A DNA stretch of 64,000 nucleotides from Flavobacteriales bacterium (GTDB taxonomy: Bacteria > Bacteroidota > Bacteroidia > Flavobacteriales_C > GCA-002722245), in the NCBI GenBank assembly GCA_023251095.1, contig JAHEZL010000016.1, forward strand, positions 46,605-110,604, written 5' to 3'. The notes below the pieces were generated by a model. The model did not search any database. It saw only the letters and a list, made by a program, of their open reading frames with translations, and was not told the origin of the DNA. Below, one piece after another: positions 1 through 64,000 of the stretch. The position numbers and the translations under genes were made by a program. Positions within the stretch are counted from its first letter, which is position 1; every line of letters begins with the position of its first letter.

Positions 1-114
1 TACCCACTGTCGGTTTGAAACAGTATTCCAATCACAAATAAGCGAATCCGTCGTTGCAAAAAGAGACGGAATCCCTATAAATATTGTAAAAACAAATACT
101 TTTAAAACACGCAT
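1..114 (-). CDS. 5' fragment of an exported protein of unknown function
   Basis: An open frame on the minus strand starts with ATG at 112–114 and runs off the left edge of the window, giving 38 residues. The first 20 or so residues form a typical signal peptide: MRVLK, then a hydrophobic core (VFVFTIFIGIP), then a cleavage-like SLFA site. The mature part that is visible (TTDSLICDWNTVSN) is too short to identify. It is divergent from the moxR/bat operon and shares a 121-bp intergenic region with it. I see the signal peptide directly; its status as a real gene is an inference from the clean N-terminus and its position. Confidence 0.6.
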   Translation of the reverse strand, partial: MRVLKVFVFTIFIGIPSLFATTDSLICDWNTVSNRQWV

Positions 115-177
115 TAAATCTGTATTTTCGGAGCAAAACAAGGTTAATGATTTTTTAACAACAATTAAAATTCTCAC

Positions 178-209
178 TTGTTTTTAATTATTCATTTTTT
201 TTATTTTTG
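178..209 (+). promoter_or_regulatory. Bacteroidota-type promoter of the moxR/bat operon
   Basis: A TTG (178–180) is followed after 21 nt by TATTTTTG (202–209), a full match to the Bacteroidota −7 consensus TAnnTTTG. Transcription would start near 213, leaving a leader of about 23 nt before the moxR ATG at 236. No Shine-Dalgarno sequence is visible, which is usual in this phylum. Confidence 0.6.
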
Positions 210-235
210 GAACGAGTCCAAAAAATCAACACATT

Positions 236-1243
236 ATGGAAACAACACAAAGCGAAAGCATCGATATCAGCGCCTTAAACGAAAGAATTCATCAGGAAAG
301 CGCCTTCGTTGAGGTCATTAAAATGGAAATGAACAAGGTGATCGTGGGCCAGAAACACATGGTCGACAGTTTGATGATAGGCCTACTCTCCAACGGACAC
401 ATTCTTTTGGAAGGTATGCCGGGATTAGCAAAAACACTGGCCATCAACACCCTCGCCACTATCATCTCCGCCGATTTTAAAAGAATACAATTCACTCCCG
501 ATTTATTGCCTGCGGATTTAGTGGGCACCATGATTTACAATCAGAAAAAAGAAGAATTTACGGTGAAGAGAGGTCCGGTTTTCGCCAACCTCGTCCTCGC
601 CGATGAGATCAACCGTTCTCCGGCCAAAGTGCAAAGTGCCTTGCTGGAAGCAATGCAAGAACGACAAGTAACCATCGGTTCCGAAACGTTCAAACTCCCC
701 GATCCTTTTTTGGTTTTGGCTACTCAAAATCCTATTGAACAGGAAGGAACCTATCCTTTGCCGGAAGCGCAAATCGACCGCTTCATGCTCAAAGTGATTT
801 TAAAATATCCTGCGAAAGCAGAAGAACAAAAAATCATCCGTCAGAACTTACTCAAGGATTTTCCGCAGGCCATGACTAAATTAAATTGCGCACAAATTAT
901 TTCTGCGCGCAATGTGGTGAAGGATGTTTACATGGACGAAAAAATTGAGAAATATATAGTTGATATTGTTTTTGCATCCAGAGAACCGGCTGCTTACGGA
1001 TTGAAACAATTCCAAAGCATGATTGATTTTGGAGGTTCGCCGCGTGCGAGCATCAACCTTGCGAAAGCCGCCAAAGCACACGCCTTCCTGCAACGCAGAG
1101 GCTATGTGATCCCTGAAGATGTACGCGGCGTTTGCTTTGATGTAATGCGCCACCGTATCGGTTTAACTTACGAAGCGGAAGCTGAAAACATCACTGCCGA
1201 TCACATCATCACCGAAATTTTAAACAAGGTAGAAGTTCCATAA
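236..1243 (+). CDS. moxR: MoxR-family AAA+ ATPase, first gene of the bat operon
   Basis: 335 aa, the usual length for a MoxR ATPase. Walker A is GMPGLAKT (about residues 60–67), Walker B LVLADE (119–124), and sensor 1 is in ATQNP (162–166) followed by EQEGTYPLPEAQIDRF. MoxR proteins are cytoplasmic hexameric ATPases thought to work as chaperones that insert metals or assemble von Willebrand factor A (VWA) partner proteins. The gene opens an operon with a DUF58 protein and two VWA proteins, the typical partners. The ATG at 236 sits 23 nt after the predicted transcription start. A paralog lies at 19011–19976. Family assignment is secure; the specific client is unknown. Confidence 0.95.
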   Translation: METTQSESIDISALNERIHQESAFVEVIKMEMNKVIVGQKHMVDSLMIGLLSNGHILLEGMPGLAKTLAINTLATIISADFKRIQFTPDLLPADLVGTMIYNQKKEEFTVKRGPVFANLVLADEINRSPAKVQSALLEAMQERQVTIGSETFKLPDPFLVLATQNPIEQEGTYPLPEAQIDRFMLKVILKYPAKAEEQKIIRQNLLKDFPQAMTKLNCAQIISARNVVKDVYMDEKIEKYIVDIVFASREPAAYGLKQFQSMIDFGGSPRASINLAKAAKAHAFLQRRGYVIPEDVRGVCFDVMRHRIGLTYEAEAENITADHIITEILNKVEVP

Positions 1244-1257
1244 CATTTCGAAATCCT

Positions 1258-2127
1258 ATGGATAGCAAGGAACTATTACAGAAAGTCCGACAAATTGAAA
1301 TTAAAACGCGAGGACTCTCCGCCCAGCTTTTTTCGGGAGAGTACCATTCTGCGTTTAAGGGCAAGGGCATGACGTTTAGTGAAGTGCGCGATTACTCACA
1401 TGGCGACGACATTCGCAATATCGACTGGAACGTTACCGCACGATTCAATGAACCTTTCGTTAAAGTTTTTGAAGAAGAAAGAGAACTCTGCGTAATGCTT
1501 TTAATTGATGTGAGCGCTTCCGGAATTTTCGGTTCAAACACCCAACTTAAAAAACATTTCATTGCTGAAATTGCTGCAGTACTGGCTTTTTCAAGTTCAC
1601 TCAACAACGATAAAATTGGTGTAATTCTTTTTTCTGATAAAGTAGAAAAATTCATTCCGCCTAAAAAAGGGAAGAAGCATGTGTTGCGCATCATTCGCGA
1701 CTTGCTGGAATTCACTCCCGAAAATAAAGCCACCAACATTTCGGTGGGATTACGCTATTTAGCCAATGTCATCAAGAAAAAAAGCACTGTGTTTTTGATC
1801 TCCGATTTCATCGACAATAATTTTTCTGATGCCATAAAAATCGCCAACAAAAAACACGATGTAATTGGCTTACGTATTTTTGATCCAAAGGAAAAAGAAT
1901 TGCCTTCGGTAGGTTTGGTGAAGCTTTCCGACAATGAGTCGGGAAAAGAAATGTGGATCAATACTTCCAGTTCAAAAACAAAAGAAGCACATAAAAAATG
2001 GTGGCTCAAACAGGAAGCCGAACTGAATTCCATTTTCATAAAAAGTGGAATCGACTTCGTGAGTTTAAATATCGATCATCCTTATATTCGGCCTTTAATG
2101 GGCTTATTTAAAAAACGCGGTGCCTGA
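1258..2127 (+). CDS. DUF58 protein (VWA-like MoxR partner)
   Basis: 289 aa. The DUF58 signature is clear around residues 38–62 (GMTFSEVRDYSHGDDIRNIDW). Just after it comes a VWA-like strand with a metal-site motif DVSAS (84–88). No signal peptide or membrane segment is visible, so the protein is probably cytoplasmic. It follows moxR by 14 nt and its TGA overlaps the ATG of the next gene by one base (TGATG at 2125–2129), so translation is probably coupled. In Bacteroidota this gene normally stands between moxR and batA. Its molecular role is not established; by position it is a MoxR client or adaptor. Confidence 0.9.
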   Translation: MDSKELLQKVRQIEIKTRGLSAQLFSGEYHSAFKGKGMTFSEVRDYSHGDDIRNIDWNVTARFNEPFVKVFEEERELCVMLLIDVSASGIFGSNTQLKKHFIAEIAAVLAFSSSLNNDKIGVILFSDKVEKFIPPKKGKKHVLRIIRDLLEFTPENKATNISVGLRYLANVIKKKSTVFLISDFIDNNFSDAIKIANKKHDVIGLRIFDPKEKELPSVGLVKLSDNESGKEMWINTSSSKTKEAHKKWWLKQEAELNSIFIKSGIDFVSLNIDHPYIRPLMGLFKKRGA

Positions 2128-3023
2128 TGAGAAAAATAATTTTCATACTAGCACTACTCTTTTCGGCCAATATTCACGCCGCCGACAGCACCTTTACTTT
2201 TGTACCGAAAGGAAAAACTTTTTTAATCGGCGATCAGTTTGAAATTAAAGCAACGCTCTTTCTTCCGATGAAAAGCACTGCCGTATGGCCTGTTTTCAAT
2301 GACACCATTACTTCCAAACTGGAAATTATTTCTACTTCTAAAAAAGATACTTTAATAAAAAACAATGTCCGAACTGTTTCACAAAAAATTGTGGTGACCT
2401 GTTTCGATACAGGATACATTGCGATTCCTTCCATTGAAATTAAAGATGTGCAAGGAAAAATCATTGCAAAAAGTCAGGCACAATGGATAGAAATCAAAGC
2501 CTTGCCTCTAAAAGGAGATGAAATAAAACCCATCAAAGAACCTTTGGATACCCCTTTCATCTGGGCCGAAATTAAAGAAGAACTGATTTACGGAAGCATT
2601 GCACTTTTGCTTTTAATCGCACTGGGAATTTTCCTTTGGTGGTACTTCAAAAAACGAAAAAAACCTGAAGTGAAAATTGTTGTTCCTCAAATTAGTGCGA
2701 AAGATGCCGCTCTGCAAAAACTGCAGGAACTGGAAAACAAAAAATTATGGCAGCAGGGACAAAACAAAAATTACCAATCGGAACTCAGCACCATTCTTCG
2801 TGAATTTCTTGAAAACAAATTCGCTGTGATTGCGCTTGAACTTACCACTCATGAAATTATGCAACAGCTGAGCAGAACGCCTATTTCCCTGAACGAAAGA
2901 GAAAAACTACAACGCATTTTACAAATTGCCGACATGACCAAATTTGCAAAAGCAGAACCTACAGCCATTGAAAATGAACTGTGTTTGAGTTTGAGCAAAG
3001 AATTTATTCAAACCTGCGGATAA
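2127..3023 (+). CDS. BatD-like exported single-pass membrane protein
   Basis: 298 aa. A signal peptide (residues 1–18, ending NIHA) precedes a periplasmic beta-rich domain of about 130 residues. One membrane helix follows (about 153–173, LIYGSIALLLLIALGIFLWW), then a basic stop-transfer patch (KKRKK) and a cytoplasmic helical domain of about 120 residues. This topology is a short version of BatD, and the gene occupies the slot between the DUF58 gene and batA seen in many Bacteroidota. It overlaps the previous gene by one base and its TAA overlaps the batA ATG (TAATG at 3021–3025). The name BatD-like rests on topology and context, not on a specific motif. Confidence 0.75.
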   Translation: MRKIIFILALLFSANIHAADSTFTFVPKGKTFLIGDQFEIKATLFLPMKSTAVWPVFNDTITSKLEIISTSKKDTLIKNNVRTVSQKIVVTCFDTGYIAIPSIEIKDVQGKIIAKSQAQWIEIKALPLKGDEIKPIKEPLDTPFIWAEIKEELIYGSIALLLLIALGIFLWWYFKKRKKPEVKIVVPQISAKDAALQKLQELENKKLWQQGQNKNYQSELSTILREFLENKFAVIALELTTHEIMQQLSRTPISLNEREKLQRILQIADMTKFAKAEPTAIENELCLSLSKEFIQTCG

Positions 3024-4072
3024 TGAATTTCGATCATACATATCACCTCTTCACCGAAACATTTGAAAAAATGTTTGATTGGGATATTTATGCCGAACCA
3101 CGCGCTTTCTGGCTGCTTTTACTAATCCCTGTTTTGAGTATCTGGTATATTATTAAGCAAAAATATTTTCAGTCGACACTGCATTTTTCTTCTTTAAGTC
3201 CCTTTGAAAAATTACCCGCTTCTCCCCTCACCTATTTAAAACATTTGCCTTTTGTTTTGCAAATGCTGGCGATAGGATTTGTTGTTTTCGCGCTGGCCCG
3301 TCCGCAAGCCAGCCTCAGTTGGGAAGAAGAAAAAAATGAAGGAATTGACATTGTGATCTCTCTGGATATTTCAACCAGTATGCTGGCGCGCGATTTAAAA
3401 CCCGATCGACTGGAAGCATCTAAATCTATCGCCAAAGAATTTATTGCAGGAAGAAAAAATGACCGACTGGGCTTAGTGATCTACGGATCTGAAAGTTTTA
3501 CGCAATGTCCGCTCACCATTGACCACACCCGACTCATTCAGCTTTTTGACGATATTCATTGCGGCATGATTGAAGGGGGAACTGCCATTGGAATGGGATT
3601 GGCCACATCTGTCAACCGACTCAAAGAAAGCAAAGCGCTCAGCAGAGTAATTATTTTACTCACCGACGGAGAAAACAATGCCGGAGAAATTGATCCAAAA
3701 ACAGCCGCTGAACTGGCGCACACCTTCGGCATCAAAGTATACACCATTGGCGTTGGCACAAAAGGAACTGCTCTTTCTCCGGTTGCACAAGACATGATGG
3801 GCAATTTAATCTACCGAGAAGTACCCGTAAACATTGATGAAGAAACACTTACCAACATTGCGCAAATCACAGGCGGAAAATATTTCCGCGCAACGAGCAA
3901 CAAAAAATTAAAAGAGATTTATGCAGAAATCGACCGACTGGAAAAAACGGAAATCGCTTCTTTGAAATACTACAAAAAAAATGAATTGTTTATGCCTTTC
4001 GCGGCATGCGGACTCTTTTTGCTTTTAATCGCTGCTCCTTTAAACTGGTTTTTATTCAGGAAACTGCCATGA
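3023..4072 (+). CDS. batA: BatA, VWA-domain membrane protein
   Basis: 349 aa from the ATG at 3023, which overlaps the upstream stop (TAATG). A longer frame opens at 2981 but would extend into the previous gene. Two N-terminal membrane helices (about 28–44 and 74–92) are followed by a VWA domain with a complete metal-ion-dependent adhesion site: DISTS (115–119), a Thr in EGGTAIG, and Asp in LLTDGEN. A third helix lies at the C-terminus. Bat proteins are inner-membrane proteins named for Bacteroides aerotolerance; with BatB this one probably forms a VWA pair assembled by MoxR. The gene ends in an ATGA overlap with batB. Confidence 0.9.
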   Translation: MNFDHTYHLFTETFEKMFDWDIYAEPRAFWLLLLIPVLSIWYIIKQKYFQSTLHFSSLSPFEKLPASPLTYLKHLPFVLQMLAIGFVVFALARPQASLSWEEEKNEGIDIVISLDISTSMLARDLKPDRLEASKSIAKEFIAGRKNDRLGLVIYGSESFTQCPLTIDHTRLIQLFDDIHCGMIEGGTAIGMGLATSVNRLKESKALSRVIILLTDGENNAGEIDPKTAAELAHTFGIKVYTIGVGTKGTALSPVAQDMMGNLIYREVPVNIDEETLTNIAQITGGKYFRATSNKKLKEIYAEIDRLEKTEIASLKYYKKNELFMPFAACGLFLLLIAAPLNWFLFRKLP

Positions 4073-5121
4073 TGAACGGAACTTACATATTATCTGCAGT
4101 CATTGATATTGGCCGCGTCCAGTACCCTTTCTTTCTATACACACTGTGGCTGGTGCCTCTTTTTATTATTTTATTTATTGTTTACAAAATCAGAAAAAAT
4201 AAAGCTCTTGAAAAACTGGTTTCAAAAAAATTACAAAACCTTATTGTTCCCGATCAGGCGAAATACAAACCGGGAATTAAATTTTTCTGTTTCATGATCG
4301 GCATCACTCTCCTCATTATCGCTTGCGCCAATTTACAAACAGGAGGGAAAAAAGTAGAATCCACCACTTCGGGCATCGACATTATGTTGTGTTTAGATGT
4401 ATCGAACAGTATGAATGCGCAGGATATTCAGCCCAACCGACTCGATCGCGCGAAACTATACATCTCTTCTTTAATTGAACAACTGGGTTCCGATCGCGTG
4501 GGCATTATTGTTTTTGCCGGAGATGCTTTTGTTCAATTGCCGCTTACAACAGATCATGCCGCAGCCAAAATGTTTTTAAATACCATCAACACCGATTTGA
4601 TGCCTGTGCAGGGTACTGCCATCGGGCGCGCGATTGAACTGTCCATGGAATCTTTCCCGAAAGAAAGCAAGCGCAACCAATCCATTGTGGTGATTACCGA
4701 TGGTGAAAACCACGAAGATAATGCCGAAGAAGCAGCGAAAACCGCAAAAGATAAAAACATAAAAATTTATACCGTCGGAATGGGCTCTGATAAAGGTGCG
4801 CCGATTCCGATTCTTCAAAACGGACAAATCACCGGATACAGAAAAGATGCCGAGGGAAAAACAGTGACCACGCGCCTGAACGAACAAATGCTTTTTGATC
4901 TCGCAGCAATCGGCGGCGGAAAATATTTCAACGCTTACAGCACCTCCGAAGATTTATGTAAAGAATTGAACGGCATTAAAAAAAGTGAATCGCGATCGGT
5001 TGAATACACCGATTACGACGATCATTTCCAGGAATTTTTATTGCTTGGATTAATCTTTATTGTAATTGCACTTTCCCTGCCCGATAAAAAATGGAAGTGG
5101 TTGCGTCAGTTAAATTTTTAG
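4069..5121 (+). CDS. batB: BatB, VWA-domain membrane protein
   Basis: 350 aa using the ATG at 4069, which overlaps the batA stop as ATGA. The upstream in-frame start at 4006 lies inside batA and is unlikely. Two membrane helices (about 22–40 and 70–88), a VWA domain with DVSNS (110–114), QGTAIG and VITDGEN, and a C-terminal helix mirror BatA, so batA and batB are old duplicates. The metal-binding residues are intact. The gene lies 4 nt upstream of batC. Its partner proteins and function are inferred from the conserved operon. Confidence 0.9.
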   Translation: MMNGTYILSAVIDIGRVQYPFFLYTLWLVPLFIILFIVYKIRKNKALEKLVSKKLQNLIVPDQAKYKPGIKFFCFMIGITLLIIACANLQTGGKKVESTTSGIDIMLCLDVSNSMNAQDIQPNRLDRAKLYISSLIEQLGSDRVGIIVFAGDAFVQLPLTTDHAAAKMFLNTINTDLMPVQGTAIGRAIELSMESFPKESKRNQSIVVITDGENHEDNAEEAAKTAKDKNIKIYTVGMGSDKGAPIPILQNGQITGYRKDAEGKTVTTRLNEQMLFDLAAIGGGKYFNAYSTSEDLCKELNGIKKSESRSVEYTDYDDHFQEFLLLGLIFIVIALSLPDKKWKWLRQLNF

Positions 5122-5125
5122 TGAA

Positions 5126-5863
5126 ATGAAGTATTTGATTACCATAATTTTATTTTGCTGCTCACTGGTGATGGTGGGACAAAAAGAACGTTCCTTCATT
5201 CGGGAGGGCATCGCTCTTTACAAAGAAGGAAAATATGCCGAGGCCAATAAAAAATACGATGAGGCGCTTAAAATAAATCCTACTTCCGTTGAAGCCAAAT
5301 TCAACAAAGCCGACGCCTTATATCAATTGAAAAAATATGAAGACGCGCAAAAATTATATCAGCAGGTTGCCGATCTTTCTGCCGACAAAAACATTAAAGC
5401 CAAAGCCTACCACAACATGGGCAACACTTTTTTGAAAACCGAAAAATACCAGGAAAGCGTTGATGCTTATAAAAAATCGCTGCGACTGAATCCGAACGAC
5501 AAAGACACTAAATACAATTTATCTTATGCGAAGAATAAACTGAAACAGCAAAACGATAAAAACAAAAACGATCAGAATAAAAACGATAAAAACAAAGACG
5601 ACAAAAATCAAAACAAGGACAATAAACCGGGCGACGACAAAAAGAAAAACGAAGAACAAAACAAAAAAGAAAACGAAGGGAAAGATGGTGATCCAAAGAA
5701 ACAAGAAGATCAAAAAAAGACACAGCCTCAAAAAGCAAAAATATCAAAAGAGCAAGCCGATCAGATTTTAAAATCTCTGGAAGGCGAAGAAAAAAAATTA
5801 CAGCAAAGATTACTTTTGCAAAAAACAAAAGTGAAAAAACATAAAGTTGATAAAGACTGGTAA
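5126..5863 (+). CDS. batC: BatC, exported TPR protein with charged linker
   Basis: 245 aa. A signal peptide (about 1–18, ending VMVGQ) is followed by tetratricopeptide repeats (about 23–130), visible as repeated pairs such as EGIALYKEGKYAEANKKYDE and HNMGNTFLKTEKYQESVDAY. Residues about 137–203 form a low-complexity linker almost entirely of Lys, Asn, Asp, Glu and Gln. A short C-terminal segment is rich in Lys and predicted helical. TPR domains mediate protein contacts, so BatC probably scaffolds the BatA/BatB complex on the periplasmic side. batD follows after one base. Confidence 0.85.
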   Translation: MKYLITIILFCCSLVMVGQKERSFIREGIALYKEGKYAEANKKYDEALKINPTSVEAKFNKADALYQLKKYEDAQKLYQQVADLSADKNIKAKAYHNMGNTFLKTEKYQESVDAYKKSLRLNPNDKDTKYNLSYAKNKLKQQNDKNKNDQNKNDKNKDDKNQNKDNKPGDDKKKNEEQNKKENEGKDGDPKKQEDQKKTQPQKAKISKEQADQILKSLEGEEKKLQQRLLLQKTKVKKHKVDKDW

Positions 5864-5864
5864 C

Positions 5865-7580
5865 ATGCGCTACACCATACTCATAGCATTTTTATTATTC
5901 GGAGGGATTTCCTTTGGTCAGCAAATCACCATTAAGGCCGAAAGCAACAACAGCACTCCTGAAGTGGGAGATAATTTTCAAATCAACTACATTATTGAAT
6001 CGCCAACAAATCTGGGAAACTCTAAACTCATCCCAAAATCGGTGAGCGGATTAAAATACCTCAACGATGGAAAAAGCACAGGTAGTTCGGTAAGCATTAT
6101 CAATGGAAAATACACTGCCAGCTACACTTTAAATTACGCTGTAGCTTACCTTGCCGAAAAAGCAGGCGAATACATTATTCCTCCTCTGGAAATAGCTGTG
6201 GACGGAAAAACCTATCGCTCCAATTCGGTTAAAATTGTGGTGAGCGCAGTGGATCAAAATAAAATAGTGCGCTCCGAACAATACTACCTCGACATTGCCT
6301 TAAACAAAAAAAGCGTTTATGTAGGAGAACCGCTTACTTACACTTTGAAATACTATTCGCAGTTCAACATCAACAATCTGCGAATCAACGCTGATCCTGA
6401 ATTCAAAGGTTTTTACAAAAAGGATCTTACGATTAACAATCAGTCCTCTGTAAAAAATATCAATGGAAAACAGCATGTGGTGGGCACCTACAAACAAGCC
6501 CTATTAATTCCGCTGGAGGCCGGAAATCATGTTATTCCTAAATTAACCGGGACTATTAGTTTGATTTCTCAGGGCTATGGATTTTTTCAGCAAACGGAAG
6601 AGAAAAAAATATATTCCAATTCGGTTACCATCAACGTAAAACCCTTTCCCGAAAACGGCAAACCTGCTTCCTTTAGCGGTGCGGTGGGATCTTTTTCCAT
6701 CTCGGGGAAAGTGGATAAAAACCACGTAAAAACCAACGATGCCATTTCTTACAAAGTGACGATTAAAGGAAGTGGGAATTTAAAAATGACCGAATTGCCA
6801 AAAATTGCCTTCCCCGAAGATTTTGAAGTATACGATCCTAAAATCACAGAAAACATTACTGCCGATGCTTCGGGAATGTCGGGACAAAAAACTTATGAAT
6901 ACATTCTTATTCCAAAACACGCCGGACAAAGCACCATCCCTTCCCTTGAATTTTCTTTTTTCAATCCTGCAAACCAGTCCTATCAAAAAATAAAAACGGA
7001 GGAAACCATTATCACCGTTGATCAGGGTGATGGCTCAACAACCGCTGTGGTGAGCAAGGAAGATCTGAAGTTTGCAAAAAAAGACATTCATTATTTTTCT
7101 GTTGATACCAACAATCTCGAGCAAGGCGAAAAAGAACCTTTCCTTTTCTCCCCTTTGTTCTGGATACTTTTAATTCTTCCTCAGGCAGCAACTTTAACCT
7201 TTATCATTATTAAGAGAGAAAAGAAATACAGCTCTTCTGAAATCATTTCTTCAAAAAATAAAAACGCCGCCAAGCTCGCAGCAAAAAGATTGAAAGAAGC
7301 CGAAAAACTTTTGCAAAGCACCGATAGCAAAGCTTTTTACGGCGAGGTGTTAAAAGCCATGAACAGTTATTTCTCCGATAAATTCAATATTCCGCAAGTC
7401 AACCTGAATAAGGAAATCATCATTGAAGAATTGCAGAAAAAAGGCGTTTCTGAAAACGACATCAAAGCCACCATGAGCATTGTTGAAAAATGTGAAATGG
7501 CCCGATATGCGCCTGTAAATGACGCCATCAGCGATGTTTACTCAAAGGCTTTAGAACAAATCACAAAAATTGAATCATGA
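5865..7580 (+). CDS. batD: BatD, large exported membrane protein
   Basis: 571 aa from ATG 5865, placed one base after the batC stop. The alternative start at 5847 would overlap batC and hide the signal peptide. Signal peptide about 1–19 (ending GISFGQ), then a long periplasmic region made of repeated beta-sandwich units (the 'oxygen tolerance' BatD domain), one membrane helix (about 427–450), and a cytoplasmic tail of about 120 residues that is helical and Lys/Glu-rich. Length and topology fit BatD. It ends in an ATGA overlap with batE. No catalytic motif is visible; a structural role in the Bat complex is the usual inference. Confidence 0.88.
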   Translation: MRYTILIAFLLFGGISFGQQITIKAESNNSTPEVGDNFQINYIIESPTNLGNSKLIPKSVSGLKYLNDGKSTGSSVSIINGKYTASYTLNYAVAYLAEKAGEYIIPPLEIAVDGKTYRSNSVKIVVSAVDQNKIVRSEQYYLDIALNKKSVYVGEPLTYTLKYYSQFNINNLRINADPEFKGFYKKDLTINNQSSVKNINGKQHVVGTYKQALLIPLEAGNHVIPKLTGTISLISQGYGFFQQTEEKKIYSNSVTINVKPFPENGKPASFSGAVGSFSISGKVDKNHVKTNDAISYKVTIKGSGNLKMTELPKIAFPEDFEVYDPKITENITADASGMSGQKTYEYILIPKHAGQSTIPSLEFSFFNPANQSYQKIKTEETIITVDQGDGSTTAVVSKEDLKFAKKDIHYFSVDTNNLEQGEKEPFLFSPLFWILLILPQAATLTFIIIKREKKYSSSEIISSKNKNAAKLAAKRLKEAEKLLQSTDSKAFYGEVLKAMNSYFSDKFNIPQVNLNKEIIIEELQKKGVSENDIKATMSIVEKCEMARYAPVNDAISDVYSKALEQITKIES

Positions 7581-8284
7581 AGAAATTACTTTTCATATTA
7601 CTAACTTTCATCTCCTTAGGGTCAATTGCAAATCAACCGGTTAGACCTTTAGTTCCGATGGATTCATCTGATTCCCTTTTGCAAAAAGGGTATTACTCTC
7701 CCGAATTATATGCTGCAACCGGTAACAGCTATTACAAACAAAATAAAATTGGTTTGGCGATTTTATATTATGAACGCGCTTTAAAATTGAGTCCGGACAA
7801 TCAAGACATAAAAGACAATCTGGAACTGGCCAATGCTAAAAAAACCGATAAAGACCTTACAGGCTCCCCTTCATTAAAAAGTTCTTTAAATCAATTGAAC
7901 GCTTTTATCTCTTATGATCAACTCAGTTGGACAGCTATAGTTCTCATGATTTTAGCATCGACTTTAATTATTGCCACCCGCTTCCGCTCTCCCGAAAAAA
8001 GAAAAAAGATGATGTTGTCGGGATTGTTGCTGAACACTTTTGGTGTTGTTTTGATTTTGTTTGCCGGCTACCAAAAACAAAATATTGAAGAGACGAAGGA
8101 GGCCATCATTATCTCTTCATCAGCACAAATTCATAACGAGCCCTCCTCCACTTCGGGGGTGGTAGTCACCCTTCACGAAGGCTCAAAAGTGGTCGTTTCA
8201 AAAAGCGAAGGAGAATGGATGAGGGTAATAATTAATGAAGAATATTCCGGCTGGATTGTAAAATCGTCCGCACAGGAAATTTAA
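7577..8284 (+). CDS. batE: BatE, TPR and SH3-domain membrane protein
   Basis: 235 aa, last gene of the operon. A signal-like N-terminus (about 1–19) is followed by a TPR motif (about 45–90: YAATGNSYYKQNKIGLAILY and onward), two membrane helices (about 115–136 and 144–166) and a bacterial SH3 domain at the C-terminus (about 170–232, ending YSGWIVKSSAQEI). This TPR–TM–TM–SH3 order is typical of BatE. It overlaps batD by 4 nt. No hairpin terminator is evident after it. SH3 domains in this setting often bind peptidoglycan or protein ligands; the actual ligand is unknown. Confidence 0.88.
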   Translation: MKKLLFILLTFISLGSIANQPVRPLVPMDSSDSLLQKGYYSPELYAATGNSYYKQNKIGLAILYYERALKLSPDNQDIKDNLELANAKKTDKDLTGSPSLKSSLNQLNAFISYDQLSWTAIVLMILASTLIIATRFRSPEKRKKMMLSGLLLNTFGVVLILFAGYQKQNIEETKEAIIISSSAQIHNEPSSTSGVVVTLHEGSKVVVSKSEGEWMRVIINEEYSGWIVKSSAQEI

Positions 8285-8441
8285 ATCGTCCCGAAGCCAA
8301 AAAAACGAAATTTTTATTGCACTGATAAAAATTGTCATCGCTTTGAAAATCAACATTATAAACACTGACAAAACACGTAGTTTACGCTGAGACAAACTTT
8401 GATCAGAAAGTATTTATATTTTAGCTCAAAATATTTAAAAT

Positions 8442-10691
8442 ATGAATGTACGTGTATTACTTCAATCGACCCTTAGCCTCTTAACTCTGGCAATGGTTTC
8501 TTGTGCCCCTCACGAGGAAGCGGCAGCAACTACAACAGATCCCGGTTACCCGGAAGAAGTTAAAAAGCTTTTGAGCGAAATGTCGGTGGAAGAGAAAGCC
8601 GGACAATTAACAATTTTGAATTTGACTGTTTTGGTAAAAACAGATTCAATCACAGGTGCTATCACGTTAGATACCGCCAAATTATCTGATATCCTTGTAA
8701 AACATAAAGTGGGTAATATATTAAATACCCACTCCAACGCCTTAACTGATTCTGTTTGGAGAGGCATCATCACTCAGCTTCAGGCTTATGCCGCTAAAAC
8801 ACCGCACAAAATTCCAATCCTTTATGGAATTGATGGTATCCACGGAGCTACCTATACTTCCAACTCAGTATTGTTCCCTCACAGCTTGGCTTTGGCCGCT
8901 TCAAGAAATCCGGAGCTGGCTAAAATCGGTGCGAAGGCAACTGCTGCCGATGTTCGTGCTTCAGGTATCCGCTGGAACTACGCTCCTGTATTAGAGGTAG
9001 CGCGTCAGCCATTGTGGGCTCGTTTCGGTGAAACTTACGGTGAAGATCCATATTTGATTTCTCAAATGGGTGTTGCTGCTATTAAGGGATATGAAGAAGA
9101 CGGTTTGGATAAAGTAACAGGTGTTGCTTCTTGTATGAAACACTATTTAGGTTACTCTGCGCCAGTATCTGGAAAAGACAGAAGTCCGGCCCTTATCCCT
9201 GAAATCACTTTAAGAGAATATTACTTACCCCCTTTCCAGGCTGCTGTTAATGCAGGATCAGCTTCTATCATGATTAACTCAGCTGATATCAATGGAGTTC
9301 CTGTTCATGGAAGTCATTATTTACTGACAGATGTTTTGCGTGGAGAACTAGGATTTAAAGGCTTGGTAGTTTCCGACTGGCAAGACGTAATGCGTTTGTA
9401 CGATCGTCACCACGTTGCTAAAGATTATAGAGAAGCTACAAAAATGGGGATTAACGCCGGTGTTGACATGAGCATGGTTCCTTATGATACTAAATTTACT
9501 GATCACGTTATCGACTTGGTAAACGCAAAAGAAATCTCCATGGAAAGATTGGATGAAGCTTGCGGACGAGTATTGATGTTGAAATACAAACTGGGAATCT
9601 TGAAAGATGGTGGTTTGCCTGAAAAAGCGGCGATCGCTAATTTCAATCCTGAGAAAAACAAAACCAATGCTATTGAAGCAGCTCGTGAAGTAATGACCTT
9701 ATTGAAAAATCAGGACAATATCCTTCCATTGAAAAAAGGAACAAAAGTATTGTTGGCCGGTCCGGGAGCTGAAAAAGTTTCTATGCTCAACGGATGCTGG
9801 TCATTCTCATGGCAAGGTAAAGAAAACAGCATCTACCCTTCTTACTACACTACAGTGGCAACTGAATTGAAAGCCATTGCCGGTGAAGGAAATGTAACGG
9901 TAGAGAAATCAAATAAAATTGCAAAAACAAATGCCGATGTAATCGTTCTTTGTATCGGAGAAGATGCTTATGCTGAAACTCCAGGTTCTATCAGAGAATT
10001 GGATCTTGAGGTATCACAACAGGAATTGGTGAAATCAGCTTACGCTACAGGAAAACCGGTGATTTTGGTTTTAATCGAAGGTCGTCCGAGATTGATCCGC
10101 AACCTCGAACCACAAGCAAAAGGAGTACTGATGGCTTACTGGCCCGGCTTTGGCGGATCAAAAGCAATTGCTGAAACTTTGTTCGGTTTGAACAATCCAT
10201 CCGGCAAATTACCTTTCACTTATCCTAAATACAGTGGTTACCAGATTTCTTACGATTACAAATTTGCCGATGTTAATGAAGAATTGGAAATCGGAGGATT
10301 TACCAATACCGGTTATGATGTTCAATGGCCATTCGGATTTGGTTTGAGCTACACCACTTTCTCTTATTCTGCTTTGCAATGTGACACTGTGTTGAAAGGC
10401 GCAAACAAACTGAATGTATCTATTACTGTTACCAACACCGGTAAAGTAGACGGTACTGAAATTGTAGAGCTTTACACGCATGATCATTATGCAAGCATTG
10501 CTCCTTGCCTGAGAAGACTCCGCGATTTCACCCGCGTAACTTTGAAAGCAGGAGAAAGCAAAAAAGTATCTTTTGCAATTGACGCTGAAGACTTATCTTT
10601 CATCAACGCTGAATACAAACGCGTAACGGAAGATGGTAAGTTTGATGTGATGATTGGTGATCAGAAAAAAGAGTTTACTTACAGTAACTAG
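8442..10691 (+). CDS. bglX: Glycoside hydrolase family 3 beta-glucosidase, lipoprotein
   Basis: 749 aa. The N-terminus is a lipoprotein signal with lipobox AMVSC, the lipidated Cys being residue 21, so the enzyme is anchored on the outer face of the inner or, more likely, the outer membrane. The GH3 N-terminal barrel has the substrate-binding KHYLGY segment and the nucleophile Asp312 in GLVVSDWQD. The second domain (about 390–600) and a fibronectin III-like C-terminal domain (about 660–749) complete the BglX layout. It would remove terminal beta-linked glucose from oligosaccharides. The exact linkage specificity cannot be read from sequence. It stands alone and ends at a strong terminator (10714–10750), not in a susC/susD locus. 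Confidence 0.92.
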   Translation: MNVRVLLQSTLSLLTLAMVSCAPHEEAAATTTDPGYPEEVKKLLSEMSVEEKAGQLTILNLTVLVKTDSITGAITLDTAKLSDILVKHKVGNILNTHSNALTDSVWRGIITQLQAYAAKTPHKIPILYGIDGIHGATYTSNSVLFPHSLALAASRNPELAKIGAKATAADVRASGIRWNYAPVLEVARQPLWARFGETYGEDPYLISQMGVAAIKGYEEDGLDKVTGVASCMKHYLGYSAPVSGKDRSPALIPEITLREYYLPPFQAAVNAGSASIMINSADINGVPVHGSHYLLTDVLRGELGFKGLVVSDWQDVMRLYDRHHVAKDYREATKMGINAGVDMSMVPYDTKFTDHVIDLVNAKEISMERLDEACGRVLMLKYKLGILKDGGLPEKAAIANFNPEKNKTNAIEAAREVMTLLKNQDNILPLKKGTKVLLAGPGAEKVSMLNGCWSFSWQGKENSIYPSYYTTVATELKAIAGEGNVTVEKSNKIAKTNADVIVLCIGEDAYAETPGSIRELDLEVSQQELVKSAYATGKPVILVLIEGRPRLIRNLEPQAKGVLMAYWPGFGGSKAIAETLFGLNNPSGKLPFTYPKYSGYQISYDYKFADVNEELEIGGFTNTGYDVQWPFGFGLSYTTFSYSALQCDTVLKGANKLNVSITVTNTGKVDGTEIVELYTHDHYASIAPCLRRLRDFTRVTLKAGESKKVSFAIDAEDLSFINAEYKRVTEDGKFDVMIGDQKKEFTYSN

Positions 10692-10713
10692 TAAGTAATA
10701 CATACTGAATAGA

Positions 10714-10750
10714 AAAAGCACCGGTTGAGAGACCGGTGCTTTTTTGTTTT
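10714..10750 (+). terminator. Intrinsic terminator after bglX
   Basis: A perfect 12-bp stem (AAAAGCACCGGT / ACCGGTGCTTTT) with a 6-nt loop (TGAGAG) is followed by TTTTTGTTTT. It starts 22 nt after the bglX stop. The A-run on the left makes it able to work in both directions, which suits the convergent aacS gene. Confidence 0.9.
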
Positions 10751-10755
10751 AATGA

Positions 10756-10910
10756 AATCCCTCTGCCTGCGCACAGAATTCCTTCGCACCTCCCTTTTTC
10801 AAAGGGAGAAGCCCATTCCCTGAAAACCATTATTTAAGTATGGATGAGAGCGCACTTCTCCCTTTGAAAAAGGGAGGTGCGAAGGAATTCTGTGCGCAGG
10901 CAGAGGGATT
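10756..10910. repeat. Long nested inverted repeat, family 2
   Basis: Two perfectly matching 56-nt arms (10756–10811 and 10855–10910) flank a 43-nt spacer. Each arm also holds a small hairpin, CTCCCTTT–TTC–AAAGGGAG. The right arm ends on the first base of the aacS stop codon. There is no T-run, and the element lies next to a separate complete terminator, so it does not look like an ordinary terminator. The architecture matches the other nested repeats in this window although the sequence does not. Confidence 0.9.
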
Positions 10911-12820
10911 TATTTCTTCCCTCTCACAAACCCCAAAAAAAACTTCAAACTCTCGGGATTTTTCATTGCATCCTTTGTTGCTGCTTTTTCAATTGGTGTC
11001 CCCATCAGTATTTTCTTCATGGGAGTTTCCATTTTTTTACCACTGATGGTATATGGAATTTCAGCAACCTGAAATATTTCATCAGGCACATGACGCGGAG
11101 AATATTGCTTGCGCAACTCCGCTTTTATTTTTGCTTTCAAAGCGTCATCCAAAATAAAACCTTCGCGAAGCACCACAAACAAAGGCATGTAATGCTCTCC
11201 TCCTTCTTCATCGGTGCAAATAACCATGCTGTCTTTTATTTCGGCAACACTTTCCACTGCGCTATAAACTTCACTGGTACCAATGCGCACACCACCGCGG
11301 TTGAGTGTTGCGTCGGAGCGACCGAAAATAATGACTGAATTCCGGGAAGTGATTTTTATCCAATCACCATGTCGCCATTTCCCCGGATACATTTCAAAAT
11401 AACTGGAATGGTATTTTTCATTTCCTTTATCGTTCCAAAAATAAACAGGCATGGAAGGCAGCGCTTCTTCAATCACCATTTCGCCAAGTTCATCATAAAC
11501 GGGTTTTCCCTGTTCATTGTAAGCTTCCACTTTACAACCCAGCAAACGACATTGTATTTCACCTGCATAAACAGGTTCATAAGGATTTCCGCCCACAAAG
11601 CCACTGCAAATATCGGTTCCTCCGCTAAGCGAAATCAACCACAAATCTTTTTTTATGTTTTTGTAAATCCAGTCGAAAGCCTCCGGAGGCAAAGGAGACC
11701 CGGTACTTCCCAAGGATTGAATATGATTCAGTTTTCCTTCATAGTTCACACCTTCTTTCATGCAGGAAATGTAAAAACTTGCTCCTGCTCCGAAATGCGT
11801 GATTTTTGTTTTTTCTGCCAGATCCCACAACACATTAATATTGGGATAAGCAGGCGCACCATCGTAAATCACCACTGTGGTTCCGTGCAACAAAGCCGCG
11901 TTGGCATAATTCCACATCATCCATCCTGTGGTGGAATACCAGAAAAAACGATCTCCTTTTTTGCAGTTTTGATGCAAACCCATTGCTTTCAAATGCTCTA
12001 TCAGCATTCCTCCCACACTGTGTGTAATTGCCTTGGGTTTACCGGTAGTTCCCGAGGAATATAAAATCCAGATGGGATCACTGAAATCAACTCTCGTGAA
12101 TTCGAGAGTTGCGCTTTTGTTGTTCATTATATTGGTCCACTCGGCACTGCCAACAATCAGTAATTTTTTTAATCCTTTTAAATGATCCGCCAATTCAGCA
12201 ACGGTTTCATTTTTTGAAAACTGCTTGCCATTGTATGAATAGCTGTCGCAGGCTATTAATATTTTTGGTTCAATCTGACTCAACCTGTCGATAACACTCG
12301 CTGTTCCAAAATCGGGAGAACAGCTCGACCACACCGCGCCCAATGAATTAGCGGCTAAAAATGCAATCAGTGCTTCAGGATTATTGGGTAAATACGCAGC
12401 GATGCGATCGCCTTTGCCGATTCCTTCCGCCTTAAAATACGCCGCCAGAGCAGCCACTTTTTCTTCCAGTTCCTGCCACGAAATTTCTGTTGCAGTTTGC
12501 GTTTCCGACTGGAATATGATGGCTGGATATTCACTCGCTTTATTTCTGAAAACATGTTCGGCGTAATTTACTTTCGTTCCTTCAAACCATTTGGCTCCTA
12601 TCATTTCAGGTGTTTGCAACAATACTTTTTGATAAGATCCATCGTGTAATACCTCATAATATTGCCAGATGGATTCCCAGAATTGAGAAATATTATTCAC
12701 CGACCAATCCCACAATTCCGCGTAATTATTCAAGTCCAGATTTTTCTCACGCTTCAGATACTGCGCGTAAGCAAACATATTGGAAGATTCGGTGAATTGT
12801 TTTGATGGTTGCCACAACAT
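10910..12820 (-). CDS. aacS: Acetoacetyl-CoA synthetase
   Basis: 636 aa, an ANL-superfamily acyl-CoA synthetase. The ATP/AMP-binding P-loop is YSSGTTGKPKAI (about residues 253–264). The segment ISLSGGTDICSGFVGG is characteristic of acetoacetyl-CoA synthetases and differs from acetyl-CoA synthetases. The C-terminal lid domain carries RGGVRIGTSEVY and a late Lys in SGKKMETP, the usual acetylation-sensitive catalytic lysine. It activates acetoacetate with ATP and CoA in the cytoplasm, feeding ketone bodies or PHB breakdown products into acetyl-CoA. It is transcribed alone, convergent with bglX and divergent from ribD. Confidence 0.92.
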   Translation of the reverse strand: MLWQPSKQFTESSNMFAYAQYLKREKNLDLNNYAELWDWSVNNISQFWESIWQYYEVLHDGSYQKVLLQTPEMIGAKWFEGTKVNYAEHVFRNKASEYPAIIFQSETQTATEISWQELEEKVAALAAYFKAEGIGKGDRIAAYLPNNPEALIAFLAANSLGAVWSSCSPDFGTASVIDRLSQIEPKILIACDSYSYNGKQFSKNETVAELADHLKGLKKLLIVGSAEWTNIMNNKSATLEFTRVDFSDPIWILYSSGTTGKPKAITHSVGGMLIEHLKAMGLHQNCKKGDRFFWYSTTGWMMWNYANAALLHGTTVVIYDGAPAYPNINVLWDLAEKTKITHFGAGASFYISCMKEGVNYEGKLNHIQSLGSTGSPLPPEAFDWIYKNIKKDLWLISLSGGTDICSGFVGGNPYEPVYAGEIQCRLLGCKVEAYNEQGKPVYDELGEMVIEEALPSMPVYFWNDKGNEKYHSSYFEMYPGKWRHGDWIKITSRNSVIIFGRSDATLNRGGVRIGTSEVYSAVESVAEIKDSMVICTDEEGGEHYMPLFVVLREGFILDDALKAKIKAELRKQYSPRHVPDEIFQVAEIPYTISGKKMETPMKKILMGTPIEKAATKDAMKNPESLKFFLGFVRGKK

Positions 12821-12873
12821 AAAAATGAAAATAGATAAATTTCTGAAATATTCAATCCAAAAAATACATCAAG

Positions 12874-12926
12874 CGATAATGAATATTCCATTTGACCTTT
12901 AAAATAAATTATATACAAATGAAATA
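12874..12926 (+). promoter_or_regulatory. Conserved upstream block shared with coaE
   Basis: The 23 nt at 12874–12896 (starting CGATAATG and ending TTTGAC, with a GAATATTC palindrome inside) are identical to the reverse complement of 34889–34911 upstream of coaE. Similarity continues as an A/T-rich tract to a matching CAAATGAAA. The block points toward ribD here and toward coaE there. It may be a promoter or regulator site, or a small dispersed repeat. Confidence 0.5.
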
Positions 12927-12941
12927 AATTAACTTTACTTC

Positions 12942-13997
12942 ATGCTCATACAGGAAATGTATATGAAAAGATGCATTCAACTTGCATTAAAAGGCTTGGG
13001 TGCTGTTGCTCCAAATCCAATGGTAGGTTGTGTGATAGTGCATGAAGGAAAAATCATCGGCGAAGGTTATCACGAAGTTTATGGCAGCGCTCACGCAGAA
13101 GTAAATGCTATCAACTCAGTTGAAAATAAAGAATTCCTGAAAAATTGTGTTTTATATGTGAGCTTAGAACCCTGCAACCACTATGGGAAAACCCCACCCT
13201 GCAGCGACTTAATCCTAAAACACCAAATCCCTGAAGTAGTCATCGGCTGCACCGATTCTTTTGAAAAAGTGGCAGGCAAAGGAATAGAAAAATTAAAAAA
13301 CGCAGGGATCAAAGTCACAACAGATGTTTTAGAAAGCGAATGCCGCAATCTTAACAAACGCTTTTTCACCTTCCATGAAAAAAAACGTCCTTACATTATT
13401 TTAAAATGGGCACAAACACAGGACGGGTTCATCAGCCGATTGGAAGAAGATATTCAAAACAACAATTGGATCACTGGGGAAGAAAGCAAAATACTGTCGC
13501 ATCAATTAAGAGTTTCCGAACAGGCAATTTTAGTGGGCACCAATACTGCGCGCATCGACAATCCTGAATTAACGGCGCGACTCGTTCCGGGTAAAAATCC
13601 GCTGAGAATAGTTTTGGATAAAAATTTAAGCTTAGCGGCCACACTAAATATTTTCGATCAATCTACCCCTACCCTTATTATCAACACTGTTAAAAATGAA
13701 GTCCTTCCCAATCTGGAATACATAAAAACAGAAGGCAAAGATGTGGCTCAGGAAACCATAGAAATCTTATATAAAAAAGAAATCTCTTCGCTGATCATAG
13801 AAGGAGGAGCGCATACTTTAAATAGTTTTATTGCTGTAAATCTGTGGGACGAAGCTTTTATTTTTACGGGAAACAAAAAGTTTGAAAAAGGAATTAAAGC
13901 CCCTGTGATAAAAGGTAAAAAAGAAAAATTACCTAACCCCGGAAATGATTTGCTTAGCTTTATAAAAAATACAAATGATCAGCAACTCAAACCCTGA
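12942..13997 (+). CDS. ribD: RibD, riboflavin deaminase/reductase
   Basis: 351 aa. The N-terminal deaminase domain has the zinc site: H51-A-E53, then the PCN…C motif with Cys78 and Cys87 (SLEPCNHYGKTPPCSD). The C-terminal reductase domain (about 150–345) has the expected WAQTQDGFI, LVGTNTAR and IIEGGAHTLNSFI segments. The bifunctional enzyme carries out the second and third steps of riboflavin synthesis. It deaminates the pyrimidinone made from GTP, then reduces the ribose side chain with NADPH. The ATG at 12942 is used; Met6 is a possible alternative. It stands apart from other rib genes and is followed 17 nt later by a small lipoprotein gene. Confidence 0.93.
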   Translation: MLIQEMYMKRCIQLALKGLGAVAPNPMVGCVIVHEGKIIGEGYHEVYGSAHAEVNAINSVENKEFLKNCVLYVSLEPCNHYGKTPPCSDLILKHQIPEVVIGCTDSFEKVAGKGIEKLKNAGIKVTTDVLESECRNLNKRFFTFHEKKRPYIILKWAQTQDGFISRLEEDIQNNNWITGEESKILSHQLRVSEQAILVGTNTARIDNPELTARLVPGKNPLRIVLDKNLSLAATLNIFDQSTPTLIINTVKNEVLPNLEYIKTEGKDVAQETIEILYKKEISSLIIEGGAHTLNSFIAVNLWDEAFIFTGNKKFEKGIKAPVIKGKKEKLPNPGNDLLSFIKNTNDQQLKP

Positions 13998-14014
13998 ACC
14001 AACGTCTTATTGAT

Positions 14015-14389
14015 ATGCGCAAAATACTTTTTATCATCGCTGCTTTCATCACTTTATATTCCTGTGTGCCTGATCCTGTTTGTTCGGGAATAATTGTGCA
14101 TCAGGTGAAAATTGTTGACTCACTGGGGAAACCTGTGCTTTTAGACACTTTTTACACTGTTTGTCTGGATAAACCCGATACCTTGCGAATCCCCAGATAC
14201 CTCAAAGACAGCTTACAACTTTATCCGCTTCTTGACGATACCTACTCTTCTGTTTTTAACAAACAATCCACTGCCAATTTCAAATTCATCGGAATCAAAG
14301 GAAGTGACACCATATCATCGCCCTATGTATTCAAATACGATGGTTGCCACTCCTCTCTCCTGAGCGGTAGTTCTAAAATAGTTCACTAA
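14015..14389 (+). CDS. Small lipoprotein of unknown function
   Basis: 124 aa. The N-terminus is a lipoprotein signal peptide with lipobox LYSC, so Cys17 would be lipidated and the protein anchored to a membrane. The mature part is about 108 residues with three more Cys (in PVCSG, TVCLD and DGCHS) and a beta-rich pattern. I do not recognise the family. It starts 17 nt after ribD and could share its transcript. The next gene is separated by 63 nt. Length, the clean signal and normal codon use support a real gene. Confidence 0.75.
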   Translation: MRKILFIIAAFITLYSCVPDPVCSGIIVHQVKIVDSLGKPVLLDTFYTVCLDKPDTLRIPRYLKDSLQLYPLLDDTYSSVFNKQSTANFKFIGIKGSDTISSPYVFKYDGCHSSLLSGSSKIVH

Positions 14390-14452
14390 GGAAACATTTT
14401 TTGATAAATCACAGTTTAATTACAAAAACTAACATGTAATTAATTCTGATTT

Positions 14453-16237
14453 ATGAAGAAAATCTCTACTTTGATTTTAAGTTCCTCTTTATTATTAAGT
14501 AATGTTTACGCCGGCGTAAGTGTTGGAGGACCGGTAATTTTAGGATCAGTAAACCAGGTACACAATACAGTACACAACAATCCCGATCAGCTGGTGATCA
14601 ACAATCAAACGCAATACGCAACAATCGTCAATTATTATTCCGATAATAAAATCGTTGGAACTCTGGTAGGATATCCTGATTCTCATTTTACCCTGATGAC
14701 GGAAAATGGAAAAATGGAAGGATTCATCATTGTAGATAAAGAAAATGATATCGCTTTTAAATACAGAACCAACGAAAAAAATGAAGTTACCGTAGAGCAG
14801 GTTTCCGTTAACACTATATTATGTGTGAGTTACAAATATGCCGGTACTCAAAACAACGCACAAACCCTTAATCAAACGCAAATGGGCGCAGTGCCTGAGC
14901 AAGGTCCTGTTCCCAGCTACCAAAGCTTGGCGGGATCAGCCAATGTTTTATATCTTGATTTCGACGGATTTGATTTACCTGCTGCTTCTCAATGGAATGG
15001 CGGTGTTGCACTTACTGCCGCTGCTGCCGGCTATTCCGACGCACAGATTTTTGAAACATGGAGTGTTACCGCTGAGGACTATGCTCCTTTCAATATCAAT
15101 GTAACTACCGACGTAAATGTTTTCAATGCTGCAGCCACAGGACACCGAATGAGAATGGTTTTAACCACTACTTCTAGCTGGAGCGGTGGCGGCGGAATTG
15201 CCTATGTTGACGTGTTTACCGATGCTACTGAAAAATACCAACCGGGATGGGTATTCGTTGATAAAATGGGAGGATCTGCATCCAATGCCGGAGAAGCTAC
15301 TTCACATGAAGCCGGACACACTTTGTCATTACAACATCACGGAACATTAAATGCGGGCGTGGATACAGTAGAATACTATTCGGGACACGGCAACTGGGGA
15401 CCTATCATGGGCGCAGCTTACGGCATGAGCATGTCGCAATTCAGCAAAGGAGAATACACCAACGCCAACAGCTATTATATTGATTATCAAAACAACGATG
15501 CCCGAGTAGATTTTGTTCAGGATGACCTGGCCGAAGTGGCTCAAAGAGTGGCTTACAAATCCGATGACCACAGCAACAGTATTGCCAACAGTCCTACTGA
15601 AATTTCCTTTACACTGAATGGAAGTGATGGACTTGTAGACTCCACAGGAAATAATGGATTAATAGGAACTACAGCCGATTTAGATGCCTTTCATTTTTAC
15701 ACCGGAGGCGGCGTTGTTACCTTGAATTTTAAACCTTCCGCAGCTGTTAAATCCAATCTGGATATTCAAGTAAAATTATACAACAGCAGCAGCACGCTGG
15801 TAAATACTTTCAGCACTGCTCACGGAGCAACTACCATCACAGGAGTTAGCATCAACCAACAACTTGCAGCAGATGATTATTACCTTACCATTGATGGCGT
15901 AGGATCAGGAAGTGCCGTTATCGGCTGGAGCGACTACAACTCTATGGGACCTTATTATATCAAAGGAACTATTCCCAACGCTGTAAATACAACAGAGACA
16001 AAAACACTGGCCGGAAAAAATGATGTGAAAATCTTCCCTAATCCAATGAACAGCGATGGAATATTACGTTTCTCCACTACTGTAGATCTTGTTAAGGTTT
16101 ATGATGTAACAGGAAAAATATTGAATTACACCAACAACAGTAACTACATCAACCTGGGCAATCAACTGCCCGAAGGTGTTTACTTTGTTGAATTAACAGC
16201 CAACAACCAAACTGTTGTAAGCAAAGTTATCCGCTAA
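14453..16237 (+). CDS. Secreted zinc metallopeptidase with T9SS sorting domain
   Basis: 594 aa. Signal peptide about 1–20 (ending NVYA). A probable pro-region leads into a catalytic domain with the metzincin-type zinc motif HEAGHTLSLQH (His285, Glu286, His289, His295), the extended HExxHxxxxxH form. A beta-rich domain, perhaps a pre-peptidase C-terminal-like domain (about 370–505), follows. Residues about 515–594 form a type A T9SS sorting domain (KIFPNPM, VYDVTGK, EGVYFVEL, KVIR end). The protein would cross the outer membrane through T9SS and be released or attached to the surface. The usual G/D after the third His is replaced by H296, so the clan is probable rather than certain. Confidence 0.85.
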   Translation: MKKISTLILSSSLLLSNVYAGVSVGGPVILGSVNQVHNTVHNNPDQLVINNQTQYATIVNYYSDNKIVGTLVGYPDSHFTLMTENGKMEGFIIVDKENDIAFKYRTNEKNEVTVEQVSVNTILCVSYKYAGTQNNAQTLNQTQMGAVPEQGPVPSYQSLAGSANVLYLDFDGFDLPAASQWNGGVALTAAAAGYSDAQIFETWSVTAEDYAPFNINVTTDVNVFNAAATGHRMRMVLTTTSSWSGGGGIAYVDVFTDATEKYQPGWVFVDKMGGSASNAGEATSHEAGHTLSLQHHGTLNAGVDTVEYYSGHGNWGPIMGAAYGMSMSQFSKGEYTNANSYYIDYQNNDARVDFVQDDLAEVAQRVAYKSDDHSNSIANSPTEISFTLNGSDGLVDSTGNNGLIGTTADLDAFHFYTGGGVVTLNFKPSAAVKSNLDIQVKLYNSSSTLVNTFSTAHGATTITGVSINQQLAADDYYLTIDGVGSGSAVIGWSDYNSMGPYYIKGTIPNAVNTTETKTLAGKNDVKIFPNPMNSDGILRFSTTVDLVKVYDVTGKILNYTNNSNYINLGNQLPEGVYFVELTANNQTVVSKVIR

Positions 16238-16260
16238 AAATAGTACACAATATACCCCTG

Positions 16261-16292
16261 AAACCACCTCTATTAACAGAGGTGGTTTTTTT
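16261..16292 (+). terminator. Intrinsic terminator after the metallopeptidase gene
   Basis: An 11-bp perfect stem (AAACCACCTCT / AGAGGTGGTTT) with loop ATTAAC is followed by a run of T. It begins 23 nt after the stop codon. Confidence 0.88.
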
Positions 16293-16315
16293 CGTTCATA
16301 AAAAAGAGCAAAGTC

Positions 16316-16348
16316 TTTGGTTCTTTTCAAAAGAACGAAGTATTTTTG
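16316..16348 (+). promoter_or_regulatory. glyA promoter with a palindromic operator-like spacer
   Basis: TTTG at 16316–16319 and TATTTTTG at 16341–16348 match both Bacteroidota promoter boxes with a 21-nt spacer. The spacer contains a perfect interrupted palindrome, GTTCTTTT-C-AAAAGAAC, at 16320–16336. A protein bound there would block the promoter. Predicted leader length to the glyA ATG is about 27 nt. Confidence 0.6.
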
Positions 16349-16378
16349 CACCTCACTTCAAGAGAAAAACTTATATAC

Positions 16379-17665
16379 ATGAAAAAAGATACAGCCATTT
16401 TTAATCTTATTGCTCAGGAAAAACAACGTCAGTTGAGCGGTATAGAGCTTATTGCTTCCGAAAACTTCGTGAGCGAACAAGTGATGAACGCTATGGGTAG
16501 CGTTTTGACAAACAAATATGCAGAAGGACTTCCGGGCAAAAGATATTATGGCGGATGCGAAGTGGTGGATGAAATTGAGCAACTGGCCATCGATCGTTTG
16601 AAAAAATTATTTGGTGCCGAATGGGCCAATGTTCAGCCGCACTCAGGAGCACAAGCCAATGCTGCGGTAATGCTGGCGGTAATCAATCCGGGTGATGCTA
16701 TCCTTGGATTTGATTTATCTCACGGTGGTCACTTAACCCACGGTTCTCCGGCCAACTTCTCAGGAAAATTATACAAAGCCAATTTCTATGGCGTTGAAAA
16801 AGAAACCGGTCGCGTGAACTACGATATCATGGCGGCAAAAGCAAAAGAAGTTAAACCTAAGCTGATCATCGCCGGAGCTTCTGCTTACTCAAGAGACTGG
16901 GATTACGCTGCAATGAGAGCCATCGCTGATGAATGCGGCGCTTTGTTGATGGCCGATATTTCTCATCCTGCAGGCTTGATCTGTAAAGGTTTACTGAACA
17001 ATCCAATGGAACACTGTCACATCGTTACAACCACTACTCACAAAACTTTACGTGGACCAAGAGGTGGTGTGATCATGCTGGGTAAAGATTTTGAAAATCC
17101 AATGGGACAAAAAACTTTGAAAGGTGAATTGAAAAAAATGTCACAATGTTTAGACGGCGCTGTTTTCCCGGGAACTCAAGGCGGACCGTTAGAGCACGTT
17201 ATCGCTGCTAAAGCCATCGCTTTCGGCGAAGCTTTAACTGATGAATACGGTGAATATATCCAACAAGTGAAAAAGAATGCTGCTGTAATGGCTGCTGAAT
17301 TGGTGAAAAGAGGCTACCAGATTATTTCAGGCGGTACCGATAACCACTCTATGCTGATCGACATGCGTTCAAAGAATATTTCAGGTAAAGATGCTGAAGC
17401 TGTTCTCGGACATGCGCACATCACCGTAAATAAAAACATGGTTCCTTTTGATGACAAATCACCTTTCGTTACTTCAGGTATCCGCGTTGGTACGCCTGCC
17501 ATCACTTCCCGTGGTGTGAAAGAAGGCGAAATAGTGAAAATCGTTGATTTGATTGACACTGCAATCATCAATAAAGACAATGCAAACAAACTGGCTGAAA
17601 TTAAAACAGAAGTAAGCAAAATGATGAGCAGCTATCCTTTATTTGCTCAGGAAGCTTTGGTTTAA
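16379..17665 (+). CDS. glyA: Serine hydroxymethyltransferase
   Basis: 428 aa from ATG 16379. A longer frame from 16346 would begin inside the predicted −7 box. This PLP enzyme converts serine and tetrahydrofolate to glycine and 5,10-methylene-tetrahydrofolate in the cytoplasm and supplies one-carbon units. The PLP lysine is Lys222 in [14 protein letters not shown]. Other family markers are ELIASENF near the N-terminus, [23 protein letters not shown] and DISHPAGL. The gene is monocistronic between two terminators. Codon use is biased toward a restricted set (for example CGT for Arg), consistent with high expression. Confidence 0.97.
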
Positions 17666-17687
17666 AATCAGTAAAATGATAAAGAGA

Positions 17688-17715
17688 AAGTCCGGTAGAA
17701 ATACCGGACTTTTTT
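17688..17715 (+). terminator. Intrinsic terminator after glyA
   Basis: A perfect 10-bp stem, AAGTCCGGTA / TACCGGACTT, with loop GAAA is followed by further T residues. It lies 22 nt after the glyA stop and just before the 3' end of the convergent hydrolase gene. Confidence 0.88.
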
Positions 17716-17723
17716 GTTTCATA

Positions 17724-18506
17724 TTAACAAGTCGCAATAAATTTTTTCAATTGCTCCAGCGCTTCAGTATCTTCGAAAAAACACATGTGACTTCCATTTT
17801 CCGAAAGATAATAGGAATGTTGCTTTGCCAGTTCACATTGCTTTATAGCCACTTCATAATTCACCACATTGTCGTTTTTCCCTATAACATAAAACACGGG
17901 GAATTGTGAAAACTTAAGAATGATTTCGCGACTGGGCCGTTGCATCATTCCGTTGATAGCCGCTATAATGCCCTGCTTCGGAGTTTTAATGGCGATCTTC
18001 AAAGTCTTTTCAATTTCTTTGATGTATTTTTTTTGGTCGAAGAAAAGATTGGGAATCGACATCCTGACAAACAATTCATGATTGCTTTTCACTATCTCAA
18101 TCGATCTTAAGCGGTCTTCTTTTTTTTGTTCAGCATCTGCTGCAGCTGTAGAATTGAATAGGCACAAACCTTTCACTTTATGAATAAACAACTCCGAAAA
18201 AGCCAGAGCCACATAGCCTCCCAATGAGTGTCCCACAAAAACCGCTTTGCGGATATCCAGTTCTTTCAGCACCGCATCCACCGCTTCTGCCATTTCTTCC
18301 ATGGTATGCACATAGGCCAAACATTCGGATTTACCGTGCCCCAATAAATCAATGGAAATTACGGTATAGGTTTCTGCCAGCGCTTTGCTGTAATCTTTCC
18401 AAATATCCAATGCTTCTAAAAAGCCATGCAGCAAAACCACCTTGGTTTTTCCTTTGCCCTGAACTTTATAATGGATATTGATATTTTTAAAAATGATCGA
18501 AGACAT
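17724..18506 (-). CDS. Alpha/beta-fold hydrolase
   Basis: 260 aa. Oxyanion-hole segment LLHGF (25–29), nucleophile elbow GHSLGG with Ser94, and a late His in NGSHMCFFED are all present, so the Ser–His catalytic pair looks intact; the acid is likely the Asp in VIGKNDNVV. No signal peptide is visible, so it is cytoplasmic. Sequence alone does not separate esterase, lipase and C–C hydrolase roles. It is the last gene of the minus-strand run from 25911 and is separated from the small membrane gene upstream by 298 bp that include a start-less membrane-segment frame ending directly at its ATG. Confidence 0.85.
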   Translation of the reverse strand: MSSIIFKNINIHYKVQGKGKTKVVLLHGFLEALDIWKDYSKALAETYTVISIDLLGHGKSECLAYVHTMEEMAEAVDAVLKELDIRKAVFVGHSLGGYVALAFSELFIHKVKGLCLFNSTAAADAEQKKEDRLRSIEIVKSNHELFVRMSIPNLFFDQKKYIKEIEKTLKIAIKTPKQGIIAAINGMMQRPSREIILKFSQFPVFYVIGKNDNVVNYEVAIKQCELAKQHSYYLSENGSHMCFFEDTEALEQLKKFIATC

Positions 18507-18632
18507 TTAAATGCTTTTTATTTTTTTAAAGATATATACAATCCCGATAGTCCAGATACTAATAATGAAAGCCACCGCCGGACCGCCTATTATAAAATCA
18601 AAAACAAAATGAAGGAAAGAAGCTGAAAGCTT
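18507..18632 (-). pseudogene. Possible remnant of a small membrane-protein gene
   Basis: A stop-to-stop frame of 41 codons encodes a strongly hydrophobic segment (FDFIIGGPAVAFIISIWTIG) followed by a basic end (KKIKSI). It ends with TAA placed immediately before the ATG of the hydrolase gene. It has no ATG, GTG or TTG start. The composition looks like a real membrane helix rather than noise, and the stop/start junction resembles an operon boundary. It could be the tail of a degraded gene, or a tiny protein with a non-standard start. Confidence 0.25.
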
Positions 18633-18804
18633 CTAAGTATATCCGTAAAACCAACTAGTTACGCTTCGCTCACTAGCATCCTAAGGTTGAGAAAACAAAA
18701 CTTAGGTATCCCTTATTAAACATGTGTTTAGGAAGGAATCGAAGTTCAAACGATTTCAAGTCAATTACCTTTTTTGTGACTCAAATTTATCTCGTTCATT
18801 ATTT
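18633..18804. other. Intergenic stretch with small palindromes
   Basis: Together with 18507–18632 this makes the longest gap between confident genes (298 bp). It holds two weak inverted repeats: CTAG-flanked sequence around 18654–18676 and CCTAAG/CTTAGG around 18680–18706. No T-run follows either. I see no tRNA, no convincing open frame and no complete promoter here. Confidence 0.4.
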
Positions 18805-19011
18805 TTATGTTAAGGGCGATATAAAAGTAGCTACACCATAAATCAATAGAATAGGAAAGGACATCAAGGCCATTTGCATTACATAACTGGCGAGATCGTA
18901 ATAACGAGTACCTCGAGACACCACAATCAAACAAGTCAAGCCTGTAAGAGCAATAGCGATATTAATAACATTAAAAAATCGTCGGTTTAAAAGCTCCTGA
19001 CGCGCATCCAT
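18805..19011 (-). CDS. Small two-helix membrane protein coupled to moxR2
   Basis: 68 aa. The ATG overlaps the stop of the moxR paralog (TAATG on the minus strand at 19009–19013), which argues for a real, translationally coupled gene. The sequence has a basic N-terminus (MDARQELLNRRFF) and two hydrophobic helices (about 15–32 and 45–64) separated by a short polar loop (SRGTRYYDL). I do not recognise the family. It is the only gene directly downstream of moxR2 and could anchor that ATPase to the membrane; that role is a guess from position. Confidence 0.65.
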   Translation of the reverse strand: MDARQELLNRRFFNVINIAIALTGLTCLIVVSRGTRYYDLASYVMQMALMSFPILLIYGVATFISPLT

Positions 19012-19976
19012 TACATCAACCCTTCAATAATCTTCTCCACACTAATCCCATCCGCTTCCGCTTTGTAATTGCGTGAAATACGGTGACGTAAAATCGGAAT
19101 GGCTACAGCTTTCACATCTTCAATATCCGGAGAATATTTTCCGCGCAAAGCAGCATTTACTTTTGCGCCGATGATCAGGTATTGTGATGCACGCGGACCA
19201 GCACCCCAGTACAAATACTTTTTAACGTCGTCAGTTGCTTCGGCAGAATCCTTACGGGTTTTGCGCACCAGCTTCACTGCATAATCATACACATTATCAG
19301 CCACCGGAACTTTTTTCAAAAGATCCTGATAAAATAAAATTTCTTCACTGCTCAACACCGATTCTATTTTTGCAGAAACATCGGAAGTAGTTCTTTTCAC
19401 CACATCAATTTCCTCCTGAAAAGAAGGATAATCAATCCAGATATTGAACATGAATCTGTCGAGTTGTGCTTCAGGCAAAGGATAAGTTCCCTCCTGCTCT
19501 ATAGGATTTTGCGTTGCCAAAACAAAAAATGGTTTTGGTAATACATAAGCTTTTCCTGCGTTGGTCACTGTTTTTTCCTGCATGGCTTCTAACAGCGCAG
19601 CTTGAGTTTTTGGAGGAGTACGATTGATTTCATCGGCAAGAATAATGTTGGAAAAAATTGGTCCTTGCACAAATTTAAAATGACGTGATTCATCCAAAAC
19701 CTCAGCACCAACAATGTCCGAAGGCATTAAATCGGGAGTAAACTGAATACGATTGAAAGTTAAGCCCAAAGCTTTTGCAATAGAATTTACCAATAAAGTT
19801 TTTGCCAATCCGGGAACCCCTACCAACAAAACATGTCCGTTACTAAAAATAGAAATCACGACGAGGCGCACCGCTTCGCTTTGTCCGACGATCACCTTTC
19901 CAATTTCTTTTTCCAGCTTTGCCGTTACTTCTTTTAAAGAATCCAATGCCTGAACATCCGAATCAAATTTTTTCAT
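19011..19976 (-). CDS. MoxR-family AAA+ ATPase, second copy
   Basis: 321 aa. Walker A GVPGLAKT (53–60), Walker B IILADE, sensor 1 region ATQNPIEQEGTYPLPEAQLDRF and a C-terminal lid with GAGPRASQYL. It is about as diverged from the MoxR at 236–1243 as two MoxR subfamilies usually are. No DUF58 or VWA gene adjoins it. Instead it lies between a surA-like gene (12 nt upstream) and a small membrane protein gene. This context suggests a link to envelope protein assembly, but no direct evidence for its client is visible. Confidence 0.93.
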   Translation of the reverse strand: MKKFDSDVQALDSLKEVTAKLEKEIGKVIVGQSEAVRLVVISIFSNGHVLLVGVPGLAKTLLVNSIAKALGLTFNRIQFTPDLMPSDIVGAEVLDESRHFKFVQGPIFSNIILADEINRTPPKTQAALLEAMQEKTVTNAGKAYVLPKPFFVLATQNPIEQEGTYPLPEAQLDRFMFNIWIDYPSFQEEIDVVKRTTSDVSAKIESVLSSEEILFYQDLLKKVPVADNVYDYAVKLVRKTRKDSAEATDDVKKYLYWGAGPRASQYLIIGAKVNAALRGKYSPDIEDVKAVAIPILRHRISRNYKAEADGISVEKIIEGLM

Positions 19977-19988
19977 TCCATTTCAATT

Positions 19989-21323
19989 TTAATGATTCAA
20001 CCAAAGTTTACTTTGTGCGCAATTGGTATACGATTCACCCACACGGGTATAAGTATTCTGAACATTTTTCTTCACCCATTTCTGAAGAATTTGTTTTTGT
20101 TTATCGGCCAGCGCTGCACTTTTAATCTGATCAAAATCTTCGGATAAACTAGCAGTATGCGCTTCGGTATAAGATACTAATTTTAATATTCTGAAAACCT
20201 GTTTTCCATTTTCAACAATCAAAGTAGGCTTGGTAGATTCTCCAGCTTTTAAAACAGAAATTTCGGCAGCCACTTCAGGATCGAGCTCTTCGGCCATAAA
20301 TTTAGAATCGCCCGTTTGCGGATTGGTCATCAATCCACCGTGATCTTTTGAAGCAGGATCCGTAGAATATTTAGATGCAATTTCTCCGAAAGTTATTTTA
20401 CCACCCTGAACTACTGTAAACAAGGAATCTCCCAGATGGTGGGCGGCATCCATATCGGCAGAATAAATTTTGGGCGATTTTAATATGTGTCGCACTTTGA
20501 GTAATTGTCCTTTTTTCTCCAGCATTTGAATGATATGAAATCCGAATTCAGTTTCAACAATTTCCGAAACTTCGCCCGGTTTTAAAGTAAAGGCCACTGC
20601 CGAAAATTCGGGAACCAGCTGATCTCTGGTCATAAAAGGAAGTTCACCGTTATTGGCTTTTGAACCCGGATCATCGGAATACAAACGGGCCATCTGTCCG
20701 AAATCTTTTCCTTTATTCACGATACCGTTTCTTATGTTTTCTATTTCGGTGTAGATCCTGCTGCGCTCAAAAGAATTCATCACAGGTTTAAGAATAACCT
20801 GCGCCAATTCATATTTAGCGGGAATGAGCGGCAAACTGTCTTTAGGTAATTTATTGAAATACTGACGCACTTCGGCCGGAGTGATTTTTACGTCGGTAGT
20901 AATTTTAGAGCGCATTTGCTGCGCTAGCAAATTGTTTTTGATGATGGGACGAAATTCCTCTTTAAACTCGAGAATACTTTTATTGAAATGTTTTTCGAAT
21001 TCGGTTTCCGATCCGCCCATTTGCGACAAAAAATAATTTAAGCGGCGATCCAGTTCATCATCCACCTGTTTATCGGATACTTCAACACTATCTACTTCTG
21101 CCTGGTGCACCAATAGTTTTTGAAACATGTAATCTTCAAAAACGGCGCATCTTGAATTGTCATCCAGCGGATAACCTTGTCCCGACATTTGTTCGAGCTG
21201 CAGGGAGATTTCCGACTCCAATATGATATGTCCGCCAACAACGCCAACAATATCATCCAGCACCTGCTGCGCCGGAAGAGCAAGGGAACAAAAAACAAAA
21301 AACAAAAAAATCAGCTTCTTCAT
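19989..21323 (-). CDS. surA: SurA-like periplasmic peptidyl-prolyl isomerase
   Basis: 444 aa. A signal peptide (about 1–18, ending LPAQQ) is followed by a SurA N-terminal helical domain (about 25–170). Two parvulin domains come next: the first around 175–270 with KARLYSDDP-like and GFHIIQ segments (ARLYSDDPGSKANNGELPF), the second around 280–385 (ASKYSTDPASKDHGGLM). SurA proteins escort unfolded outer-membrane proteins across the periplasm. This is the third of three adjacent foldase genes, lying 12 nt upstream of moxR2 and separated from the lipoprotein foldase by a nested palindrome (21351–21449). Confidence 0.9.
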   Translation of the reverse strand: MKKLIFLFFVFCSLALPAQQVLDDIVGVVGGHIILESEISLQLEQMSGQGYPLDDNSRCAVFEDYMFQKLLVHQAEVDSVEVSDKQVDDELDRRLNYFLSQMGGSETEFEKHFNKSILEFKEEFRPIIKNNLLAQQMRSKITTDVKITPAEVRQYFNKLPKDSLPLIPAKYELAQVILKPVMNSFERSRIYTEIENIRNGIVNKGKDFGQMARLYSDDPGSKANNGELPFMTRDQLVPEFSAVAFTLKPGEVSEIVETEFGFHIIQMLEKKGQLLKVRHILKSPKIYSADMDAAHHLGDSLFTVVQGGKITFGEIASKYSTDPASKDHGGLMTNPQTGDSKFMAEELDPEVAAEISVLKAGESTKPTLIVENGKQVFRILKLVSYTEAHTASLSEDFDQIKSAALADKQKQILQKWVKKNVQNTYTRVGESYTNCAQSKLWLNH

Positions 21324-21350
21324 GCTACAAGTTTAATTAATATTCTACCA

Positions 21351-21449
21351 TTAACCCACCCCTAACCCCTCCAAGGAGGGGAATACGTCCATTTTCAGGA
21401 AATACCCGCTAACTGATTCCCCTCCTTGGAGGGGTTAGGGGTGGGTTAA
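21351..21449. repeat. Long nested inverted repeat, family 3
   Basis: Two perfectly matching 34-nt arms (21351–21384 and 21416–21449) flank a 31-nt spacer. Each arm contains a short hairpin, CCCCTCC–AA–GGAGGGG. The right arm ends 9 nt from the stop codon of the upstream lipoprotein gene. No T-run is present. Confidence 0.9.
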
Positions 21450-21458
21450 CCTATCTTA

Positions 21459-22310
21459 TTATTCCAATTTTATCTTTACATCTCCTTCTTTCAAGGCCTC
21501 ATCGTACACCTTTATCTCCATGTCTTCAATCAACTTTCTTTTGCGCTGATTTAAAATTATTCGGCGGATCTTTTCTTTCTCAAATTCCAAAGGAGAAGAA
21601 CTGTCCTTGATTTTAAACGCAGTGAAAGTAATTAAACTGAATTTTAACGAATCTATTGTTTCGTAATAGCGGTGACTTCTTAAAAAATCTTCGGTGTTGT
21701 AGCTTTCAATGGGCACGAGGTTTAAAACATCATCAAAGAAAACCCAAGTACTGTCGTCCCAGTAAGCTTCCAGTTTATTTTTTTTGATGAAACGCACAAA
21801 ATCTTCTCTGCTGTTTTTACCACTTGCAGTGAGTAAATTTTTTGCTTTTGATTTTAAGGCCGACTTCTTTTTATCCAGAAACAAATAACGAATGCGCACA
21901 ATGTTTTCTTTCAGCTCAAAGTTCTTCTGGTTTTCTTTATAAAAATCGGCGATTTCTTTCGCGCTCACCGTGGTGTCCAGATTCTCACTGATGTATTTTT
22001 GTTCGTAAGCATAGCGAATGAGTGAGTTGCGGTATTCCTCGAGCTGCTTGCTGAATTTTTTTTCGTCGGGATATAATTCTATTTCCGCTTTTTGAATCAC
22101 CACGTGATTTTTCACCCAGTTGTTCACGTATAATTTCACCTGTGCAGCGCTATCTCTTTCGGGTGTTATTTGAATAGATTCCAAAACCTCGGCGAGCGTT
22201 AACGAGTACGTTCCCACTCTGGCCAATTCGGTATCCTCGGGTGCTTCGGGACCAAAAGCCACGCAGCCGCTAAAAAAAACAAAGCAACCGGCCACAGCCA
22301 GTTGCTTCAT
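21459..22310 (-). CDS. Lipoprotein with degenerate SurA/parvulin-like fold
   Basis: 283 aa from ATG 22310. A frame extends to 22352, but that start would precede the signal sequence and overlap the upstream gene. The lipobox is FFSGC, so the protein is a lipoprotein. The mature N-terminus (RVGTYSLTLAEVLESI) resembles the SurA/PpiC N-terminal segment that also appears in the next gene (TIDGETVSVDEFMSIY). The region about 120–210 has parvulin-like secondary structure but lacks the clear GG-LG-F and GYHI signatures, so isomerase activity is doubtful. It is the middle member of a three-gene foldase group and probably acts as a chaperone for outer-membrane clients. Confidence 0.75.
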   Translation of the reverse strand: MKQLAVAGCFVFFSGCVAFGPEAPEDTELARVGTYSLTLAEVLESIQITPERDSAAQVKLYVNNWVKNHVVIQKAEIELYPDEKKFSKQLEEYRNSLIRYAYEQKYISENLDTTVSAKEIADFYKENQKNFELKENIVRIRYLFLDKKKSALKSKAKNLLTASGKNSREDFVRFIKKNKLEAYWDDSTWVFFDDVLNLVPIESYNTEDFLRSHRYYETIDSLKFSLITFTAFKIKDSSSPLEFEKEKIRRIILNQRKRKLIEDMEIKVYDEALKEGDVKIKLE

Positions 22311-22329
22311 TTTTAATAATCCCTTGGAT

Positions 22330-24411
22330 CTATTTTTTCTTAAGTAAGCCATTAAATACTTCTTGGTTCACTTGAACAGGGTATTTTGCTTTCAACTGTT
22401 GCAACCATGTTTCTTCTAAATAAGTTTGGTAAGCTGCGGTAACCGCACCTTTGGCTTCATCCAGTTTTTTTGGCTGAGCCGGTAAAACTTCATTGATGCG
22501 GAAAACATAAAACATTTTTTCGTTTTCAATCACCGGAGTGATTCCTGTTTTCCAATCGGTTTTAGTCAGAGCAGGATAATCTTCTTTGCTGTAAACACCT
22601 GAATACAATCTCATGTTCAATTGAGAATTTTTATTTACTCTTTCAATGATAGCAGCAATCAAATCCTCATCAGCACTGCGTTTTGGAGCATCAGCATGTT
22701 CTCCTTCTGCATGATTGTGACCTTCATGACCGGTTTCAATTTTTACGTGTTTATCTGCTTTCTTTCCTTTTTTAGCATCCACCACTGCAGGTTTTGCTGT
22801 TTCAGGTCCTTTCAACAACATCATTCTCACAGTATCGGCAGCTTGTTTGGTCATACAAACAAAAACTTCTGTTTTTACTCTCTCCTGCCACATCCATTCT
22901 GTTTTGTGCTGAGCATAAAAATCTTTCAGTCCGGTAGTATCTTTCACCGCTTTAGACCACACATTTTTATCAGTGATTTCAAACAACAAAATACCATCTC
23001 TGTATTCCTTCATCAAGGCTTTGAACTTCGGATATTTTTCTTCCAGACGCGCATCTTCGTAAGCCAGCAACTTATCTTTCTGGAAAGAAGCATAATGCTG
23101 ATTCACCAATTGTTTGTAGGAATTTCCTGCTTTTTTTCCTCCTTGATGCGTCACTAAATATTGAGCGAAATCCTGTTGGGTATATTTTTCTTTACCAATG
23201 GTAAAAAGAACTTTGGTCAAAGAAGCGTTGACAGGGATTTTCCAGTTTCCGTCTTCTAAAGTAGAATCAACCACTGCGAAAACTCCGCTCAGATTTTTTG
23301 GTTTTTCCTTGAACTTATTGTCTTTTTTAATTCTGTTGATCACCACCTCTTTAGTGAGATTACTTCTTTCGTTACGCAGCACATTTTTTTTCAATTCGGG
23401 CTGCATTTTTTCAAAACTGTCTAATCCTTTTTTGTCGAGCAATTTAATGATATGCCATCCGTAAGGAGTTTTAACAGGCTCGGAAATATCTCCTTTGTTT
23501 TTAAGCGCAAAAGCAACATCTTCAAATTCTTTAGGATATTTATACGGACCGAAGAAAGGCAATTCACCACCTTTTTGAGCTGAAGTATAATCTTCGGAAA
23601 CTCTTGCCAGCGTTCCAAAATCTTCGCCGCCGTTCAAACGTTGTTTAATTTCTTTGATGCGCAGTTCAGCTTTGTTTTGTTCATCGGGCGTAGCATTTTC
23701 TTTCAGTCGGATCATGATGTGCGCTACTTTTACTTCACCAACGGAAGCACGCTTGTCGAGAACTTTTAAAACATGATATCCGAATTTTGTTCTTACCGGT
23801 TTTGAAACTTCACCTACCGCAGTGTTGTATGCCGCACTTTCAAAAGCATATACCATTCTCAATGCTGAGAAATAGCCTAAGTCACCTTTGTTTTCTTTGG
23901 CCGATGGATCCTCAGAAAACTCCTGAGCCAGTTTACTGAAACCTTCACCGCCTTTTGCTCTTGAATACAATTGCATTGCTTTGGTGTAAGCTTTCATGGT
24001 ATCTTCAGGCATATCGTCGGGGCGACACAAAATTAAAATGTGACTCGCGTGCACATCCCACTTCATTCTTTCGTAAGCCTCTTTTACCAGGTCATCAGAT
24101 TCCTGCTTGTCGGTCATATAACTTTCCGCTAATTGTTTTCTGTAGCCTTCCAGCTCCTCCTTAAATTTCTTGCTGGTATCCAATCCGTTTTTCTCTGCTT
24201 CTCTTACTTTCAGTTTAAATTTTATGTACAGCTCCAGATATTCTTTCAAAGCTTTTTCATCGGCTGCCGCTGTGTCTTTTAAAGATGATTTTTTGTTGTA
24301 AATCGACATGAACTCATCAACGCTTACTGTTTCGCCGTCGATGGTAAGTAGCGTTTGTGCCTGAGCCAGAGTGGCAAAAAACAATAACGCTGTAATGAAC
24401 AATGCTCTCAT
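22330..24411 (-). CDS. Periplasmic parvulin-type isomerase with two PpiC domains
   Basis: 693 aa. Signal peptide about 1–18 (ending LAQAQ). A helical SurA-like N-domain (about 20–120) leads into two consecutive parvulin domains: about 120–220 (SHILILCRPDD, GDLGYFSALRMV, FGYHVLKV) and about 225–325 (AHIMIRLKEN, GGELPFFGPYKYP, YGWHIIKLLD). The remaining C-terminal half is helical with a third partial repeat. A His-rich patch, TGHEGHNHAEGEHAD, lies near residues 560–575 within a Lys-rich loop. The protein should isomerise prolyl bonds and chaperone envelope proteins. guaB lies 21 nt upstream and the lipoprotein foldase follows after 19 nt. Confidence 0.88.
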   Translation of the reverse strand: MRALFITALLFFATLAQAQTLLTIDGETVSVDEFMSIYNKKSSLKDTAAADEKALKEYLELYIKFKLKVREAEKNGLDTSKKFKEELEGYRKQLAESYMTDKQESDDLVKEAYERMKWDVHASHILILCRPDDMPEDTMKAYTKAMQLYSRAKGGEGFSKLAQEFSEDPSAKENKGDLGYFSALRMVYAFESAAYNTAVGEVSKPVRTKFGYHVLKVLDKRASVGEVKVAHIMIRLKENATPDEQNKAELRIKEIKQRLNGGEDFGTLARVSEDYTSAQKGGELPFFGPYKYPKEFEDVAFALKNKGDISEPVKTPYGWHIIKLLDKKGLDSFEKMQPELKKNVLRNERSNLTKEVVINRIKKDNKFKEKPKNLSGVFAVVDSTLEDGNWKIPVNASLTKVLFTIGKEKYTQQDFAQYLVTHQGGKKAGNSYKQLVNQHYASFQKDKLLAYEDARLEEKYPKFKALMKEYRDGILLFEITDKNVWSKAVKDTTGLKDFYAQHKTEWMWQERVKTEVFVCMTKQAADTVRMMLLKGPETAKPAVVDAKKGKKADKHVKIETGHEGHNHAEGEHADAPKRSADEDLIAAIIERVNKNSQLNMRLYSGVYSKEDYPALTKTDWKTGITPVIENEKMFYVFRINEVLPAQPKKLDEAKGAVTAAYQTYLEETWLQQLKAKYPVQVNQEVFNGLLKKK

Positions 24412-24432
24412 AGTTTTGGTTTTTTAGGTGTT

Positions 24433-25963
<1,531 letters not shown>

Positions 25964-26018
25964 TACTAATTTTCTGGTCGAAAAATGTGTGCTGAAAAGC
26001 CCCCTAGTACTGCTTAAG

Positions 26019-28001
26019 CTACTGCTTGATAAATTTCACCACTTCACGTCCCTTGCTGTTTTCTATTTCTATTAAATAAATACCTGTAGCCAAAGCGGTA
26101 ATATCCAGTTTCGTGGTGTTATCCTGAACAATAGTTTGTTGCAGAATTTGTCCTTCTATATTTAATATTCTTAAAGAAGAATTCATTTCTGTAGTTACTA
26201 TCTGCAAAGTATTTTGTGCCGGATTCGGAAACAAAGAAAACTGATTGGAAGGAACAATATCAGACACTCCATCCAGGATGTCTTTTTTATAAATCTGGAT
26301 GCGGTTGTTTACATTATCAACAGCATACACTTTACCCTTACTGCTAACGGCTATTCCTGTAGGCCCCAGCATTCTGTCAAACTCAACACCGCCCCAACCC
26401 CATTTAGTAACAGGATCTCCTGTACCGGTTGTTTTTTGAATCGCGTCAATTAAAAATGTGAAAAGATTCCCATCGGTATCGTAAGCAGCACCAGCGGACC
26501 CGATGGATACATCCATTATAAAATTTCCTGCAACATCAACTATCTGACTTCCGGTATTAACCCCGCCTCCATTTCCGGAGATATAAATGTGTCCTTGTTT
26601 ATCGGCAGCTACATAATAAGGCATAATGCTCCCGCCACTCTGATGATTGTAAGTGGAGATCTTAGACAAATAGTTACCCGATTTATCAAACTTTTGAACT
26701 CTGTGATTCATCGCATCTGCTATATACACAACATCATTTTCATCGATGGCAACTCCGTAAGGTGTATTAAACAAACCGTCAGTGTAACCTGCACCGCCCC
26801 ATTGACTGATATAAACACCCGCCGAATCAAATTTTTGAACCCTGTTATTTCCCTGGTCCACCACATACACAAATCCTAAATTGTCAACCGTAAGTCCCTT
26901 AGGTTTGTTAAACTGGCCATTGCTTGTACCCAATGAACCCCATTGACGGATAAAAACTCCAGCAGAATCAAATTTCTGAATTCTGTTATTGCCCTGATCA
27001 CTCACATATACATATCCGCTGGCATCAAGAGCTACTTCGTATGGATTCAAAAGCTGTCCGGCAGCAGATCCATAGCTGTTCCATTTATTCACAAAGACAC
27101 CGGAAGTAGTCAATTCCTGAATACTTAAATTATCAGCATCAGTAATAAAAATATTTCCGTTTTTCCCTATCGCTATACCTTCAGCGTCGTCTAAAGAAAA
27201 TTTATCTAAAAACTGACCTGAAGAAGAAAATTTTTGAACCCTTTGATTTCCATGATCCACCACATAAACATTCAATGATTTATCAGTAGTAATTCCCCAT
27301 GGAAGATTGATCTTACCATCAGTACTGCCTACACTGCCAAACTTAGATAAATAAGTACCGGCCATAGAAAATTTCTGAATACGGTTGTTGCTTTGTTCAG
27401 CAATATAAACACTTCCTGCCTTGTCAATCGTTATTCCGCATGGGTGCAAAAAATTACCATTTCCAAATCCGCTGGCTCCCCATTTGGTAATGAAGGTTCC
27501 GGTAGAAGTGAATTTCTGAACACGATTATTGTTTGCGTCGACAACATATATATTACCCAAACTGTCGCTTGCTATTCCTTCCGGACTATCGAATGATCCG
27601 TCACTTGTTCCGTATTGTCCCCAATTAGCGACAAAAGCCCCATCGGAAGTAAACTTTACAATTCGGTTATTATTATTATCAGCAACATATAAATTCCCCG
27701 CCAGATCAGTAGTGATTGCCGTTGGATAATGAATCATACCATCCCCACTCCCCTGATGACTCCATAGTTTCACAAACACACCATTGGAATTATATTTAAA
27801 TAATTTACTGTTCGCCTTATCAGCAACATACATGTTACCTGCAGTATCAACAGCAATGGCAACAGGATTATTAAAATTACCATAACCAACTTTTGTAACG
27901 TCTTTTCCAATGTATCCTGACCAGATATAGTTCTGACCAAAAGAATGGGAAGAAAATGCAAACAGCATAAAAATCGCGGATATCAGAAACTTTGTTTTCA
28001 T
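26019..28001 (-). CDS. NHL-repeat beta-propeller protein with T9SS sorting domain
   Basis: 660 aa. Signal peptide about 1–22 (ending SHSFGQ). Most of the protein is about a dozen NHL repeats, each with the pattern PxGIAxDxxGNIYVxDxxNNRVQKFxxxGxFxxxWG; the repeat length is about 45–48 residues. This implies two six-bladed beta-propellers in tandem. The last 80 residues form a T9SS type A sorting domain (SLFPNPAQNT, LRILNIEGQ, GIYLIEIEN, VVKFIKQ). The protein is therefore exported to the cell surface. Such propellers bind proteins or glycans; no catalytic residues are evident. It is monocistronic with 111 bp upstream. Confidence 0.9.
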   Translation of the reverse strand: MKTKFLISAIFMLFAFSSHSFGQNYIWSGYIGKDVTKVGYGNFNNPVAIAVDTAGNMYVADKANSKLFKYNSNGVFVKLWSHQGSGDGMIHYPTAITTDLAGNLYVADNNNNRIVKFTSDGAFVANWGQYGTSDGSFDSPEGIASDSLGNIYVVDANNNRVQKFTSTGTFITKWGASGFGNGNFLHPCGITIDKAGSVYIAEQSNNRIQKFSMAGTYLSKFGSVGSTDGKINLPWGITTDKSLNVYVVDHGNQRVQKFSSSGQFLDKFSLDDAEGIAIGKNGNIFITDADNLSIQELTTSGVFVNKWNSYGSAAGQLLNPYEVALDASGYVYVSDQGNNRIQKFDSAGVFIRQWGSLGTSNGQFNKPKGLTVDNLGFVYVVDQGNNRVQKFDSAGVYISQWGGAGYTDGLFNTPYGVAIDENDVVYIADAMNHRVQKFDKSGNYLSKISTYNHQSGGSIMPYYVAADKQGHIYISGNGGGVNTGSQIVDVAGNFIMDVSIGSAGAAYDTDGNLFTFLIDAIQKTTGTGDPVTKWGWGGVEFDRMLGPTGIAVSSKGKVYAVDNVNNRIQIYKKDILDGVSDIVPSNQFSLFPNPAQNTLQIVTTEMNSSLRILNIEGQILQQTIVQDNTTKLDITALATGIYLIEIENSKGREVVKFIKQ

Positions 28002-28112
28002 AAGGGGGTGGTTTTAAATTTATTCTTTGTTAGGTTTTAAAATTCACTAGGCGGTGTCGAAAATAAAAAATAATCGGAAAGAAAAAAATAAAATCGTACG
28101 CGTCTCAAAAAA

Positions 28113-29096
28113 TCAATCCAGGCGGTGCTTGTTGTTTTGATATGCGTTATCGAGCGTCCAGTCGATGCGTTTTACAAAGGCATGCTGCCTTACTGTACAA
28201 TCGCTTTTAGTACAAACTTTACAGGAAAAATCCACGCAACCGTCGGTATGAATAAACAATTCCACACTTTCGCCAAACTTATCGCGCACCAGTTTTTCCA
28301 CACTGTCCACTTCCTGATGAGCCTCATTTACGTTGAGATACCAAGGCACAGTTAAATGACAATCGAGATGTAAAGTTCTTCCGAATTTTATCAATCGGAG
28401 ATTATGTAAATCAATCCAGTTTTCTTTTCTTTTTTCCTGTAAAAGCTCCACCACTTTTTTGAGTTGTTCGGTATCCGACTCATCCATGATACCCGCCAGA
28501 GAACTACGGATAATGCGGAAACCCGTAAAAATAATGATGCCCGCAAAAACGATGGCCATTGCGTTATCCAGCCACAATAAATCAGTGAAATAAATTAAGG
28601 TCAATCCCAATACTATTCCTAAAGTGGTATAAGTATCGCTTTGCAAATGTTTGCCAGTAGCCATCAAAGCTGCAGAGTTATTTTTCTTTCCTTGCTGAAC
28701 CGCCGAAAAGCCTAAAAAATAATTGATAACGGCAGTGATGCTTACCAGAATAATCCCATAATCCACTTCATGTATTTCATTGGGATGATTGAAACCGCTG
28801 ATGGCTTTGTAGATGATGATGAGTCCGGTAATGGTGATCATTGTCCCTTCAATTGCCGCAGAAACAAACTCCACTTTTCCATGACCGTAAGGATGATTTT
28901 GATCGCGCGGACGGGCCGACAAATACAAACTGTATAAACCTATAAATCCTGTGATGACATTAACGATACTTTCCAGCGCATCCGTCAATACCGAAAGGGA
29001 ATGCGTTAAATACCAGGCCAGCAATTTAATGGCAAAAAGAATGACGCCGGTAACAGCGATCAGCTTTTGAAATTGTATGTTTTGTTTGGCTATCAT
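28113..29096 (-). CDS. Cation diffusion facilitator transporter with Cys-rich tail
   Basis: 327 aa. Six membrane helices in the first 200 residues, with CDF metal-site sequences SVLTDALESIVN in helix 2 and HLQSDTYTTLG in helix 5. A cytoplasmic ferredoxin-like domain (about 205–290) follows. The C-terminal 40 residues carry CVDFSCKVCTKSDC, a C-x4-C-x2-C-x4-C cluster that standard CDF proteins lack. CDF proteins export Zn, Mn, Fe or Cd by proton antiport across the inner membrane; the substrate cannot be fixed here. The gene starts 5 nt after the M16 peptidase genes, which are also metal enzymes. Confidence 0.9.
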   Translation of the reverse strand: MIAKQNIQFQKLIAVTGVILFAIKLLAWYLTHSLSVLTDALESIVNVITGFIGLYSLYLSARPRDQNHPYGHGKVEFVSAAIEGTMITITGLIIIYKAISGFNHPNEIHEVDYGIILVSITAVINYFLGFSAVQQGKKNNSAALMATGKHLQSDTYTTLGIVLGLTLIYFTDLLWLDNAMAIVFAGIIIFTGFRIIRSSLAGIMDESDTEQLKKVVELLQEKRKENWIDLHNLRLIKFGRTLHLDCHLTVPWYLNVNEAHQEVDSVEKLVRDKFGESVELFIHTDGCVDFSCKVCTKSDCTVRQHAFVKRIDWTLDNAYQNNKHRLD

Positions 29097-29101
29097 TTTA
29101 A

Positions 29102-30376
29102 TTACTTAGGGCCTACCGAAAGGCTCACTAATTTTTCTCTGATAAAATATTTTTGCGCTAAGTTCTGCAATTCTGCGGCAGAAATTCCTTTCACGGTAGA
29201 TAAATATTTTTGATAATAATCGTAAGTCAATCCAAACTGATGAATGCCCCAAAAGCGATCGGAAAGCTCAAAAGGTCCGTCTAGATTTTTCAAAAATTTA
29301 CCGAGCATGTAAGTCCGCACTTTATCCAATTCCAAAGCAGAAACGGGTTCTTGTTTCAGCACATCCATTTCCTTAAAAATTTCAGTAATGGCTTTTTGGG
29401 TGATGTCGCCTTTCACTTCTGTAGAAACGATGAAGCTGGATGAAACCGCTGCCGACTCGATGTAGGAAGAGATTCCGTAAGTCCAACCTTTATCTTCACG
29501 CAAATTATTCATCAAACGCGAACCAAAATATCCTCCTAAAATAGTGTTGAGCATGAGCAAGCCGAAAAAGTCGTCACTGCCTTTCATCGGCAGATGTCCG
29601 CCAATTTTAATAGCACTTTGCAGGGCATCTTTTTTCTCCACAAAATGATCGCCGTACAAAGCCTTAAAGTTGCGTGGCAAGTCGGCTTTCTTTTGCTGAT
29701 CGAAAGGAATATTGCCTATAAATTTATCTACCAGAGAAAGTTCACGTTCTTTTATATTGCCCGCCAGTGTTATGGTTGCTGAAGACAAATTGTATTGCTT
29801 GTAAAAATCAACCACATCATCACGCGAAATTTTATTGAAGTCGCTTACTTCTGAATGTACTCCGTACGGATGTCCGTTGTACAAAACCTCATTCAGTTTT
29901 TTTTGTCCGAGATAACCCACTTTTTCCGAATCAATGGCATAAGCACTTCGCTCACTTTTAATCAGTTTATCCAATTCACTCTCGGGAAAAACAGAGTTCA
30001 TCAAAATGTCCTGCAACACCACCAAAGCCTTTTCAAAATACTTGTTTAAAATATGGAGGGTAATGGTAGAAAAATCTTTGGCATAATCCACACTTAAATA
30101 GCCGCCGTAAAAATCAACATCTTCCGAAATCTGTGCTCCTGTTCGGGTTTTGGTTCCTTCCATCAGCATCATGTTGGCGAGCAAAGCCTGAAAAGGTTTT
30201 TGCTGACGGATGATACCGGCATCAAAAAATATTTCCAGTCGGATGATGTCTTGAGTTCCTGCGTCGATGTAATACACAGGAATGGTATTGCTTAATAATA
30301 TTTTTTGTGGCTCGCGGACAGTGATTTTAAAATCGCTGGTGGGCAATGGAATTATCGGACTTAATATTTCAGACAT
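29102..30376 (-). CDS. M16 peptidase-like protein without the zinc motif
   Basis: 424 aa. The M16 fold is clear from the overall layout and from the C-terminal half (MNNLREDKGWTYGISSYIES, the R/Y substrate-binding region of M16B partners). The position of the HxxEH zinc site reads ALLANMMLMEGT, so metal ligands and catalytic Glu are missing. Such inactive subunits pair with an active M16 protein, as in the Sphingomonas M16B heterodimer. The gene overlaps the active partner by 8 nt and precedes a CDF transporter by 5 nt. No signal peptide is seen, so the pair is probably cytoplasmic. Confidence 0.88.
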   Translation of the reverse strand: MSEILSPIIPLPTSDFKITVREPQKILLSNTIPVYYIDAGTQDIIRLEIFFDAGIIRQQKPFQALLANMMLMEGTKTRTGAQISEDVDFYGGYLSVDYAKDFSTITLHILNKYFEKALVVLQDILMNSVFPESELDKLIKSERSAYAIDSEKVGYLGQKKLNEVLYNGHPYGVHSEVSDFNKISRDDVVDFYKQYNLSSATITLAGNIKERELSLVDKFIGNIPFDQQKKADLPRNFKALYGDHFVEKKDALQSAIKIGGHLPMKGSDDFFGLLMLNTILGGYFGSRLMNNLREDKGWTYGISSYIESAAVSSSFIVSTEVKGDITQKAITEIFKEMDVLKQEPVSALELDKVRTYMLGKFLKNLDGPFELSDRFWGIHQFGLTYDYYQKYLSTVKGISAAELQNLAQKYFIREKLVSLSVGPK

Positions 30377-31604
30377 TCTTATAATTTAAACAAGTGCAAT
30401 TTTCTTTTCTTATAATTTGTTTGGCCACTCTCAACACATCGGCGGTAGTGACCTTAGTGAATTTATCCTGCTGTTCATTCACCAAAGCAGCGTCGCCCAG
30501 CATTTCAAAAAAGGCCACGCTCATGGCTTTGTTCAGCACATTCATTTCGGAATACACCAAAGATGTTTCCGATTTGTGCACCACTTTTTGCAATTCATTT
30601 TCGGTAATTCCGGTGGCCAGAATTTTATCCATTTCTTTTTCCAGTTCTTGTTTTGCGTGATCCATATCCACGTCATCCGACAACATCGCGTGAACAATAA
30701 ATAAACCCGGATCAACACTGCCGGTAAGGTAAGCGCTCAACTCGGTGAACAAAGGATTTTCCTTCACCAGCTTGAGATACAGGCGTGACGACATTCCTCT
30801 CGCCAGTACATCCGACAGTAAATCGGCGGCATAATAATCGTCGTGATTTCTTTGCTTCATCGGGTAAACCTGATAGAAACTGCGCACGGGAACTTTCAGG
30901 TCCGAATCAATTTCGCGGAATTCATTTTGCGCAGGTTCCTGCAAATAATTTGTTCTTTTTATTTCAGCAGAAGGAATGGCTGCAAAATATTTTTCGGCCA
31001 TTGCAAAAACCACTTCTTCTTCTACATCACCTGTAAATACAAGCACTGCGTTGTTGGGCAAATAATATCTGTAAAAAAAATCTTTCACATCCTGCAATTG
31101 CGCCATTTCAATGTGCTCAATTTTTTCACCTATCGTGGCCCAGCGGTAAGGATGAACTTTATAAATTACCGGACGCAGTTTCAGCCATGCATCACCGTAA
31201 GGCTGATTTAAATAGCGTTGTTTAAACTCTTCAATCACCACATTTTTCTGGGTATCCAAACTCTTTTGTGTGAAAGCCAAACCCTTCATTCTGTCGGCCT
31301 CTAACCAAAAAGCCACTTCCATATTGTCCTTCGGAAAAGTGACATAGTAGTTGGTGTAATCATTGGTGGTAAAGGCATTGCTTTCTCCTCCCATGTTTTG
31401 CACCACTGCATCAAACTCGGGAATGGCAGGAGTTCCGCCAAACATCAAATGTTCGAACAAATGCGCAAAGCCTGTCATTTTAGGATCTTCATCCCGCGCC
31501 CCTACTTTGTATAAAATATTGAGTGCCGCCATTGGAGTAGAAGTATCGCGGTGTGCAATTACCTTCAATCCGTTAGCTAAAGTTTTTTGTTTGTAGTTAA
31601 TCAT
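30369..31604 (-). CDS. M16-family zinc peptidase, active subunit
   Basis: 411 aa. The inverted zinc motif HLFEH (48–52) followed by MFGGT and a downstream Glu-rich helix VVIEEFKQR (third ligand) are intact. Residues about 170–400 form the second M16 domain. No signal peptide is visible. It forms an operon with the inactive subunit (8-nt overlap) and with the nitronate-monooxygenase-like gene upstream (4-nt overlap at 31601–31604). M16B enzymes degrade peptides or mature precursors inside a closed chamber; the substrate is unknown. Confidence 0.93.
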   Translation of the reverse strand: MINYKQKTLANGLKVIAHRDTSTPMAALNILYKVGARDEDPKMTGFAHLFEHLMFGGTPAIPEFDAVVQNMGGESNAFTTNDYTNYYVTFPKDNMEVAFWLEADRMKGLAFTQKSLDTQKNVVIEEFKQRYLNQPYGDAWLKLRPVIYKVHPYRWATIGEKIEHIEMAQLQDVKDFFYRYYLPNNAVLVFTGDVEEEVVFAMAEKYFAAIPSAEIKRTNYLQEPAQNEFREIDSDLKVPVRSFYQVYPMKQRNHDDYYAADLLSDVLARGMSSRLYLKLVKENPLFTELSAYLTGSVDPGLFIVHAMLSDDVDMDHAKQELEKEMDKILATGITENELQKVVHKSETSLVYSEMNVLNKAMSVAFFEMLGDAALVNEQQDKFTKVTTADVLRVAKQIIRKENCTCLNYKNV

Positions 31605-32542
31605 AGTCCCTTTAATTTCTTAACCCCCTCTTGAAATTCATTCATTATCTCGTGTACAATTTCTGCAGCCGGTTTTATTTCTTTTATCAATCCGGAAACT
31701 TGTCCGATTTCTAATTCTCCTTCTTCCAAATCCCCTTCAAACATTCCTTTTTTTGCTCTACCTCTTCCCAGTACTATTTTTAATTCTTCGGCAGATGCGC
31801 AGTTTTTTTGTGCCGTGTCCACCTGAGAGAAAAATTTGTTTTTTATCAATCGTACCGGAGTCAACTCCTTTAAGGTAAGCAAAGTTTCTCCTTCTCCGCT
31901 TTCAATTATTTTGTTTTTAAAATTTTTATGAGCTGAGGATTCTTCCGAAGCAACAAATCTGCTTCCTACCTGAACACCTTCGGCACCAAGGGCAAAAACA
32001 GCCAACATGGCTTTTCCGCCGGAAATTCCTCCTGCTGCAATTACCGGAATATTTACCGCTTCTACCACTTGCGGAATCAAACACAAAGTAGTGGTTTCTT
32101 CGCGACCGTTGTGTCCGCCTGCTTCAAAGCCTTCGGCCACAACAGCATCTACTCCTGCCTCCTGAGATTTTAAAGCAAACTTTGCGCTCGATACAACGTG
32201 CACTACTTTTATGCCATGCTGCTTTAAAAAAGGCGTCCATATTTTAGGATTTCCCGCACTGGTAAAAACAATTTTCACTCCGCCTTCCACAATGATATTC
32301 ATCAGTTGCTGAATATCGGGATACAACAAAGGCACATTCACCGCGAAAGGTTTATCCGTTGCTGCTTTGCATTTTTCAATGTGTTCTTTTAAAATTTCGG
32401 GATACATGGATCCGGCACCGATAATGCCCAATCCGCCGGCGTTACTTACTGCCGAGGCCAAACGCCAGCCACTACACCACACCATTCCCGCTTGAATGAT
32501 AGGATGTTCAATTCCGAATATTTCTGTTACCCTTGTTTTCAT
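31601..32542 (-). CDS. FMN-dependent nitronate monooxygenase-like enzyme
   Basis: 313 aa TIM-barrel flavoprotein of the 2-nitropropane dioxygenase/NMO family. N-terminal PIIQAGMVW, the EAGGHNG segment (140–146) with the likely catalytic His144, and the FMN-phosphate site AAGGISGG are present. The same family includes FabK-type enoyl-ACP reductases and other flavin reductases, so the exact reaction is uncertain. It has no signal peptide. The stop overlaps the start of the active M16 peptidase gene by 4 nt. A nested repeat lies upstream. Confidence 0.85.
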   Translation of the reverse strand: MKTRVTEIFGIEHPIIQAGMVWCSGWRLASAVSNAGGLGIIGAGSMYPEILKEHIEKCKAATDKPFAVNVPLLYPDIQQLMNIIVEGGVKIVFTSAGNPKIWTPFLKQHGIKVVHVVSSAKFALKSQEAGVDAVVAEGFEAGGHNGREETTTLCLIPQVVEAVNIPVIAAGGISGGKAMLAVFALGAEGVQVGSRFVASEESSAHKNFKNKIIESGEGETLLTLKELTPVRLIKNKFFSQVDTAQKNCASAEELKIVLGRGRAKKGMFEGDLEEGELEIGQVSGLIKEIKPAAEIVHEIMNEFQEGVKKLKGL

Positions 32543-32622
32543 ATAGGATGGACAACATAATTACGGATTTTTTGGGATAAGGACAATTTAAAATTACACT
32601 ATAATCTAGCTTGATCCCAGCT

Positions 32623-32770
32623 CGTCATTGCTCTCTACGTCATTGCGAAATTTTTGTACTCAAAAATGAAGCAACCTCATCAAACCCTCTATTCTGAAAA
32701 ATAAAAAACACAATGAGGTTGCTTCATTTTTGAGTACAAAAATTTCGCAATGACGTAGAGAGTAATGACG
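32623..32770. repeat. Long nested inverted repeat, family 1, copy A
   Basis: Arms of 58 nt (32623–32680 and 32713–32770) match at 57 of 58 positions around a 32-nt spacer. Each arm contains CGTCATTG twice and an inner hairpin TTGC-gaa-ATTTTTG-tact-CAAAAAT-gaa-GCAA. The right arm ends 18 nt after the stop of the NAD(P)HX repair gene. The arm skeleton (GTCATTGC…GAAGCAA) resembles a REP-like element I recall from other Bacteroidota. Confidence 0.92.
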
Positions 32771-32788
32771 TTGTTGAGGTGAAGTTAA

Positions 32789-34270
32789 TTACGAAATTTT
32801 CAAAAACGCTTTCCCTACATTCTTCACGATATCACCAGCCACCATAGCCTCCTGAGAATTTTCTTCCGCAGCTATATCTCCCGCTAATCCATGTAGGTAA
32901 ACACCCAAACGCGCAGCATCCAGAGAATGATAGCCCTGGGCAAGCAAGCCTGTGATAATACCCGTAAGCACATCACCCGATCCTCCCTTGGCCATTCCCG
33001 GATTTCCGGTAGTATTGAAATAACATTTTCCTTCTTCAGAGCAAACAATAGTATGTGCGCCTTTCAAAACAGTAATCACATAATTTTCTTTACAAAAGAG
33101 TTTTAGTTTTTCCAGCGCTTCAAAACTATTGGAAAAAGATCCCACTAATCTTTCAAACTCTCCGGGATGAGGCGTTAATACTGTATTTGCAGGCAACAAA
33201 GTTAAAAACTCAGTATTCATTGCCAGAATATTCAAAGCATCGGCATCGAGCACCATAGGATATTTTATTTCCTCCATCAGTTGCTGAACAGCAGCAACGG
33301 TAAGGTCATTGGTGCCTAAACCCGGACCGATTCCTGCTGCCGCGAAATTATCAAAGTCGTTTACTTCTTCCACCAGATAATGATCGCCGGCTCTTACCGC
33401 CATTGCTTCGGGAACAGAAGATTGAATAACGGTTAATCCTCTTGCGGGAACAGCAGATGTTACCAATCCCGATCCTGATCGCACACAGGCCGAAGCAGCC
33501 AAAACAGCAGCGCCCATTTTCCCTTCTGAACCGGCCACAATTAAAGCATGTCCGTAAGTTCCTTTGTGTGCAAATTTTTCTCTCTTTTTATAAATTTTTT
33601 GAATGTCTTCTAATTCAGTAGTGAAATTTTCGTTGGCGAAAGTGGCGATGAAATTGGCATTCAAGCCAATCGGAAGAATTTTTACTGTACCCACATAAGC
33701 TGCGCTTTCCTTAAAGAAAAAACTCAGTTTCGGTCGCTCGAAAGTCAGAGTATAATCCGCTTTAACAATTGCTCCTTCGGATAAACTATCACAATACAAT
33801 CCCGATGGAAGATCAATGGACACAACAGTATTATCGGCTTCATTGATTTTATTGATGGCCAAAATCCATTCTCCTTCTAATTTTCTATTCAGGCCCGAAC
33901 CGAACAATCCGTCGATGATAATTGCTTCCGGGAGCAGATGAAATTTATCGGCGCTAGTACACTCATCAACAGAGGAAAGTTTAGCTAAATTAATTTTGAA
34001 ATCTTCCGATGCTTCTCCGCCAAAGCGCAGCACATCTACCTGTACTTTATAACCATCAGCCAAAAGCAAACGCGCCAATGCCAAAGCATCGCCGCCATTG
34101 TTGCCCAAACCGGAAACAATCTGAAAAGTCTTGTCTTTGGAAAAAAGAGCTGTTACTTCTTTTTTCAAAGCTTCAGCAGCAGTTTCCATCAAATCTACCG
34201 AAGCAATTTTTTTCTTCGTGATGGTGTATAGATCCGCATCTTTAATTTGTTGAGCCGATAGAATTTCCAT
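32789..34270 (-). CDS. nnrD: Bifunctional NAD(P)HX epimerase / dehydratase
   Basis: 493 aa, the fused form of the two repair enzymes. The N-terminal epimerase domain (about 1–215) has GNNGGD (56–61) and a conserved Asp in IIDGLFGSGL. The C-terminal ADP-dependent dehydratase domain (about 225–493) has GTYGHALIVAGS, the TPHPGEFERL segment and NPGMAKGGSGDVLTG (about 423–437), the nucleotide-binding signature. Together they repair NADH or NADPH damaged by hydration. The gene overlaps coaE by 29 nt, so the two are cotranscribed. Confidence 0.95.
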   Translation of the reverse strand: MEILSAQQIKDADLYTITKKKIASVDLMETAAEALKKEVTALFSKDKTFQIVSGLGNNGGDALALARLLLADGYKVQVDVLRFGGEASEDFKINLAKLSSVDECTSADKFHLLPEAIIIDGLFGSGLNRKLEGEWILAINKINEADNTVVSIDLPSGLYCDSLSEGAIVKADYTLTFERPKLSFFFKESAAYVGTVKILPIGLNANFIATFANENFTTELEDIQKIYKKREKFAHKGTYGHALIVAGSEGKMGAAVLAASACVRSGSGLVTSAVPARGLTVIQSSVPEAMAVRAGDHYLVEEVNDFDNFAAAGIGPGLGTNDLTVAAVQQLMEEIKYPMVLDADALNILAMNTEFLTLLPANTVLTPHPGEFERLVGSFSNSFEALEKLKLFCKENYVITVLKGAHTIVCSEEGKCYFNTTGNPGMAKGGSGDVLTGIITGLLAQGYHSLDAARLGVYLHGLAGDIAAEENSQEAMVAGDIVKNVGKAFLKIS

Positions 34271-34865
34271 ATATTTTTTCTATTTGATGATGTATCTCTA
34301 ATACTTGAGGGATAAGCATTTTCTGAGCATCGTTGTGAATGACGAAAGTAGCAAATTTTATTTTTTCTTCGGGCGCCATCTGATTGGCAATGCGCTGTTT
34401 CACTTGTTCTGCCGAAACAGCATCTCTTTGTATAACCCTTGCTATGGCTACACTTTCGGGAGCAACAACCATAATTATTTTATCGCAGTTTTTATAGCTT
34501 CCGCTTTCAATTAAAATGGCGGCTTCCTTGATTACATAAGGAACATCGTGTTGCTGAGAAAACCATTGTAGGTAATCCAGGGCCACTAAAGGATGTAAAA
34601 TTGCATTGAGTTTTTTCAATTCATCGGCTTGTGAAAACACCATGCCGGCCAAAGCTTTTTTATCAATTTTGCCTGTCGCATCCAACACCGCTCCACCCCA
34701 CTCCTTCACTATTTTTTCTTTTACCGACGGATTGTTTTGCAAAATAAATTTCGATCTGTCGTCGGCGTAATACACCGGAACACCCAAGGTTTCAAACATT
34801 TTGGCAACAGTAGATTTTCCGCTGCCGATGCCTCCTGTAAGTCCTATTTGAAGTGTTTTTTTCAT
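34242..34865 (-). CDS. coaE: Dephospho-CoA kinase
   Basis: 207 aa, the normal length. P-loop GGIGSGKST (11–19), Asp in YYADDRSK, and the lid/Arg region (ARVIQRDAVSAEQVKQRI) are all present. It phosphorylates dephospho-CoA in the last step of coenzyme A synthesis. The upstream 70 bp contain the block shared with ribD (34863–34911), and the ATG coincides with the CAAATGAAA end of that block. It overlaps the NAD(P)HX repair gene by 29 nt and follows ybbR on the same strand. Confidence 0.96.
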   Translation of the reverse strand: MKKTLQIGLTGGIGSGKSTVAKMFETLGVPVYYADDRSKFILQNNPSVKEKIVKEWGGAVLDATGKIDKKALAGMVFSQADELKKLNAILHPLVALDYLQWFSQQHDVPYVIKEAAILIESGSYKNCDKIIMVVAPESVAIARVIQRDAVSAEQVKQRIANQMAPEEKIKFATFVIHNDAQKMLIPQVLEIHHQIEKIYGNSIGSTN

Positions 34866-34911
34866 TTGGACATATTTTTCTTTTTAATGTCAAATGGAAT
34901 ATTCATTATCG
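34863..34911 (-). promoter_or_regulatory. Conserved upstream block shared with ribD
   Basis: Positions 34889–34911 are the exact reverse complement of 12874–12896. The A/T-rich spacer and the end CAAATGAAA also align with one base of length difference. Here the last ATG is the coaE start codon; at ribD the equivalent ATG is followed at once by a stop and the real start is 26 nt further on. Confidence 0.5.
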
Positions 34912-34935
34912 GTTGTATTTGCTTTTTAGAATATT

Positions 34936-35916
34936 TCATTTGCGCAAGAGGTATTCCACTTTAGCGGGAGACAAACTTGGGAGTTCAATATCCGCCGGGA
35001 ATTTTTCAAGATGTACTTCAATTTTATCCTGACTGAAAACAATGTCCTGATAATTGGCGGTGACGAAAAAATCTTTTTTAGTGAGCAAGCCAAACACAGA
35101 ATCCGTAGCCAGGAAATTCACTGTTACCGAACCCGGCAATAATTTTAAATCTTGTCCGAAAGGAACTTTCACAGGAACAACACCCACTTCAAAACTTCTT
35201 TTTTTCATGCTCTGCATCAAAAACCTCACCTTCACTGTTTCGCCTTCTTCCACTGTTGTTCCTGCAGGAATCAATAATTTCACTTCTCTTTCCACCACTC
35301 CTTCATAACCGGGGAAATTAAGTGAATCGGTAGAAAGATAAGTCATGTTTTTAAGCAAGTGCGTGGCACCGGTCACGTGCACCGAATCGGGCTGAATATC
35401 CACTGCTCCTATAATTCGTAAATTTTGGGAAAAACGGTTTTTATTGGAAAAACGAAGGGGCAAAACCTTACTCAGTTTATAGTCCATAACGATATGAATG
35501 GTATCCGGATTGACACTCAAAAGCGTCAATCGGTTTTCTTCGCGCGAAGAAAATTCAGACAAATGATCTCTGTTGATCCAATCGTACACATAATAATCGC
35601 CTTGCTTTTTGAATTTAATATTTTTGATGTCGATGACAATATAATCATCGGAAAAGCCTGATCTGATGCCCAGTATTTTAAAGCCTTCCGCTTTAATCAA
35701 AACCTTTGCTTCCGTTGGCAAGGGATGCAACAACACTTTGTCTTCGGGGAAATTTTCGTATTTCACTTTCAACACCACGTATTCCTGGTATTCTTCATTG
35801 AGAGAAAGTAACAACCAGGATAGAGCCGACAAGATTAAGCAGGCCACAAAAATCACCATGCTCTTGCGGTCGGTGAAAATTTTCAAACGAAATTTATTTT
35901 CTTTTTGTGGTTCCAT
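34936..35916 (-). CDS. ybbR: YbbR-domain membrane-anchored protein
   Basis: 326 aa. One N-terminal membrane helix (about 20–38, MVIFVACLILSALSWLLL) anchors a chain of YbbR beta domains in the periplasm, seen as repeated segments such as VNPDTIHIVMDYKLSKVLPL and IQPDSVHVTGATHLL. In Firmicutes the YbbR protein CdaR regulates the diadenylate cyclase CdaA; here cdaA is 5 kb away in another operon. Gene order ybbR–yajC–DUF1573–nusB is conserved in Bacteroidota. An intrinsic terminator lies directly before the ATG. Confidence 0.85.
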   Translation of the reverse strand: MEPQKENKFRLKIFTDRKSMVIFVACLILSALSWLLLSLNEEYQEYVVLKVKYENFPEDKVLLHPLPTEAKVLIKAEGFKILGIRSGFSDDYIVIDIKNIKFKKQGDYYVYDWINRDHLSEFSSREENRLTLLSVNPDTIHIVMDYKLSKVLPLRFSNKNRFSQNLRIIGAVDIQPDSVHVTGATHLLKNMTYLSTDSLNFPGYEGVVEREVKLLIPAGTTVEEGETVKVRFLMQSMKKRSFEVGVVPVKVPFGQDLKLLPGSVTVNFLATDSVFGLLTKKDFFVTANYQDIVFSQDKIEVHLEKFPADIELPSLSPAKVEYLLRK

Positions 35917-35953
35917 AAAAAAAACGAAGCAGTGGTAAAAATACCACTGCTTC
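35917..35953 (-). terminator. Terminator abutting the ybbR start codon
   Basis: On the minus strand a perfect 12-bp stem (GAAGCAGTGGTA / TACCACTGCTTC, positions 35926–35953) with a 4-nt loop is followed by G and eight T (35917–35924). The T-run touches the ybbR ATG. It ends the yajC transcript or acts as an attenuator for ybbR–coaE. Confidence 0.85.
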
Positions 35954-35977
35954 TCAATAAGTCAAAAAAAACTCAGC

Positions 35978-36295
35978 TTATTTTGGTTGATTCGCCATTT
36001 GCGAATTAGCATCCATTGAAATAGCCGATTTTTCGAATTTTATTTTAGCACCGCTTTCTACAGTTACCACTATTGTAGAACCATCCACTTTAGCTACTGT
36101 TCCGTATGCTCCGCCGATAGTAACAATTTGATCACCTTCTTTGATGTTCTCTCTGAATGCTTTCAGAGCTTTTTGTTTTTTCTGTTGCGGACGGATCATG
36201 AAAAAATACATTACCACGAAAATACCACCGAACATAATTAAGGTGGTCCAACCTGAACCTCCGCCTGCTGCTTGTAACAAATACATATTCATCAT
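35978..36295 (-). CDS. yajC: YajC, Sec translocase accessory protein
   Basis: 105 aa. A Gly-rich N-terminus (AAGGGSGW) and one membrane helix (about 17–34) are followed by the YajC signature FFMIRPQQKKQKA and a small basic cytoplasmic domain (EGDQIVTIGGAYGTVAKVD). YajC associates with SecDF at the inner membrane. The start could be Met1 or Met3; both are within three codons. It lies 15 nt after the DUF1573 lipoprotein gene and ends before a strong terminator. Confidence 0.95.
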   Translation of the reverse strand: MMNMYLLQAAGGGSGWTTLIMFGGIFVVMYFFMIRPQQKKQKALKAFRENIKEGDQIVTIGGAYGTVAKVDGSTIVVTVESGAKIKFEKSAISMDANSQMANQPK

Positions 36296-36310
36296 TTAAA
36301 TTTTAATTGT

Positions 36311-36763
36311 TTATTCTTCTGTTAATACTTCACCTACTATTTTCAAATTCTTTTTGCCTGATTTTGCATTGGAGCTTACGTAAACCGTTACGCTGGTTTG
36401 TCCTCTTTTATTGGAAGTGTTCACTTTAACACCCAATTCACCAACTGCTCCGGGAGCAACCGGTTCTTTAGGAACTTCAGGAACAGTGCATCCGCAGCTT
36501 CCTTTAGCTTCTACTATTAAAGGCTGATCTCCTGTATTTTTAAATTTAAAAACATGGTTGATTTCTTCCCCTTGTTTTACTTTTCCGAAATTAAAGACTT
36601 CCGATTCAAAAACGATGTCCGGCCCGCCTGTTACCGATTGGGCACTGTCTATTGCTGTTTTTCCGTTAGATACTGCATCTGTTGATTCTGCCGAAGCTGT
36701 TTCCGAGCCCCCGCAGGCAAACAACAATAAAGTACTGAATAATAAAATGCTGATATACTTCAT
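36311..36763 (-). CDS. DUF1573 lipoprotein
   Basis: 150 aa. Lipobox LLFACGG gives a lipidated Cys17. After a Ser/Ala-rich linker, residues about 48–150 form one DUF1573 immunoglobulin-like domain with the usual markers FNFGKVKQGEEI, FKNTGDQPL, GSCGCTVPE and a late SNAKSG strand. The family is abundant in Bacteroidota envelopes; its function is not established. It is fixed in position between yajC and nusB. A related domain is fused to the C-terminus of the OmpA-like protein at 53543–55798. Confidence 0.9.
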   Translation of the reverse strand: MKYISILLFSTLLLFACGGSETASAESTDAVSNGKTAIDSAQSVTGGPDIVFESEVFNFGKVKQGEEINHVFKFKNTGDQPLIVEAKGSCGCTVPEVPKEPVAPGAVGELGVKVNTSNKRGQTSVTVYVSSNAKSGKKNLKIVGEVLTEE

Positions 36764-36795
36764 AGCTTAAAAATTTTGTACAAAAATATAAAAGT

Positions 36796-37743
36796 TTATT
36801 CCACTAAACCTCTTCCTTCCTTCTTTATTTTTCCTTCTCTTTTCAACGCAGGAACCAGCTTATCTAAAATACCGTTGATAAACACTTTACTTTTAGGTGT
36901 GCTGTAGTTTTTAGAAAGTTCAATGTATTCGTTCAAAGTAACTTTAACAGGAATAGACGGAAACTCTGTCAACTCACAAATGGCCATTTTCATTAAAATA
37001 AAATCCATGATGGCAATTCGATCCTCTTCCCAGTTTTTGGCCTGATTCACAATTAAATCTTGGTATTCTTTAGAATTTGCAATTGATTTTCTGAACAGGT
37101 TTTTTACGAAATCCAAATCATCTTCCTCATCCTTAAACAAGCCCGGTAAAGCTCTGTTCGGGGAATCGGTTGGCATTATTTCCTTGATGTATTTTAAAAC
37201 ATAGCCATTGATGAAATACCAGTCGTCGGACCAGTGAATATTTAATTCCTCAAAGCGATGCAAGATTAAATCCTCATCGGCAATGTAGCTTTTGTAAAAC
37301 TTGATTACGATTTCCCTGTCCTCTTCAAAAGTAGATTCGGCGGTATTCATGTATTCTGTATAGGCTTCCGACGCTTTGAAATTGGTGTAGATTTTTTTCA
37401 TTAAATCGGCGTATTCCGACCATTCCACACCATGTGTTGCCAAAGCTTTTTTGATGGATTCATTTTTTTCAATGTAAACCAGAAGCTTGTTTTGAATAAA
37501 CTTTAAGTTGGGAGCAAGATCTTCTTTAGTGGGGAGTCTTTTGGATTTGGCTTCTTCCAGTGTTTTCTCTGCAAAGTGACGAATCTCTAATAGAGTAGAA
37601 AGAAAGTAAACGAATAACTCTTCGGTTTTATAAACGCTTTTGAGCAATTCTTTTTCGTAAGCAGTAATGCTTTCATTGTCTAATTGACTAAAGGCATAAA
37701 TAGCCTGCATTACCTTTATTCTCAGATGTCGTCTGCTCAGCAT
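36796..37743 (-). CDS. nusB: NusB transcription antitermination factor, long form
   Basis: 315 aa, about twice the E. coli length. The N-terminus (MLSRRHLRIKVMQAIYAF) and the C-terminal 100 residues (MKMAICELTEFPSIPVKVTL, YIELSKNYSTPKSKVFINGI) match NusB. The middle 150 residues are an all-helical insertion typical of Bacteroidota NusB proteins. NusB with NusE binds boxA RNA and keeps RNA polymerase processive on rRNA operons. It heads the yajC/DUF1573 group, 32 nt upstream of the DUF1573 gene. Confidence 0.94.
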   Translation of the reverse strand: MLSRRHLRIKVMQAIYAFSQLDNESITAYEKELLKSVYKTEELFVYFLSTLLEIRHFAEKTLEEAKSKRLPTKEDLAPNLKFIQNKLLVYIEKNESIKKALATHGVEWSEYADLMKKIYTNFKASEAYTEYMNTAESTFEEDREIVIKFYKSYIADEDLILHRFEELNIHWSDDWYFINGYVLKYIKEIMPTDSPNRALPGLFKDEEDDLDFVKNLFRKSIANSKEYQDLIVNQAKNWEEDRIAIMDFILMKMAICELTEFPSIPVKVTLNEYIELSKNYSTPKSKVFINGILDKLVPALKREGKIKKEGRGLVE

Positions 37744-37816
37744 AGTAAAGACCGTTATGTTAAAATTTAAAAGCGCAAATTGTTTTTATCCGCAGCAAAT
37801 ATATAAAAACAAATCC

Positions 37817-38809
37817 CTATTCAACAACTAACTTTTGGGAGTGGCTTTTACCTGCCGAAGAATAACGCAGAAGATAAACGCCGGAACTTAGATTTTCAAG
37901 ATTCAGCTGACAAGAATCTGAACTGATCTCCTGAGTTAAAACTAGGGAAGAATAAATATCAAAAAGTTCCAGTTTTCCTGTACTTGCCTTTAACTGAACA
38001 GTTATATTATCTCCGGCAGGATTGGGGAAAACACTAAAGTTCTGCGGTTCATTTACAGGTACAATGGCTGTGGAACTAATGCTATCCAGCAATTCCAAAG
38101 TGCCGAAAACACTTGCGTTTTTATACGCCACATTTTTATCCACACCAGCCACTACTTCCGATCCTATAAAACTTTGTCGGGTGGTACCGCCGTCGTTATC
38201 GCAATACGCCATGGCAAAGCCCATTATTTTTCCGGCGAATAATGTCGCTTTTGGATTGTTTAATGCCCCGTAAACAAAGGCATCCGTGTACACATCAAAA
38301 GCTGCTTCCCATGTATATATTTTTCCGTTGGCTGTTCGCTGAACCGTTAAATTGGAATTGTATAGATGCGGAGATCCATCGGTTCCAACATCCACAGCAT
38401 CCAAACTTTTTGAAATGTGATATCCGAAAGCGTTGTAATTGGTTTCATGTGCACCACCCGATTTGTCTTCATCAATAAAAACTTCCCAGGTGTCATCTTC
38501 CCAATAACTGGAGAGCGGATTGCTGTAATGATCACTCAGACTGTCATCGGTTACTTGCGCAAGAACATAGAGTTTGTTACTGTCCCAGCTTACTTTAAAG
38601 TACTCGGTAAAATCGTCGGCATTGGGCTGCACGCCCAGCCACAACTGATCCACCATGTGCCAGTTGCTTTTGCTCCAGATGGAATCATTGCCCAAACCAT
38701 CAATTACGGGAGGAGTGAGCGCTTTGGGCGCCTGATAATAATTTTGAGAAAAAGAGGAAAATGCAGAGAGTATGAAAAGGAAAAAAGGGATTTTCTTACA
38801 AGATACCAT
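37817..38809 (-). CDS. CBM9-like carbohydrate-binding protein with T9SS tail
   Basis: 330 aa. Signal peptide about 1–21 (ending SSFSQN). Residues about 24–240 resemble a family 9 carbohydrate-binding/DOMON-type domain: KALTPPVIDGLGNDSIWSKS, a central VSWDSNKLYVLAQVTDDSL and WEVFIDEDKSGG. The last 80 residues are a T9SS sorting domain (SVFPNPAGDN, LELFDIYSSL, SGVYLLRYS, KLVVE end). No hydrolase module is attached, so it probably acts as a surface-bound or secreted glycan-binding protein. It is monocistronic and divergent from the ABC exporter gene. Confidence 0.85.
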   Translation of the reverse strand: MVSCKKIPFFLFILSAFSSFSQNYYQAPKALTPPVIDGLGNDSIWSKSNWHMVDQLWLGVQPNADDFTEYFKVSWDSNKLYVLAQVTDDSLSDHYSNPLSSYWEDDTWEVFIDEDKSGGAHETNYNAFGYHISKSLDAVDVGTDGSPHLYNSNLTVQRTANGKIYTWEAAFDVYTDAFVYGALNNPKATLFAGKIMGFAMAYCDNDGGTTRQSFIGSEVVAGVDKNVAYKNASVFGTLELLDSISSTAIVPVNEPQNFSVFPNPAGDNITVQLKASTGKLELFDIYSSLVLTQEISSDSCQLNLENLSSGVYLLRYSSAGKSHSQKLVVE

Positions 38810-38910
38810 GACACAAGTTGCTTAAATAAATTATCCCCTTGAAGTAAACCTACGCGATTCTTTTTAAATCGCAAAAACAAAATGATTAATTCAATACCTT
38901 TGGCCCAGCA

Positions 38911-40731
38911 ATGAAAAGCCTTTTTTATCTCAATAAATTTATCTTGAAATACAAATTCAAGATGTTTTGGGGAGTAGTGTTTATAGCACTTTCCAACTGG
39001 CTGAGTATTTTTCCTGCACAAATTTTCCGCAACGTGATTGATGTGGTGATGGAATCGGTGGATCTGCTGAACAACTTTAAAAACACAAAGTTTGACGAAG
39101 CCATCAAGGATTTGTTTATCACTTCGGCCCTGTGGTTTGGTGTGGGACTCTTCATCTTCGCCATTGCCCGCGGGGTTTTTGTGTTTTTCATGCGCCAAAC
39201 CATCATTATGGTGTCGCGCTACATTGAATACGATTTGAAAAATGAAATTTACAATCAGTACCAAAAACTGGATGTATCGTTTTATAAAAACAACAACACC
39301 GGCGACATCATGAACCGCATCAGCGAAGATGTGACAAATGTGAGGATGTACCTCGGTCCGGCGATTATGTACACCATCAACCTCATCATTTTATTTATCC
39401 TCGTGATTTTCACGATGGTGAACATCAATTTTGAATTATCGATGTATGTGCTCTTTCCCTTACCGCTGCTCTCTGTTTTAATTTATTTTGTGAGCCGAAG
39501 GATGACCCGATTGAGTGGAGATGTACAAAGTCAGCTCTCCACCATTTACAACAAAACTCAGGAAACCTTCTCGGGAGTAAGAGTGGTGAAAGCTTACACC
39601 AAAGAAAAACAAACCGTTGAGCAGTTCAATGCCGAAGCCGATTTATACAAAGACAAAGCACTGAAACTGGCTCTGGCCGATTCGATGTTCAGTCCGCTCA
39701 TATTTTTATTGCCTGTTTTAAGCACAGTGATCACCGTATTTGTAGGCGGTATGGAAGTAATCAACGGAACCATCTCTTACGGAAATATTGCCGAATTTGT
39801 AATTTACATCAACTTGCTCACGTGGCCCGTAGCCTCTTTAGGATGGGTGACTTCACTCACGCAAAAAGCCATTGCATCACAACGCCGCATCAACCAGTTT
39901 TTACATACCGAATCAAAAATCGTCAATCCCAACAATGATCCATTTTCTATTAAAGGAGAAGTGGAATTCAGAAACGTGAGTTTTACTTATCCTGAATCTG
40001 GAATCAAGGCTTTGGTGAATTTATCTTTTAAAATTTCTTTGCAATCTTCATTGGCTGTTATTGGCAAAACCGGCTCGGGAAAATCCACCATTGCCATGCT
40101 CATCAACCGCATGTATGATCCCGATTCGGGAGATATATTTATTGACGGTGTGAACATCAAAAACATCAATTTGAATGAACTGCGCAAACAAACCGGTATG
40201 GTGCCGCAGGAAGTATTTTTATTCAGCGACAGCATTGAAGGAAATATTGCTTTTGGTTCTTTTTCGGGCGGAGAATTAAGTGATTCAGAAAGAGCATTGG
40301 TGATAGAAGCCGCAAAAAAAGCAGCTATTCACGATAACATCTGCACTTTTCCCAATCAGTACAAAACCATAGTTGGGGAAAGAGGAATTACTTTAAGTGG
40401 CGGACAAAAACAAAGACTTTCCATCGCCAGAGCCTTATTGAAAAACCCTAAAATACTGGTGTTGGATGATTGTTTAAGTGCTGTAGACACGGAAACAGAA
40501 GAAGCTATTCTCAACAGTTTAAAAAGTGAAACACAGGGAAAAAGCGCTTTGATTATCAGTCACAGAGTATCTTCCATCAAAAACTGCAACAACATTATTG
40601 TACTCGATCATGGCGCCATTGCCGAGCAAGGTCATCACGAGCAATTGATGGCCAATAAGGGATTGTACTATGAACTCTACCAAAAACAACTTAGAGAAGA
40701 AAACAAAGGCATGAATAATTTGTCTAAATGA
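38911..40731 (+). CDS. ABC exporter, fused permease and ATPase
   Basis: 606 aa. Six membrane helices in the first 330 residues, then a nucleotide-binding domain with Walker A GKTGSGKST (385–393), Q-loop VPQEVFLFS, signature LSGGQ (495–499), Walker B LVLDDCLSAVD (516–526) and H-loop ISHRVSS. The catalytic Glu after Walker B is Asp520, as in the degenerate half of heterodimeric exporters; no partner gene adjoins it. Family members export lipids or drugs from the inner membrane. TACCTTTG lies at 38895–38902, very close to the start, so a leaderless or alternative promoter is possible. Confidence 0.92.
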   Translation: MKSLFYLNKFILKYKFKMFWGVVFIALSNWLSIFPAQIFRNVIDVVMESVDLLNNFKNTKFDEAIKDLFITSALWFGVGLFIFAIARGVFVFFMRQTIIMVSRYIEYDLKNEIYNQYQKLDVSFYKNNNTGDIMNRISEDVTNVRMYLGPAIMYTINLIILFILVIFTMVNINFELSMYVLFPLPLLSVLIYFVSRRMTRLSGDVQSQLSTIYNKTQETFSGVRVVKAYTKEKQTVEQFNAEADLYKDKALKLALADSMFSPLIFLLPVLSTVITVFVGGMEVINGTISYGNIAEFVIYINLLTWPVASLGWVTSLTQKAIASQRRINQFLHTESKIVNPNNDPFSIKGEVEFRNVSFTYPESGIKALVNLSFKISLQSSLAVIGKTGSGKSTIAMLINRMYDPDSGDIFIDGVNIKNINLNELRKQTGMVPQEVFLFSDSIEGNIAFGSFSGGELSDSERALVIEAAKKAAIHDNICTFPNQYKTIVGERGITLSGGQKQRLSIARALLKNPKILVLDDCLSAVDTETEEAILNSLKSETQGKSALIISHRVSSIKNCNNIIVLDHGAIAEQGHHEQLMANKGLYYELYQKQLREENKGMNNLSK

Positions 40732-40808
40732 AAAAAATGTTTTTAATTTAGTTTATTAATCATTAATTTGGTTGGGAAACGAAAGTTTAATTTAAAAACT
40801 AGTGTGAA

Positions 40809-41183
40809 ATGGAAAACAAATCAGGTGAAAGAATGGAAGACAGAGAGGAAATTTTCTCAAAGTCGGTAAGAGCAGGGAAAAGAACTTACTTTTTTGATGT
40901 GAAAGCAACAAAAGGTAACGACTACTACCTTACAGTTACCGAAAGCAAAAAGAAATTTAGTGAAGATGGAAAATTCTTCTTTGAAAAACACAAGTTATTC
41001 CTTTACAAAGAAGACTTTGAAAAATTCGCTGCAGGTTTGAAAGAAGCAGTTGATTTCATTCAGGCTGAAAAAGGAGTTTACGAAGCTCCTGTAGAAAACA
41101 ACTACAAAGAAGAACTGGAAGGCGTATTGAACGAAGGTTCTGAATATTCGGAAGTAAGTTTTGACGATTTAGGTTCAAAATAA
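40809..41183 (+). CDS. DUF3276 / PUR-like nucleic acid-binding protein
   Basis: 124 aa. The pattern of short beta strands and basic/aromatic residues (KRTYFFDVKATKGNDYYLTV, then FFFEKHKLFLYKEDFEKFAAGL) matches the single PUR domain proteins of Bacteroidota and Borrelia, which bind single-stranded DNA or RNA as dimers. An acidic C-terminal tail (about 95–124) follows. It is a short, probably abundant cytoplasmic protein. The gene has its own terminator (41203–41232) and lies 77 nt downstream of the ABC exporter. Confidence 0.9.
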   Translation: MENKSGERMEDREEIFSKSVRAGKRTYFFDVKATKGNDYYLTVTESKKKFSEDGKFFFEKHKLFLYKEDFEKFAAGLKEAVDFIQAEKGVYEAPVENNYKEELEGVLNEGSEYSEVSFDDLGSK

Positions 41184-41202
41184 TCAAGAAAATAAACAGA
41201 TG

Positions 41203-41232
41203 AAAAATCCCGGCCAAGTGTCGGGATTTTTT
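41203..41232 (+). terminator. Terminator between the PUR gene and cdaA
   Basis: A perfect 10-bp stem, AAAAATCCCG / CGGGATTTTT, with a 9-nt loop is followed by T residues. It ends 19 nt before the cdaA ATG, leaving little room for a separate cdaA promoter downstream of it. Confidence 0.88.
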
Positions 41233-41251
41233 GTTTTTCTTTGTAACACAA

Positions 41252-42031
41252 ATGACAACTCAACTCCTCTTCCTACAATTCCGCTTCATTGATGCCCTCG
41301 ACATCCTGCTCGTGGCCATTCTGTTTTATCAGTTGTACAAAATTGTAAAAGGAACAGCGGCCATCAATATTTTTATCGGAGTGCTGGCCATTTACCTTTT
41401 GTGGGAGCTGGTGGACGCCATGCAGATGAAGCAGCTCAGTAAAATCATCGGACAGTTCATCAACGTTGGAGTAATTGTTTTGGTAGTAGTATTTCAGCAG
41501 GAAATAAGAAAGTTTTTGATTTATCTGGGCACCAAAAGTTTTTCGGGAAGAACAGTATTGTTCAACCGACTCATGAAAACACCCGAAAGCGAAACAAAGG
41601 AAGTGCGCCCTATCATTCAGGCTGCATACAATTTAGCAAAAACCAAAACAGGTGCGCTGATTGTGCTGGCCAATCAAAGTGATTTAAGTTTTTACGAAAG
41701 TACAGGTGATAAAATCGACGCCGCTTTGAGTTCGCGCTTGATAGAAAACATCTTCTTTAAAAACTCTCCCCTGCACGACGGAGCGCTGATCATTGAAGGA
41801 AATATAATTAAAGCAGCCCGTTGTGTATTGCCTGTTACCGAACAGGATGACCTGCCTGCTCATTACGGAATGCGCCATCGCGCTGCCATAGGAATTACCG
41901 AATCTTCGGATTGTTTAGCCATTTCAGTTTCAGAAGAAACAGGAAAAATTTCTTTGGCCAAAGGCGGAAAGATTTTTTCTGATTTAAGCAGAGAAGATAT
42001 GGAGAAATTGATGGATGAGTTTTATAAGTAA
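41252..42031 (+). CDS. cdaA: Diadenylate cyclase CdaA
   Basis: 259 aa from ATG 41252; a TTG at 41231 lies inside the terminator and is unlikely. Three N-terminal membrane helices (about 13–30, 36–53 and 71–88) are followed by the DisA_N catalytic domain with DGA (176–178) and RHR (208–210), both needed to make cyclic di-AMP from two ATP. The segment FQQEIRKFL joins membrane and catalytic parts as in other CdaA enzymes. The neighbouring folP and cdaR genes seen in other phyla are absent; a YbbR protein is encoded at 34936–35916. Confidence 0.95.
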   Translation: MTTQLLFLQFRFIDALDILLVAILFYQLYKIVKGTAAINIFIGVLAIYLLWELVDAMQMKQLSKIIGQFINVGVIVLVVVFQQEIRKFLIYLGTKSFSGRTVLFNRLMKTPESETKEVRPIIQAAYNLAKTKTGALIVLANQSDLSFYESTGDKIDAALSSRLIENIFFKNSPLHDGALIIEGNIIKAARCVLPVTEQDDLPAHYGMRHRAAIGITESSDCLAISVSEETGKISLAKGGKIFSDLSREDMEKLMDEFYK

Positions 42032-42047
42032 GGAGCTGAAAATCATG

Positions 42048-42181
42048 CTCTACGTCATTGCGAAATTTTTGTACTCAAAAATGAAGCAACCTCATTACAA
42101 CTTTTTTTTGTTTTTATATTGATGAATAGTATGATGAGGTTGCTTCATTTTTGAGTACAAAAATTTCGCAATGACGTAGAG
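42048..42181. repeat. Long nested inverted repeat, family 1, copy B
   Basis: Two perfectly matching 48-nt arms (42048–42095 and 42134–42181) flank a 38-nt spacer. The arm is the same sequence as in copy A but lacks the outer CGTCATTG. It begins 16 nt after the cdaA stop, between convergent cdaA and pgm. Confidence 0.92.
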
Positions 42182-42238
42182 GGGGAACAAACGTATTACT
42201 AAAGGATGACGCGCCAAGTGAATGGCACCGAGAACTTG

Positions 42239-43879
42239 TTAAGATACCGCATCCGTCACTATCGTTTGCGCTTCTTTTTGAATCCAACGCAAATGACTTT
42301 CACCTTTAAAACTCTCGGCGTAAATTTTATAAATGTTTTCGGTGCCTGATGGTCGTGCGGCAAACCAACCATTTTCCGTGACTACTTTCAATCCGCCTAA
42401 ATCGGCATTGTTTCCGGGAGCTTTGGTGAGCATCGCCGTTATTTTCTCTCCGGCGAGTTCAGTAAATATGATTTGTTCGGGAGATAATTTTGCTAATTTT
42501 TCTTTTTGCTCGGGAGTAGCTGCAGCATCAATTCTATCGTAAATGGGTGCACCAAATTCTTTGGTCAATGCGAGATAATGTTCACCCGGATCTTTGCCGG
42601 TACGCGCAGTAATTTCTGCCGATAACAAAGCTGGGATCAATCCGTCTTTATCGGTAGTCCACACTCCCCCATCTTTTCGTAAAAAGGAAGCGCCTGCACT
42701 TTCTTCACCCACAAAACCAAGAGATCCGTCGGTCAAGCCATCTACAAACCATTTGAAACCCACAGGTACTTCATACACCTTGCGACCGATTTTAGCGGCC
42801 ACTCTATCAATCATATTTGAACTCACTAAGGTTTTACCGATGTTAGCCGATTGGCCCCATCCTGAGCGATTTTGAAAGAGGTAATTGATGCATACCGCCA
42901 AATAATGGTTGGGCTGCATGAGTCCGCTGCTTTTGGTCACAATGCCATGTCTGTCGTGATCGGTATCACAACCAAAAGAAATATCAAAGTTGTCTTTCAT
43001 GGCAATGAGCCCCTGCATCGCATAAGAAGAGGAAGGGTCCATACGGATTTTTCCATCCCAATCCAGCGTCATGAAACGAAAAGTGGGATCAACCACTTCA
43101 TTCACCACCGTAAGATTTAAACGGTAATTATCGGCAATAGCACCCCAGTAATCCACTCCTGCACCACCCATAGGATCAACACCCATGGCTATTTTTGAAT
43201 CGCGTAAAATATCAAAATCAATAACGTTTGCGAGATCATTTACATAATTGGCAATGTAATCGTAACGATGTGTAGTGGCTGCTTTCAATGCCCTTTCATA
43301 AGGAATGCGCAACACGCCTTTCAAATCGTTTTCTAAAAACTCATTGGCTTTTTTTTCAATCCACGAAGTAATATCGGAGCCTGCAGGTCCGCCATGCGGA
43401 GGATTGTATTTGAATCCGCCGTCATCGGGCGGGTTGTGTGAAGGCGTAATAACAATGCCATCGGCCAAGCCATCTTTGCGACCTTTGTTGTACATCAGTA
43501 TCGCTTGGGAAACCGCAGGAGTTGGCGTGTATTCATCATTTTTTGAAATCATGATTTGCATGCCGTTGGCAGCCATCACCTCTACCGTTGTTGCGAAAGC
43601 CGGTGTAGACAAGGCATGTGTATCAATGCCAATAAAAGTAGGACCTTCTATTTTTTCTTTTTGGCGATACAAACAAACCGCCTGACAAATGGCGAGAATA
43701 TGTTTTTCGTTGAAACTGTTTTTTAAGGAAGAACCTCTGTGGCCCGATGTACCGAAGGACACACGGTGTTCACGAATAGAAGGATCGGGAACATTGGAAT
43801 AATAAGCACTGATCAGTCGGGGAATGTTCGCCAGTTTATCAAGTGCCGGAAGTTGGCCTGCATTGGGATGGATACTCAT
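42239..43879 (-). CDS. pgm: Phosphoglucomutase, alpha-D-glucose-phosphate specific
   Basis: 546 aa, the normal length for the Pgm type. The phosphoserine loop is TPSHNPPDDGG with Ser147, the Mg site is CDTDHDRHG (about 304–312), the sugar-binding loop GEESAGASF, and the phosphate-binding loop RPSGTENIYKIY near the C-terminus. It interconverts glucose-1-phosphate and glucose-6-phosphate. It lies 260 bp downstream of, and on the same strand as, the glycogen cluster, with nested repeat copy C between them. Its product, glucose-1-phosphate, is the substrate of the next gene's nucleotidyltransferase family. Confidence 0.95.
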   Translation of the reverse strand: MSIHPNAGQLPALDKLANIPRLISAYYSNVPDPSIREHRVSFGTSGHRGSSLKNSFNEKHILAICQAVCLYRQKEKIEGPTFIGIDTHALSTPAFATTVEVMAANGMQIMISKNDEYTPTPAVSQAILMYNKGRKDGLADGIVITPSHNPPDDGGFKYNPPHGGPAGSDITSWIEKKANEFLENDLKGVLRIPYERALKAATTHRYDYIANYVNDLANVIDFDILRDSKIAMGVDPMGGAGVDYWGAIADNYRLNLTVVNEVVDPTFRFMTLDWDGKIRMDPSSSYAMQGLIAMKDNFDISFGCDTDHDRHGIVTKSSGLMQPNHYLAVCINYLFQNRSGWGQSANIGKTLVSSNMIDRVAAKIGRKVYEVPVGFKWFVDGLTDGSLGFVGEESAGASFLRKDGGVWTTDKDGLIPALLSAEITARTGKDPGEHYLALTKEFGAPIYDRIDAAATPEQKEKLAKLSPEQIIFTELAGEKITAMLTKAPGNNADLGGLKVVTENGWFAARPSGTENIYKIYAESFKGESHLRWIQKEAQTIVTDAVS

Positions 43880-43940
43880 TTTATTTCTATTTTATAATAG
43901 ATGCTTCATTACGATAAATGCAAGATAAAGTTATGAGGAT

Positions 43941-44125
43941 CGTCATTGCCCTCTACGTCATTGCGAAATTTTTGTACTCAAAAATGAAGCAAACTCATTA
44001 TACTCTTTTTAATTTCAAATTACTTAACCTATATGAGTTTGCTTCATTTTTGAGTGCAAAAATTTCGCAATGACGTAGAGAGCAATCACGAACTGGGGGG
44101 AATGACGTAGAAAGCAATGACGAGG
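43941..44125. repeat. Long nested inverted repeat, family 1, copy C
   Basis: Arms of 58 nt (43941–43998 and 44033–44090) match at 55 of 58 positions around a 34-nt spacer, followed by an extra outer unit (GACGTAGAAAGCAATGACG, 44104–44122). Relative to copies A and B, the spacer-proximal end reads GCAAACTCAT / ATGAGTTTGC instead of GCAACCTCAT / ATGAGGTTGC, so both arms changed together and the pairing is kept. Confidence 0.92.
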
Positions 44126-44139
44126 CTAAAAAATCCGAC

Positions 44140-45153
44140 TTATATCTTCACCACACTAAAATCTCCCAAACTTGCTCCCTGAGAATTCCCTGAAAACTCA
44201 ACGTTATTTCCCAACATGGAATTGGAAAGTACTGCTTTTTTCACAATGGAATTAGACTGTACCATAGTATTCACTACAATTGAATTTTCTATACAGGTAT
44301 TGTCGCCGATAGAAGCGTAAGGACCAACTGTAGAGTTGACAATTTTTACGTTTTCACCAACAAAACAAGGCTGAACTATTTTTGAGTTAACGAGCTCCAC
44401 TCTCGGATTGGTAGCAGAACCATCGTTATAATACATTTCCAATATGCGTTTATTGGTAGCAACGGTAGCATCTTTGTTACCGCAATCCAACCATTCGGCA
44501 ACACGGGAAGTAAAAAGCTTAGCGCCTTTTTTCTTCATGTTTTCCAAAGCGGTAGTCAATTGAAATTCTCCTTTTTCACGGAGATTATTGTCAATGAGAT
44601 ATTGCATTTCATCTCTGAGGAAAGCACCGTCTCTGAAATAATAAATACCAATGATGGCAAGGTCGGAAACAAAGGTTGGAGATTTCTCCACGAAATCGGT
44701 AATGCAACCTTCTTCATTTAATTTCACCACACCGAACTGACGCGGATCTTCCACTTTTTGAACCCAGATGATACCATCTTTTGCAGTATCTATTTTAATA
44801 CTGGTATCGGGAATGAAAAGCGTATCGGCAAAAACGATTAATAATTTTTCATTTAAAGATTCCTTTGCACACAACAATGCGTGAGCAATTCCATGTGCTT
44901 CTTCCTGATAATATATTTTACCAACAGCGCCGAGTTTTTTAGCCACATCCAACAAACCTTTCTCAGCCACTTCACCGAAGTGACCAACAATGAAAGCGAT
45001 TTCAGTGATTTTTTCCGGACTCATTTTCGCCAGGTCTTCAGCAATGCGCTGAACCATCGGTTTACCTGCCACAGGAATCAAAGGCTTTGGAGTTGTAAGG
45101 GTATGCGGACGCATGCGCTTTCCCATACCTGCCATTGGAATAATAATCTTCAT
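44140..45153 (-). CDS. Sugar-1-phosphate nucleotidyltransferase
   Basis: 337 aa. The N-terminal Rossmann-like domain starts MKIIIPMAGMGKRMRPHT with the PKPLIPVAGKPM segment, which bind the nucleotide and sugar phosphate; an Asp in IVFADTLF is the likely metal ligand. A left-handed beta-helix follows (about 245–337), with hexapeptide-like runs such as NTCIENSIVVNTMVQSNSIV. By family it could make ADP-, UDP- or dTDP-glucose. Its place downstream of three glycogen enzymes favours supply of the glucosyl donor, but the nucleotide specificity is not readable from the sequence. It lies 25 nt after the GH57 gene. Confidence 0.88.
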   Translation of the reverse strand: MKIIIPMAGMGKRMRPHTLTTPKPLIPVAGKPMVQRIAEDLAKMSPEKITEIAFIVGHFGEVAEKGLLDVAKKLGAVGKIYYQEEAHGIAHALLCAKESLNEKLLIVFADTLFIPDTSIKIDTAKDGIIWVQKVEDPRQFGVVKLNEEGCITDFVEKSPTFVSDLAIIGIYYFRDGAFLRDEMQYLIDNNLREKGEFQLTTALENMKKKGAKLFTSRVAEWLDCGNKDATVATNKRILEMYYNDGSATNPRVELVNSKIVQPCFVGENVKIVNSTVGPYASIGDNTCIENSIVVNTMVQSNSIVKKAVLSNSMLGNNVEFSGNSQGASLGDFSVVKI

Positions 45154-45178
45154 CTTGCTCTTTACTAAAAGTTAGTTA

Positions 45179-46627
45179 TTACTTTTTTTTCTTTGCTGCT
45201 TTTGTTGGCTTTGCCTTAGTTTTTGCAACAACTTTTGCTTTAGGAGCAGCTTTAGGCTTTGCTTTAACAACAGTTTTTGCTTTAACTACCACTTTCGCTT
45301 TAGGCTTTACTGTTTTTTTCGCAGGTTTTGCCTTTGCTTTAACCAGTACTACTTTGGCTTTTGGTGTTGATTTTACTGCCACTTTAGCTTTAACCGCTTC
45401 TTTTACTTTAGCAGAAGCTTTTGGTTTAGCATCTAAAGCAGCTACATGCTTATTCACCCTTTCTTCAAAGTCGGTGAGCACATTCATGTAATTGATGAAA
45501 GCCTCGTAAGGAGTGTTGTAGTGATTGAAATATTTGTGCACGTCTCCATCAGAGAAGAACTTGGTACACATATAATAGAAATGATCACTTGTTTGCAAAT
45601 ACAACCAATCTCTTTGAAGGTCGGCATCTTTAATTCTTTTTACTTTTTCTTCCAGACGGTAAAGGCTATCGAAAGCATCATCCTGAATATGATTTCCCAA
45701 CCATGCAGATAAATCTCTTTCTAAATCGGCCCAGGAAATAGGATTATCAATACTTAATGAACCTCTTACCTGTAATTGATCAGCTGCTTCGGACGGCGTA
45801 CAAAATTTAAATTCCGAACGTTCCAACACCAGTCGCGGCAAGTGATACATGAAATCGAAAATACCGGTTTCATGCCATTGGTGCTCACCGAAAGTTTCAT
45901 AGTCCATAAACAAATTCACAATTTCTTCTGTCCATGAAATTGAATTCAGCCAATCCACGTATTTATCGGCAGTAAGCGGCCACGCATCCCATGACGACTG
46001 AGAAAAACGGAAAGCGATATCATCACTTAACTTATAATTTTTCAATAAAAGTTTCAGTTCAGGAACATGCTCGTTCTGATACATATAGTTCGGAGATCTC
46101 CAATCCAAAACTTTATCGGCACCTTCGGTAACCATTGTTTTATAACCCATTTGATTCACCATCCATCCGATGTGGTTGGAATAAATCAACTCTGTATTTC
46201 TGAACACTTTCGGTTTTTGTCCGAACAATTGCTCTATTTTTTTTGCCTGACGTTCAACTTGTTTTTTAAATTCTTCCGGACTTTTCAAAGCCGATAAGGA
46301 GTGGGCATAGGTTTCAGCCAGAAACTCCACACAACCTGTATCTGCTAATCTTTTGAAGCTATCCAAAACATCCTGCGCATACATTTCAAACTGATCCATT
46401 GCAGTTCCTGAAATAGAGAAACTCACTTTGAACTCGCCTTTGTACTGATGAATTAAATCCAAAAGGAGTTGATTCATCGGTAAATAACATTTATCAGCTA
46501 CTTTACGCATGATGCGTCTGTTCGCCTCTTCATCAAAGTAGTTGTGGTCTTTGCTGATATCAAAAAAGCGATAGGTTTTCAACCTCATCGGCTGATGTAC
46601 CTGAAAGTAAAAACATATTTTCTTCAT
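45179..46627 (-). CDS. GH57 alpha-glucan hydrolase/transferase with Lys-rich tail
   Basis: 482 aa. The GH57 domain (1–400) has FYFQVHQPMRL at the start, nucleophile Glu146 in RNTELIY and the acid/base Asp242 in FMDYETFGEH. No signal peptide is present, so it acts on cytoplasmic glycogen. Residues about 400–482 form a tail made almost only of Lys, Ala, Val, Pro and Thr (repeats such as KAKPKAAPKAK, ending KAAKKKK), like histone H1 tails. That tail is not part of the GH57 fold. Gene spacing to the glycosyltransferase is 3 nt. GH57 enzymes include amylases, 4-alpha-glucanotransferases and branching enzymes; which one this is remains open. Confidence 0.92.
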   Translation of the reverse strand: MKKICFYFQVHQPMRLKTYRFFDISKDHNYFDEEANRRIMRKVADKCYLPMNQLLLDLIHQYKGEFKVSFSISGTAMDQFEMYAQDVLDSFKRLADTGCVEFLAETYAHSLSALKSPEEFKKQVERQAKKIEQLFGQKPKVFRNTELIYSNHIGWMVNQMGYKTMVTEGADKVLDWRSPNYMYQNEHVPELKLLLKNYKLSDDIAFRFSQSSWDAWPLTADKYVDWLNSISWTEEIVNLFMDYETFGEHQWHETGIFDFMYHLPRLVLERSEFKFCTPSEAADQLQVRGSLSIDNPISWADLERDLSAWLGNHIQDDAFDSLYRLEEKVKRIKDADLQRDWLYLQTSDHFYYMCTKFFSDGDVHKYFNHYNTPYEAFINYMNVLTDFEERVNKHVAALDAKPKASAKVKEAVKAKVAVKSTPKAKVVLVKAKAKPAKKTVKPKAKVVVKAKTVVKAKPKAAPKAKVVAKTKAKPTKAAKKKK

Positions 46628-46630
46628 ATC

Positions 46631-47932
46631 TTATTTTAACTGCTTTAATGTTTCCTGATAAACTTCTTTAACACGCAATGCTGCGTATTCCCATTTCAAT
46701 CCGTCCACTTCCTTGTATCCTTCCTCGGCCAGTGTTTTTGAAATTTTAGGGTAATTCAATAATCCGCAAATAGAATCGGCGAGTATGTTGGTATCCCAAA
46801 AATCAACTTTGATTACGTATTTCAATACTTCTGCCACTCCCGACTGATTCGATATAATCACCGGAACACCGGAGCGCATGGCCTCCAAAGGAGTAATGCC
46901 AAAGGGTTCAGATACAGAAGGCATAACATAAACGTTAGTCATTCCATACATTTTATCGGTTTCAGCCGAATTTAAAAATCCGGTAAAATGAAAGCGGGAA
47001 CTCATGCGGAGTTCGGCCACTCTTTCCACCAGTTTCAAATACATGTCGCCATGTCCGGCCATAACAAAGTGTACATCGGGCAATTGATCCAATACTTTTT
47101 TAGCTGCTTCAACAAAGTAATCCGGACCTTTCTGAAAAGTAATTCTTCCCAGGAAAGTCACAATTTGTTTATCGAGTAAATTCTCTTTTTTATAAATGAC
47201 TTTTGAGCGGGGAACTACTGCATTGTGCACCACCACTACTTTATGCGGAGGAATGCCATATCTGTCGATGAGTATGCGGCGGGTCAAACGACTCACTGCG
47301 ATAATGGTATCGGCAGCTTGAAAACCTGCTCTTTCAATATTGTAAACATCCTGATTGACATGTTCTCCTGAGCGATCGAACTCGGTAGCATGAACGTGAA
47401 CCACCAAGGGTTTTCCGCTTATTTCTTTCGCCACAATTCCGGCCTGATACGTCAGCCAGTCGTGAGCGTGAATGACATCAAAATCGTTGTCTCTCGCAAT
47501 CTGCATAGCCACCATGGCATATTGCTGCACCTCTTTTATTAAATCGGCACCGTATTTTCCTGTGAAAGTATATTGTAATGTTTTAGCTGTATTGTCGATT
47601 TTAACATCAGAAAAAGTGCTCTCCTGTGCAATAGCAAATTCTTCGGGAGAAACATAAGGAACAATGCGGGAATTGATTTCGAGGTAAGATATTTTTTTAA
47701 GATTTTCATTGAAGCTCGGATGATCAAAGTTCACCGCAACCTGATTGGCATCCACAAAGCGGAATTTATCTTTGTCTTCTTTTCCGTATAATTTCGGAAC
47801 AACAAATAAAACATCAACATTGTGCTGAATCAAGCCACTTACCAAGCCATAGCAAGCAGTTCCTAAACCTCCTGAAATCTGAGGAGGGAATTCCCAACCG
47901 AACATTAATACCCGTAATCTTTTCTTTTTCAT
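46631..47932 (-). CDS. Glycogen synthase-like glycosyltransferase (GT4/GT5)
   Basis: 433 aa, GT-B fold. N-terminal FGWEFPPQISGGLGTACYGL holds the Gly-rich donor loop seen in glycogen synthases. HAHDWLTY (the acceptor-side His) and the C-terminal EPFGITPLEAM with the conserved Glu complete the active site. The enzyme probably extends alpha-1,4-glucan from a nucleotide sugar. It is cytoplasmic. It lies 3 nt upstream of GH57 and 16 nt downstream of the debranching enzyme, which supports glycogen synthesis rather than cell-wall glycan transfer. Confidence 0.88.
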   Translation of the reverse strand: MKKKRLRVLMFGWEFPPQISGGLGTACYGLVSGLIQHNVDVLFVVPKLYGKEDKDKFRFVDANQVAVNFDHPSFNENLKKISYLEINSRIVPYVSPEEFAIAQESTFSDVKIDNTAKTLQYTFTGKYGADLIKEVQQYAMVAMQIARDNDFDVIHAHDWLTYQAGIVAKEISGKPLVVHVHATEFDRSGEHVNQDVYNIERAGFQAADTIIAVSRLTRRILIDRYGIPPHKVVVVHNAVVPRSKVIYKKENLLDKQIVTFLGRITFQKGPDYFVEAAKKVLDQLPDVHFVMAGHGDMYLKLVERVAELRMSSRFHFTGFLNSAETDKMYGMTNVYVMPSVSEPFGITPLEAMRSGVPVIISNQSGVAEVLKYVIKVDFWDTNILADSICGLLNYPKISKTLAEEGYKEVDGLKWEYAALRVKEVYQETLKQLK

Positions 47933-47948
47933 TGTCTCTGGTCCCTTC

Positions 47949-49886
47949 TTATTTTCCCTTTATCATTTCTCTTATTCGCAAGAGTTCTGCAACACTCCAT
48001 GCCTGCGATATGGTACCTACGGCCTTATGCGGAGCATCCCCGTCGTAGATTTCAGCAATAGAACCCATCCCATACTCATTTATTGCCGCTGCAAAACTAT
48101 CATATATTTCTTTAATAAATGCCTTTGCTTTATTTCCGTGGATTTTGAGATAAGCTTCCGCAAAATGCCCTAATAACCATGGCCAAACCACCCCCTGATG
48201 GTACATCAGATCTCTTTCTTTCTGATCTCCTCTGTACAAACCCTTATACATACGATCATTTTGGGAAAGAGTTCGCAATCCGCGGGGAGTTAACAATTGT
48301 TCTTTTACTTCCTGTAATACCGACACCGCCATTTCCCCGTCTATCAATGGATACGGAAGGGAGATCGCAAAAACCTGATTGGGGCGCAGCGACCAGTCGA
48401 AATGATTCCCGTCGATACAATCGGCGAGATAAGAATTGTCGACACTCCAAAACATATTTTTGAAAGAGGCCTGCAAACGCGCCGGAATATCTTTCCATTC
48501 ACTGATGAAAGTTTTATCTCCCGCCAGTTTTGCCATCTCCAGGGAGAAGCAAATGGCATTATACCACAGTGCATTTAAATCAACAGCCAGTCCTGCACGC
48601 GGCGTAACGGGTCTGTTGTCCACCATGGCATCCATCCACGTAAGCGCCACATCTTCTTGTCCGCCATACAACAAACCATTCTCCTGCATGTGGATATTGT
48701 ACATTGTTCCTTTGCGGTAATTCTCTAAAATATCTTTCATTTTAGCACCGTACTCCTTCCATGTTTTTTTAGAAGAATCGGTATACTCCGTATATTTTTG
48801 TAAAGCCCAGAAAAACCAAAGTGAAGCATCAGCTGAATTGTATCGCGCTTCCTCTCCCACTCCGATATTGGTCAGCAATCCGCCCTTCAGATCTTTCAGC
48901 ATCGTATCAATGATAGACTTGCAAACAGCAGGCTTCTCCATTGTGAGTGTTAATCCCGGCAAAGAAATAAAAGTATCTCTTCCCCAGCGACCGAACCAAT
49001 GATAGCCTGCGCATATCTCAGTTCCTTTTTTGGTATTGGCTATAAATTGAGCTGCTGCTTTTTCGAGACAGTCGCTGAAATTTTTTACGGTTTTAATTTT
49101 TTCGAGTTCCGCAGAAAAAAAATCGCCGAGTTTTTTTGCAGCGCTTTTCTTTGTCCCTGCAGAAAAAATAAGTTCTTCGCCTTTTGTAAGCGCTGCGGTG
49201 AAAGATCCCGGAGAAAAAACATCTTCCCTGAAATCATAACCGCGCTCCAGTTCTCTTAAATATTCGGCATTGTAAAACCAATCGGAAGCGGCAGTGAAAT
49301 TGGCCTTTTTGGAAGTTTGAAAAAACAAACTGTCGTACTGAGGATACATTTTATACTCAATGCCGTTTTCTACTGTGTTTGAATTTAAACTGACCTGTTC
49401 ATTGCTTTTTCCAACCTGATGAATTTTTCGGAAAACGGTAAAAGGTTGAATTTTTATATCGATGCTTCCTTTAGCTTTCAAGCAGGTATAGCGCACTAAA
49501 ACTCTGTCTTCGTTCTCCGCTAAAAGCATTTCCTTTTTCAGGAGGACTCCGCCGATTTCAAAAATCCAGGTTGGAATTTTATCGCCGTTGTATTCCTGTA
49601 AAAAAGAATAGCCTTGCGGATGAATAGTATTTGGATATTGACCGGTTCCTAATTCATAAGATTGTTTGGAAGCCACCACTGTTTCATTCAAAGATGACAA
49701 CAGCACATAGCTGTTGTCATCAATTTGTGGTTGACGTGCGACCAACAAGCCATGGTATTTTCTGGTGTTGCACAAAACCAAAGAAGAGCTGCAATAAGCT
49801 CCGGTTTTGTTAGTTTCTAGAAATTCCTTTTGTGACGAACTGTTGAAATCCGCTAATTGTGTTTTATCAAAATAAATAAAGGACAT
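47949..49886 (-). CDS. Glycogen debranching enzyme (amylo-alpha-1,6-glucosidase)
   Basis: 645 aa. An N-terminal beta-rich domain (about 1–260, with NTRKYHGLLVARQP as its marker) precedes an alpha/alpha-barrel GH133 catalytic domain (about 275–640). Family segments include HWFGRWGRDTFISLPGL, ADASLWFFWAL, the acidic DGNHFDWSLRPNQVF and YHQGVVWPWLLGHF. It removes alpha-1,6 branch glucose in the cytoplasm. It overlaps the DUF2934 gene upstream by one base and lies 16 nt before the glycosyltransferase gene. It is a single-function debranching type, without the glucanotransferase half of the eukaryotic enzyme. Confidence 0.92.
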   Translation of the reverse strand: MSFIYFDKTQLADFNSSSQKEFLETNKTGAYCSSSLVLCNTRKYHGLLVARQPQIDDNSYVLLSSLNETVVASKQSYELGTGQYPNTIHPQGYSFLQEYNGDKIPTWIFEIGGVLLKKEMLLAENEDRVLVRYTCLKAKGSIDIKIQPFTVFRKIHQVGKSNEQVSLNSNTVENGIEYKMYPQYDSLFFQTSKKANFTAASDWFYNAEYLRELERGYDFREDVFSPGSFTAALTKGEELIFSAGTKKSAAKKLGDFFSAELEKIKTVKNFSDCLEKAAAQFIANTKKGTEICAGYHWFGRWGRDTFISLPGLTLTMEKPAVCKSIIDTMLKDLKGGLLTNIGVGEEARYNSADASLWFFWALQKYTEYTDSSKKTWKEYGAKMKDILENYRKGTMYNIHMQENGLLYGGQEDVALTWMDAMVDNRPVTPRAGLAVDLNALWYNAICFSLEMAKLAGDKTFISEWKDIPARLQASFKNMFWSVDNSYLADCIDGNHFDWSLRPNQVFAISLPYPLIDGEMAVSVLQEVKEQLLTPRGLRTLSQNDRMYKGLYRGDQKERDLMYHQGVVWPWLLGHFAEAYLKIHGNKAKAFIKEIYDSFAAAINEYGMGSIAEIYDGDAPHKAVGTISQAWSVAELLRIREMIKGK

Positions 49887-50074
49887 TATTTGCTCAACTC
49901 TTTCTCGGCTTGAATCCAGTTTTGTTCTGCTGAAGCACTTCCTCCGTTGCTGATGAAAATCTCAAAAGCTCTTTTGCTGATTTCATCATAGCTTACTGAC
50001 TTTTTAACGCTTGCTTTTTTTGCTGCCGGTTTAGCTGTAGTAATGTTCTCTGTTGTTGCTTTTTTTGCTGCCAT
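49886..50074 (-). CDS. Small DUF2934 protein with Lys/Ala-rich N-terminus
   Basis: 62 aa. Residues 1–27 are rich in Lys and Ala (AAKKATTENITTAKPAAKKA). Residues about 28–62 match the DUF2934 helix-hairpin: SYDEISKRAFEIFISNGGSA followed by NWIQAEKEL. No signal peptide or membrane segment is visible. The start is the only ATG in the frame. It is the first gene of the glycogen cluster and overlaps the debranching gene by one base, which implies coupled translation. Function of DUF2934 is unknown. The basic segment resembles the tail on the GH57 enzyme of the same cluster. Confidence 0.82.
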   Translation of the reverse strand: MAAKKATTENITTAKPAAKKASVKKSVSYDEISKRAFEIFISNGGSASAEQNWIQAEKELSK

Positions 50075-50201
50075 TTTACCCTAGTTTTTGTTAGATATTA
50101 AATAATTAGTGTAAATCTATCATAATATTTAATTTTTTTAGCTGTCATTGGTCATAAAAAAATATGATTTAATACAAATTTAATCTCCTGCACCCCCCCA
50201 G

Positions 50202-51728
50202 CTATTCTTTCTTGATCACCTTTACCGAAGAAACCACACCCGAGGGATCGGTAAGATTGATGAAGTAAGTCCCTTCCTCATAAGGCTGCAGAGTCATTTT
50301 AAATTTATTCTCTCCTATCATTGACGGGATGTGCGCAAAGTATTGTGCATTCCCGTTCATATCGGTAATTGTTAATTTATAGGTACCACCCGTATTTGAA
50401 TTGTAATACAATAAAATATTATTGGAACTCGGGTTGGGCGACAACTGCGTAATTGCATTGATTTTATTGCTGACGTTCACTTCAATGATTTTATATTTTG
50501 TGTTAGCGCCGTCGTTATCGTATTCCTGCAATTGATAGTAGTGAATTCCTTCCGCTGCATTTTCATGCGTAAAGCTGTAATCCAACCATTCGTTGCTGGT
50601 TCCGGCAGCGTCAATTTTACCCAGCACTTCAAAATTGATCCCATCGGTAGAATGCAAAATATTAAAATAGGAACTATTGATTTCACTGGCAGTTTGCCAT
50701 TTCAACACCACATTTTTTCCTTCTTTTTCTGCTTCAAAGGAAGTCATTTGAACCGGTAAAGCCGTACCTCCTGCCATAGCGAAATAGTTATGCACCTGCC
50801 AGGCTTCGTTGGTAAGATTGTTATTGGCAGCTACGGTAAACCCGTCGGCATCCAGCGATTTTATCCGCGAGGCAGCAGCAGCTGTAGCCGAATAATACAA
50901 AGTTTTATCACTTGCTGCATTGATTCCTGCAGTTCTAAAAACCGGTGTTTGCGCCCTTCTCCAAATGGCCACGAAGGTAGCTGTACCACCCAAACCTGTA
51001 ATTGCCTTGTCGGCCGTACCATCACCCGATGTATAAGTACCGTCTTTTATAGTAGATGCACTCACGTTAAATGCGATATAGTAGTAGTTCACGCCGCTTA
51101 AAATAGGCGAACTACCGCCGGTTCCTGTGGTCCACCCATCTGCACCATAACTCACTACATAATCGGCAGAAGCAGTTGTGGAAGTATTGCATGTGAAAAA
51201 ACCATCATCACTTCCCGCCCCCATACTGTTTAATAAAAATCCCGGATCGGCTGCTGCTGAAGCAGCATCACCACATATTAAAATAGCTTCGGGCTGAAAG
51301 CCACATCCGCTAATTACCTCAGCTGTCGGACTGCCATCGCCCACATAAGTTCCTATGTGAATATTTGTTCCCTCGTTGAAGGCAATCCATTGATATTGAG
51401 TACCGGAATTATTTGTCCTGTTCCCCGACCCAATCGTAAAACCGTCGGAATTCAAAGAAGTAACTTCTCCTGAAATTAATGCAACAGATGTTGTCCCTAG
51501 TTGTTTGGTTTTTCCCGAAGGCATGTTGGCAGTAGTAAATACTGCTTCATAAGCACCATGTGATTTTATAATGATTGCTTCGGGCGAGAAGCCTAAGCCT
51601 GTTATAGATTTTGAAGTACCATTACCTGTGTAATTACCATAAGCAAAGGTTTGTCCCGCTAGATTGAAATTTATCAGAATTATTAGTAAAACTGATAAAA
51701 GCACCTGAGTAAACTTTTTTGCTTCCAT
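50202..51728 (-). CDS. T9SS-exported repeat protein, paralog 1
   Basis: 508 aa. Signal peptide about 1–25. The N-terminal 300 residues hold three copies of a roughly 100-residue domain, each starting with a G-x-Y-x-G-(D/N)-G motif and then GFxPEAI-like strands (AYGNYTGNG, HIGTYVGDG, KDGTYTSGDG). Residues about 325–425 form a fibronectin-like module (VVLKWQTASEINSSYF, YYQLQEYDNDGANTKY). The last 75 residues are a T9SS sorting domain (LSPNPSSNN, LTITDMNG, EEGTYFINL). It should reach the cell surface. No enzyme motif is visible; a structural or adhesive role is plausible. It is the downstream twin of the next gene. Confidence 0.85.
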   Translation of the reverse strand: MEAKKFTQVLLSVLLIILINFNLAGQTFAYGNYTGNGTSKSITGLGFSPEAIIIKSHGAYEAVFTTANMPSGKTKQLGTTSVALISGEVTSLNSDGFTIGSGNRTNNSGTQYQWIAFNEGTNIHIGTYVGDGSPTAEVISGCGFQPEAILICGDAASAAADPGFLLNSMGAGSDDGFFTCNTSTTASADYVVSYGADGWTTGTGGSSPILSGVNYYYIAFNVSASTIKDGTYTSGDGTADKAITGLGGTATFVAIWRRAQTPVFRTAGINAASDKTLYYSATAAAASRIKSLDADGFTVAANNNLTNEAWQVHNYFAMAGGTALPVQMTSFEAEKEGKNVVLKWQTASEINSSYFNILHSTDGINFEVLGKIDAAGTSNEWLDYSFTHENAAEGIHYYQLQEYDNDGANTKYKIIEVNVSNKINAITQLSPNPSSNNILLYYNSNTGGTYKLTITDMNGNAQYFAHIPSMIGENKFKMTLQPYEEGTYFINLTDPSGVVSSVKVIKKE

Positions 51729-51787
51729 AACATTCGCTTTAAATTAACCTCCGACACACTTCCCGTAAACACTGAATTTTAGCGCAT

Positions 51788-51811
51788 TATATACGTAATT
51801 ATACGTATATA
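51788..51811. promoter_or_regulatory. Perfect palindrome upstream of T9SS paralog 1
   Basis: TATATACGTA and TACGTATATA are perfect 10-bp arms around a 4-nt ATTA centre. The site lies 60 nt upstream of the start at 51728. It has no T-run and is A/T-rich, which fits an operator better than a terminator. Confidence 0.45.
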
Positions 51812-51842
51812 AAAATGAATGGTTGTCGGATGTTGATAAAAC

Positions 51843-51874
51843 AAAAAATGCGATAATCTTCCGACTATCGCATT
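51843..51874 (-). terminator. Intrinsic terminator after T9SS paralog 2
   Basis: On the minus strand a 9-bp stem (AATGCGATA / TATCGCATT) with a 10-nt loop leads into TTTTGTTTT. It lies 18 nt after the stop of the upstream gene, so the two paralogs are separate transcription units. Confidence 0.82.
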
Positions 51875-51892
51875 TCAGTACATGATTTGAGC

Positions 51893-53413
51893 TTAATTCT
51901 TCTTCAGCACTTTTATGGTAGACACCGTTCCGCTTGGATCGGTAAGATTGATGAAATAAGTTCCTTCCTCATAAGGTTCAACTGTCAGTTTGAATCTATT
52001 TTCTCCTACCATTGAAGGGATATGCGCAAAATACAAAGCATCTCCTTTGATATCTGTAATGGTTAATTTATACAATCCGCCCGTTGTTGAATTGTAATAC
52101 ATACTTATGTTGTTGGAAGAGGGATTAGGAAATAATTGAGTGATGGCATTCACCTTACTGTTAATATTTACCGCAATGATTCTGAATTTTTCATTGGCGC
52201 CGTCATTATCATATTCGGCCAATTGATAATAATGTATACCATCTGAAGGATTTTCATCCACATAGCTATAATCCGATTTCTGATTGGTAGTTCCTTTGGC
52301 CTGGACTGAACCCAAAGCTTCAAAATTCACACCGTCGGTTGAATGGAGTATTTCAAAATGATCACTATTGATCTCACTGGCTGTTTCCCATGATAAGTTC
52401 ACATTTCTTCCCTCTTTTGCAGCATCAAAAGAAGTCATTTGAACAGGCAAAGATGTACCTCCCGACATTGCGAAATAGATATGTTCCTGATTCGCCACCC
52501 TAACATTGGCACTTAAGTTAGCAACCGTAAATCCCGCTCCTGCATCCATACTTTTTATATGACCGGTTGCTGCGGCTGTAGCGGTAAAAAACAAAGACTT
52601 GTCAGTGGCATCCGCATAAGAAGCAATTCTCATCATCGGTGTCGCAGCTTGTTGTTTTACAATTAAAAAGTCAGGTTTAAATCCGGGATCAGTAACCGCA
52701 TAATCAGAACCATCATTACCGGGAGTGTATGCATTTTCCTTAATGGTTGTACCGCTTTCATTAAAGGCTATATAATAATAATTTGTTCCATTGTTAGACG
52801 GAGTAACGCCAGTATTATTCTGAATTGACCATCCATCGGCAGTCCATACATTGATATAATTAATACCAGCCGTAGTTGATGTAGTCCTTGTAAGAAGTCC
52901 TTCATTACCATTTGTAACCCAATACCCTGTTATAAAACCGGCATCACCATGCGCTGAAGCAACATCTCCGCAAACAAGAAATGCTTCAGGTACAAATCCA
53001 CAGCCGGTGAGAGTCATATCAGCTGATGTTCCCGTGTATGTTCCTACATGAATATTGGTGCTTTCGTTAAAAGCGATCCAATTGTATTGCACGTTGACCT
53101 TATTGGCACGATCTCCGGCTCCAACGGTAAAACCGTCTGCATTCAGTGAAGTAACTTCTCCCGTAATTAAGGCAACGCTTCCTGTTCCCAATTGCTTGGT
53201 TTTACCCGCGGCCATATTTGCTGTTGTAAACACCGCTTCATAAGCACCATTCGATTTAATGATAATTGCTTCGGGAGAAAAACCTAAACCGGTAATTGTT
53301 TTAGAAACGCCATTACCTGTATAATTTCCATAAGCGTACGTTTGAGCGGAAACACTTAGATGAATACCTATTAGTAAAAACGTTAACAAAACAATGATTT
53401 TCTGCACTTTCAT
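51893..53413 (-). CDS. T9SS-exported repeat protein, paralog 2
   Basis: 506 aa from ATG 53413, which starts the signal peptide MKVQKIIVLLTFLLIG; the frame continues to 53482 but that extension is not signal-like. The layout is the same as in the downstream twin: three beta-rich domains (AYGNYTGNGVSKTITGLGFS, HVGTYTGTSADMTLTGCGF, KENAYTPGNDGSDYAVTD), a fibronectin-like module and a T9SS sorting domain ending STIKVLKKN. Long stretches are nearly identical between the twins in the first and last parts and much more diverged in the middle two domains. A Bacteroidota-type promoter lies at 53443–53473. Confidence 0.85.
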   Translation of the reverse strand: MKVQKIIVLLTFLLIGIHLSVSAQTYAYGNYTGNGVSKTITGLGFSPEAIIIKSNGAYEAVFTTANMAAGKTKQLGTGSVALITGEVTSLNADGFTVGAGDRANKVNVQYNWIAFNESTNIHVGTYTGTSADMTLTGCGFVPEAFLVCGDVASAHGDAGFITGYWVTNGNEGLLTRTTSTTAGINYINVWTADGWSIQNNTGVTPSNNGTNYYYIAFNESGTTIKENAYTPGNDGSDYAVTDPGFKPDFLIVKQQAATPMMRIASYADATDKSLFFTATAAATGHIKSMDAGAGFTVANLSANVRVANQEHIYFAMSGGTSLPVQMTSFDAAKEGRNVNLSWETASEINSDHFEILHSTDGVNFEALGSVQAKGTTNQKSDYSYVDENPSDGIHYYQLAEYDNDGANEKFRIIAVNINSKVNAITQLFPNPSSNNISMYYNSTTGGLYKLTITDIKGDALYFAHIPSMVGENRFKLTVEPYEEGTYFINLTDPSGTVSTIKVLKKN

Positions 53414-53442
53414 AATAACGCTTCTTTTTAATCCGGGAATTG

Positions 53443-53473
53443 TAAAAATAGTAATCCAAGGTATATAACGCAA
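53443..53473 (-). promoter_or_regulatory. Promoter of T9SS paralog 2
   Basis: On the minus strand TTG (53471–53473) precedes TATTTTTA (53443–53450) with a 20-nt spacer; the second box misses only the last base of TAnnTTTG. The predicted leader to the ATG at 53413 is about 26 nt. Confidence 0.45.
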
Positions 53474-53542
53474 CAAAATCAATTAAGTTCCCTATGTAGA
53501 AACACTTAGTTTTATTTCGGAAACGAAACCCGAAACAAGAAA

Positions 53543-55798
53543 TCATTTTCTTACTACATTGTAGCGCAATTCAATCAATTGATAATCTCTTGAATTGGTT
53601 TTTTTGAGCATCAAAATATTTTTATTGGAGCCCAACTTAGCACTCAAATCGATAGAGAAATTTACCTCTAAAGATTCTCCCGGCTTAACCTCTCCGTCGG
53701 TCCAGGTAAGTTTTGTACAACTGCAATCGGCTCCAAGGCGCTCCACTTCCCATGCTTCGTCGGAAGTGTTTTTCAAATAAATCTTTTTTTCTACCAAATC
53801 TCCCGTCACTTCTCCTACTTCCACCACAATTTTTTTGAAATTATCATTGTAAGGGATTTCCTTTTTTTCCTTTGGAATCAATTTTACCGAAACCACTTCT
53901 ATTCTTCTTTCAATTGCTGCGAAAGGACTGTAGATGGAATTCCGCACATCATGATAATCATCGCTTACACCTTCCTGAGCTTTATATTCACCGTTAGGTT
54001 CTTTTGCAATGCTGAGTTTTGCGCCGTTGGCAGCAGTACCGTTTAAGTATGGAAGATAAGCTCCATTTTCATATTCCTTTAAATAATTGATGAAGGTGGA
54101 TATCCTTCGCAAGGAAAGATTGACGTTATAATCTGATTTAGTGAGCGGACTCGCAAAGCCTTTAATCACTACCTCTGCCGAGTATCCTTTTTGCAAATAC
54201 GACAGTAGTTCTTTGGAAAACTGTTTCAGGTTATTCATTCCTTCATCCACATAATCTTCAAAGAAATGATGAATGTCGTCCAAGGCCATTTGTCGGTCTT
54301 CTCCTTTTAAATCGGCTGGATATAACTTTTCGTAATCGGGCACTAGTTTTTTATATGCAGCATAAGTCGTGGCATAATTCAAACGCGTTAAGGTATCGCG
54401 TGTACGAGGATTGGGTTCATCGTTGTGGAAATACAAAACCAGGGACACGCTCACATAATCCTCTTCCATCCTCATTGGCAGTGTATCCTGAGGCACTACA
54501 ATTTTCTTCTGCTGAAGTTTTTCGAAGCGGTAAAGATCAGCACAACACACCGCATTGGAATCGTCGGAAAGCGTACCCATTCTGGTAGAACTAAAAAATC
54601 CGTTGCCCGAAGCATCCATTGTAAAGCCCTGATCATTTCTGCTTGAATTTAATGGAACACCAATGTTTACAGGATCAGCAAGCGCTTTTACATCTCCCTT
54701 ACTTTTATAAATATCTTGTCCGCCAAGGCCCGAATGCCAATCGGAACTAAAATACAAAGCCGTATCATTCCAGCTATAAAAAGGAGTGATTTCATTTCCG
54801 GGTGTATTGATTTTGGTACCGATATTTTTTGGCGCGTTGTATTTTCCTTTGTTGATTTCCGAATACCAGATATCCATTCCTCCTTTGCCTCCTGCGCGAT
54901 TGGAAGAAAAAAGCAAAATCTCTTTATCAGCTGTTTTTACTATAAAAGGATGCGTGTTGGTGGAATCCGTGAGATTGATTTCATCGGGCAAAAGAACAGG
55001 AGCCGTCCAGCCTGAATCTGTTAAATACGACTCTGCAAGTTTGCAGGATTTTAAGTTGCTGCAGCGACTATAAATAAATTTTGTTTTTGCAGCGTTGAAA
55101 GTACCATTGGCCGAATTTACTTTATCGGTATTTATTTTTTTTAGGGCCGAATCTTCGTTCCACCAACCCATTCTTCCGGTGGCAGTATAAATTTTAATGG
55201 CATATTCTTTTTCTTTATTGGCGCGCAAAGCAGAATAGTACAACAATGAATCATTCACCATAACAGCAGAAAATTCAGCATCGGGAGAATTCAATCCGGC
55301 CAGATTAAAAACAGAATATTTCAAAGTATCTTTTAGGATGCGCGGAATAACTTTGGCTGCTTTCACTTCCTGCGTTGCGCTTTGATAAATAAAGGAAGAT
55401 TTTTCCTTTGCGCTTTTTGTAAACTTTAAAAATTGCTGAGCGCTTAAATCATAATTCTCCAGATATTTATTGATCATCGCCATTTGATACAAAGCCGCCA
55501 TAAATTCATCCTTCTGAGGAGAGGCGTACACTTTTTCAAAAAGAGGGTAAGCCTTTTTATAGGCATTGTAATTCAAATAACATTCTCCCAATTTATAGGC
55601 AACGGCAATGTCGGCAGTATCCAGATCATATACCTTTTGATAAAAAAAAGCAGCGCCGTAAAAATCACCGTCGCTCACTGCGTCTTCGGCATATTTACTG
55701 TATTGTTTTTTTTGAGCAAAGGCTGAGCTGAAGCAAAGAAAAAGCAGTACGAAGCTAATCGTGAAGGGTAAACTTTGCATTTTAAACTTTGCTGTCAT
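53543..55798 (-). CDS. OmpA-like surface protein with PD40 propeller and C-terminal DUF1573
   Basis: 751 aa from ATG 55798, which forms an ATGA overlap with the PorP/SprF stop; Met at 55780 is a possible alternative and gives a cleaner signal peptide (QSLPFTISFVLLF…AFAQ). Order: TPR-like helices (about 30–150), a PD40/WD40-like beta-propeller (about 170–415, with SSNRAGGKGGMDIWYSEI and FSSDWHSGLGGQDIY), an OmpA-like segment (about 540–580, VVIKGFASPLTKSDYNVNLS then LRRI), and a DUF1573 domain (about 655–751, with LGADCSCTKL). The TPR–PD40–OmpA order is usual for PorE/SprE-type partners; the DUF1573 end is not. It is the last gene of a three-gene operon. Confidence 0.85.
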   Translation of the reverse strand: MTAKFKMQSLPFTISFVLLFLCFSSAFAQKKQYSKYAEDAVSDGDFYGAAFFYQKVYDLDTADIAVAYKLGECYLNYNAYKKAYPLFEKVYASPQKDEFMAALYQMAMINKYLENYDLSAQQFLKFTKSAKEKSSFIYQSATQEVKAAKVIPRILKDTLKYSVFNLAGLNSPDAEFSAVMVNDSLLYYSALRANKEKEYAIKIYTATGRMGWWNEDSALKKINTDKVNSANGTFNAAKTKFIYSRCSNLKSCKLAESYLTDSGWTAPVLLPDEINLTDSTNTHPFIVKTADKEILLFSSNRAGGKGGMDIWYSEINKGKYNAPKNIGTKINTPGNEITPFYSWNDTALYFSSDWHSGLGGQDIYKSKGDVKALADPVNIGVPLNSSRNDQGFTMDASGNGFFSSTRMGTLSDDSNAVCCADLYRFEKLQQKKIVVPQDTLPMRMEEDYVSVSLVLYFHNDEPNPRTRDTLTRLNYATTYAAYKKLVPDYEKLYPADLKGEDRQMALDDIHHFFEDYVDEGMNNLKQFSKELLSYLQKGYSAEVVIKGFASPLTKSDYNVNLSLRRISTFINYLKEYENGAYLPYLNGTAANGAKLSIAKEPNGEYKAQEGVSDDYHDVRNSIYSPFAAIERRIEVVSVKLIPKEKKEIPYNDNFKKIVVEVGEVTGDLVEKKIYLKNTSDEAWEVERLGADCSCTKLTWTDGEVKPGESLEVNFSIDLSAKLGSNKNILMLKKTNSRDYQLIELRYNVVRK

Positions 55799-56790
55799 AA
55801 ATATTTCGGACAAATTTTAAATTTCTGACGCAGCGGTAATTTTTTCCAAATGTAAATCACCGATAACTCCAGTCCGCCCTGGTACTGGGAAGCCGGTTGA
55901 AGATTTGATAAATTAATGTCGTAACTCACCCCGAAGGTCCAATTGTTATACATCAATCCCGCAAACAAGTTGCCTGCGTCACTTGTTCGGCCCCATGCAC
56001 CGGCCAGTAATTTCCATTCATTAAAGGGTTCGGAAATGAAATCATATTTCACCATAGAGCCAATTAAATATTCGGCATATTTTCCCTGAAAACTCATGAG
56101 TACTTTTGGCAGTACCGACCATTTTGGTGCAACCCGGTATTCAACACCCAACTCAAAATTATAGCGGCGATCCAGCTGAATATTTACATTTTGAAAAAAT
56201 GATTCTTTTGGTTCCGTGATGTTGTAAACAGAAGCTCCAACAAACATATTTGTTTTTGCATTCATGTTGAATTTCCATTTCAAACCTGCATTTAAATTAA
56301 AGTAATTGGTGCTTAATTTAGTGTAGTTTTCAATGGAAGAAATATTGGGATCGTAATAAAATCCGTTGTACTGATTGTCGTATTTTAAATCCTGAGTGCT
56401 GAATTGTTTGTTGCTCATTCCTGCCTGAACACCAATGACAAAAGTGTTGTTGGAATCGGGACTGAAACGATAAGATGCGCCCAGATTAAAAATGTTGGTG
56501 GTGAAATGTGAGTCTCCCGCATTGTCGGTTTGAAAACTGAACATCGTTCCCAAACCCTTCACTTTTAAAAAGTCGTGCGCATCAAAAGATGCTGCAAAAG
56601 TTTGATAGGGAATAGTTACTGAAGCCCATTGACGACGCTCATTTCCAACAAAGCGATAATCGCCGTCGAAATCACCGATGTGTGCCGGATTGTAATTGGA
56701 AGGCGCGAAGAAAAACTGAGAATAGTGAATGTCCTGAGCGGACAAAGTCGACACAAAAATAAAAAAAACTATCCCTGATATAAACCTCAT
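55795..56790 (-). CDS. PorP/SprF family outer-membrane protein
   Basis: 331 aa. Signal peptide about 1–18 (ending LSAQD), then the family start DIHYSQFFFAPSNYNPAHIG and an overall alternation of beta strands that predicts a barrel. PorP/SprF proteins anchor or help export specific T9SS cargo with type B (CHU_C) C-terminal domains. The gene sits between such a cargo protein (56787–60068) and an OmpA/PD40 partner, with ATGA overlaps on both sides (56787–56790 and 55795–55798). The pairing with the neighbouring giant protein is an inference from the operon. Confidence 0.93.
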   Translation of the reverse strand: MRFISGIVFFIFVSTLSAQDIHYSQFFFAPSNYNPAHIGDFDGDYRFVGNERRQWASVTIPYQTFAASFDAHDFLKVKGLGTMFSFQTDNAGDSHFTTNIFNLGASYRFSPDSNNTFVIGVQAGMSNKQFSTQDLKYDNQYNGFYYDPNISSIENYTKLSTNYFNLNAGLKWKFNMNAKTNMFVGASVYNITEPKESFFQNVNIQLDRRYNFELGVEYRVAPKWSVLPKVLMSFQGKYAEYLIGSMVKYDFISEPFNEWKLLAGAWGRTSDAGNLFAGLMYNNWTFGVSYDINLSNLQPASQYQGGLELSVIYIWKKLPLRQKFKICPKYL

Positions 56791-59700
56791 CTCATCACCG
56801 TTATGTTACCCTTTTCAAAATAATCTTTACCGCCCGCACACTTCACTTTTAAGTAATAAGCAAAAACCGCAGGATCGGAACTTTGAATTTTATATTCACC
56901 CTTCCATCCTATCGTTTGATCCGTAGTTTGAAAAACTTCTTCCCCCCAACGATCATAAATTGTGAAATACAATTCGGTGATATTATTTCCGCGAACATAG
57001 AGCACATCATTTTTTCCATCGCCATTGGGTGTGAAAACATTGGGAACATAAACATCGTTCTTTCCGCACTTGGAATCGTAAACAAATACCGTCACCGAAT
57101 CGCTTCCTGTACAGGTAGCATTTGTTTTTAAAGTCACTGTATAAGTTGTTGTTATCAATGGCGTTGCCAACGGATTAAACAAAGTATCGTCATTCAAAGT
57201 AGAGGAAGGTTTCCATACCACAGGCAAATCAGTTGGGGTGACATGCAGCAAAGTTGAGTTTCCTTTAAGAATGGTATCCGCATCACTACTTGCCTTTAAA
57301 AATCCGGTGGGAGGAATGACATATAAAACATAAATAAAAGAATCCTGACATACGCCTGTATCGGCCAACATTTGATAATGCGTGGTAGTATCGGGAGAAG
57401 CGATAGGATTAGCAACGGTTGGATCCGACAAGCCTGCAGCGGGTTTCCACAAATAAGAATTGTAAGTACCTGAAGGAGCAAAGCCGATTTGTTTGGATTC
57501 ACCGGCACAAATAATGTCTTGTCCCAGATCCTGTTTTTTATAAGCCTGTACCGAAATTTGTTTTACAATACTATCGGAAATATTACAGGATAGTGAGTCA
57601 AAAAGTACCAGTTTCACATTATAAGTTCCGGCTAATTTAAAGATGTGTTTGGGATTAAAAACGGTTGAAGTATCGCCATCTCCAAAATTCCAGTAACAGG
57701 TAGTTTTCTTATAGGTATGACTGGTGTTTTTGAATTGAAAATCCTGACCGGCACATACCTGAGCCGATTTAAAATCAGCAATGACACTGGGCATCAGAAA
57801 ATCCATTTTAAACACCCCCATATTACAATTATTTGAATTGTTAGTGGGTGAAACCGCATCGTTTGGAGCAATGGGCATGTCACTGTGTGCACCGCATCCT
57901 GCACACATTGCCTGATAAATTTTTCCTTTTCTGTCAAAGCGACTCGTACCGCCATCCACATGCTCCGCACTTAAAGTGCCACCAAAATAGCTGGCGTAGT
58001 TAAGAGAAGACGCATCATTTTCAAGAACCATTATGTAAAAATCATTTCCATCGGTTGTTTTCTGATAAGCATCAGGCGTAATATCCATACCATCCACACC
58101 TCTGGCTCCATTATAGTTTATACCTCCTTTTAAATAATTAGGAAGATCATCAAACAGCGCATCATGAGAACCCCAACCTGTTAAATAAACTCTGTTGCAT
58201 ATATCCGCCGATAAGGCTGTAGGACTAATATTAATTCGGCCATCACCGGAACCAAAAGTGGTTGACCACACAAAACCCGACAAATCATTTTTTAGCTTAC
58301 TAATAAACTGACCACTATTAATTGAATAATAATTAGCATTAAAAACCAATGAACTATCCATGCTTTCACTTTGTCCGAAAACATAAATATTTCGATAATT
58401 ATCCATTTTCATAATGTAAATCTGGTCGTATTTATTTGTACCGAAATAAGTCAACTTATTCAACACCTGCCCATCAGAAGAAACTCTTGCAACAAAACCA
58501 TCAGAAACCCCTCCCATAAAAGCAGGAAACAACACTCCCGGACTTGCCGCCAAATCAGCCGAAGTAGTTCCTCCCGCCACCACAATCTCTTGGTTTTTAT
58601 CTATTACTATTGAATACACCGCATCATTTCCACTACCTCCTAAATAAGACGCCCAAAATTGGGAAGTCAAATCCGCAGAAAGCTTAACTAACAACCCTTC
58701 CTGAGAATTGTTTTTCACCTTTTGAAATCCATCAACATTTAAAATATCGGCACTCCTGGTACAGGTAGCTATGTATATATTGTCCACTGAATCAACAATA
58801 ACTTCCCCCCTCATCTGGTCGGCATAATTATAATTCAACGACTCATTCAGTCCGTCATTTTTACTGCCGCCATAATAAGTAGAAGCCAATAGCTGACTGC
58901 CATCGGCACTTAATTTTGAAACAATGATATCCGATCCGAAAAAATAATTCACAAAAATTCCATTGGCGAGATTCGACATTACACCACCTCCAAAAGAGGT
59001 ATCCAAGGCATTCGGTAAAACCGGAAAATCATTGGAACCCGTTGTTCCATAAACTACCAACTCTCCTTTACTGTTTACAATTAAACTGTGTGGCACCTCG
59101 CAAAACCAACCGCCTAAATAAGTGGAATAAATTCTGCTCGTTCCTGAGGTATCATATTTTGTGATACCTATATCAGGCGATCCGAACCACTGTCCGTTAT
59201 AATTGTAATACTGCTGAACGCCATTAAACGTAGTGTCATAAGCGCCAAGCGTAGTAGGATATCCGGTCCAAAAAACAGTACCTGCCGAATACAAAAATCC
59301 GTCTTCATCATAAGTGGCGGTATATCCAAAATTATCGGCTGTTGATCCCGAGTAGGTTGAAAAAATAAGCAGAGGATCAATCACTAAATCATATTCCTTT
59401 TTATATCCGTCGCCCACCTTAAATGACACCACATTTTTTTCCACCACAAAATAACAAGGCACGCTCACCTTTCTTCCGTTGATGAGCTGATAGGCAATTG
59501 GAATTTGCTCAATGATATCGGTAAATGACAATTTAATTTTTAATTCGTTGTTCGTCACATATACCTTATCCGCGCCTTTAAACGACAAGCGAATGTCATT
59601 TACATTGGCTCCGGCGTGAACAATAAAATCATATTTGGGTCTTTCCGCTTCAGTATAAAAAAGGAAATCAATTCCTTTATAAACCCCATTGTACCTCACT

Positions 59701-60068
59701 TTCTCGAAAGAAGAAACATTGGATGCCCATTTGGAAGTATCCTTCCCGATGAAAAAATTGAATTTCTCTTTGGAGGGATTTATACCTGACAGCAGAGCTC
59801 CGGCGTTGCCATTCACAAAATTCATTTCGAAGGCATGAGCCCTCAGCCTCTTGTTGGCAGTATCACTAACATGCGCTTGTCCGTGGCCGGGAAAATTATC
59901 GGGATGAAGCAAATGGTAAGTGAGTTTGTTGCTTTCAAAAAACAAAGCGCCTCCGGGAATATCCGAACGATACAATACATTATCTCTCCACTGCCCTTTG
60001 TTTGCAATAAACTGAGCCGATACCGCCAAACTCCATAAAACAAGAATAGATAGTAAACATGATCGCAT
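56787..60068 (-). CDS. Giant surface protein with SBBP repeats, PKD and gliding-type C-terminal domain
   Basis: 1093 aa. Signal peptide about 1–18 (ending AVSAQ). The N-terminal 230 residues are a beta-rich 'DUF7948-like' domain (FIANKGQWRDNVLYRSDIPG). Residues about 230–740 contain SBBP-type beta-propeller repeats (LLASTYYGGSKNDGLNES, FWASYLGGSGNDAVYSIVID). A PKD domain follows (about 757–822, CYWNFGDGDTSTVFNPKHIF), then Ig-like repeats, and a C-terminal gliding-motility-associated CHU_C domain (about 1003–1093, PNVFTPNGDGKNDVL, YDRWGEEVFQT). It is a type B T9SS cargo, probably an adhesin. It opens the operon with its own PorP/SprF partner. Confidence 0.9.
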   Translation of the reverse strand: MRSCLLSILVLWSLAVSAQFIANKGQWRDNVLYRSDIPGGALFFESNKLTYHLLHPDNFPGHGQAHVSDTANKRLRAHAFEMNFVNGNAGALLSGINPSKEKFNFFIGKDTSKWASNVSSFEKVRYNGVYKGIDFLFYTEAERPKYDFIVHAGANVNDIRLSFKGADKVYVTNNELKIKLSFTDIIEQIPIAYQLINGRKVSVPCYFVVEKNVVSFKVGDGYKKEYDLVIDPLLIFSTYSGSTADNFGYTATYDEDGFLYSAGTVFWTGYPTTLGAYDTTFNGVQQYYNYNGQWFGSPDIGITKYDTSGTSRIYSTYLGGWFCEVPHSLIVNSKGELVVYGTTGSNDFPVLPNALDTSFGGGVMSNLANGIFVNYFFGSDIIVSKLSADGSQLLASTYYGGSKNDGLNESLNYNYADQMRGEVIVDSVDNIYIATCTRSADILNVDGFQKVKNNSQEGLLVKLSADLTSQFWASYLGGSGNDAVYSIVIDKNQEIVVAGGTTSADLAASPGVLFPAFMGGVSDGFVARVSSDGQVLNKLTYFGTNKYDQIYIMKMDNYRNIYVFGQSESMDSSLVFNANYYSINSGQFISKLKNDLSGFVWSTTFGSGDGRINISPTALSADICNRVYLTGWGSHDALFDDLPNYLKGGINYNGARGVDGMDITPDAYQKTTDGNDFYIMVLENDASSLNYASYFGGTLSAEHVDGGTSRFDRKGKIYQAMCAGCGAHSDMPIAPNDAVSPTNNSNNCNMGVFKMDFLMPSVIADFKSAQVCAGQDFQFKNTSHTYKKTTCYWNFGDGDTSTVFNPKHIFKLAGTYNVKLVLFDSLSCNISDSIVKQISVQAYKKQDLGQDIICAGESKQIGFAPSGTYNSYLWKPAAGLSDPTVANPIASPDTTTHYQMLADTGVCQDSFIYVLYVIPPTGFLKASSDADTILKGNSTLLHVTPTDLPVVWKPSSTLNDDTLFNPLATPLITTTYTVTLKTNATCTGSDSVTVFVYDSKCGKNDVYVPNVFTPNGDGKNDVLYVRGNNITELYFTIYDRWGEEVFQTTDQTIGWKGEYKIQSSDPAVFAYYLKVKCAGGKDYFEKGNITVMR

Positions 60069-60180
60069 GGCTAAATTTAATTAAAAATGTTATTGCCCCG
60101 AATATTAATTCTTCAAGCTTAATTAATTGTAACCATCTATTACTTAATATTGTTTTACCAAGAAATACGTTAGTACAATA

Positions 60181-62733
60181 ATGAACCTGCAGTTGAAATA
60201 CATCTTGTTAAGCGCGTGGCTTTTTGCTGCTGCGCTGCTGCATTCACAAAGTTTCATCATCACCAACGGCAACGACAATACGTGTTCCGGACAGTTTTAC
60301 GACAGCGGAGGATTATCCGGAGCGGGTTATTCGGCCAATGAAAACAAAACCTATACGCTTTGTCCCAATGGCGGCACAGCGGTGAAAATCACCTTTAGCG
60401 CTTTTAATCTCGATAATAAAGACACCTTAATTGTACACGACGGAAATTCAAACACAGCAGCAGTTTTAGGGAAATTCACCAAAGATGATTTACTCGGACT
60501 CACACTCGGCGCTTCCACGGGGAATGCTACAGGTTGTTTGACGTTTCAGTTCAACAGTGATAATACTGTAAACGGATTTTGGGAAGGAACGATCACCTGC
60601 GGCAACAAATGTGTTTTTCCAACGGCCGATATCACCGGCAGCAACAAAATCATAAAACTTTGTCCGGGCAATAATTTATCTCTCGACGGAAGCACTTCCA
60701 TTGCAGGCACAGGAAGCATTTCACAATATCAATGGTTCACCAAAAAAGATACTGTTGTTGGCTCAAATTATAACACTTCATTTCCTTCTCCTGCGGGATT
60801 GAATGTGGAATTAAGAGTGACTAATTCTTCCGGCTGCAGCAATATAAATAAAGAACAGGTTCAGGTTTGGGTGAGTACTCCTCCTGTTTTTACAGGAACT
60901 ACCGGAGATACAAAAGCATGTATGAATAAACAAGCTTGCTTCAGTGGAAATGTTGCAGGTGTAAATTTTAAAGAAAGTGTGCCTAAATACAATGGCGGCG
61001 ATTTAGCACTGCCCGATCAACCGGGGACTTGTTTTTCGTCAACTTTGAATTTTAAAACATTTATTCCCGGACAAAAACTGATGAATGTTAGTGATCTGCA
61101 AAGCATTTGTGTAGACATGGAGCATTCGTATTTAGATGACCTTACCATAAAATTAACTTGTCCGAACGGACAATCCGTAAAACTTTTCAATCGCGGTGGC
61201 GCAGGAAAATATCTCGGAACACCTGTGTTGAATGATGATCCGGCGGTGTTGGGAACCTGCGGACATTATTGCTGGACCGCCAGTTCGGTTTTGGGACAAA
61301 TGCAAAATGCAGTTACGGTAAACAAAACTGTGCCTTATGGAGATTATAAAAGCATTGAGCCTTTTACCAATCTGATTGGCTGTCCGCTCAACGGACAATG
61401 GTCTTTTGAAGTGTGCGACATGCAGGTAAACGACAACGGATTTGTATGCACCTGGGACCTGTCCTTCAACCCTTCCATCACTCCTCCCGGAATCACTTTT
61501 ACTCCCACATTCAATCTTCCTGCAAATGATTCCACTGCATGGATCACCGATACATCAATAGTTTCCACTTCCGGCAATGGCGATCAGATTTGTGCAATCT
61601 CTTCTACCAAAGGAAATAGAAGCTATACCTACAAAGCCATTAATGATTTTGGTTGCGCTTATGATACTACATTAACAGTAAAAGTATACGGCTACCCCAC
61701 AACCGATCTTCCCGATACTTTGCAAATATGTTCGTCTTTAACTCAATCGCAATTAAATGTAAACGTTGCTCCCGCAGCAGAAGGCGCTTATCATTATTTA
61801 TGGAAACCGGGAAGCGGACTGAGTGATTCTACCATTACCAATCCTTTGTTAAACGTGGCCAATGCGCAAAGCTCTTACGTTTTTCAAGTGCACGACGATA
61901 CTTCGCCCGGCTGCATTGCTTTGGACACTACAGTCATTAAAAAGATTTCTGTTCCTCCGGCTGATTTTATTCTCGATACAGATTCGGGCTGTGTTCCGCT
62001 GACCGTAAAAATCAAAGACAACACCAATCCGAAACCAAGCAACTTTCACTGGATATTCGGTGATGGTGCCGAAGTGAATTCAGCTGTTGACTCTGCTTCA
62101 CACACCTATTCTTCCTTTGGTGTAAATTATATAGAATACGTCATTGCAACTTTCGACGGTTGTAAAGACACCATCAGAAAAAAAATAAATGCAACACCTC
62201 AGCCCCTTATTCTTTTTCATGTTTCTCCTCCCGACGCTTACATTGATGATCCTTATTTCTGTTTTCAAAATGCAACGCAACAGGGCGGTAATGAATGGAA
62301 ATGGAATTTTGGAACCGAAGGATCTTCCAACAAGGAAAGTGATTGCTTTACCTTTTCCGACTCTGTAAAATGTCACGATGTTTCATTGATAGCCACCAAC
62401 GCTTTCGGTTGTACCGACACGCTCACAAAAGCGGTTTGCGTTAAAAATTCCCGACAAAAAATATTTGCACCCAATGCTTTTACACCCAACAACGACAAAA
62501 TAAATGACAACTTCATTGTAGTGAGTGAAGGAATTACAAGCGATAATTATGCGCTTAGCATTTTTGATAAATGGGGAAATCTCATTTATGAAACAAATAC
62601 GCCGAATGGCATCTGGGACGGTAATACAAAATCTTCTCCTGCACCCGCTGATGTGTATGTGTACCAACTGCAATACAAAGATGAATGGGGAAATGTACAA
62701 CACACTATAGGAAGTGTGACATTGATACGATAA
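60181..62733 (+). CDS. CUB / P-domain / PKD surface protein with gliding-type C-terminal domain
   Basis: 850 aa. Signal peptide about 1–22 (ending LLHSQ). A CUB-like domain (about 24–142: NTCSGQFYDSGGLSGAGYSA, DTLIVHDGNS) is followed by an Ig-like stretch with paired Cys. A proprotein-convertase P-domain-like region (about 300–440: CVDMEHSYLDDLTIKLTCPN, GQWSFEVCDMQVNDNG) comes next, then PKD-type domains (about 590–740, FHWIFGDGAEVNSAVDSASH) and a CHU_C domain (about 762–850: APNAFTPNNDKINDNF, IFDKWGNLIYE). No protease module is present, so the P-domain may serve in binding. It is divergent from the 1093-residue protein with 112 bp between them. Confidence 0.88.
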   Translation: MNLQLKYILLSAWLFAAALLHSQSFIITNGNDNTCSGQFYDSGGLSGAGYSANENKTYTLCPNGGTAVKITFSAFNLDNKDTLIVHDGNSNTAAVLGKFTKDDLLGLTLGASTGNATGCLTFQFNSDNTVNGFWEGTITCGNKCVFPTADITGSNKIIKLCPGNNLSLDGSTSIAGTGSISQYQWFTKKDTVVGSNYNTSFPSPAGLNVELRVTNSSGCSNINKEQVQVWVSTPPVFTGTTGDTKACMNKQACFSGNVAGVNFKESVPKYNGGDLALPDQPGTCFSSTLNFKTFIPGQKLMNVSDLQSICVDMEHSYLDDLTIKLTCPNGQSVKLFNRGGAGKYLGTPVLNDDPAVLGTCGHYCWTASSVLGQMQNAVTVNKTVPYGDYKSIEPFTNLIGCPLNGQWSFEVCDMQVNDNGFVCTWDLSFNPSITPPGITFTPTFNLPANDSTAWITDTSIVSTSGNGDQICAISSTKGNRSYTYKAINDFGCAYDTTLTVKVYGYPTTDLPDTLQICSSLTQSQLNVNVAPAAEGAYHYLWKPGSGLSDSTITNPLLNVANAQSSYVFQVHDDTSPGCIALDTTVIKKISVPPADFILDTDSGCVPLTVKIKDNTNPKPSNFHWIFGDGAEVNSAVDSASHTYSSFGVNYIEYVIATFDGCKDTIRKKINATPQPLILFHVSPPDAYIDDPYFCFQNATQQGGNEWKWNFGTEGSSNKESDCFTFSDSVKCHDVSLIATNAFGCTDTLTKAVCVKNSRQKIFAPNAFTPNNDKINDNFIVVSEGITSDNYALSIFDKWGNLIYETNTPNGIWDGNTKSSPAPADVYVYQLQYKDEWGNVQHTIGSVTLIR

Positions 62734-62787
62734 CACTCCGTCATTGCTTTAATTTTTGAGTACAAAAATTTTCGCAATGACGGGTGT
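62734..62787. repeat. Family 1 element, copy D, single symmetrical hairpin
   Basis: One arm only: CCGTCATTGC at 62738–62747 pairs with GCAATGACGG at 62774–62783, enclosing AATTTTTG-AGTA-CAAAAATT. Outer bases (ACAC / GTGT with one T·G) extend the stem to 62734–62787. It starts at the base after the upstream stop codon. It has lost the second inverted arm seen in copies A to C. Confidence 0.85.
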
Positions 62788-62830
62788 GGTTAAAGTAGTA
62801 TATAGTTATCTTTATATCTTTATTTCAAGC

Positions 62831-63787
62831 ATGACAAATTCTTCTCTTCGTATCGTTTTTATGGGAACTCCCGATTTCGCGGTTCCTTCTTTACAAATTT
62901 TAGTAGAAAACTCTTACAATGTGGTAGCTGTGATTACCGCTCCCGACAAGCCTGCCGGACGCGGACATAAAATACAACAATCGCCCGTAAAAAAATACGC
63001 CCTCGAAAAAGGACTCACTGTTTTACAACCCACCAATCTTAAATCCGAAGAATTTATTGCCGAACTAAAAGCACTCAACGCCAACTTACAAGTAGTAGTT
63101 GCTTTTAGAATGCTGCCCGAAGTAATTTGGAAAATGCCTGCGCTCGGCACTTTTAATTTGCACGGATCTTTATTGCCGCAATACAGAGGTGCTGCTCCCA
63201 TCAACTGGGCGGTGATCAACGGCGATGCAGAAAGTGGTGTCACTACTTTTTTTATCAATGAAAATATTGATACCGGAAAAATTATTCTGCAGGAAAAAAT
63301 AAAATTATCGCCCACCACAACAGCCGGTGAACTCCATGATCAACTGATGGAACTCGGAAAAAAATTAGTGCTCGACACTGTATATAGAATACAAACCAAT
63401 AACCTCTCTCTGCTCAATCAAAAAGATTTACTGATCAAAGAATTAAAACCTGCTCCTAAAATTTTTAAGGAGACTTGTAAAATAGATTGGACGAAGAATA
63501 CACAAACGCTGTACAATTTAATAAGAGGCTTATCACCTTATCCTGCAGCGTGGACCACCATTAAAAAAGGAGAAGAAGAAATAGGGATGAAAATATTTGC
63601 TGCGGAAATTTCCGACAAACAAATATCGCCCGGCGCAATGGAAAGCGACAATAAAACATACTTATATATAGGATGTGCTGACGGCGCATTAAAAATTACC
63701 CATCTTCAGCTAGCCGGCAAAAACAGGATGAAAACAGAGGACCTCCTCAAAGGATTCAACGCCACTGGCTATCATATAATACAGTAA
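62831..63787 (+). CDS. fmt: Methionyl-tRNA formyltransferase
   Basis: 318 aa from ATG 62831; an in-frame ATG at 62756 lies inside repeat copy D and is rejected. N-terminal MGTPDFAVPSL, and the active site NLHGSLLPQYRGAAP with Asn109 and His111, and Asp147 in ENIDTGK, match the Asn/His/Asp triad of Fmt. The C-terminal OB-like domain (about 215–318) binds the tRNA. It formylates initiator Met-tRNA with 10-formyl-tetrahydrofolate, whose one-carbon supply depends on glyA. It stands alone here; def, its usual partner, is not in the window. Confidence 0.95.
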   Translation: MTNSSLRIVFMGTPDFAVPSLQILVENSYNVVAVITAPDKPAGRGHKIQQSPVKKYALEKGLTVLQPTNLKSEEFIAELKALNANLQVVVAFRMLPEVIWKMPALGTFNLHGSLLPQYRGAAPINWAVINGDAESGVTTFFINENIDTGKIILQEKIKLSPTTTAGELHDQLMELGKKLVLDTVYRIQTNNLSLLNQKDLLIKELKPAPKIFKETCKIDWTKNTQTLYNLIRGLSPYPAAWTTIKKGEEEIGMKIFAAEISDKQISPGAMESDNKTYLYIGCADGALKITHLQLAGKNRMKTEDLLKGFNATGYHIIQ

Positions 63788-63919
63788 GAAGGAATATGCC
63801 CTTCTATGGTCTTCTCCCGTGATTACCTTAGAAAAAGGCAGCAAGAACGCCATTTTCAGCTTGAGTTATTAACAATCACCCTGTTTTTTCAACATTTCCG
63901 CGATTTTTCTTGTTGGCTA

Positions 63920-63950
63920 TTTGCATACATTCATTAATCGCATATATTTG
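63920..63950 (+). promoter_or_regulatory. Strong promoter for the gene at the window edge
   Basis: TTTG (63920–63923), a 19-nt spacer and TATATTTG (63943–63950) match the Bacteroidota consensus fully. The predicted start near 63954 leaves a leader of about 43 nt to an ATG at 63997. Confidence 0.6.
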
Positions 63951-63996
63951 ACACCGGATAGTCAAATTATTCATTAACCATTAAATTTTGTATACC

Positions 63997-64000
63997 ATGA
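63997..64000 (+). CDS. Start codon of a gene cut off by the window end
   Basis: ATG at 63997–63999 is followed by one more base. The A/T-rich leader and the strong promoter at 63920–63950 support it as a start. In Bacteroidota fmt is often followed by a gene for an HU-type DNA-binding protein; nothing in the four visible bases can confirm that. Confidence 0.35.

Follow-up and report, generated by a model that had tools for sequence, protein, structure and literature searches.

Palindromic REP-like dimers in a Flavobacteriales genome and their association with small GIY-YIG and DUF559 nuclease genes

Palindromic elements of the window

The stretch of DNA analysed here (the window; 64,000 nt, G000:C3:46605-110604) belongs to a draft genome of 3,587,702 bases in 43 contigs and carries six palindromic elements of three sequence families, which lie next to the genes named below.

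10755-10911, no strand assigned: family-1 dimer, arms 10755-10811 and 10855-10911, spacer 10812-10854
21351-21449, no strand assigned: family-2 dimer, arms 21351-21384 and 21416-21449, spacer 21385-21415
32623-32770, no strand assigned: family-3 dimer past nnrD, arms 32623-32680 and 32713-32770
42048-42181, no strand assigned: family-3 dimer in the gap between the cdaA and pgm stop codons, arms 42048-42095 and 42134-42181
43940-44132, no strand assigned: family-3 dimer in the gap that separates pgm from the nucleotidyltransferase gene, arms 43940-43998 and 44033-44091
62734-62787, minus strand: single family-3-type hairpin immediately past the stop codon at 62733

All six palindromes of a preliminary description of this DNA were found again, five as long inverted pairs and one as a hairpin; the arms of 56, 34, 58, 48, and 58 nt given there measured 57, 34, 58, 48, and 59 nt, and the spacers of 43, 31, 32, 38, and 34 nt were the same. 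The arms are 100% complementary in the dimers 10755-10911 (57-nt arms, 43-nt spacer), 21351-21449 (34-nt arms, 31-nt spacer), and 42048-42181 (48-nt arms, 38-nt spacer), 98% in 32623-32770 (58-nt arms, 32-nt spacer; CGTC-tagged units head to head), and 95% in the palindrome 43940-44091 (59-nt arms, 34-nt spacer), which an outer partial repeat (44101-44132) extends to the full fifth element; the single hairpin (62738-62783) has 21-nt arms matching at 86%. In 64 kb, chance cannot produce perfect inverted arms of 34-57 nt. One arm per family was folded alone and formed a hairpin in each case, as had been claimed for every arm. The family-3 unit consists of a terminal CGTC tag, a bulged stem (4-bp outer and 7-bp inner part), and a CTCAT tail. 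The three families had been called unrelated, which holds for the arm sequences but not entirely for the spacers: family-1 spacers recur in both orientations, and the partly conserved family-2 spacers have motifs in common with them.

Among the neighbouring genes, those for acetoacetate-CoA ligase (aacS), NAD(P)H-hydrate dehydratase (nnrD), CdaA, and a nucleotidyltransferase-like protein were confirmed, and domain annotation adds pgm (phosphoglucomutase); a T9SS type B sorting domain is also among the annotated domains and, with the named relatives of the genome's GIY-YIG protein (see below), suggests Bacteroidota. The right arm of the family-1 dimer 10755-10911 overlaps the aacS stop codon. 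A distance of 0-20 nt from a stop codon had been stated for every element; five lie at 0-18 nt, but the fifth palindrome is 48 nt away (44091 to 44140), and this element comes within 7 nt only when the outer partial repeat up to 44132 is counted.

Copy number, genomic placing, and empty sites

The genome-wide search for the arms, which the preliminary description had set as a check, showed all three families to be dispersed and multi-copy. The family-3 core CGTCATTGCGAAATTTTTG gave 95 matches in the 3.59-Mb draft (46 forward, 49 reverse; at most 2 mismatches), the family-1 core 29 (15 forward, 14 reverse) and the family-2 core eight (four in each direction), the latter two at up to 3 mismatches; reversed control patterns of all three families gave none. 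The palindromes are real, far beyond chance, and form dispersed repeat families. When the window and 60 further stretches were searched with the family-3 core (at most 3 mismatches), 30 pairs of units lay close together head to head and 36 units stood unpaired, a second arm being present in diverged form at several of the 36. Two arms are the common but not the universal design.

The 66 family-3 sites comprise 30 in convergent gaps, 26 in tandem gaps, three in divergent gaps, one inside an open reading frame (ORF), and six that could not be classified, whereas those stretches contain 11 convergent, 64 tandem, and 29 divergent gaps of at least 20 nt that are free of elements (convergent versus rest, Fisher p = 3e-8). 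Of the classified family-3 gap sites, 56 of 59 are therefore intergenic in convergent or tandem position. With six family-1 and two family-2 sites added, which are part of those families' copies, a facing stop codon lies within 50 nt at 52 of 67 classifiable sites. The 100 facing stops have a median distance of 18.5 nt, 51 being within 20 nt; the median for 34 facing starts is 54 nt, with nine within 20 nt, start positions being rough, as a simple ORF rule was used for gene calling. Placement at gene 3' ends, proposed from the window, accordingly stands genome-wide as a strong tendency (52/67) and not as a rule, given the three divergent sites and the one inside an ORF.

The part of the window from 31000 to 46000 was searched for empty sites in four congeners, one of which (G003) has readable gaps at two of the element sites and the others at none of them. 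The cdaA and pgm stop codons adjoin there (TAA then CTA) and are separated here by 207 nt with a dimer, and the gap between pgm and the nucleotidyltransferase gene measures 8 nt there versus about 210 nt here. The dimers 42048-42181 and 43940-44132 are thus absent from the orthologous gaps of G003, whose contigs end in another repeat at the nnrD site. No target duplication was seen at the two sites, where the G003 gaps have diverged and the exact ends are unreadable. The earlier comparison with REP/BIME elements is borne out by these multi-copy palindromes, which are often head-to-head dimers, are intergenic and near stop codons, and in two cases are absent from a congener.

Relation to CGTC REPs

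The closest published counterparts are the CGTC REPs, which are described as a terminal unpaired CGTC tag (TGTC or CCTC variants allowed) with an 8-9 bp stem beginning AT, a loop of 4-5 nt, and a tail of three unpaired nucleotides, in most cases CCA (Di Nocera et al., 2013; PMC3733652). They mostly form head-to-head dimers 20-100 nt apart, mostly downstream of genes, and occur in five phyla including Bacteroidetes, with Rickettsia and Wolbachia among the hosts; the Rickettsia RPE-4/-6 and Neisseria dRS3 repeats are counted among them, and the survey reports no dedicated transposase (PMC3733652). Family 3 resembles them in the tag, in the head-to-head dimers, and in its preference for convergent and tandem gaps near stop codons, but it lacks the 8-9 bp stem and the CCA-like tail; because of its bulged stem and CTCAT tail, we did not file it under the four named families, CGTC-1 to CGTC-4. 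Unlike in that account, family-3 arms also enclose a GIY-YIG gene.

A GIY-YIG gene between family-3 arms

Two family-3 arms at C28:113095-113518 (424 nt core to core), identical over 46 nt, enclose a gene for a 97-aa GIY-YIG protein (56.5 bits). It is the only standalone GIY-YIG gene of the genome; the other match lies in a 599-aa frame, read as UvrC. In an alignment of 11 GIY-YIG sequences, Y8, Y19, R29, H33, and E67 are invariant, and residues such as these are catalytic in the GIY-YIG fold.

To describe such layouts, an arm score was defined as the best inverted repeat between the upstream and downstream flanks of a gene. Displaced positions, UvrC genes, window ORFs, and other ORFs served as nulls; flank pairs from different loci were dropped as a null, since the loci overlap and share families. 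Among the standalone GIY-YIG genes of five genomes of the genus, 10 of 15 have inverted arms scoring at least 17, and the layout is missing around the other five (L155, L156, L161, L169, and L171). Five UvrC-size genes with a GIY-YIG domain in the genus score 9-12, none reaching 17. Among 45 window ORFs, 44 score at most 13, and the one that reaches 17 is pgm, with a complete dimer on each side. A 223-aa ORF (L094) is also enclosed by family-3 arms.

GIY-YIG relatives in other genomes

From a scan of named genomes, the best 80 of 570 loci were used; their titles place nearly all of them in Alphaproteobacteria. In this set, 59 of the 80 loci have arms scoring at least 17, typically CGTCATGGCCGGGCTTGTCCCGGCCATCCACG; they fit the published CGTC stem, with the CCA tail present. 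The strict test applied to these loci used a hairpin-checked CGTC detector and asked for outward tags on both sides within 200 nt. Such a bracket was found at 52 of 77 genes (25 of 77 being negative) versus 0 of 148 displaced positions, and inward tags on both sides at four of 77. With a perfect 8-bp stem, the counts were 41/77 versus 0/148; with uniformly called ORFs, 28/72 versus 2/355 other ORFs and 0/108 small ones; and with no slack at the start, 16/72 versus 0/355 other ORFs. All these counts derive from the best 80 of 570 loci.

In the class to which the genome belongs, a relative of the GIY-YIG gene is present in 163 of 295 genomes. Arms scoring at least 17 flank it at 23 of 70 loci versus 0 of 135 displaced positions, or at 19 of 63 when the genus loci and four misplaced rows (L294, L296, L310, and L316) are left aside. 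The strict test is weak in this class because the stems there are bulged (6/63 versus 0/123 displaced positions; 6/58 versus 2/114 other ORFs with called ORFs). A looser tag test, which requires an outward-facing [CT]GTCAT within 250 nt on each side, gave 30/63 versus 1/123 displaced positions in the class, 33 of 63 genes being negative, 4/14 versus 0/26 in the genus, and 55/77 versus 5/148 in the mostly alphaproteobacterial set (best 80 of 570). On called ORFs, it gave 27/58 versus 4/105 in the class and 29/72 versus 25/349 among the best 80 of 570. This test also showed a raised number of genes with inward tags on both sides (17/63 in the class, 18/77 among the best 80 of 570). The strict and tag tests covered the class loci other than L294, L296, L310, and L316 (contig ends) and the genus loci L289-L291, and the best 80 loci other than three with short flanks; the tag test further passed over one of the 15 genus loci.

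The same tag test was negative for UvrC (0/5), DUF559 (0/12), and RAYT-family genes (0/14). The CGTC tag thus goes with GIY-YIG genes and not with UvrC, DUF559, or RAYT genes, and being bracketed by outward-tagged REPs is commoner for the GIY-YIG gene than for other genes.

Gene-bearing copies, gene-free dimers, and arm types

The packing of the gene-bearing copy is clearest in Rhodopseudomonas faecalis (L236), where it reads REP-CCACGTCTT-13 nt-gene-TGA-AGACGTGG-REP, the GIY-YIG gene occupying the place of the spacer in gene-free dimers; the R. palustris copy (L241) has a left side like that of L236 and a partly masked right side. Seven gene-free REP-spacer-REP dimers were found elsewhere in the best 80 of 570 loci, some with the CCACGTCTT extension, and the REP unit gives 65-107 matches in six of eight such genomes, six in one, and none in one. 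In our genome, the spacers were compared with the leader of the GIY-YIG gene after removal of the arm ends, and 9 of 30 were similar at p ≤ 0.05, with five (base shuffles) or four (dinucleotide shuffle) at p ≤ 0.01. The resemblance is weak, and a reading of the spacers as clear remnants of the leader is no longer a firm one: the 13 of 30 at p ≤ 0.01 on which it stood included arm ends, and 4-5 of 30 were left without them.

Arm type and nuclease type go together in the genus. The nuclease of our genome (L158) and those of L160, L164, and L172, which are 64-76% identical to it, have CGTC-TTGC-type arms, and five genus nucleases at 35-53% identity have other arms. The Mantel correlation between nuclease and arm similarity is r = 0.45 in the genus (n = 9; 73 of 5000 permutations as high) and r = 0.30 in genus and class together (n = 28; 0 of 5000), the latter confounded by relatedness; in the mostly alphaproteobacterial set (best 80 of 570), no signal was seen (r = 0.08, n = 47; 1290 of 5000). 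These comparisons exclude 29 of 80, 44 of 73, and 0 of 10 rows with a low arm score, and four, one, and one rows of the same sets that contain a stop.

DUF559 genes and families 1 and 2

A similar but weaker case can be made for families 1 and 2 and genes for DUF559 proteins. In the genus, 10 of 13 DUF559 matches have inverted arms scoring at least 18, two of the ten loci overlapping and one match lying in a 1061-aa frame. The DUF559 gene of our genome (C27:70037-70360) is flanked by family-1-like arms whose AGGGATTT end points towards it, and a dimer with a family-1/2 spacer precedes it. Since the gene faces the arm end opposite the spacer, the family-1 dimer is no simple deletion of the gene-bearing copy. 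Family 1 matches in three of the 13 genus DUF559 loci and family 2 in none of them; the only link of family 2 to DUF559 is one of form (GGAGGGGCTAGGGGTGG at L432 versus GGAGGGGTTAGGGGTGG here). Across the wider class, arms scoring at least 17 flank 5 of 24 standalone DUF559 genes versus 0 of 46 displaced positions. This set was drawn from 20 regions hand-picked among short-frame matches plus five loci; L403 is not in it, nor are L405 and L419, which are the same places as L425 and L427. The tag test covered 12 of the 13 genus DUF559 loci.

A proposed nuclease-based reading of the dimers

Small nuclease genes are associated with REP-like arms in this genome, its genus, and beyond. We propose, with a probability of roughly 0.58, that the REP-like dimers are spread by small nucleases encoded between or beside like arms, and not by a RAYT; the likely pairing is family 3 with GIY-YIG and family 1, possibly also family 2, with DUF559. 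In such a process, the two arms would pair into one long hairpin in single-stranded DNA, and the nuclease would recognise the REP and cut at or near the tag. The unit, either with the gene or as a short gene-free dimer, could then be copied into a new place, where host repair would complete the copy. Copies past gene ends may be those that survive because they leave genes and promoters intact. GIY-YIG enzymes are hydrolytic nucleases for which no strand transfer is known, so that the joining would have to come from elsewhere. Recent activity is uncertain, with one GIY-YIG gene against 95 family-3 matches.

GIY-YIG homing nucleases invade target sites, and the rather unlikely main alternative builds on this behaviour: the GIY-YIG gene could be a passenger that homes into REP dimers by way of their hairpin, the REPs themselves being spread by another enzyme or being relics. 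The ratio of 95 REP matches to a single GIY-YIG gene, the many dimers without any gene, the GIY-YIG genes without arms, and the different gene (L094) that also lies between family-3 arms are all consistent with it. Three observations argue against it and for mobilisation by the nuclease: the strict outward bracket (52/77 versus 0/148 displaced positions, from the best 80 of 570 loci), the finding of no other mobiliser beside CGTC arms (RAYT 0/14, DUF559 0/12), and the arm type, which follows the nuclease type in the genus (Mantel r = 0.45, 73/5000).

Compared with known systems, the dimers are, like REPINs, multi-copy short elements of two inverted REPs with a gene-bearing copy as the supposed helper. 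They differ from REPIN/RAYT systems in the tag (GTAG there, CGTC in family 3) and in the gene, a Y1 transposase there and a GIY-YIG nuclease (for family 1, DUF559) enclosed here. Like MITEs, they occur as short non-coding copies bounded by inverted ends, alongside a less frequent copy that has those ends and carries a gene, but here no target duplication was seen at the two diverged sites, there is no classical transposase, and the spacer is weakly related to the gene-bearing copy. With GIY-YIG homing endonucleases they share the PF01541 domain in a small, possibly selfish nuclease gene; our gene is, as far as seen, not in an intron, and it lies between REP arms that are also found as many gene-free copies. 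Among the matches listed in open-licence PMC papers (preprints excluded), none links GIY-YIG with REPs or DUF559 with palindromes, and the terms looked for are absent from the paper on the GIY-YIG superfamily (PMC1564403).

The elements themselves are ordinary in kind, being REP-like dimers; they point to the partner that the 2013 survey reported as missing. That text leaves the origin and spread of CGTC REPs open (PMC3733652), and a candidate enzyme makes the question testable. More tentatively, at somewhat less than even odds, CGTC REPs may have a dedicated GIY-YIG mobiliser, and one genus may hold side by side REP systems that arose around three unrelated nucleases (Y1 RAYT, GIY-YIG, and DUF559), each with its own arm families. 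If true, REP-like systems would not be bound to HUH chemistry, and many small GIY-YIG and DUF559 genes named only 'putative endonuclease' would gain a role.

Possible selection for RNA 3'-end structure

It is improbable, in our estimate, that selection maintains the dimers for a role at RNA 3' ends, as stabilisers or two-way terminators, and that mobility is secondary. The preference of family 3 for facing gene ends (30 convergent, 26 tandem, and 3 divergent sites against 11, 64, and 29 element-free gaps) and the long, near-perfect stems would suit such a role, as would the outer 15 nt of the arms, which are more alike within elements than between them (0.518 versus 0.419; 2 of 2000 permutations as high). 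Against it, the survival of harmless insertions alone would lead to the same placing, orthologous gaps lack two of the window elements, and the 37-nt arm core is conserved as sequence, with no covariation (0.978 within versus 0.977 between elements). Compensatory change as proof of selection on structure was accordingly dropped, with none in the core and a weak excess in the outer 15 nt.

Known RNA families were rejected as an explanation, no Rfam family reaching its cut-off in the window. Ordinary terminators were likewise set aside, as the preliminary description had done: a terminator scan of 32500-44200 gave no terminator-like match at the three elements there.

RAYT genes of the genus

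Although the dimer layout fits REPINs and RAYT-like genes occur in all five genus genomes examined, it is very improbable that a REP-associated tyrosine transposase spreads these dimers, as had been suggested before: the RAYT-like ORF of our genome is truncated, the outward [CT]GTCAT bracket is found around none of 14 RAYT or IS200-like genes, and RAYT genes carry an arm of another sequence. The check for a TnpA_REP/Y1 gene that accompanied the suggestion found that truncated ORF at a contig end (NF047646, 68.7 bits versus a cut-off of 80), besides one IS200-like gene. The RAYT-family sample comprises 22 matches, of which 20 (without L203 and L204) were used for arm scoring, 14 for the tag test, and 21 for family matching over whole loci. 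Family 3 matches in one of these 21 loci and families 1 and 2 in none, and the RAYT gene flanked by family-3 REPs that a REPIN/RAYT system would show was not found. RAYT genes of the genus have arms of their own: inverted arms score at least 17 at 11 of 20 genes, and the arm beside the RAYT-like ORF of our genome matches in 6 of 21 RAYT loci.

Junctions and gaps associated with family 3

At several contig-end loci of the window's own genome, AATATTTGCAAATTAACACA directly adjoins a unit of family 3, the CGTC-tagged REP-like palindrome, at its tag (GTTCATTGCG), and at one of them, L096, it adjoins a diverged second arm of this family. Judging from these junctions, it looks as if a single REP position were targeted by an insertion sequence.

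L096, L104, L107, L125, L126, L131: AATATTTGCAAATTAACACA next to family 3, near contig ends, own genome
L367, L371, L380: comparison loci for the nnrD gap in congeners G003 and G004

The gap downstream of nnrD (window 32600-32790) is occupied by a family-3 dimer; in G003 it shows DUF559-type repeat arms at contig ends, and in G004 a possible insertion sequence near a contig end. The gap 3' of nnrD is perhaps a recurrent insertion site.

Two inverted family-3 arms bracket an ORF of 223 aa (L094 2626-3396; C20:212125-212895), for which a Pfam search returned no significant match (best E 0.08); the ORF is either cargo or bracketed by chance. A broken RAYT-like gene (L032, about 1523-1536) and the family-3 arm have GCGAAATTTTTGTA in common, possibly by chance in AT-rich sequence.

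Nuclease genes proposed as REP partners

Ahead of GIY-YIG starts (leaders of L160, L164 and L154) and in family-2 spacers (L066, L068 and the window), a motif resembling CTAACTAACTAA recurs in one orientation or the other. Stop codons occur within it in more than one frame. The GIY-YIG gene at L156 in G003 has no REP arms; it lies directly beyond a tRNA-like sequence, and a partial tRNA-like copy comes after the gene.

In many genomes of the class, the DUF559 domain is found within very long open frames (about 600-1900 aa), and therefore it frequently either belongs to a large protein or is read through.
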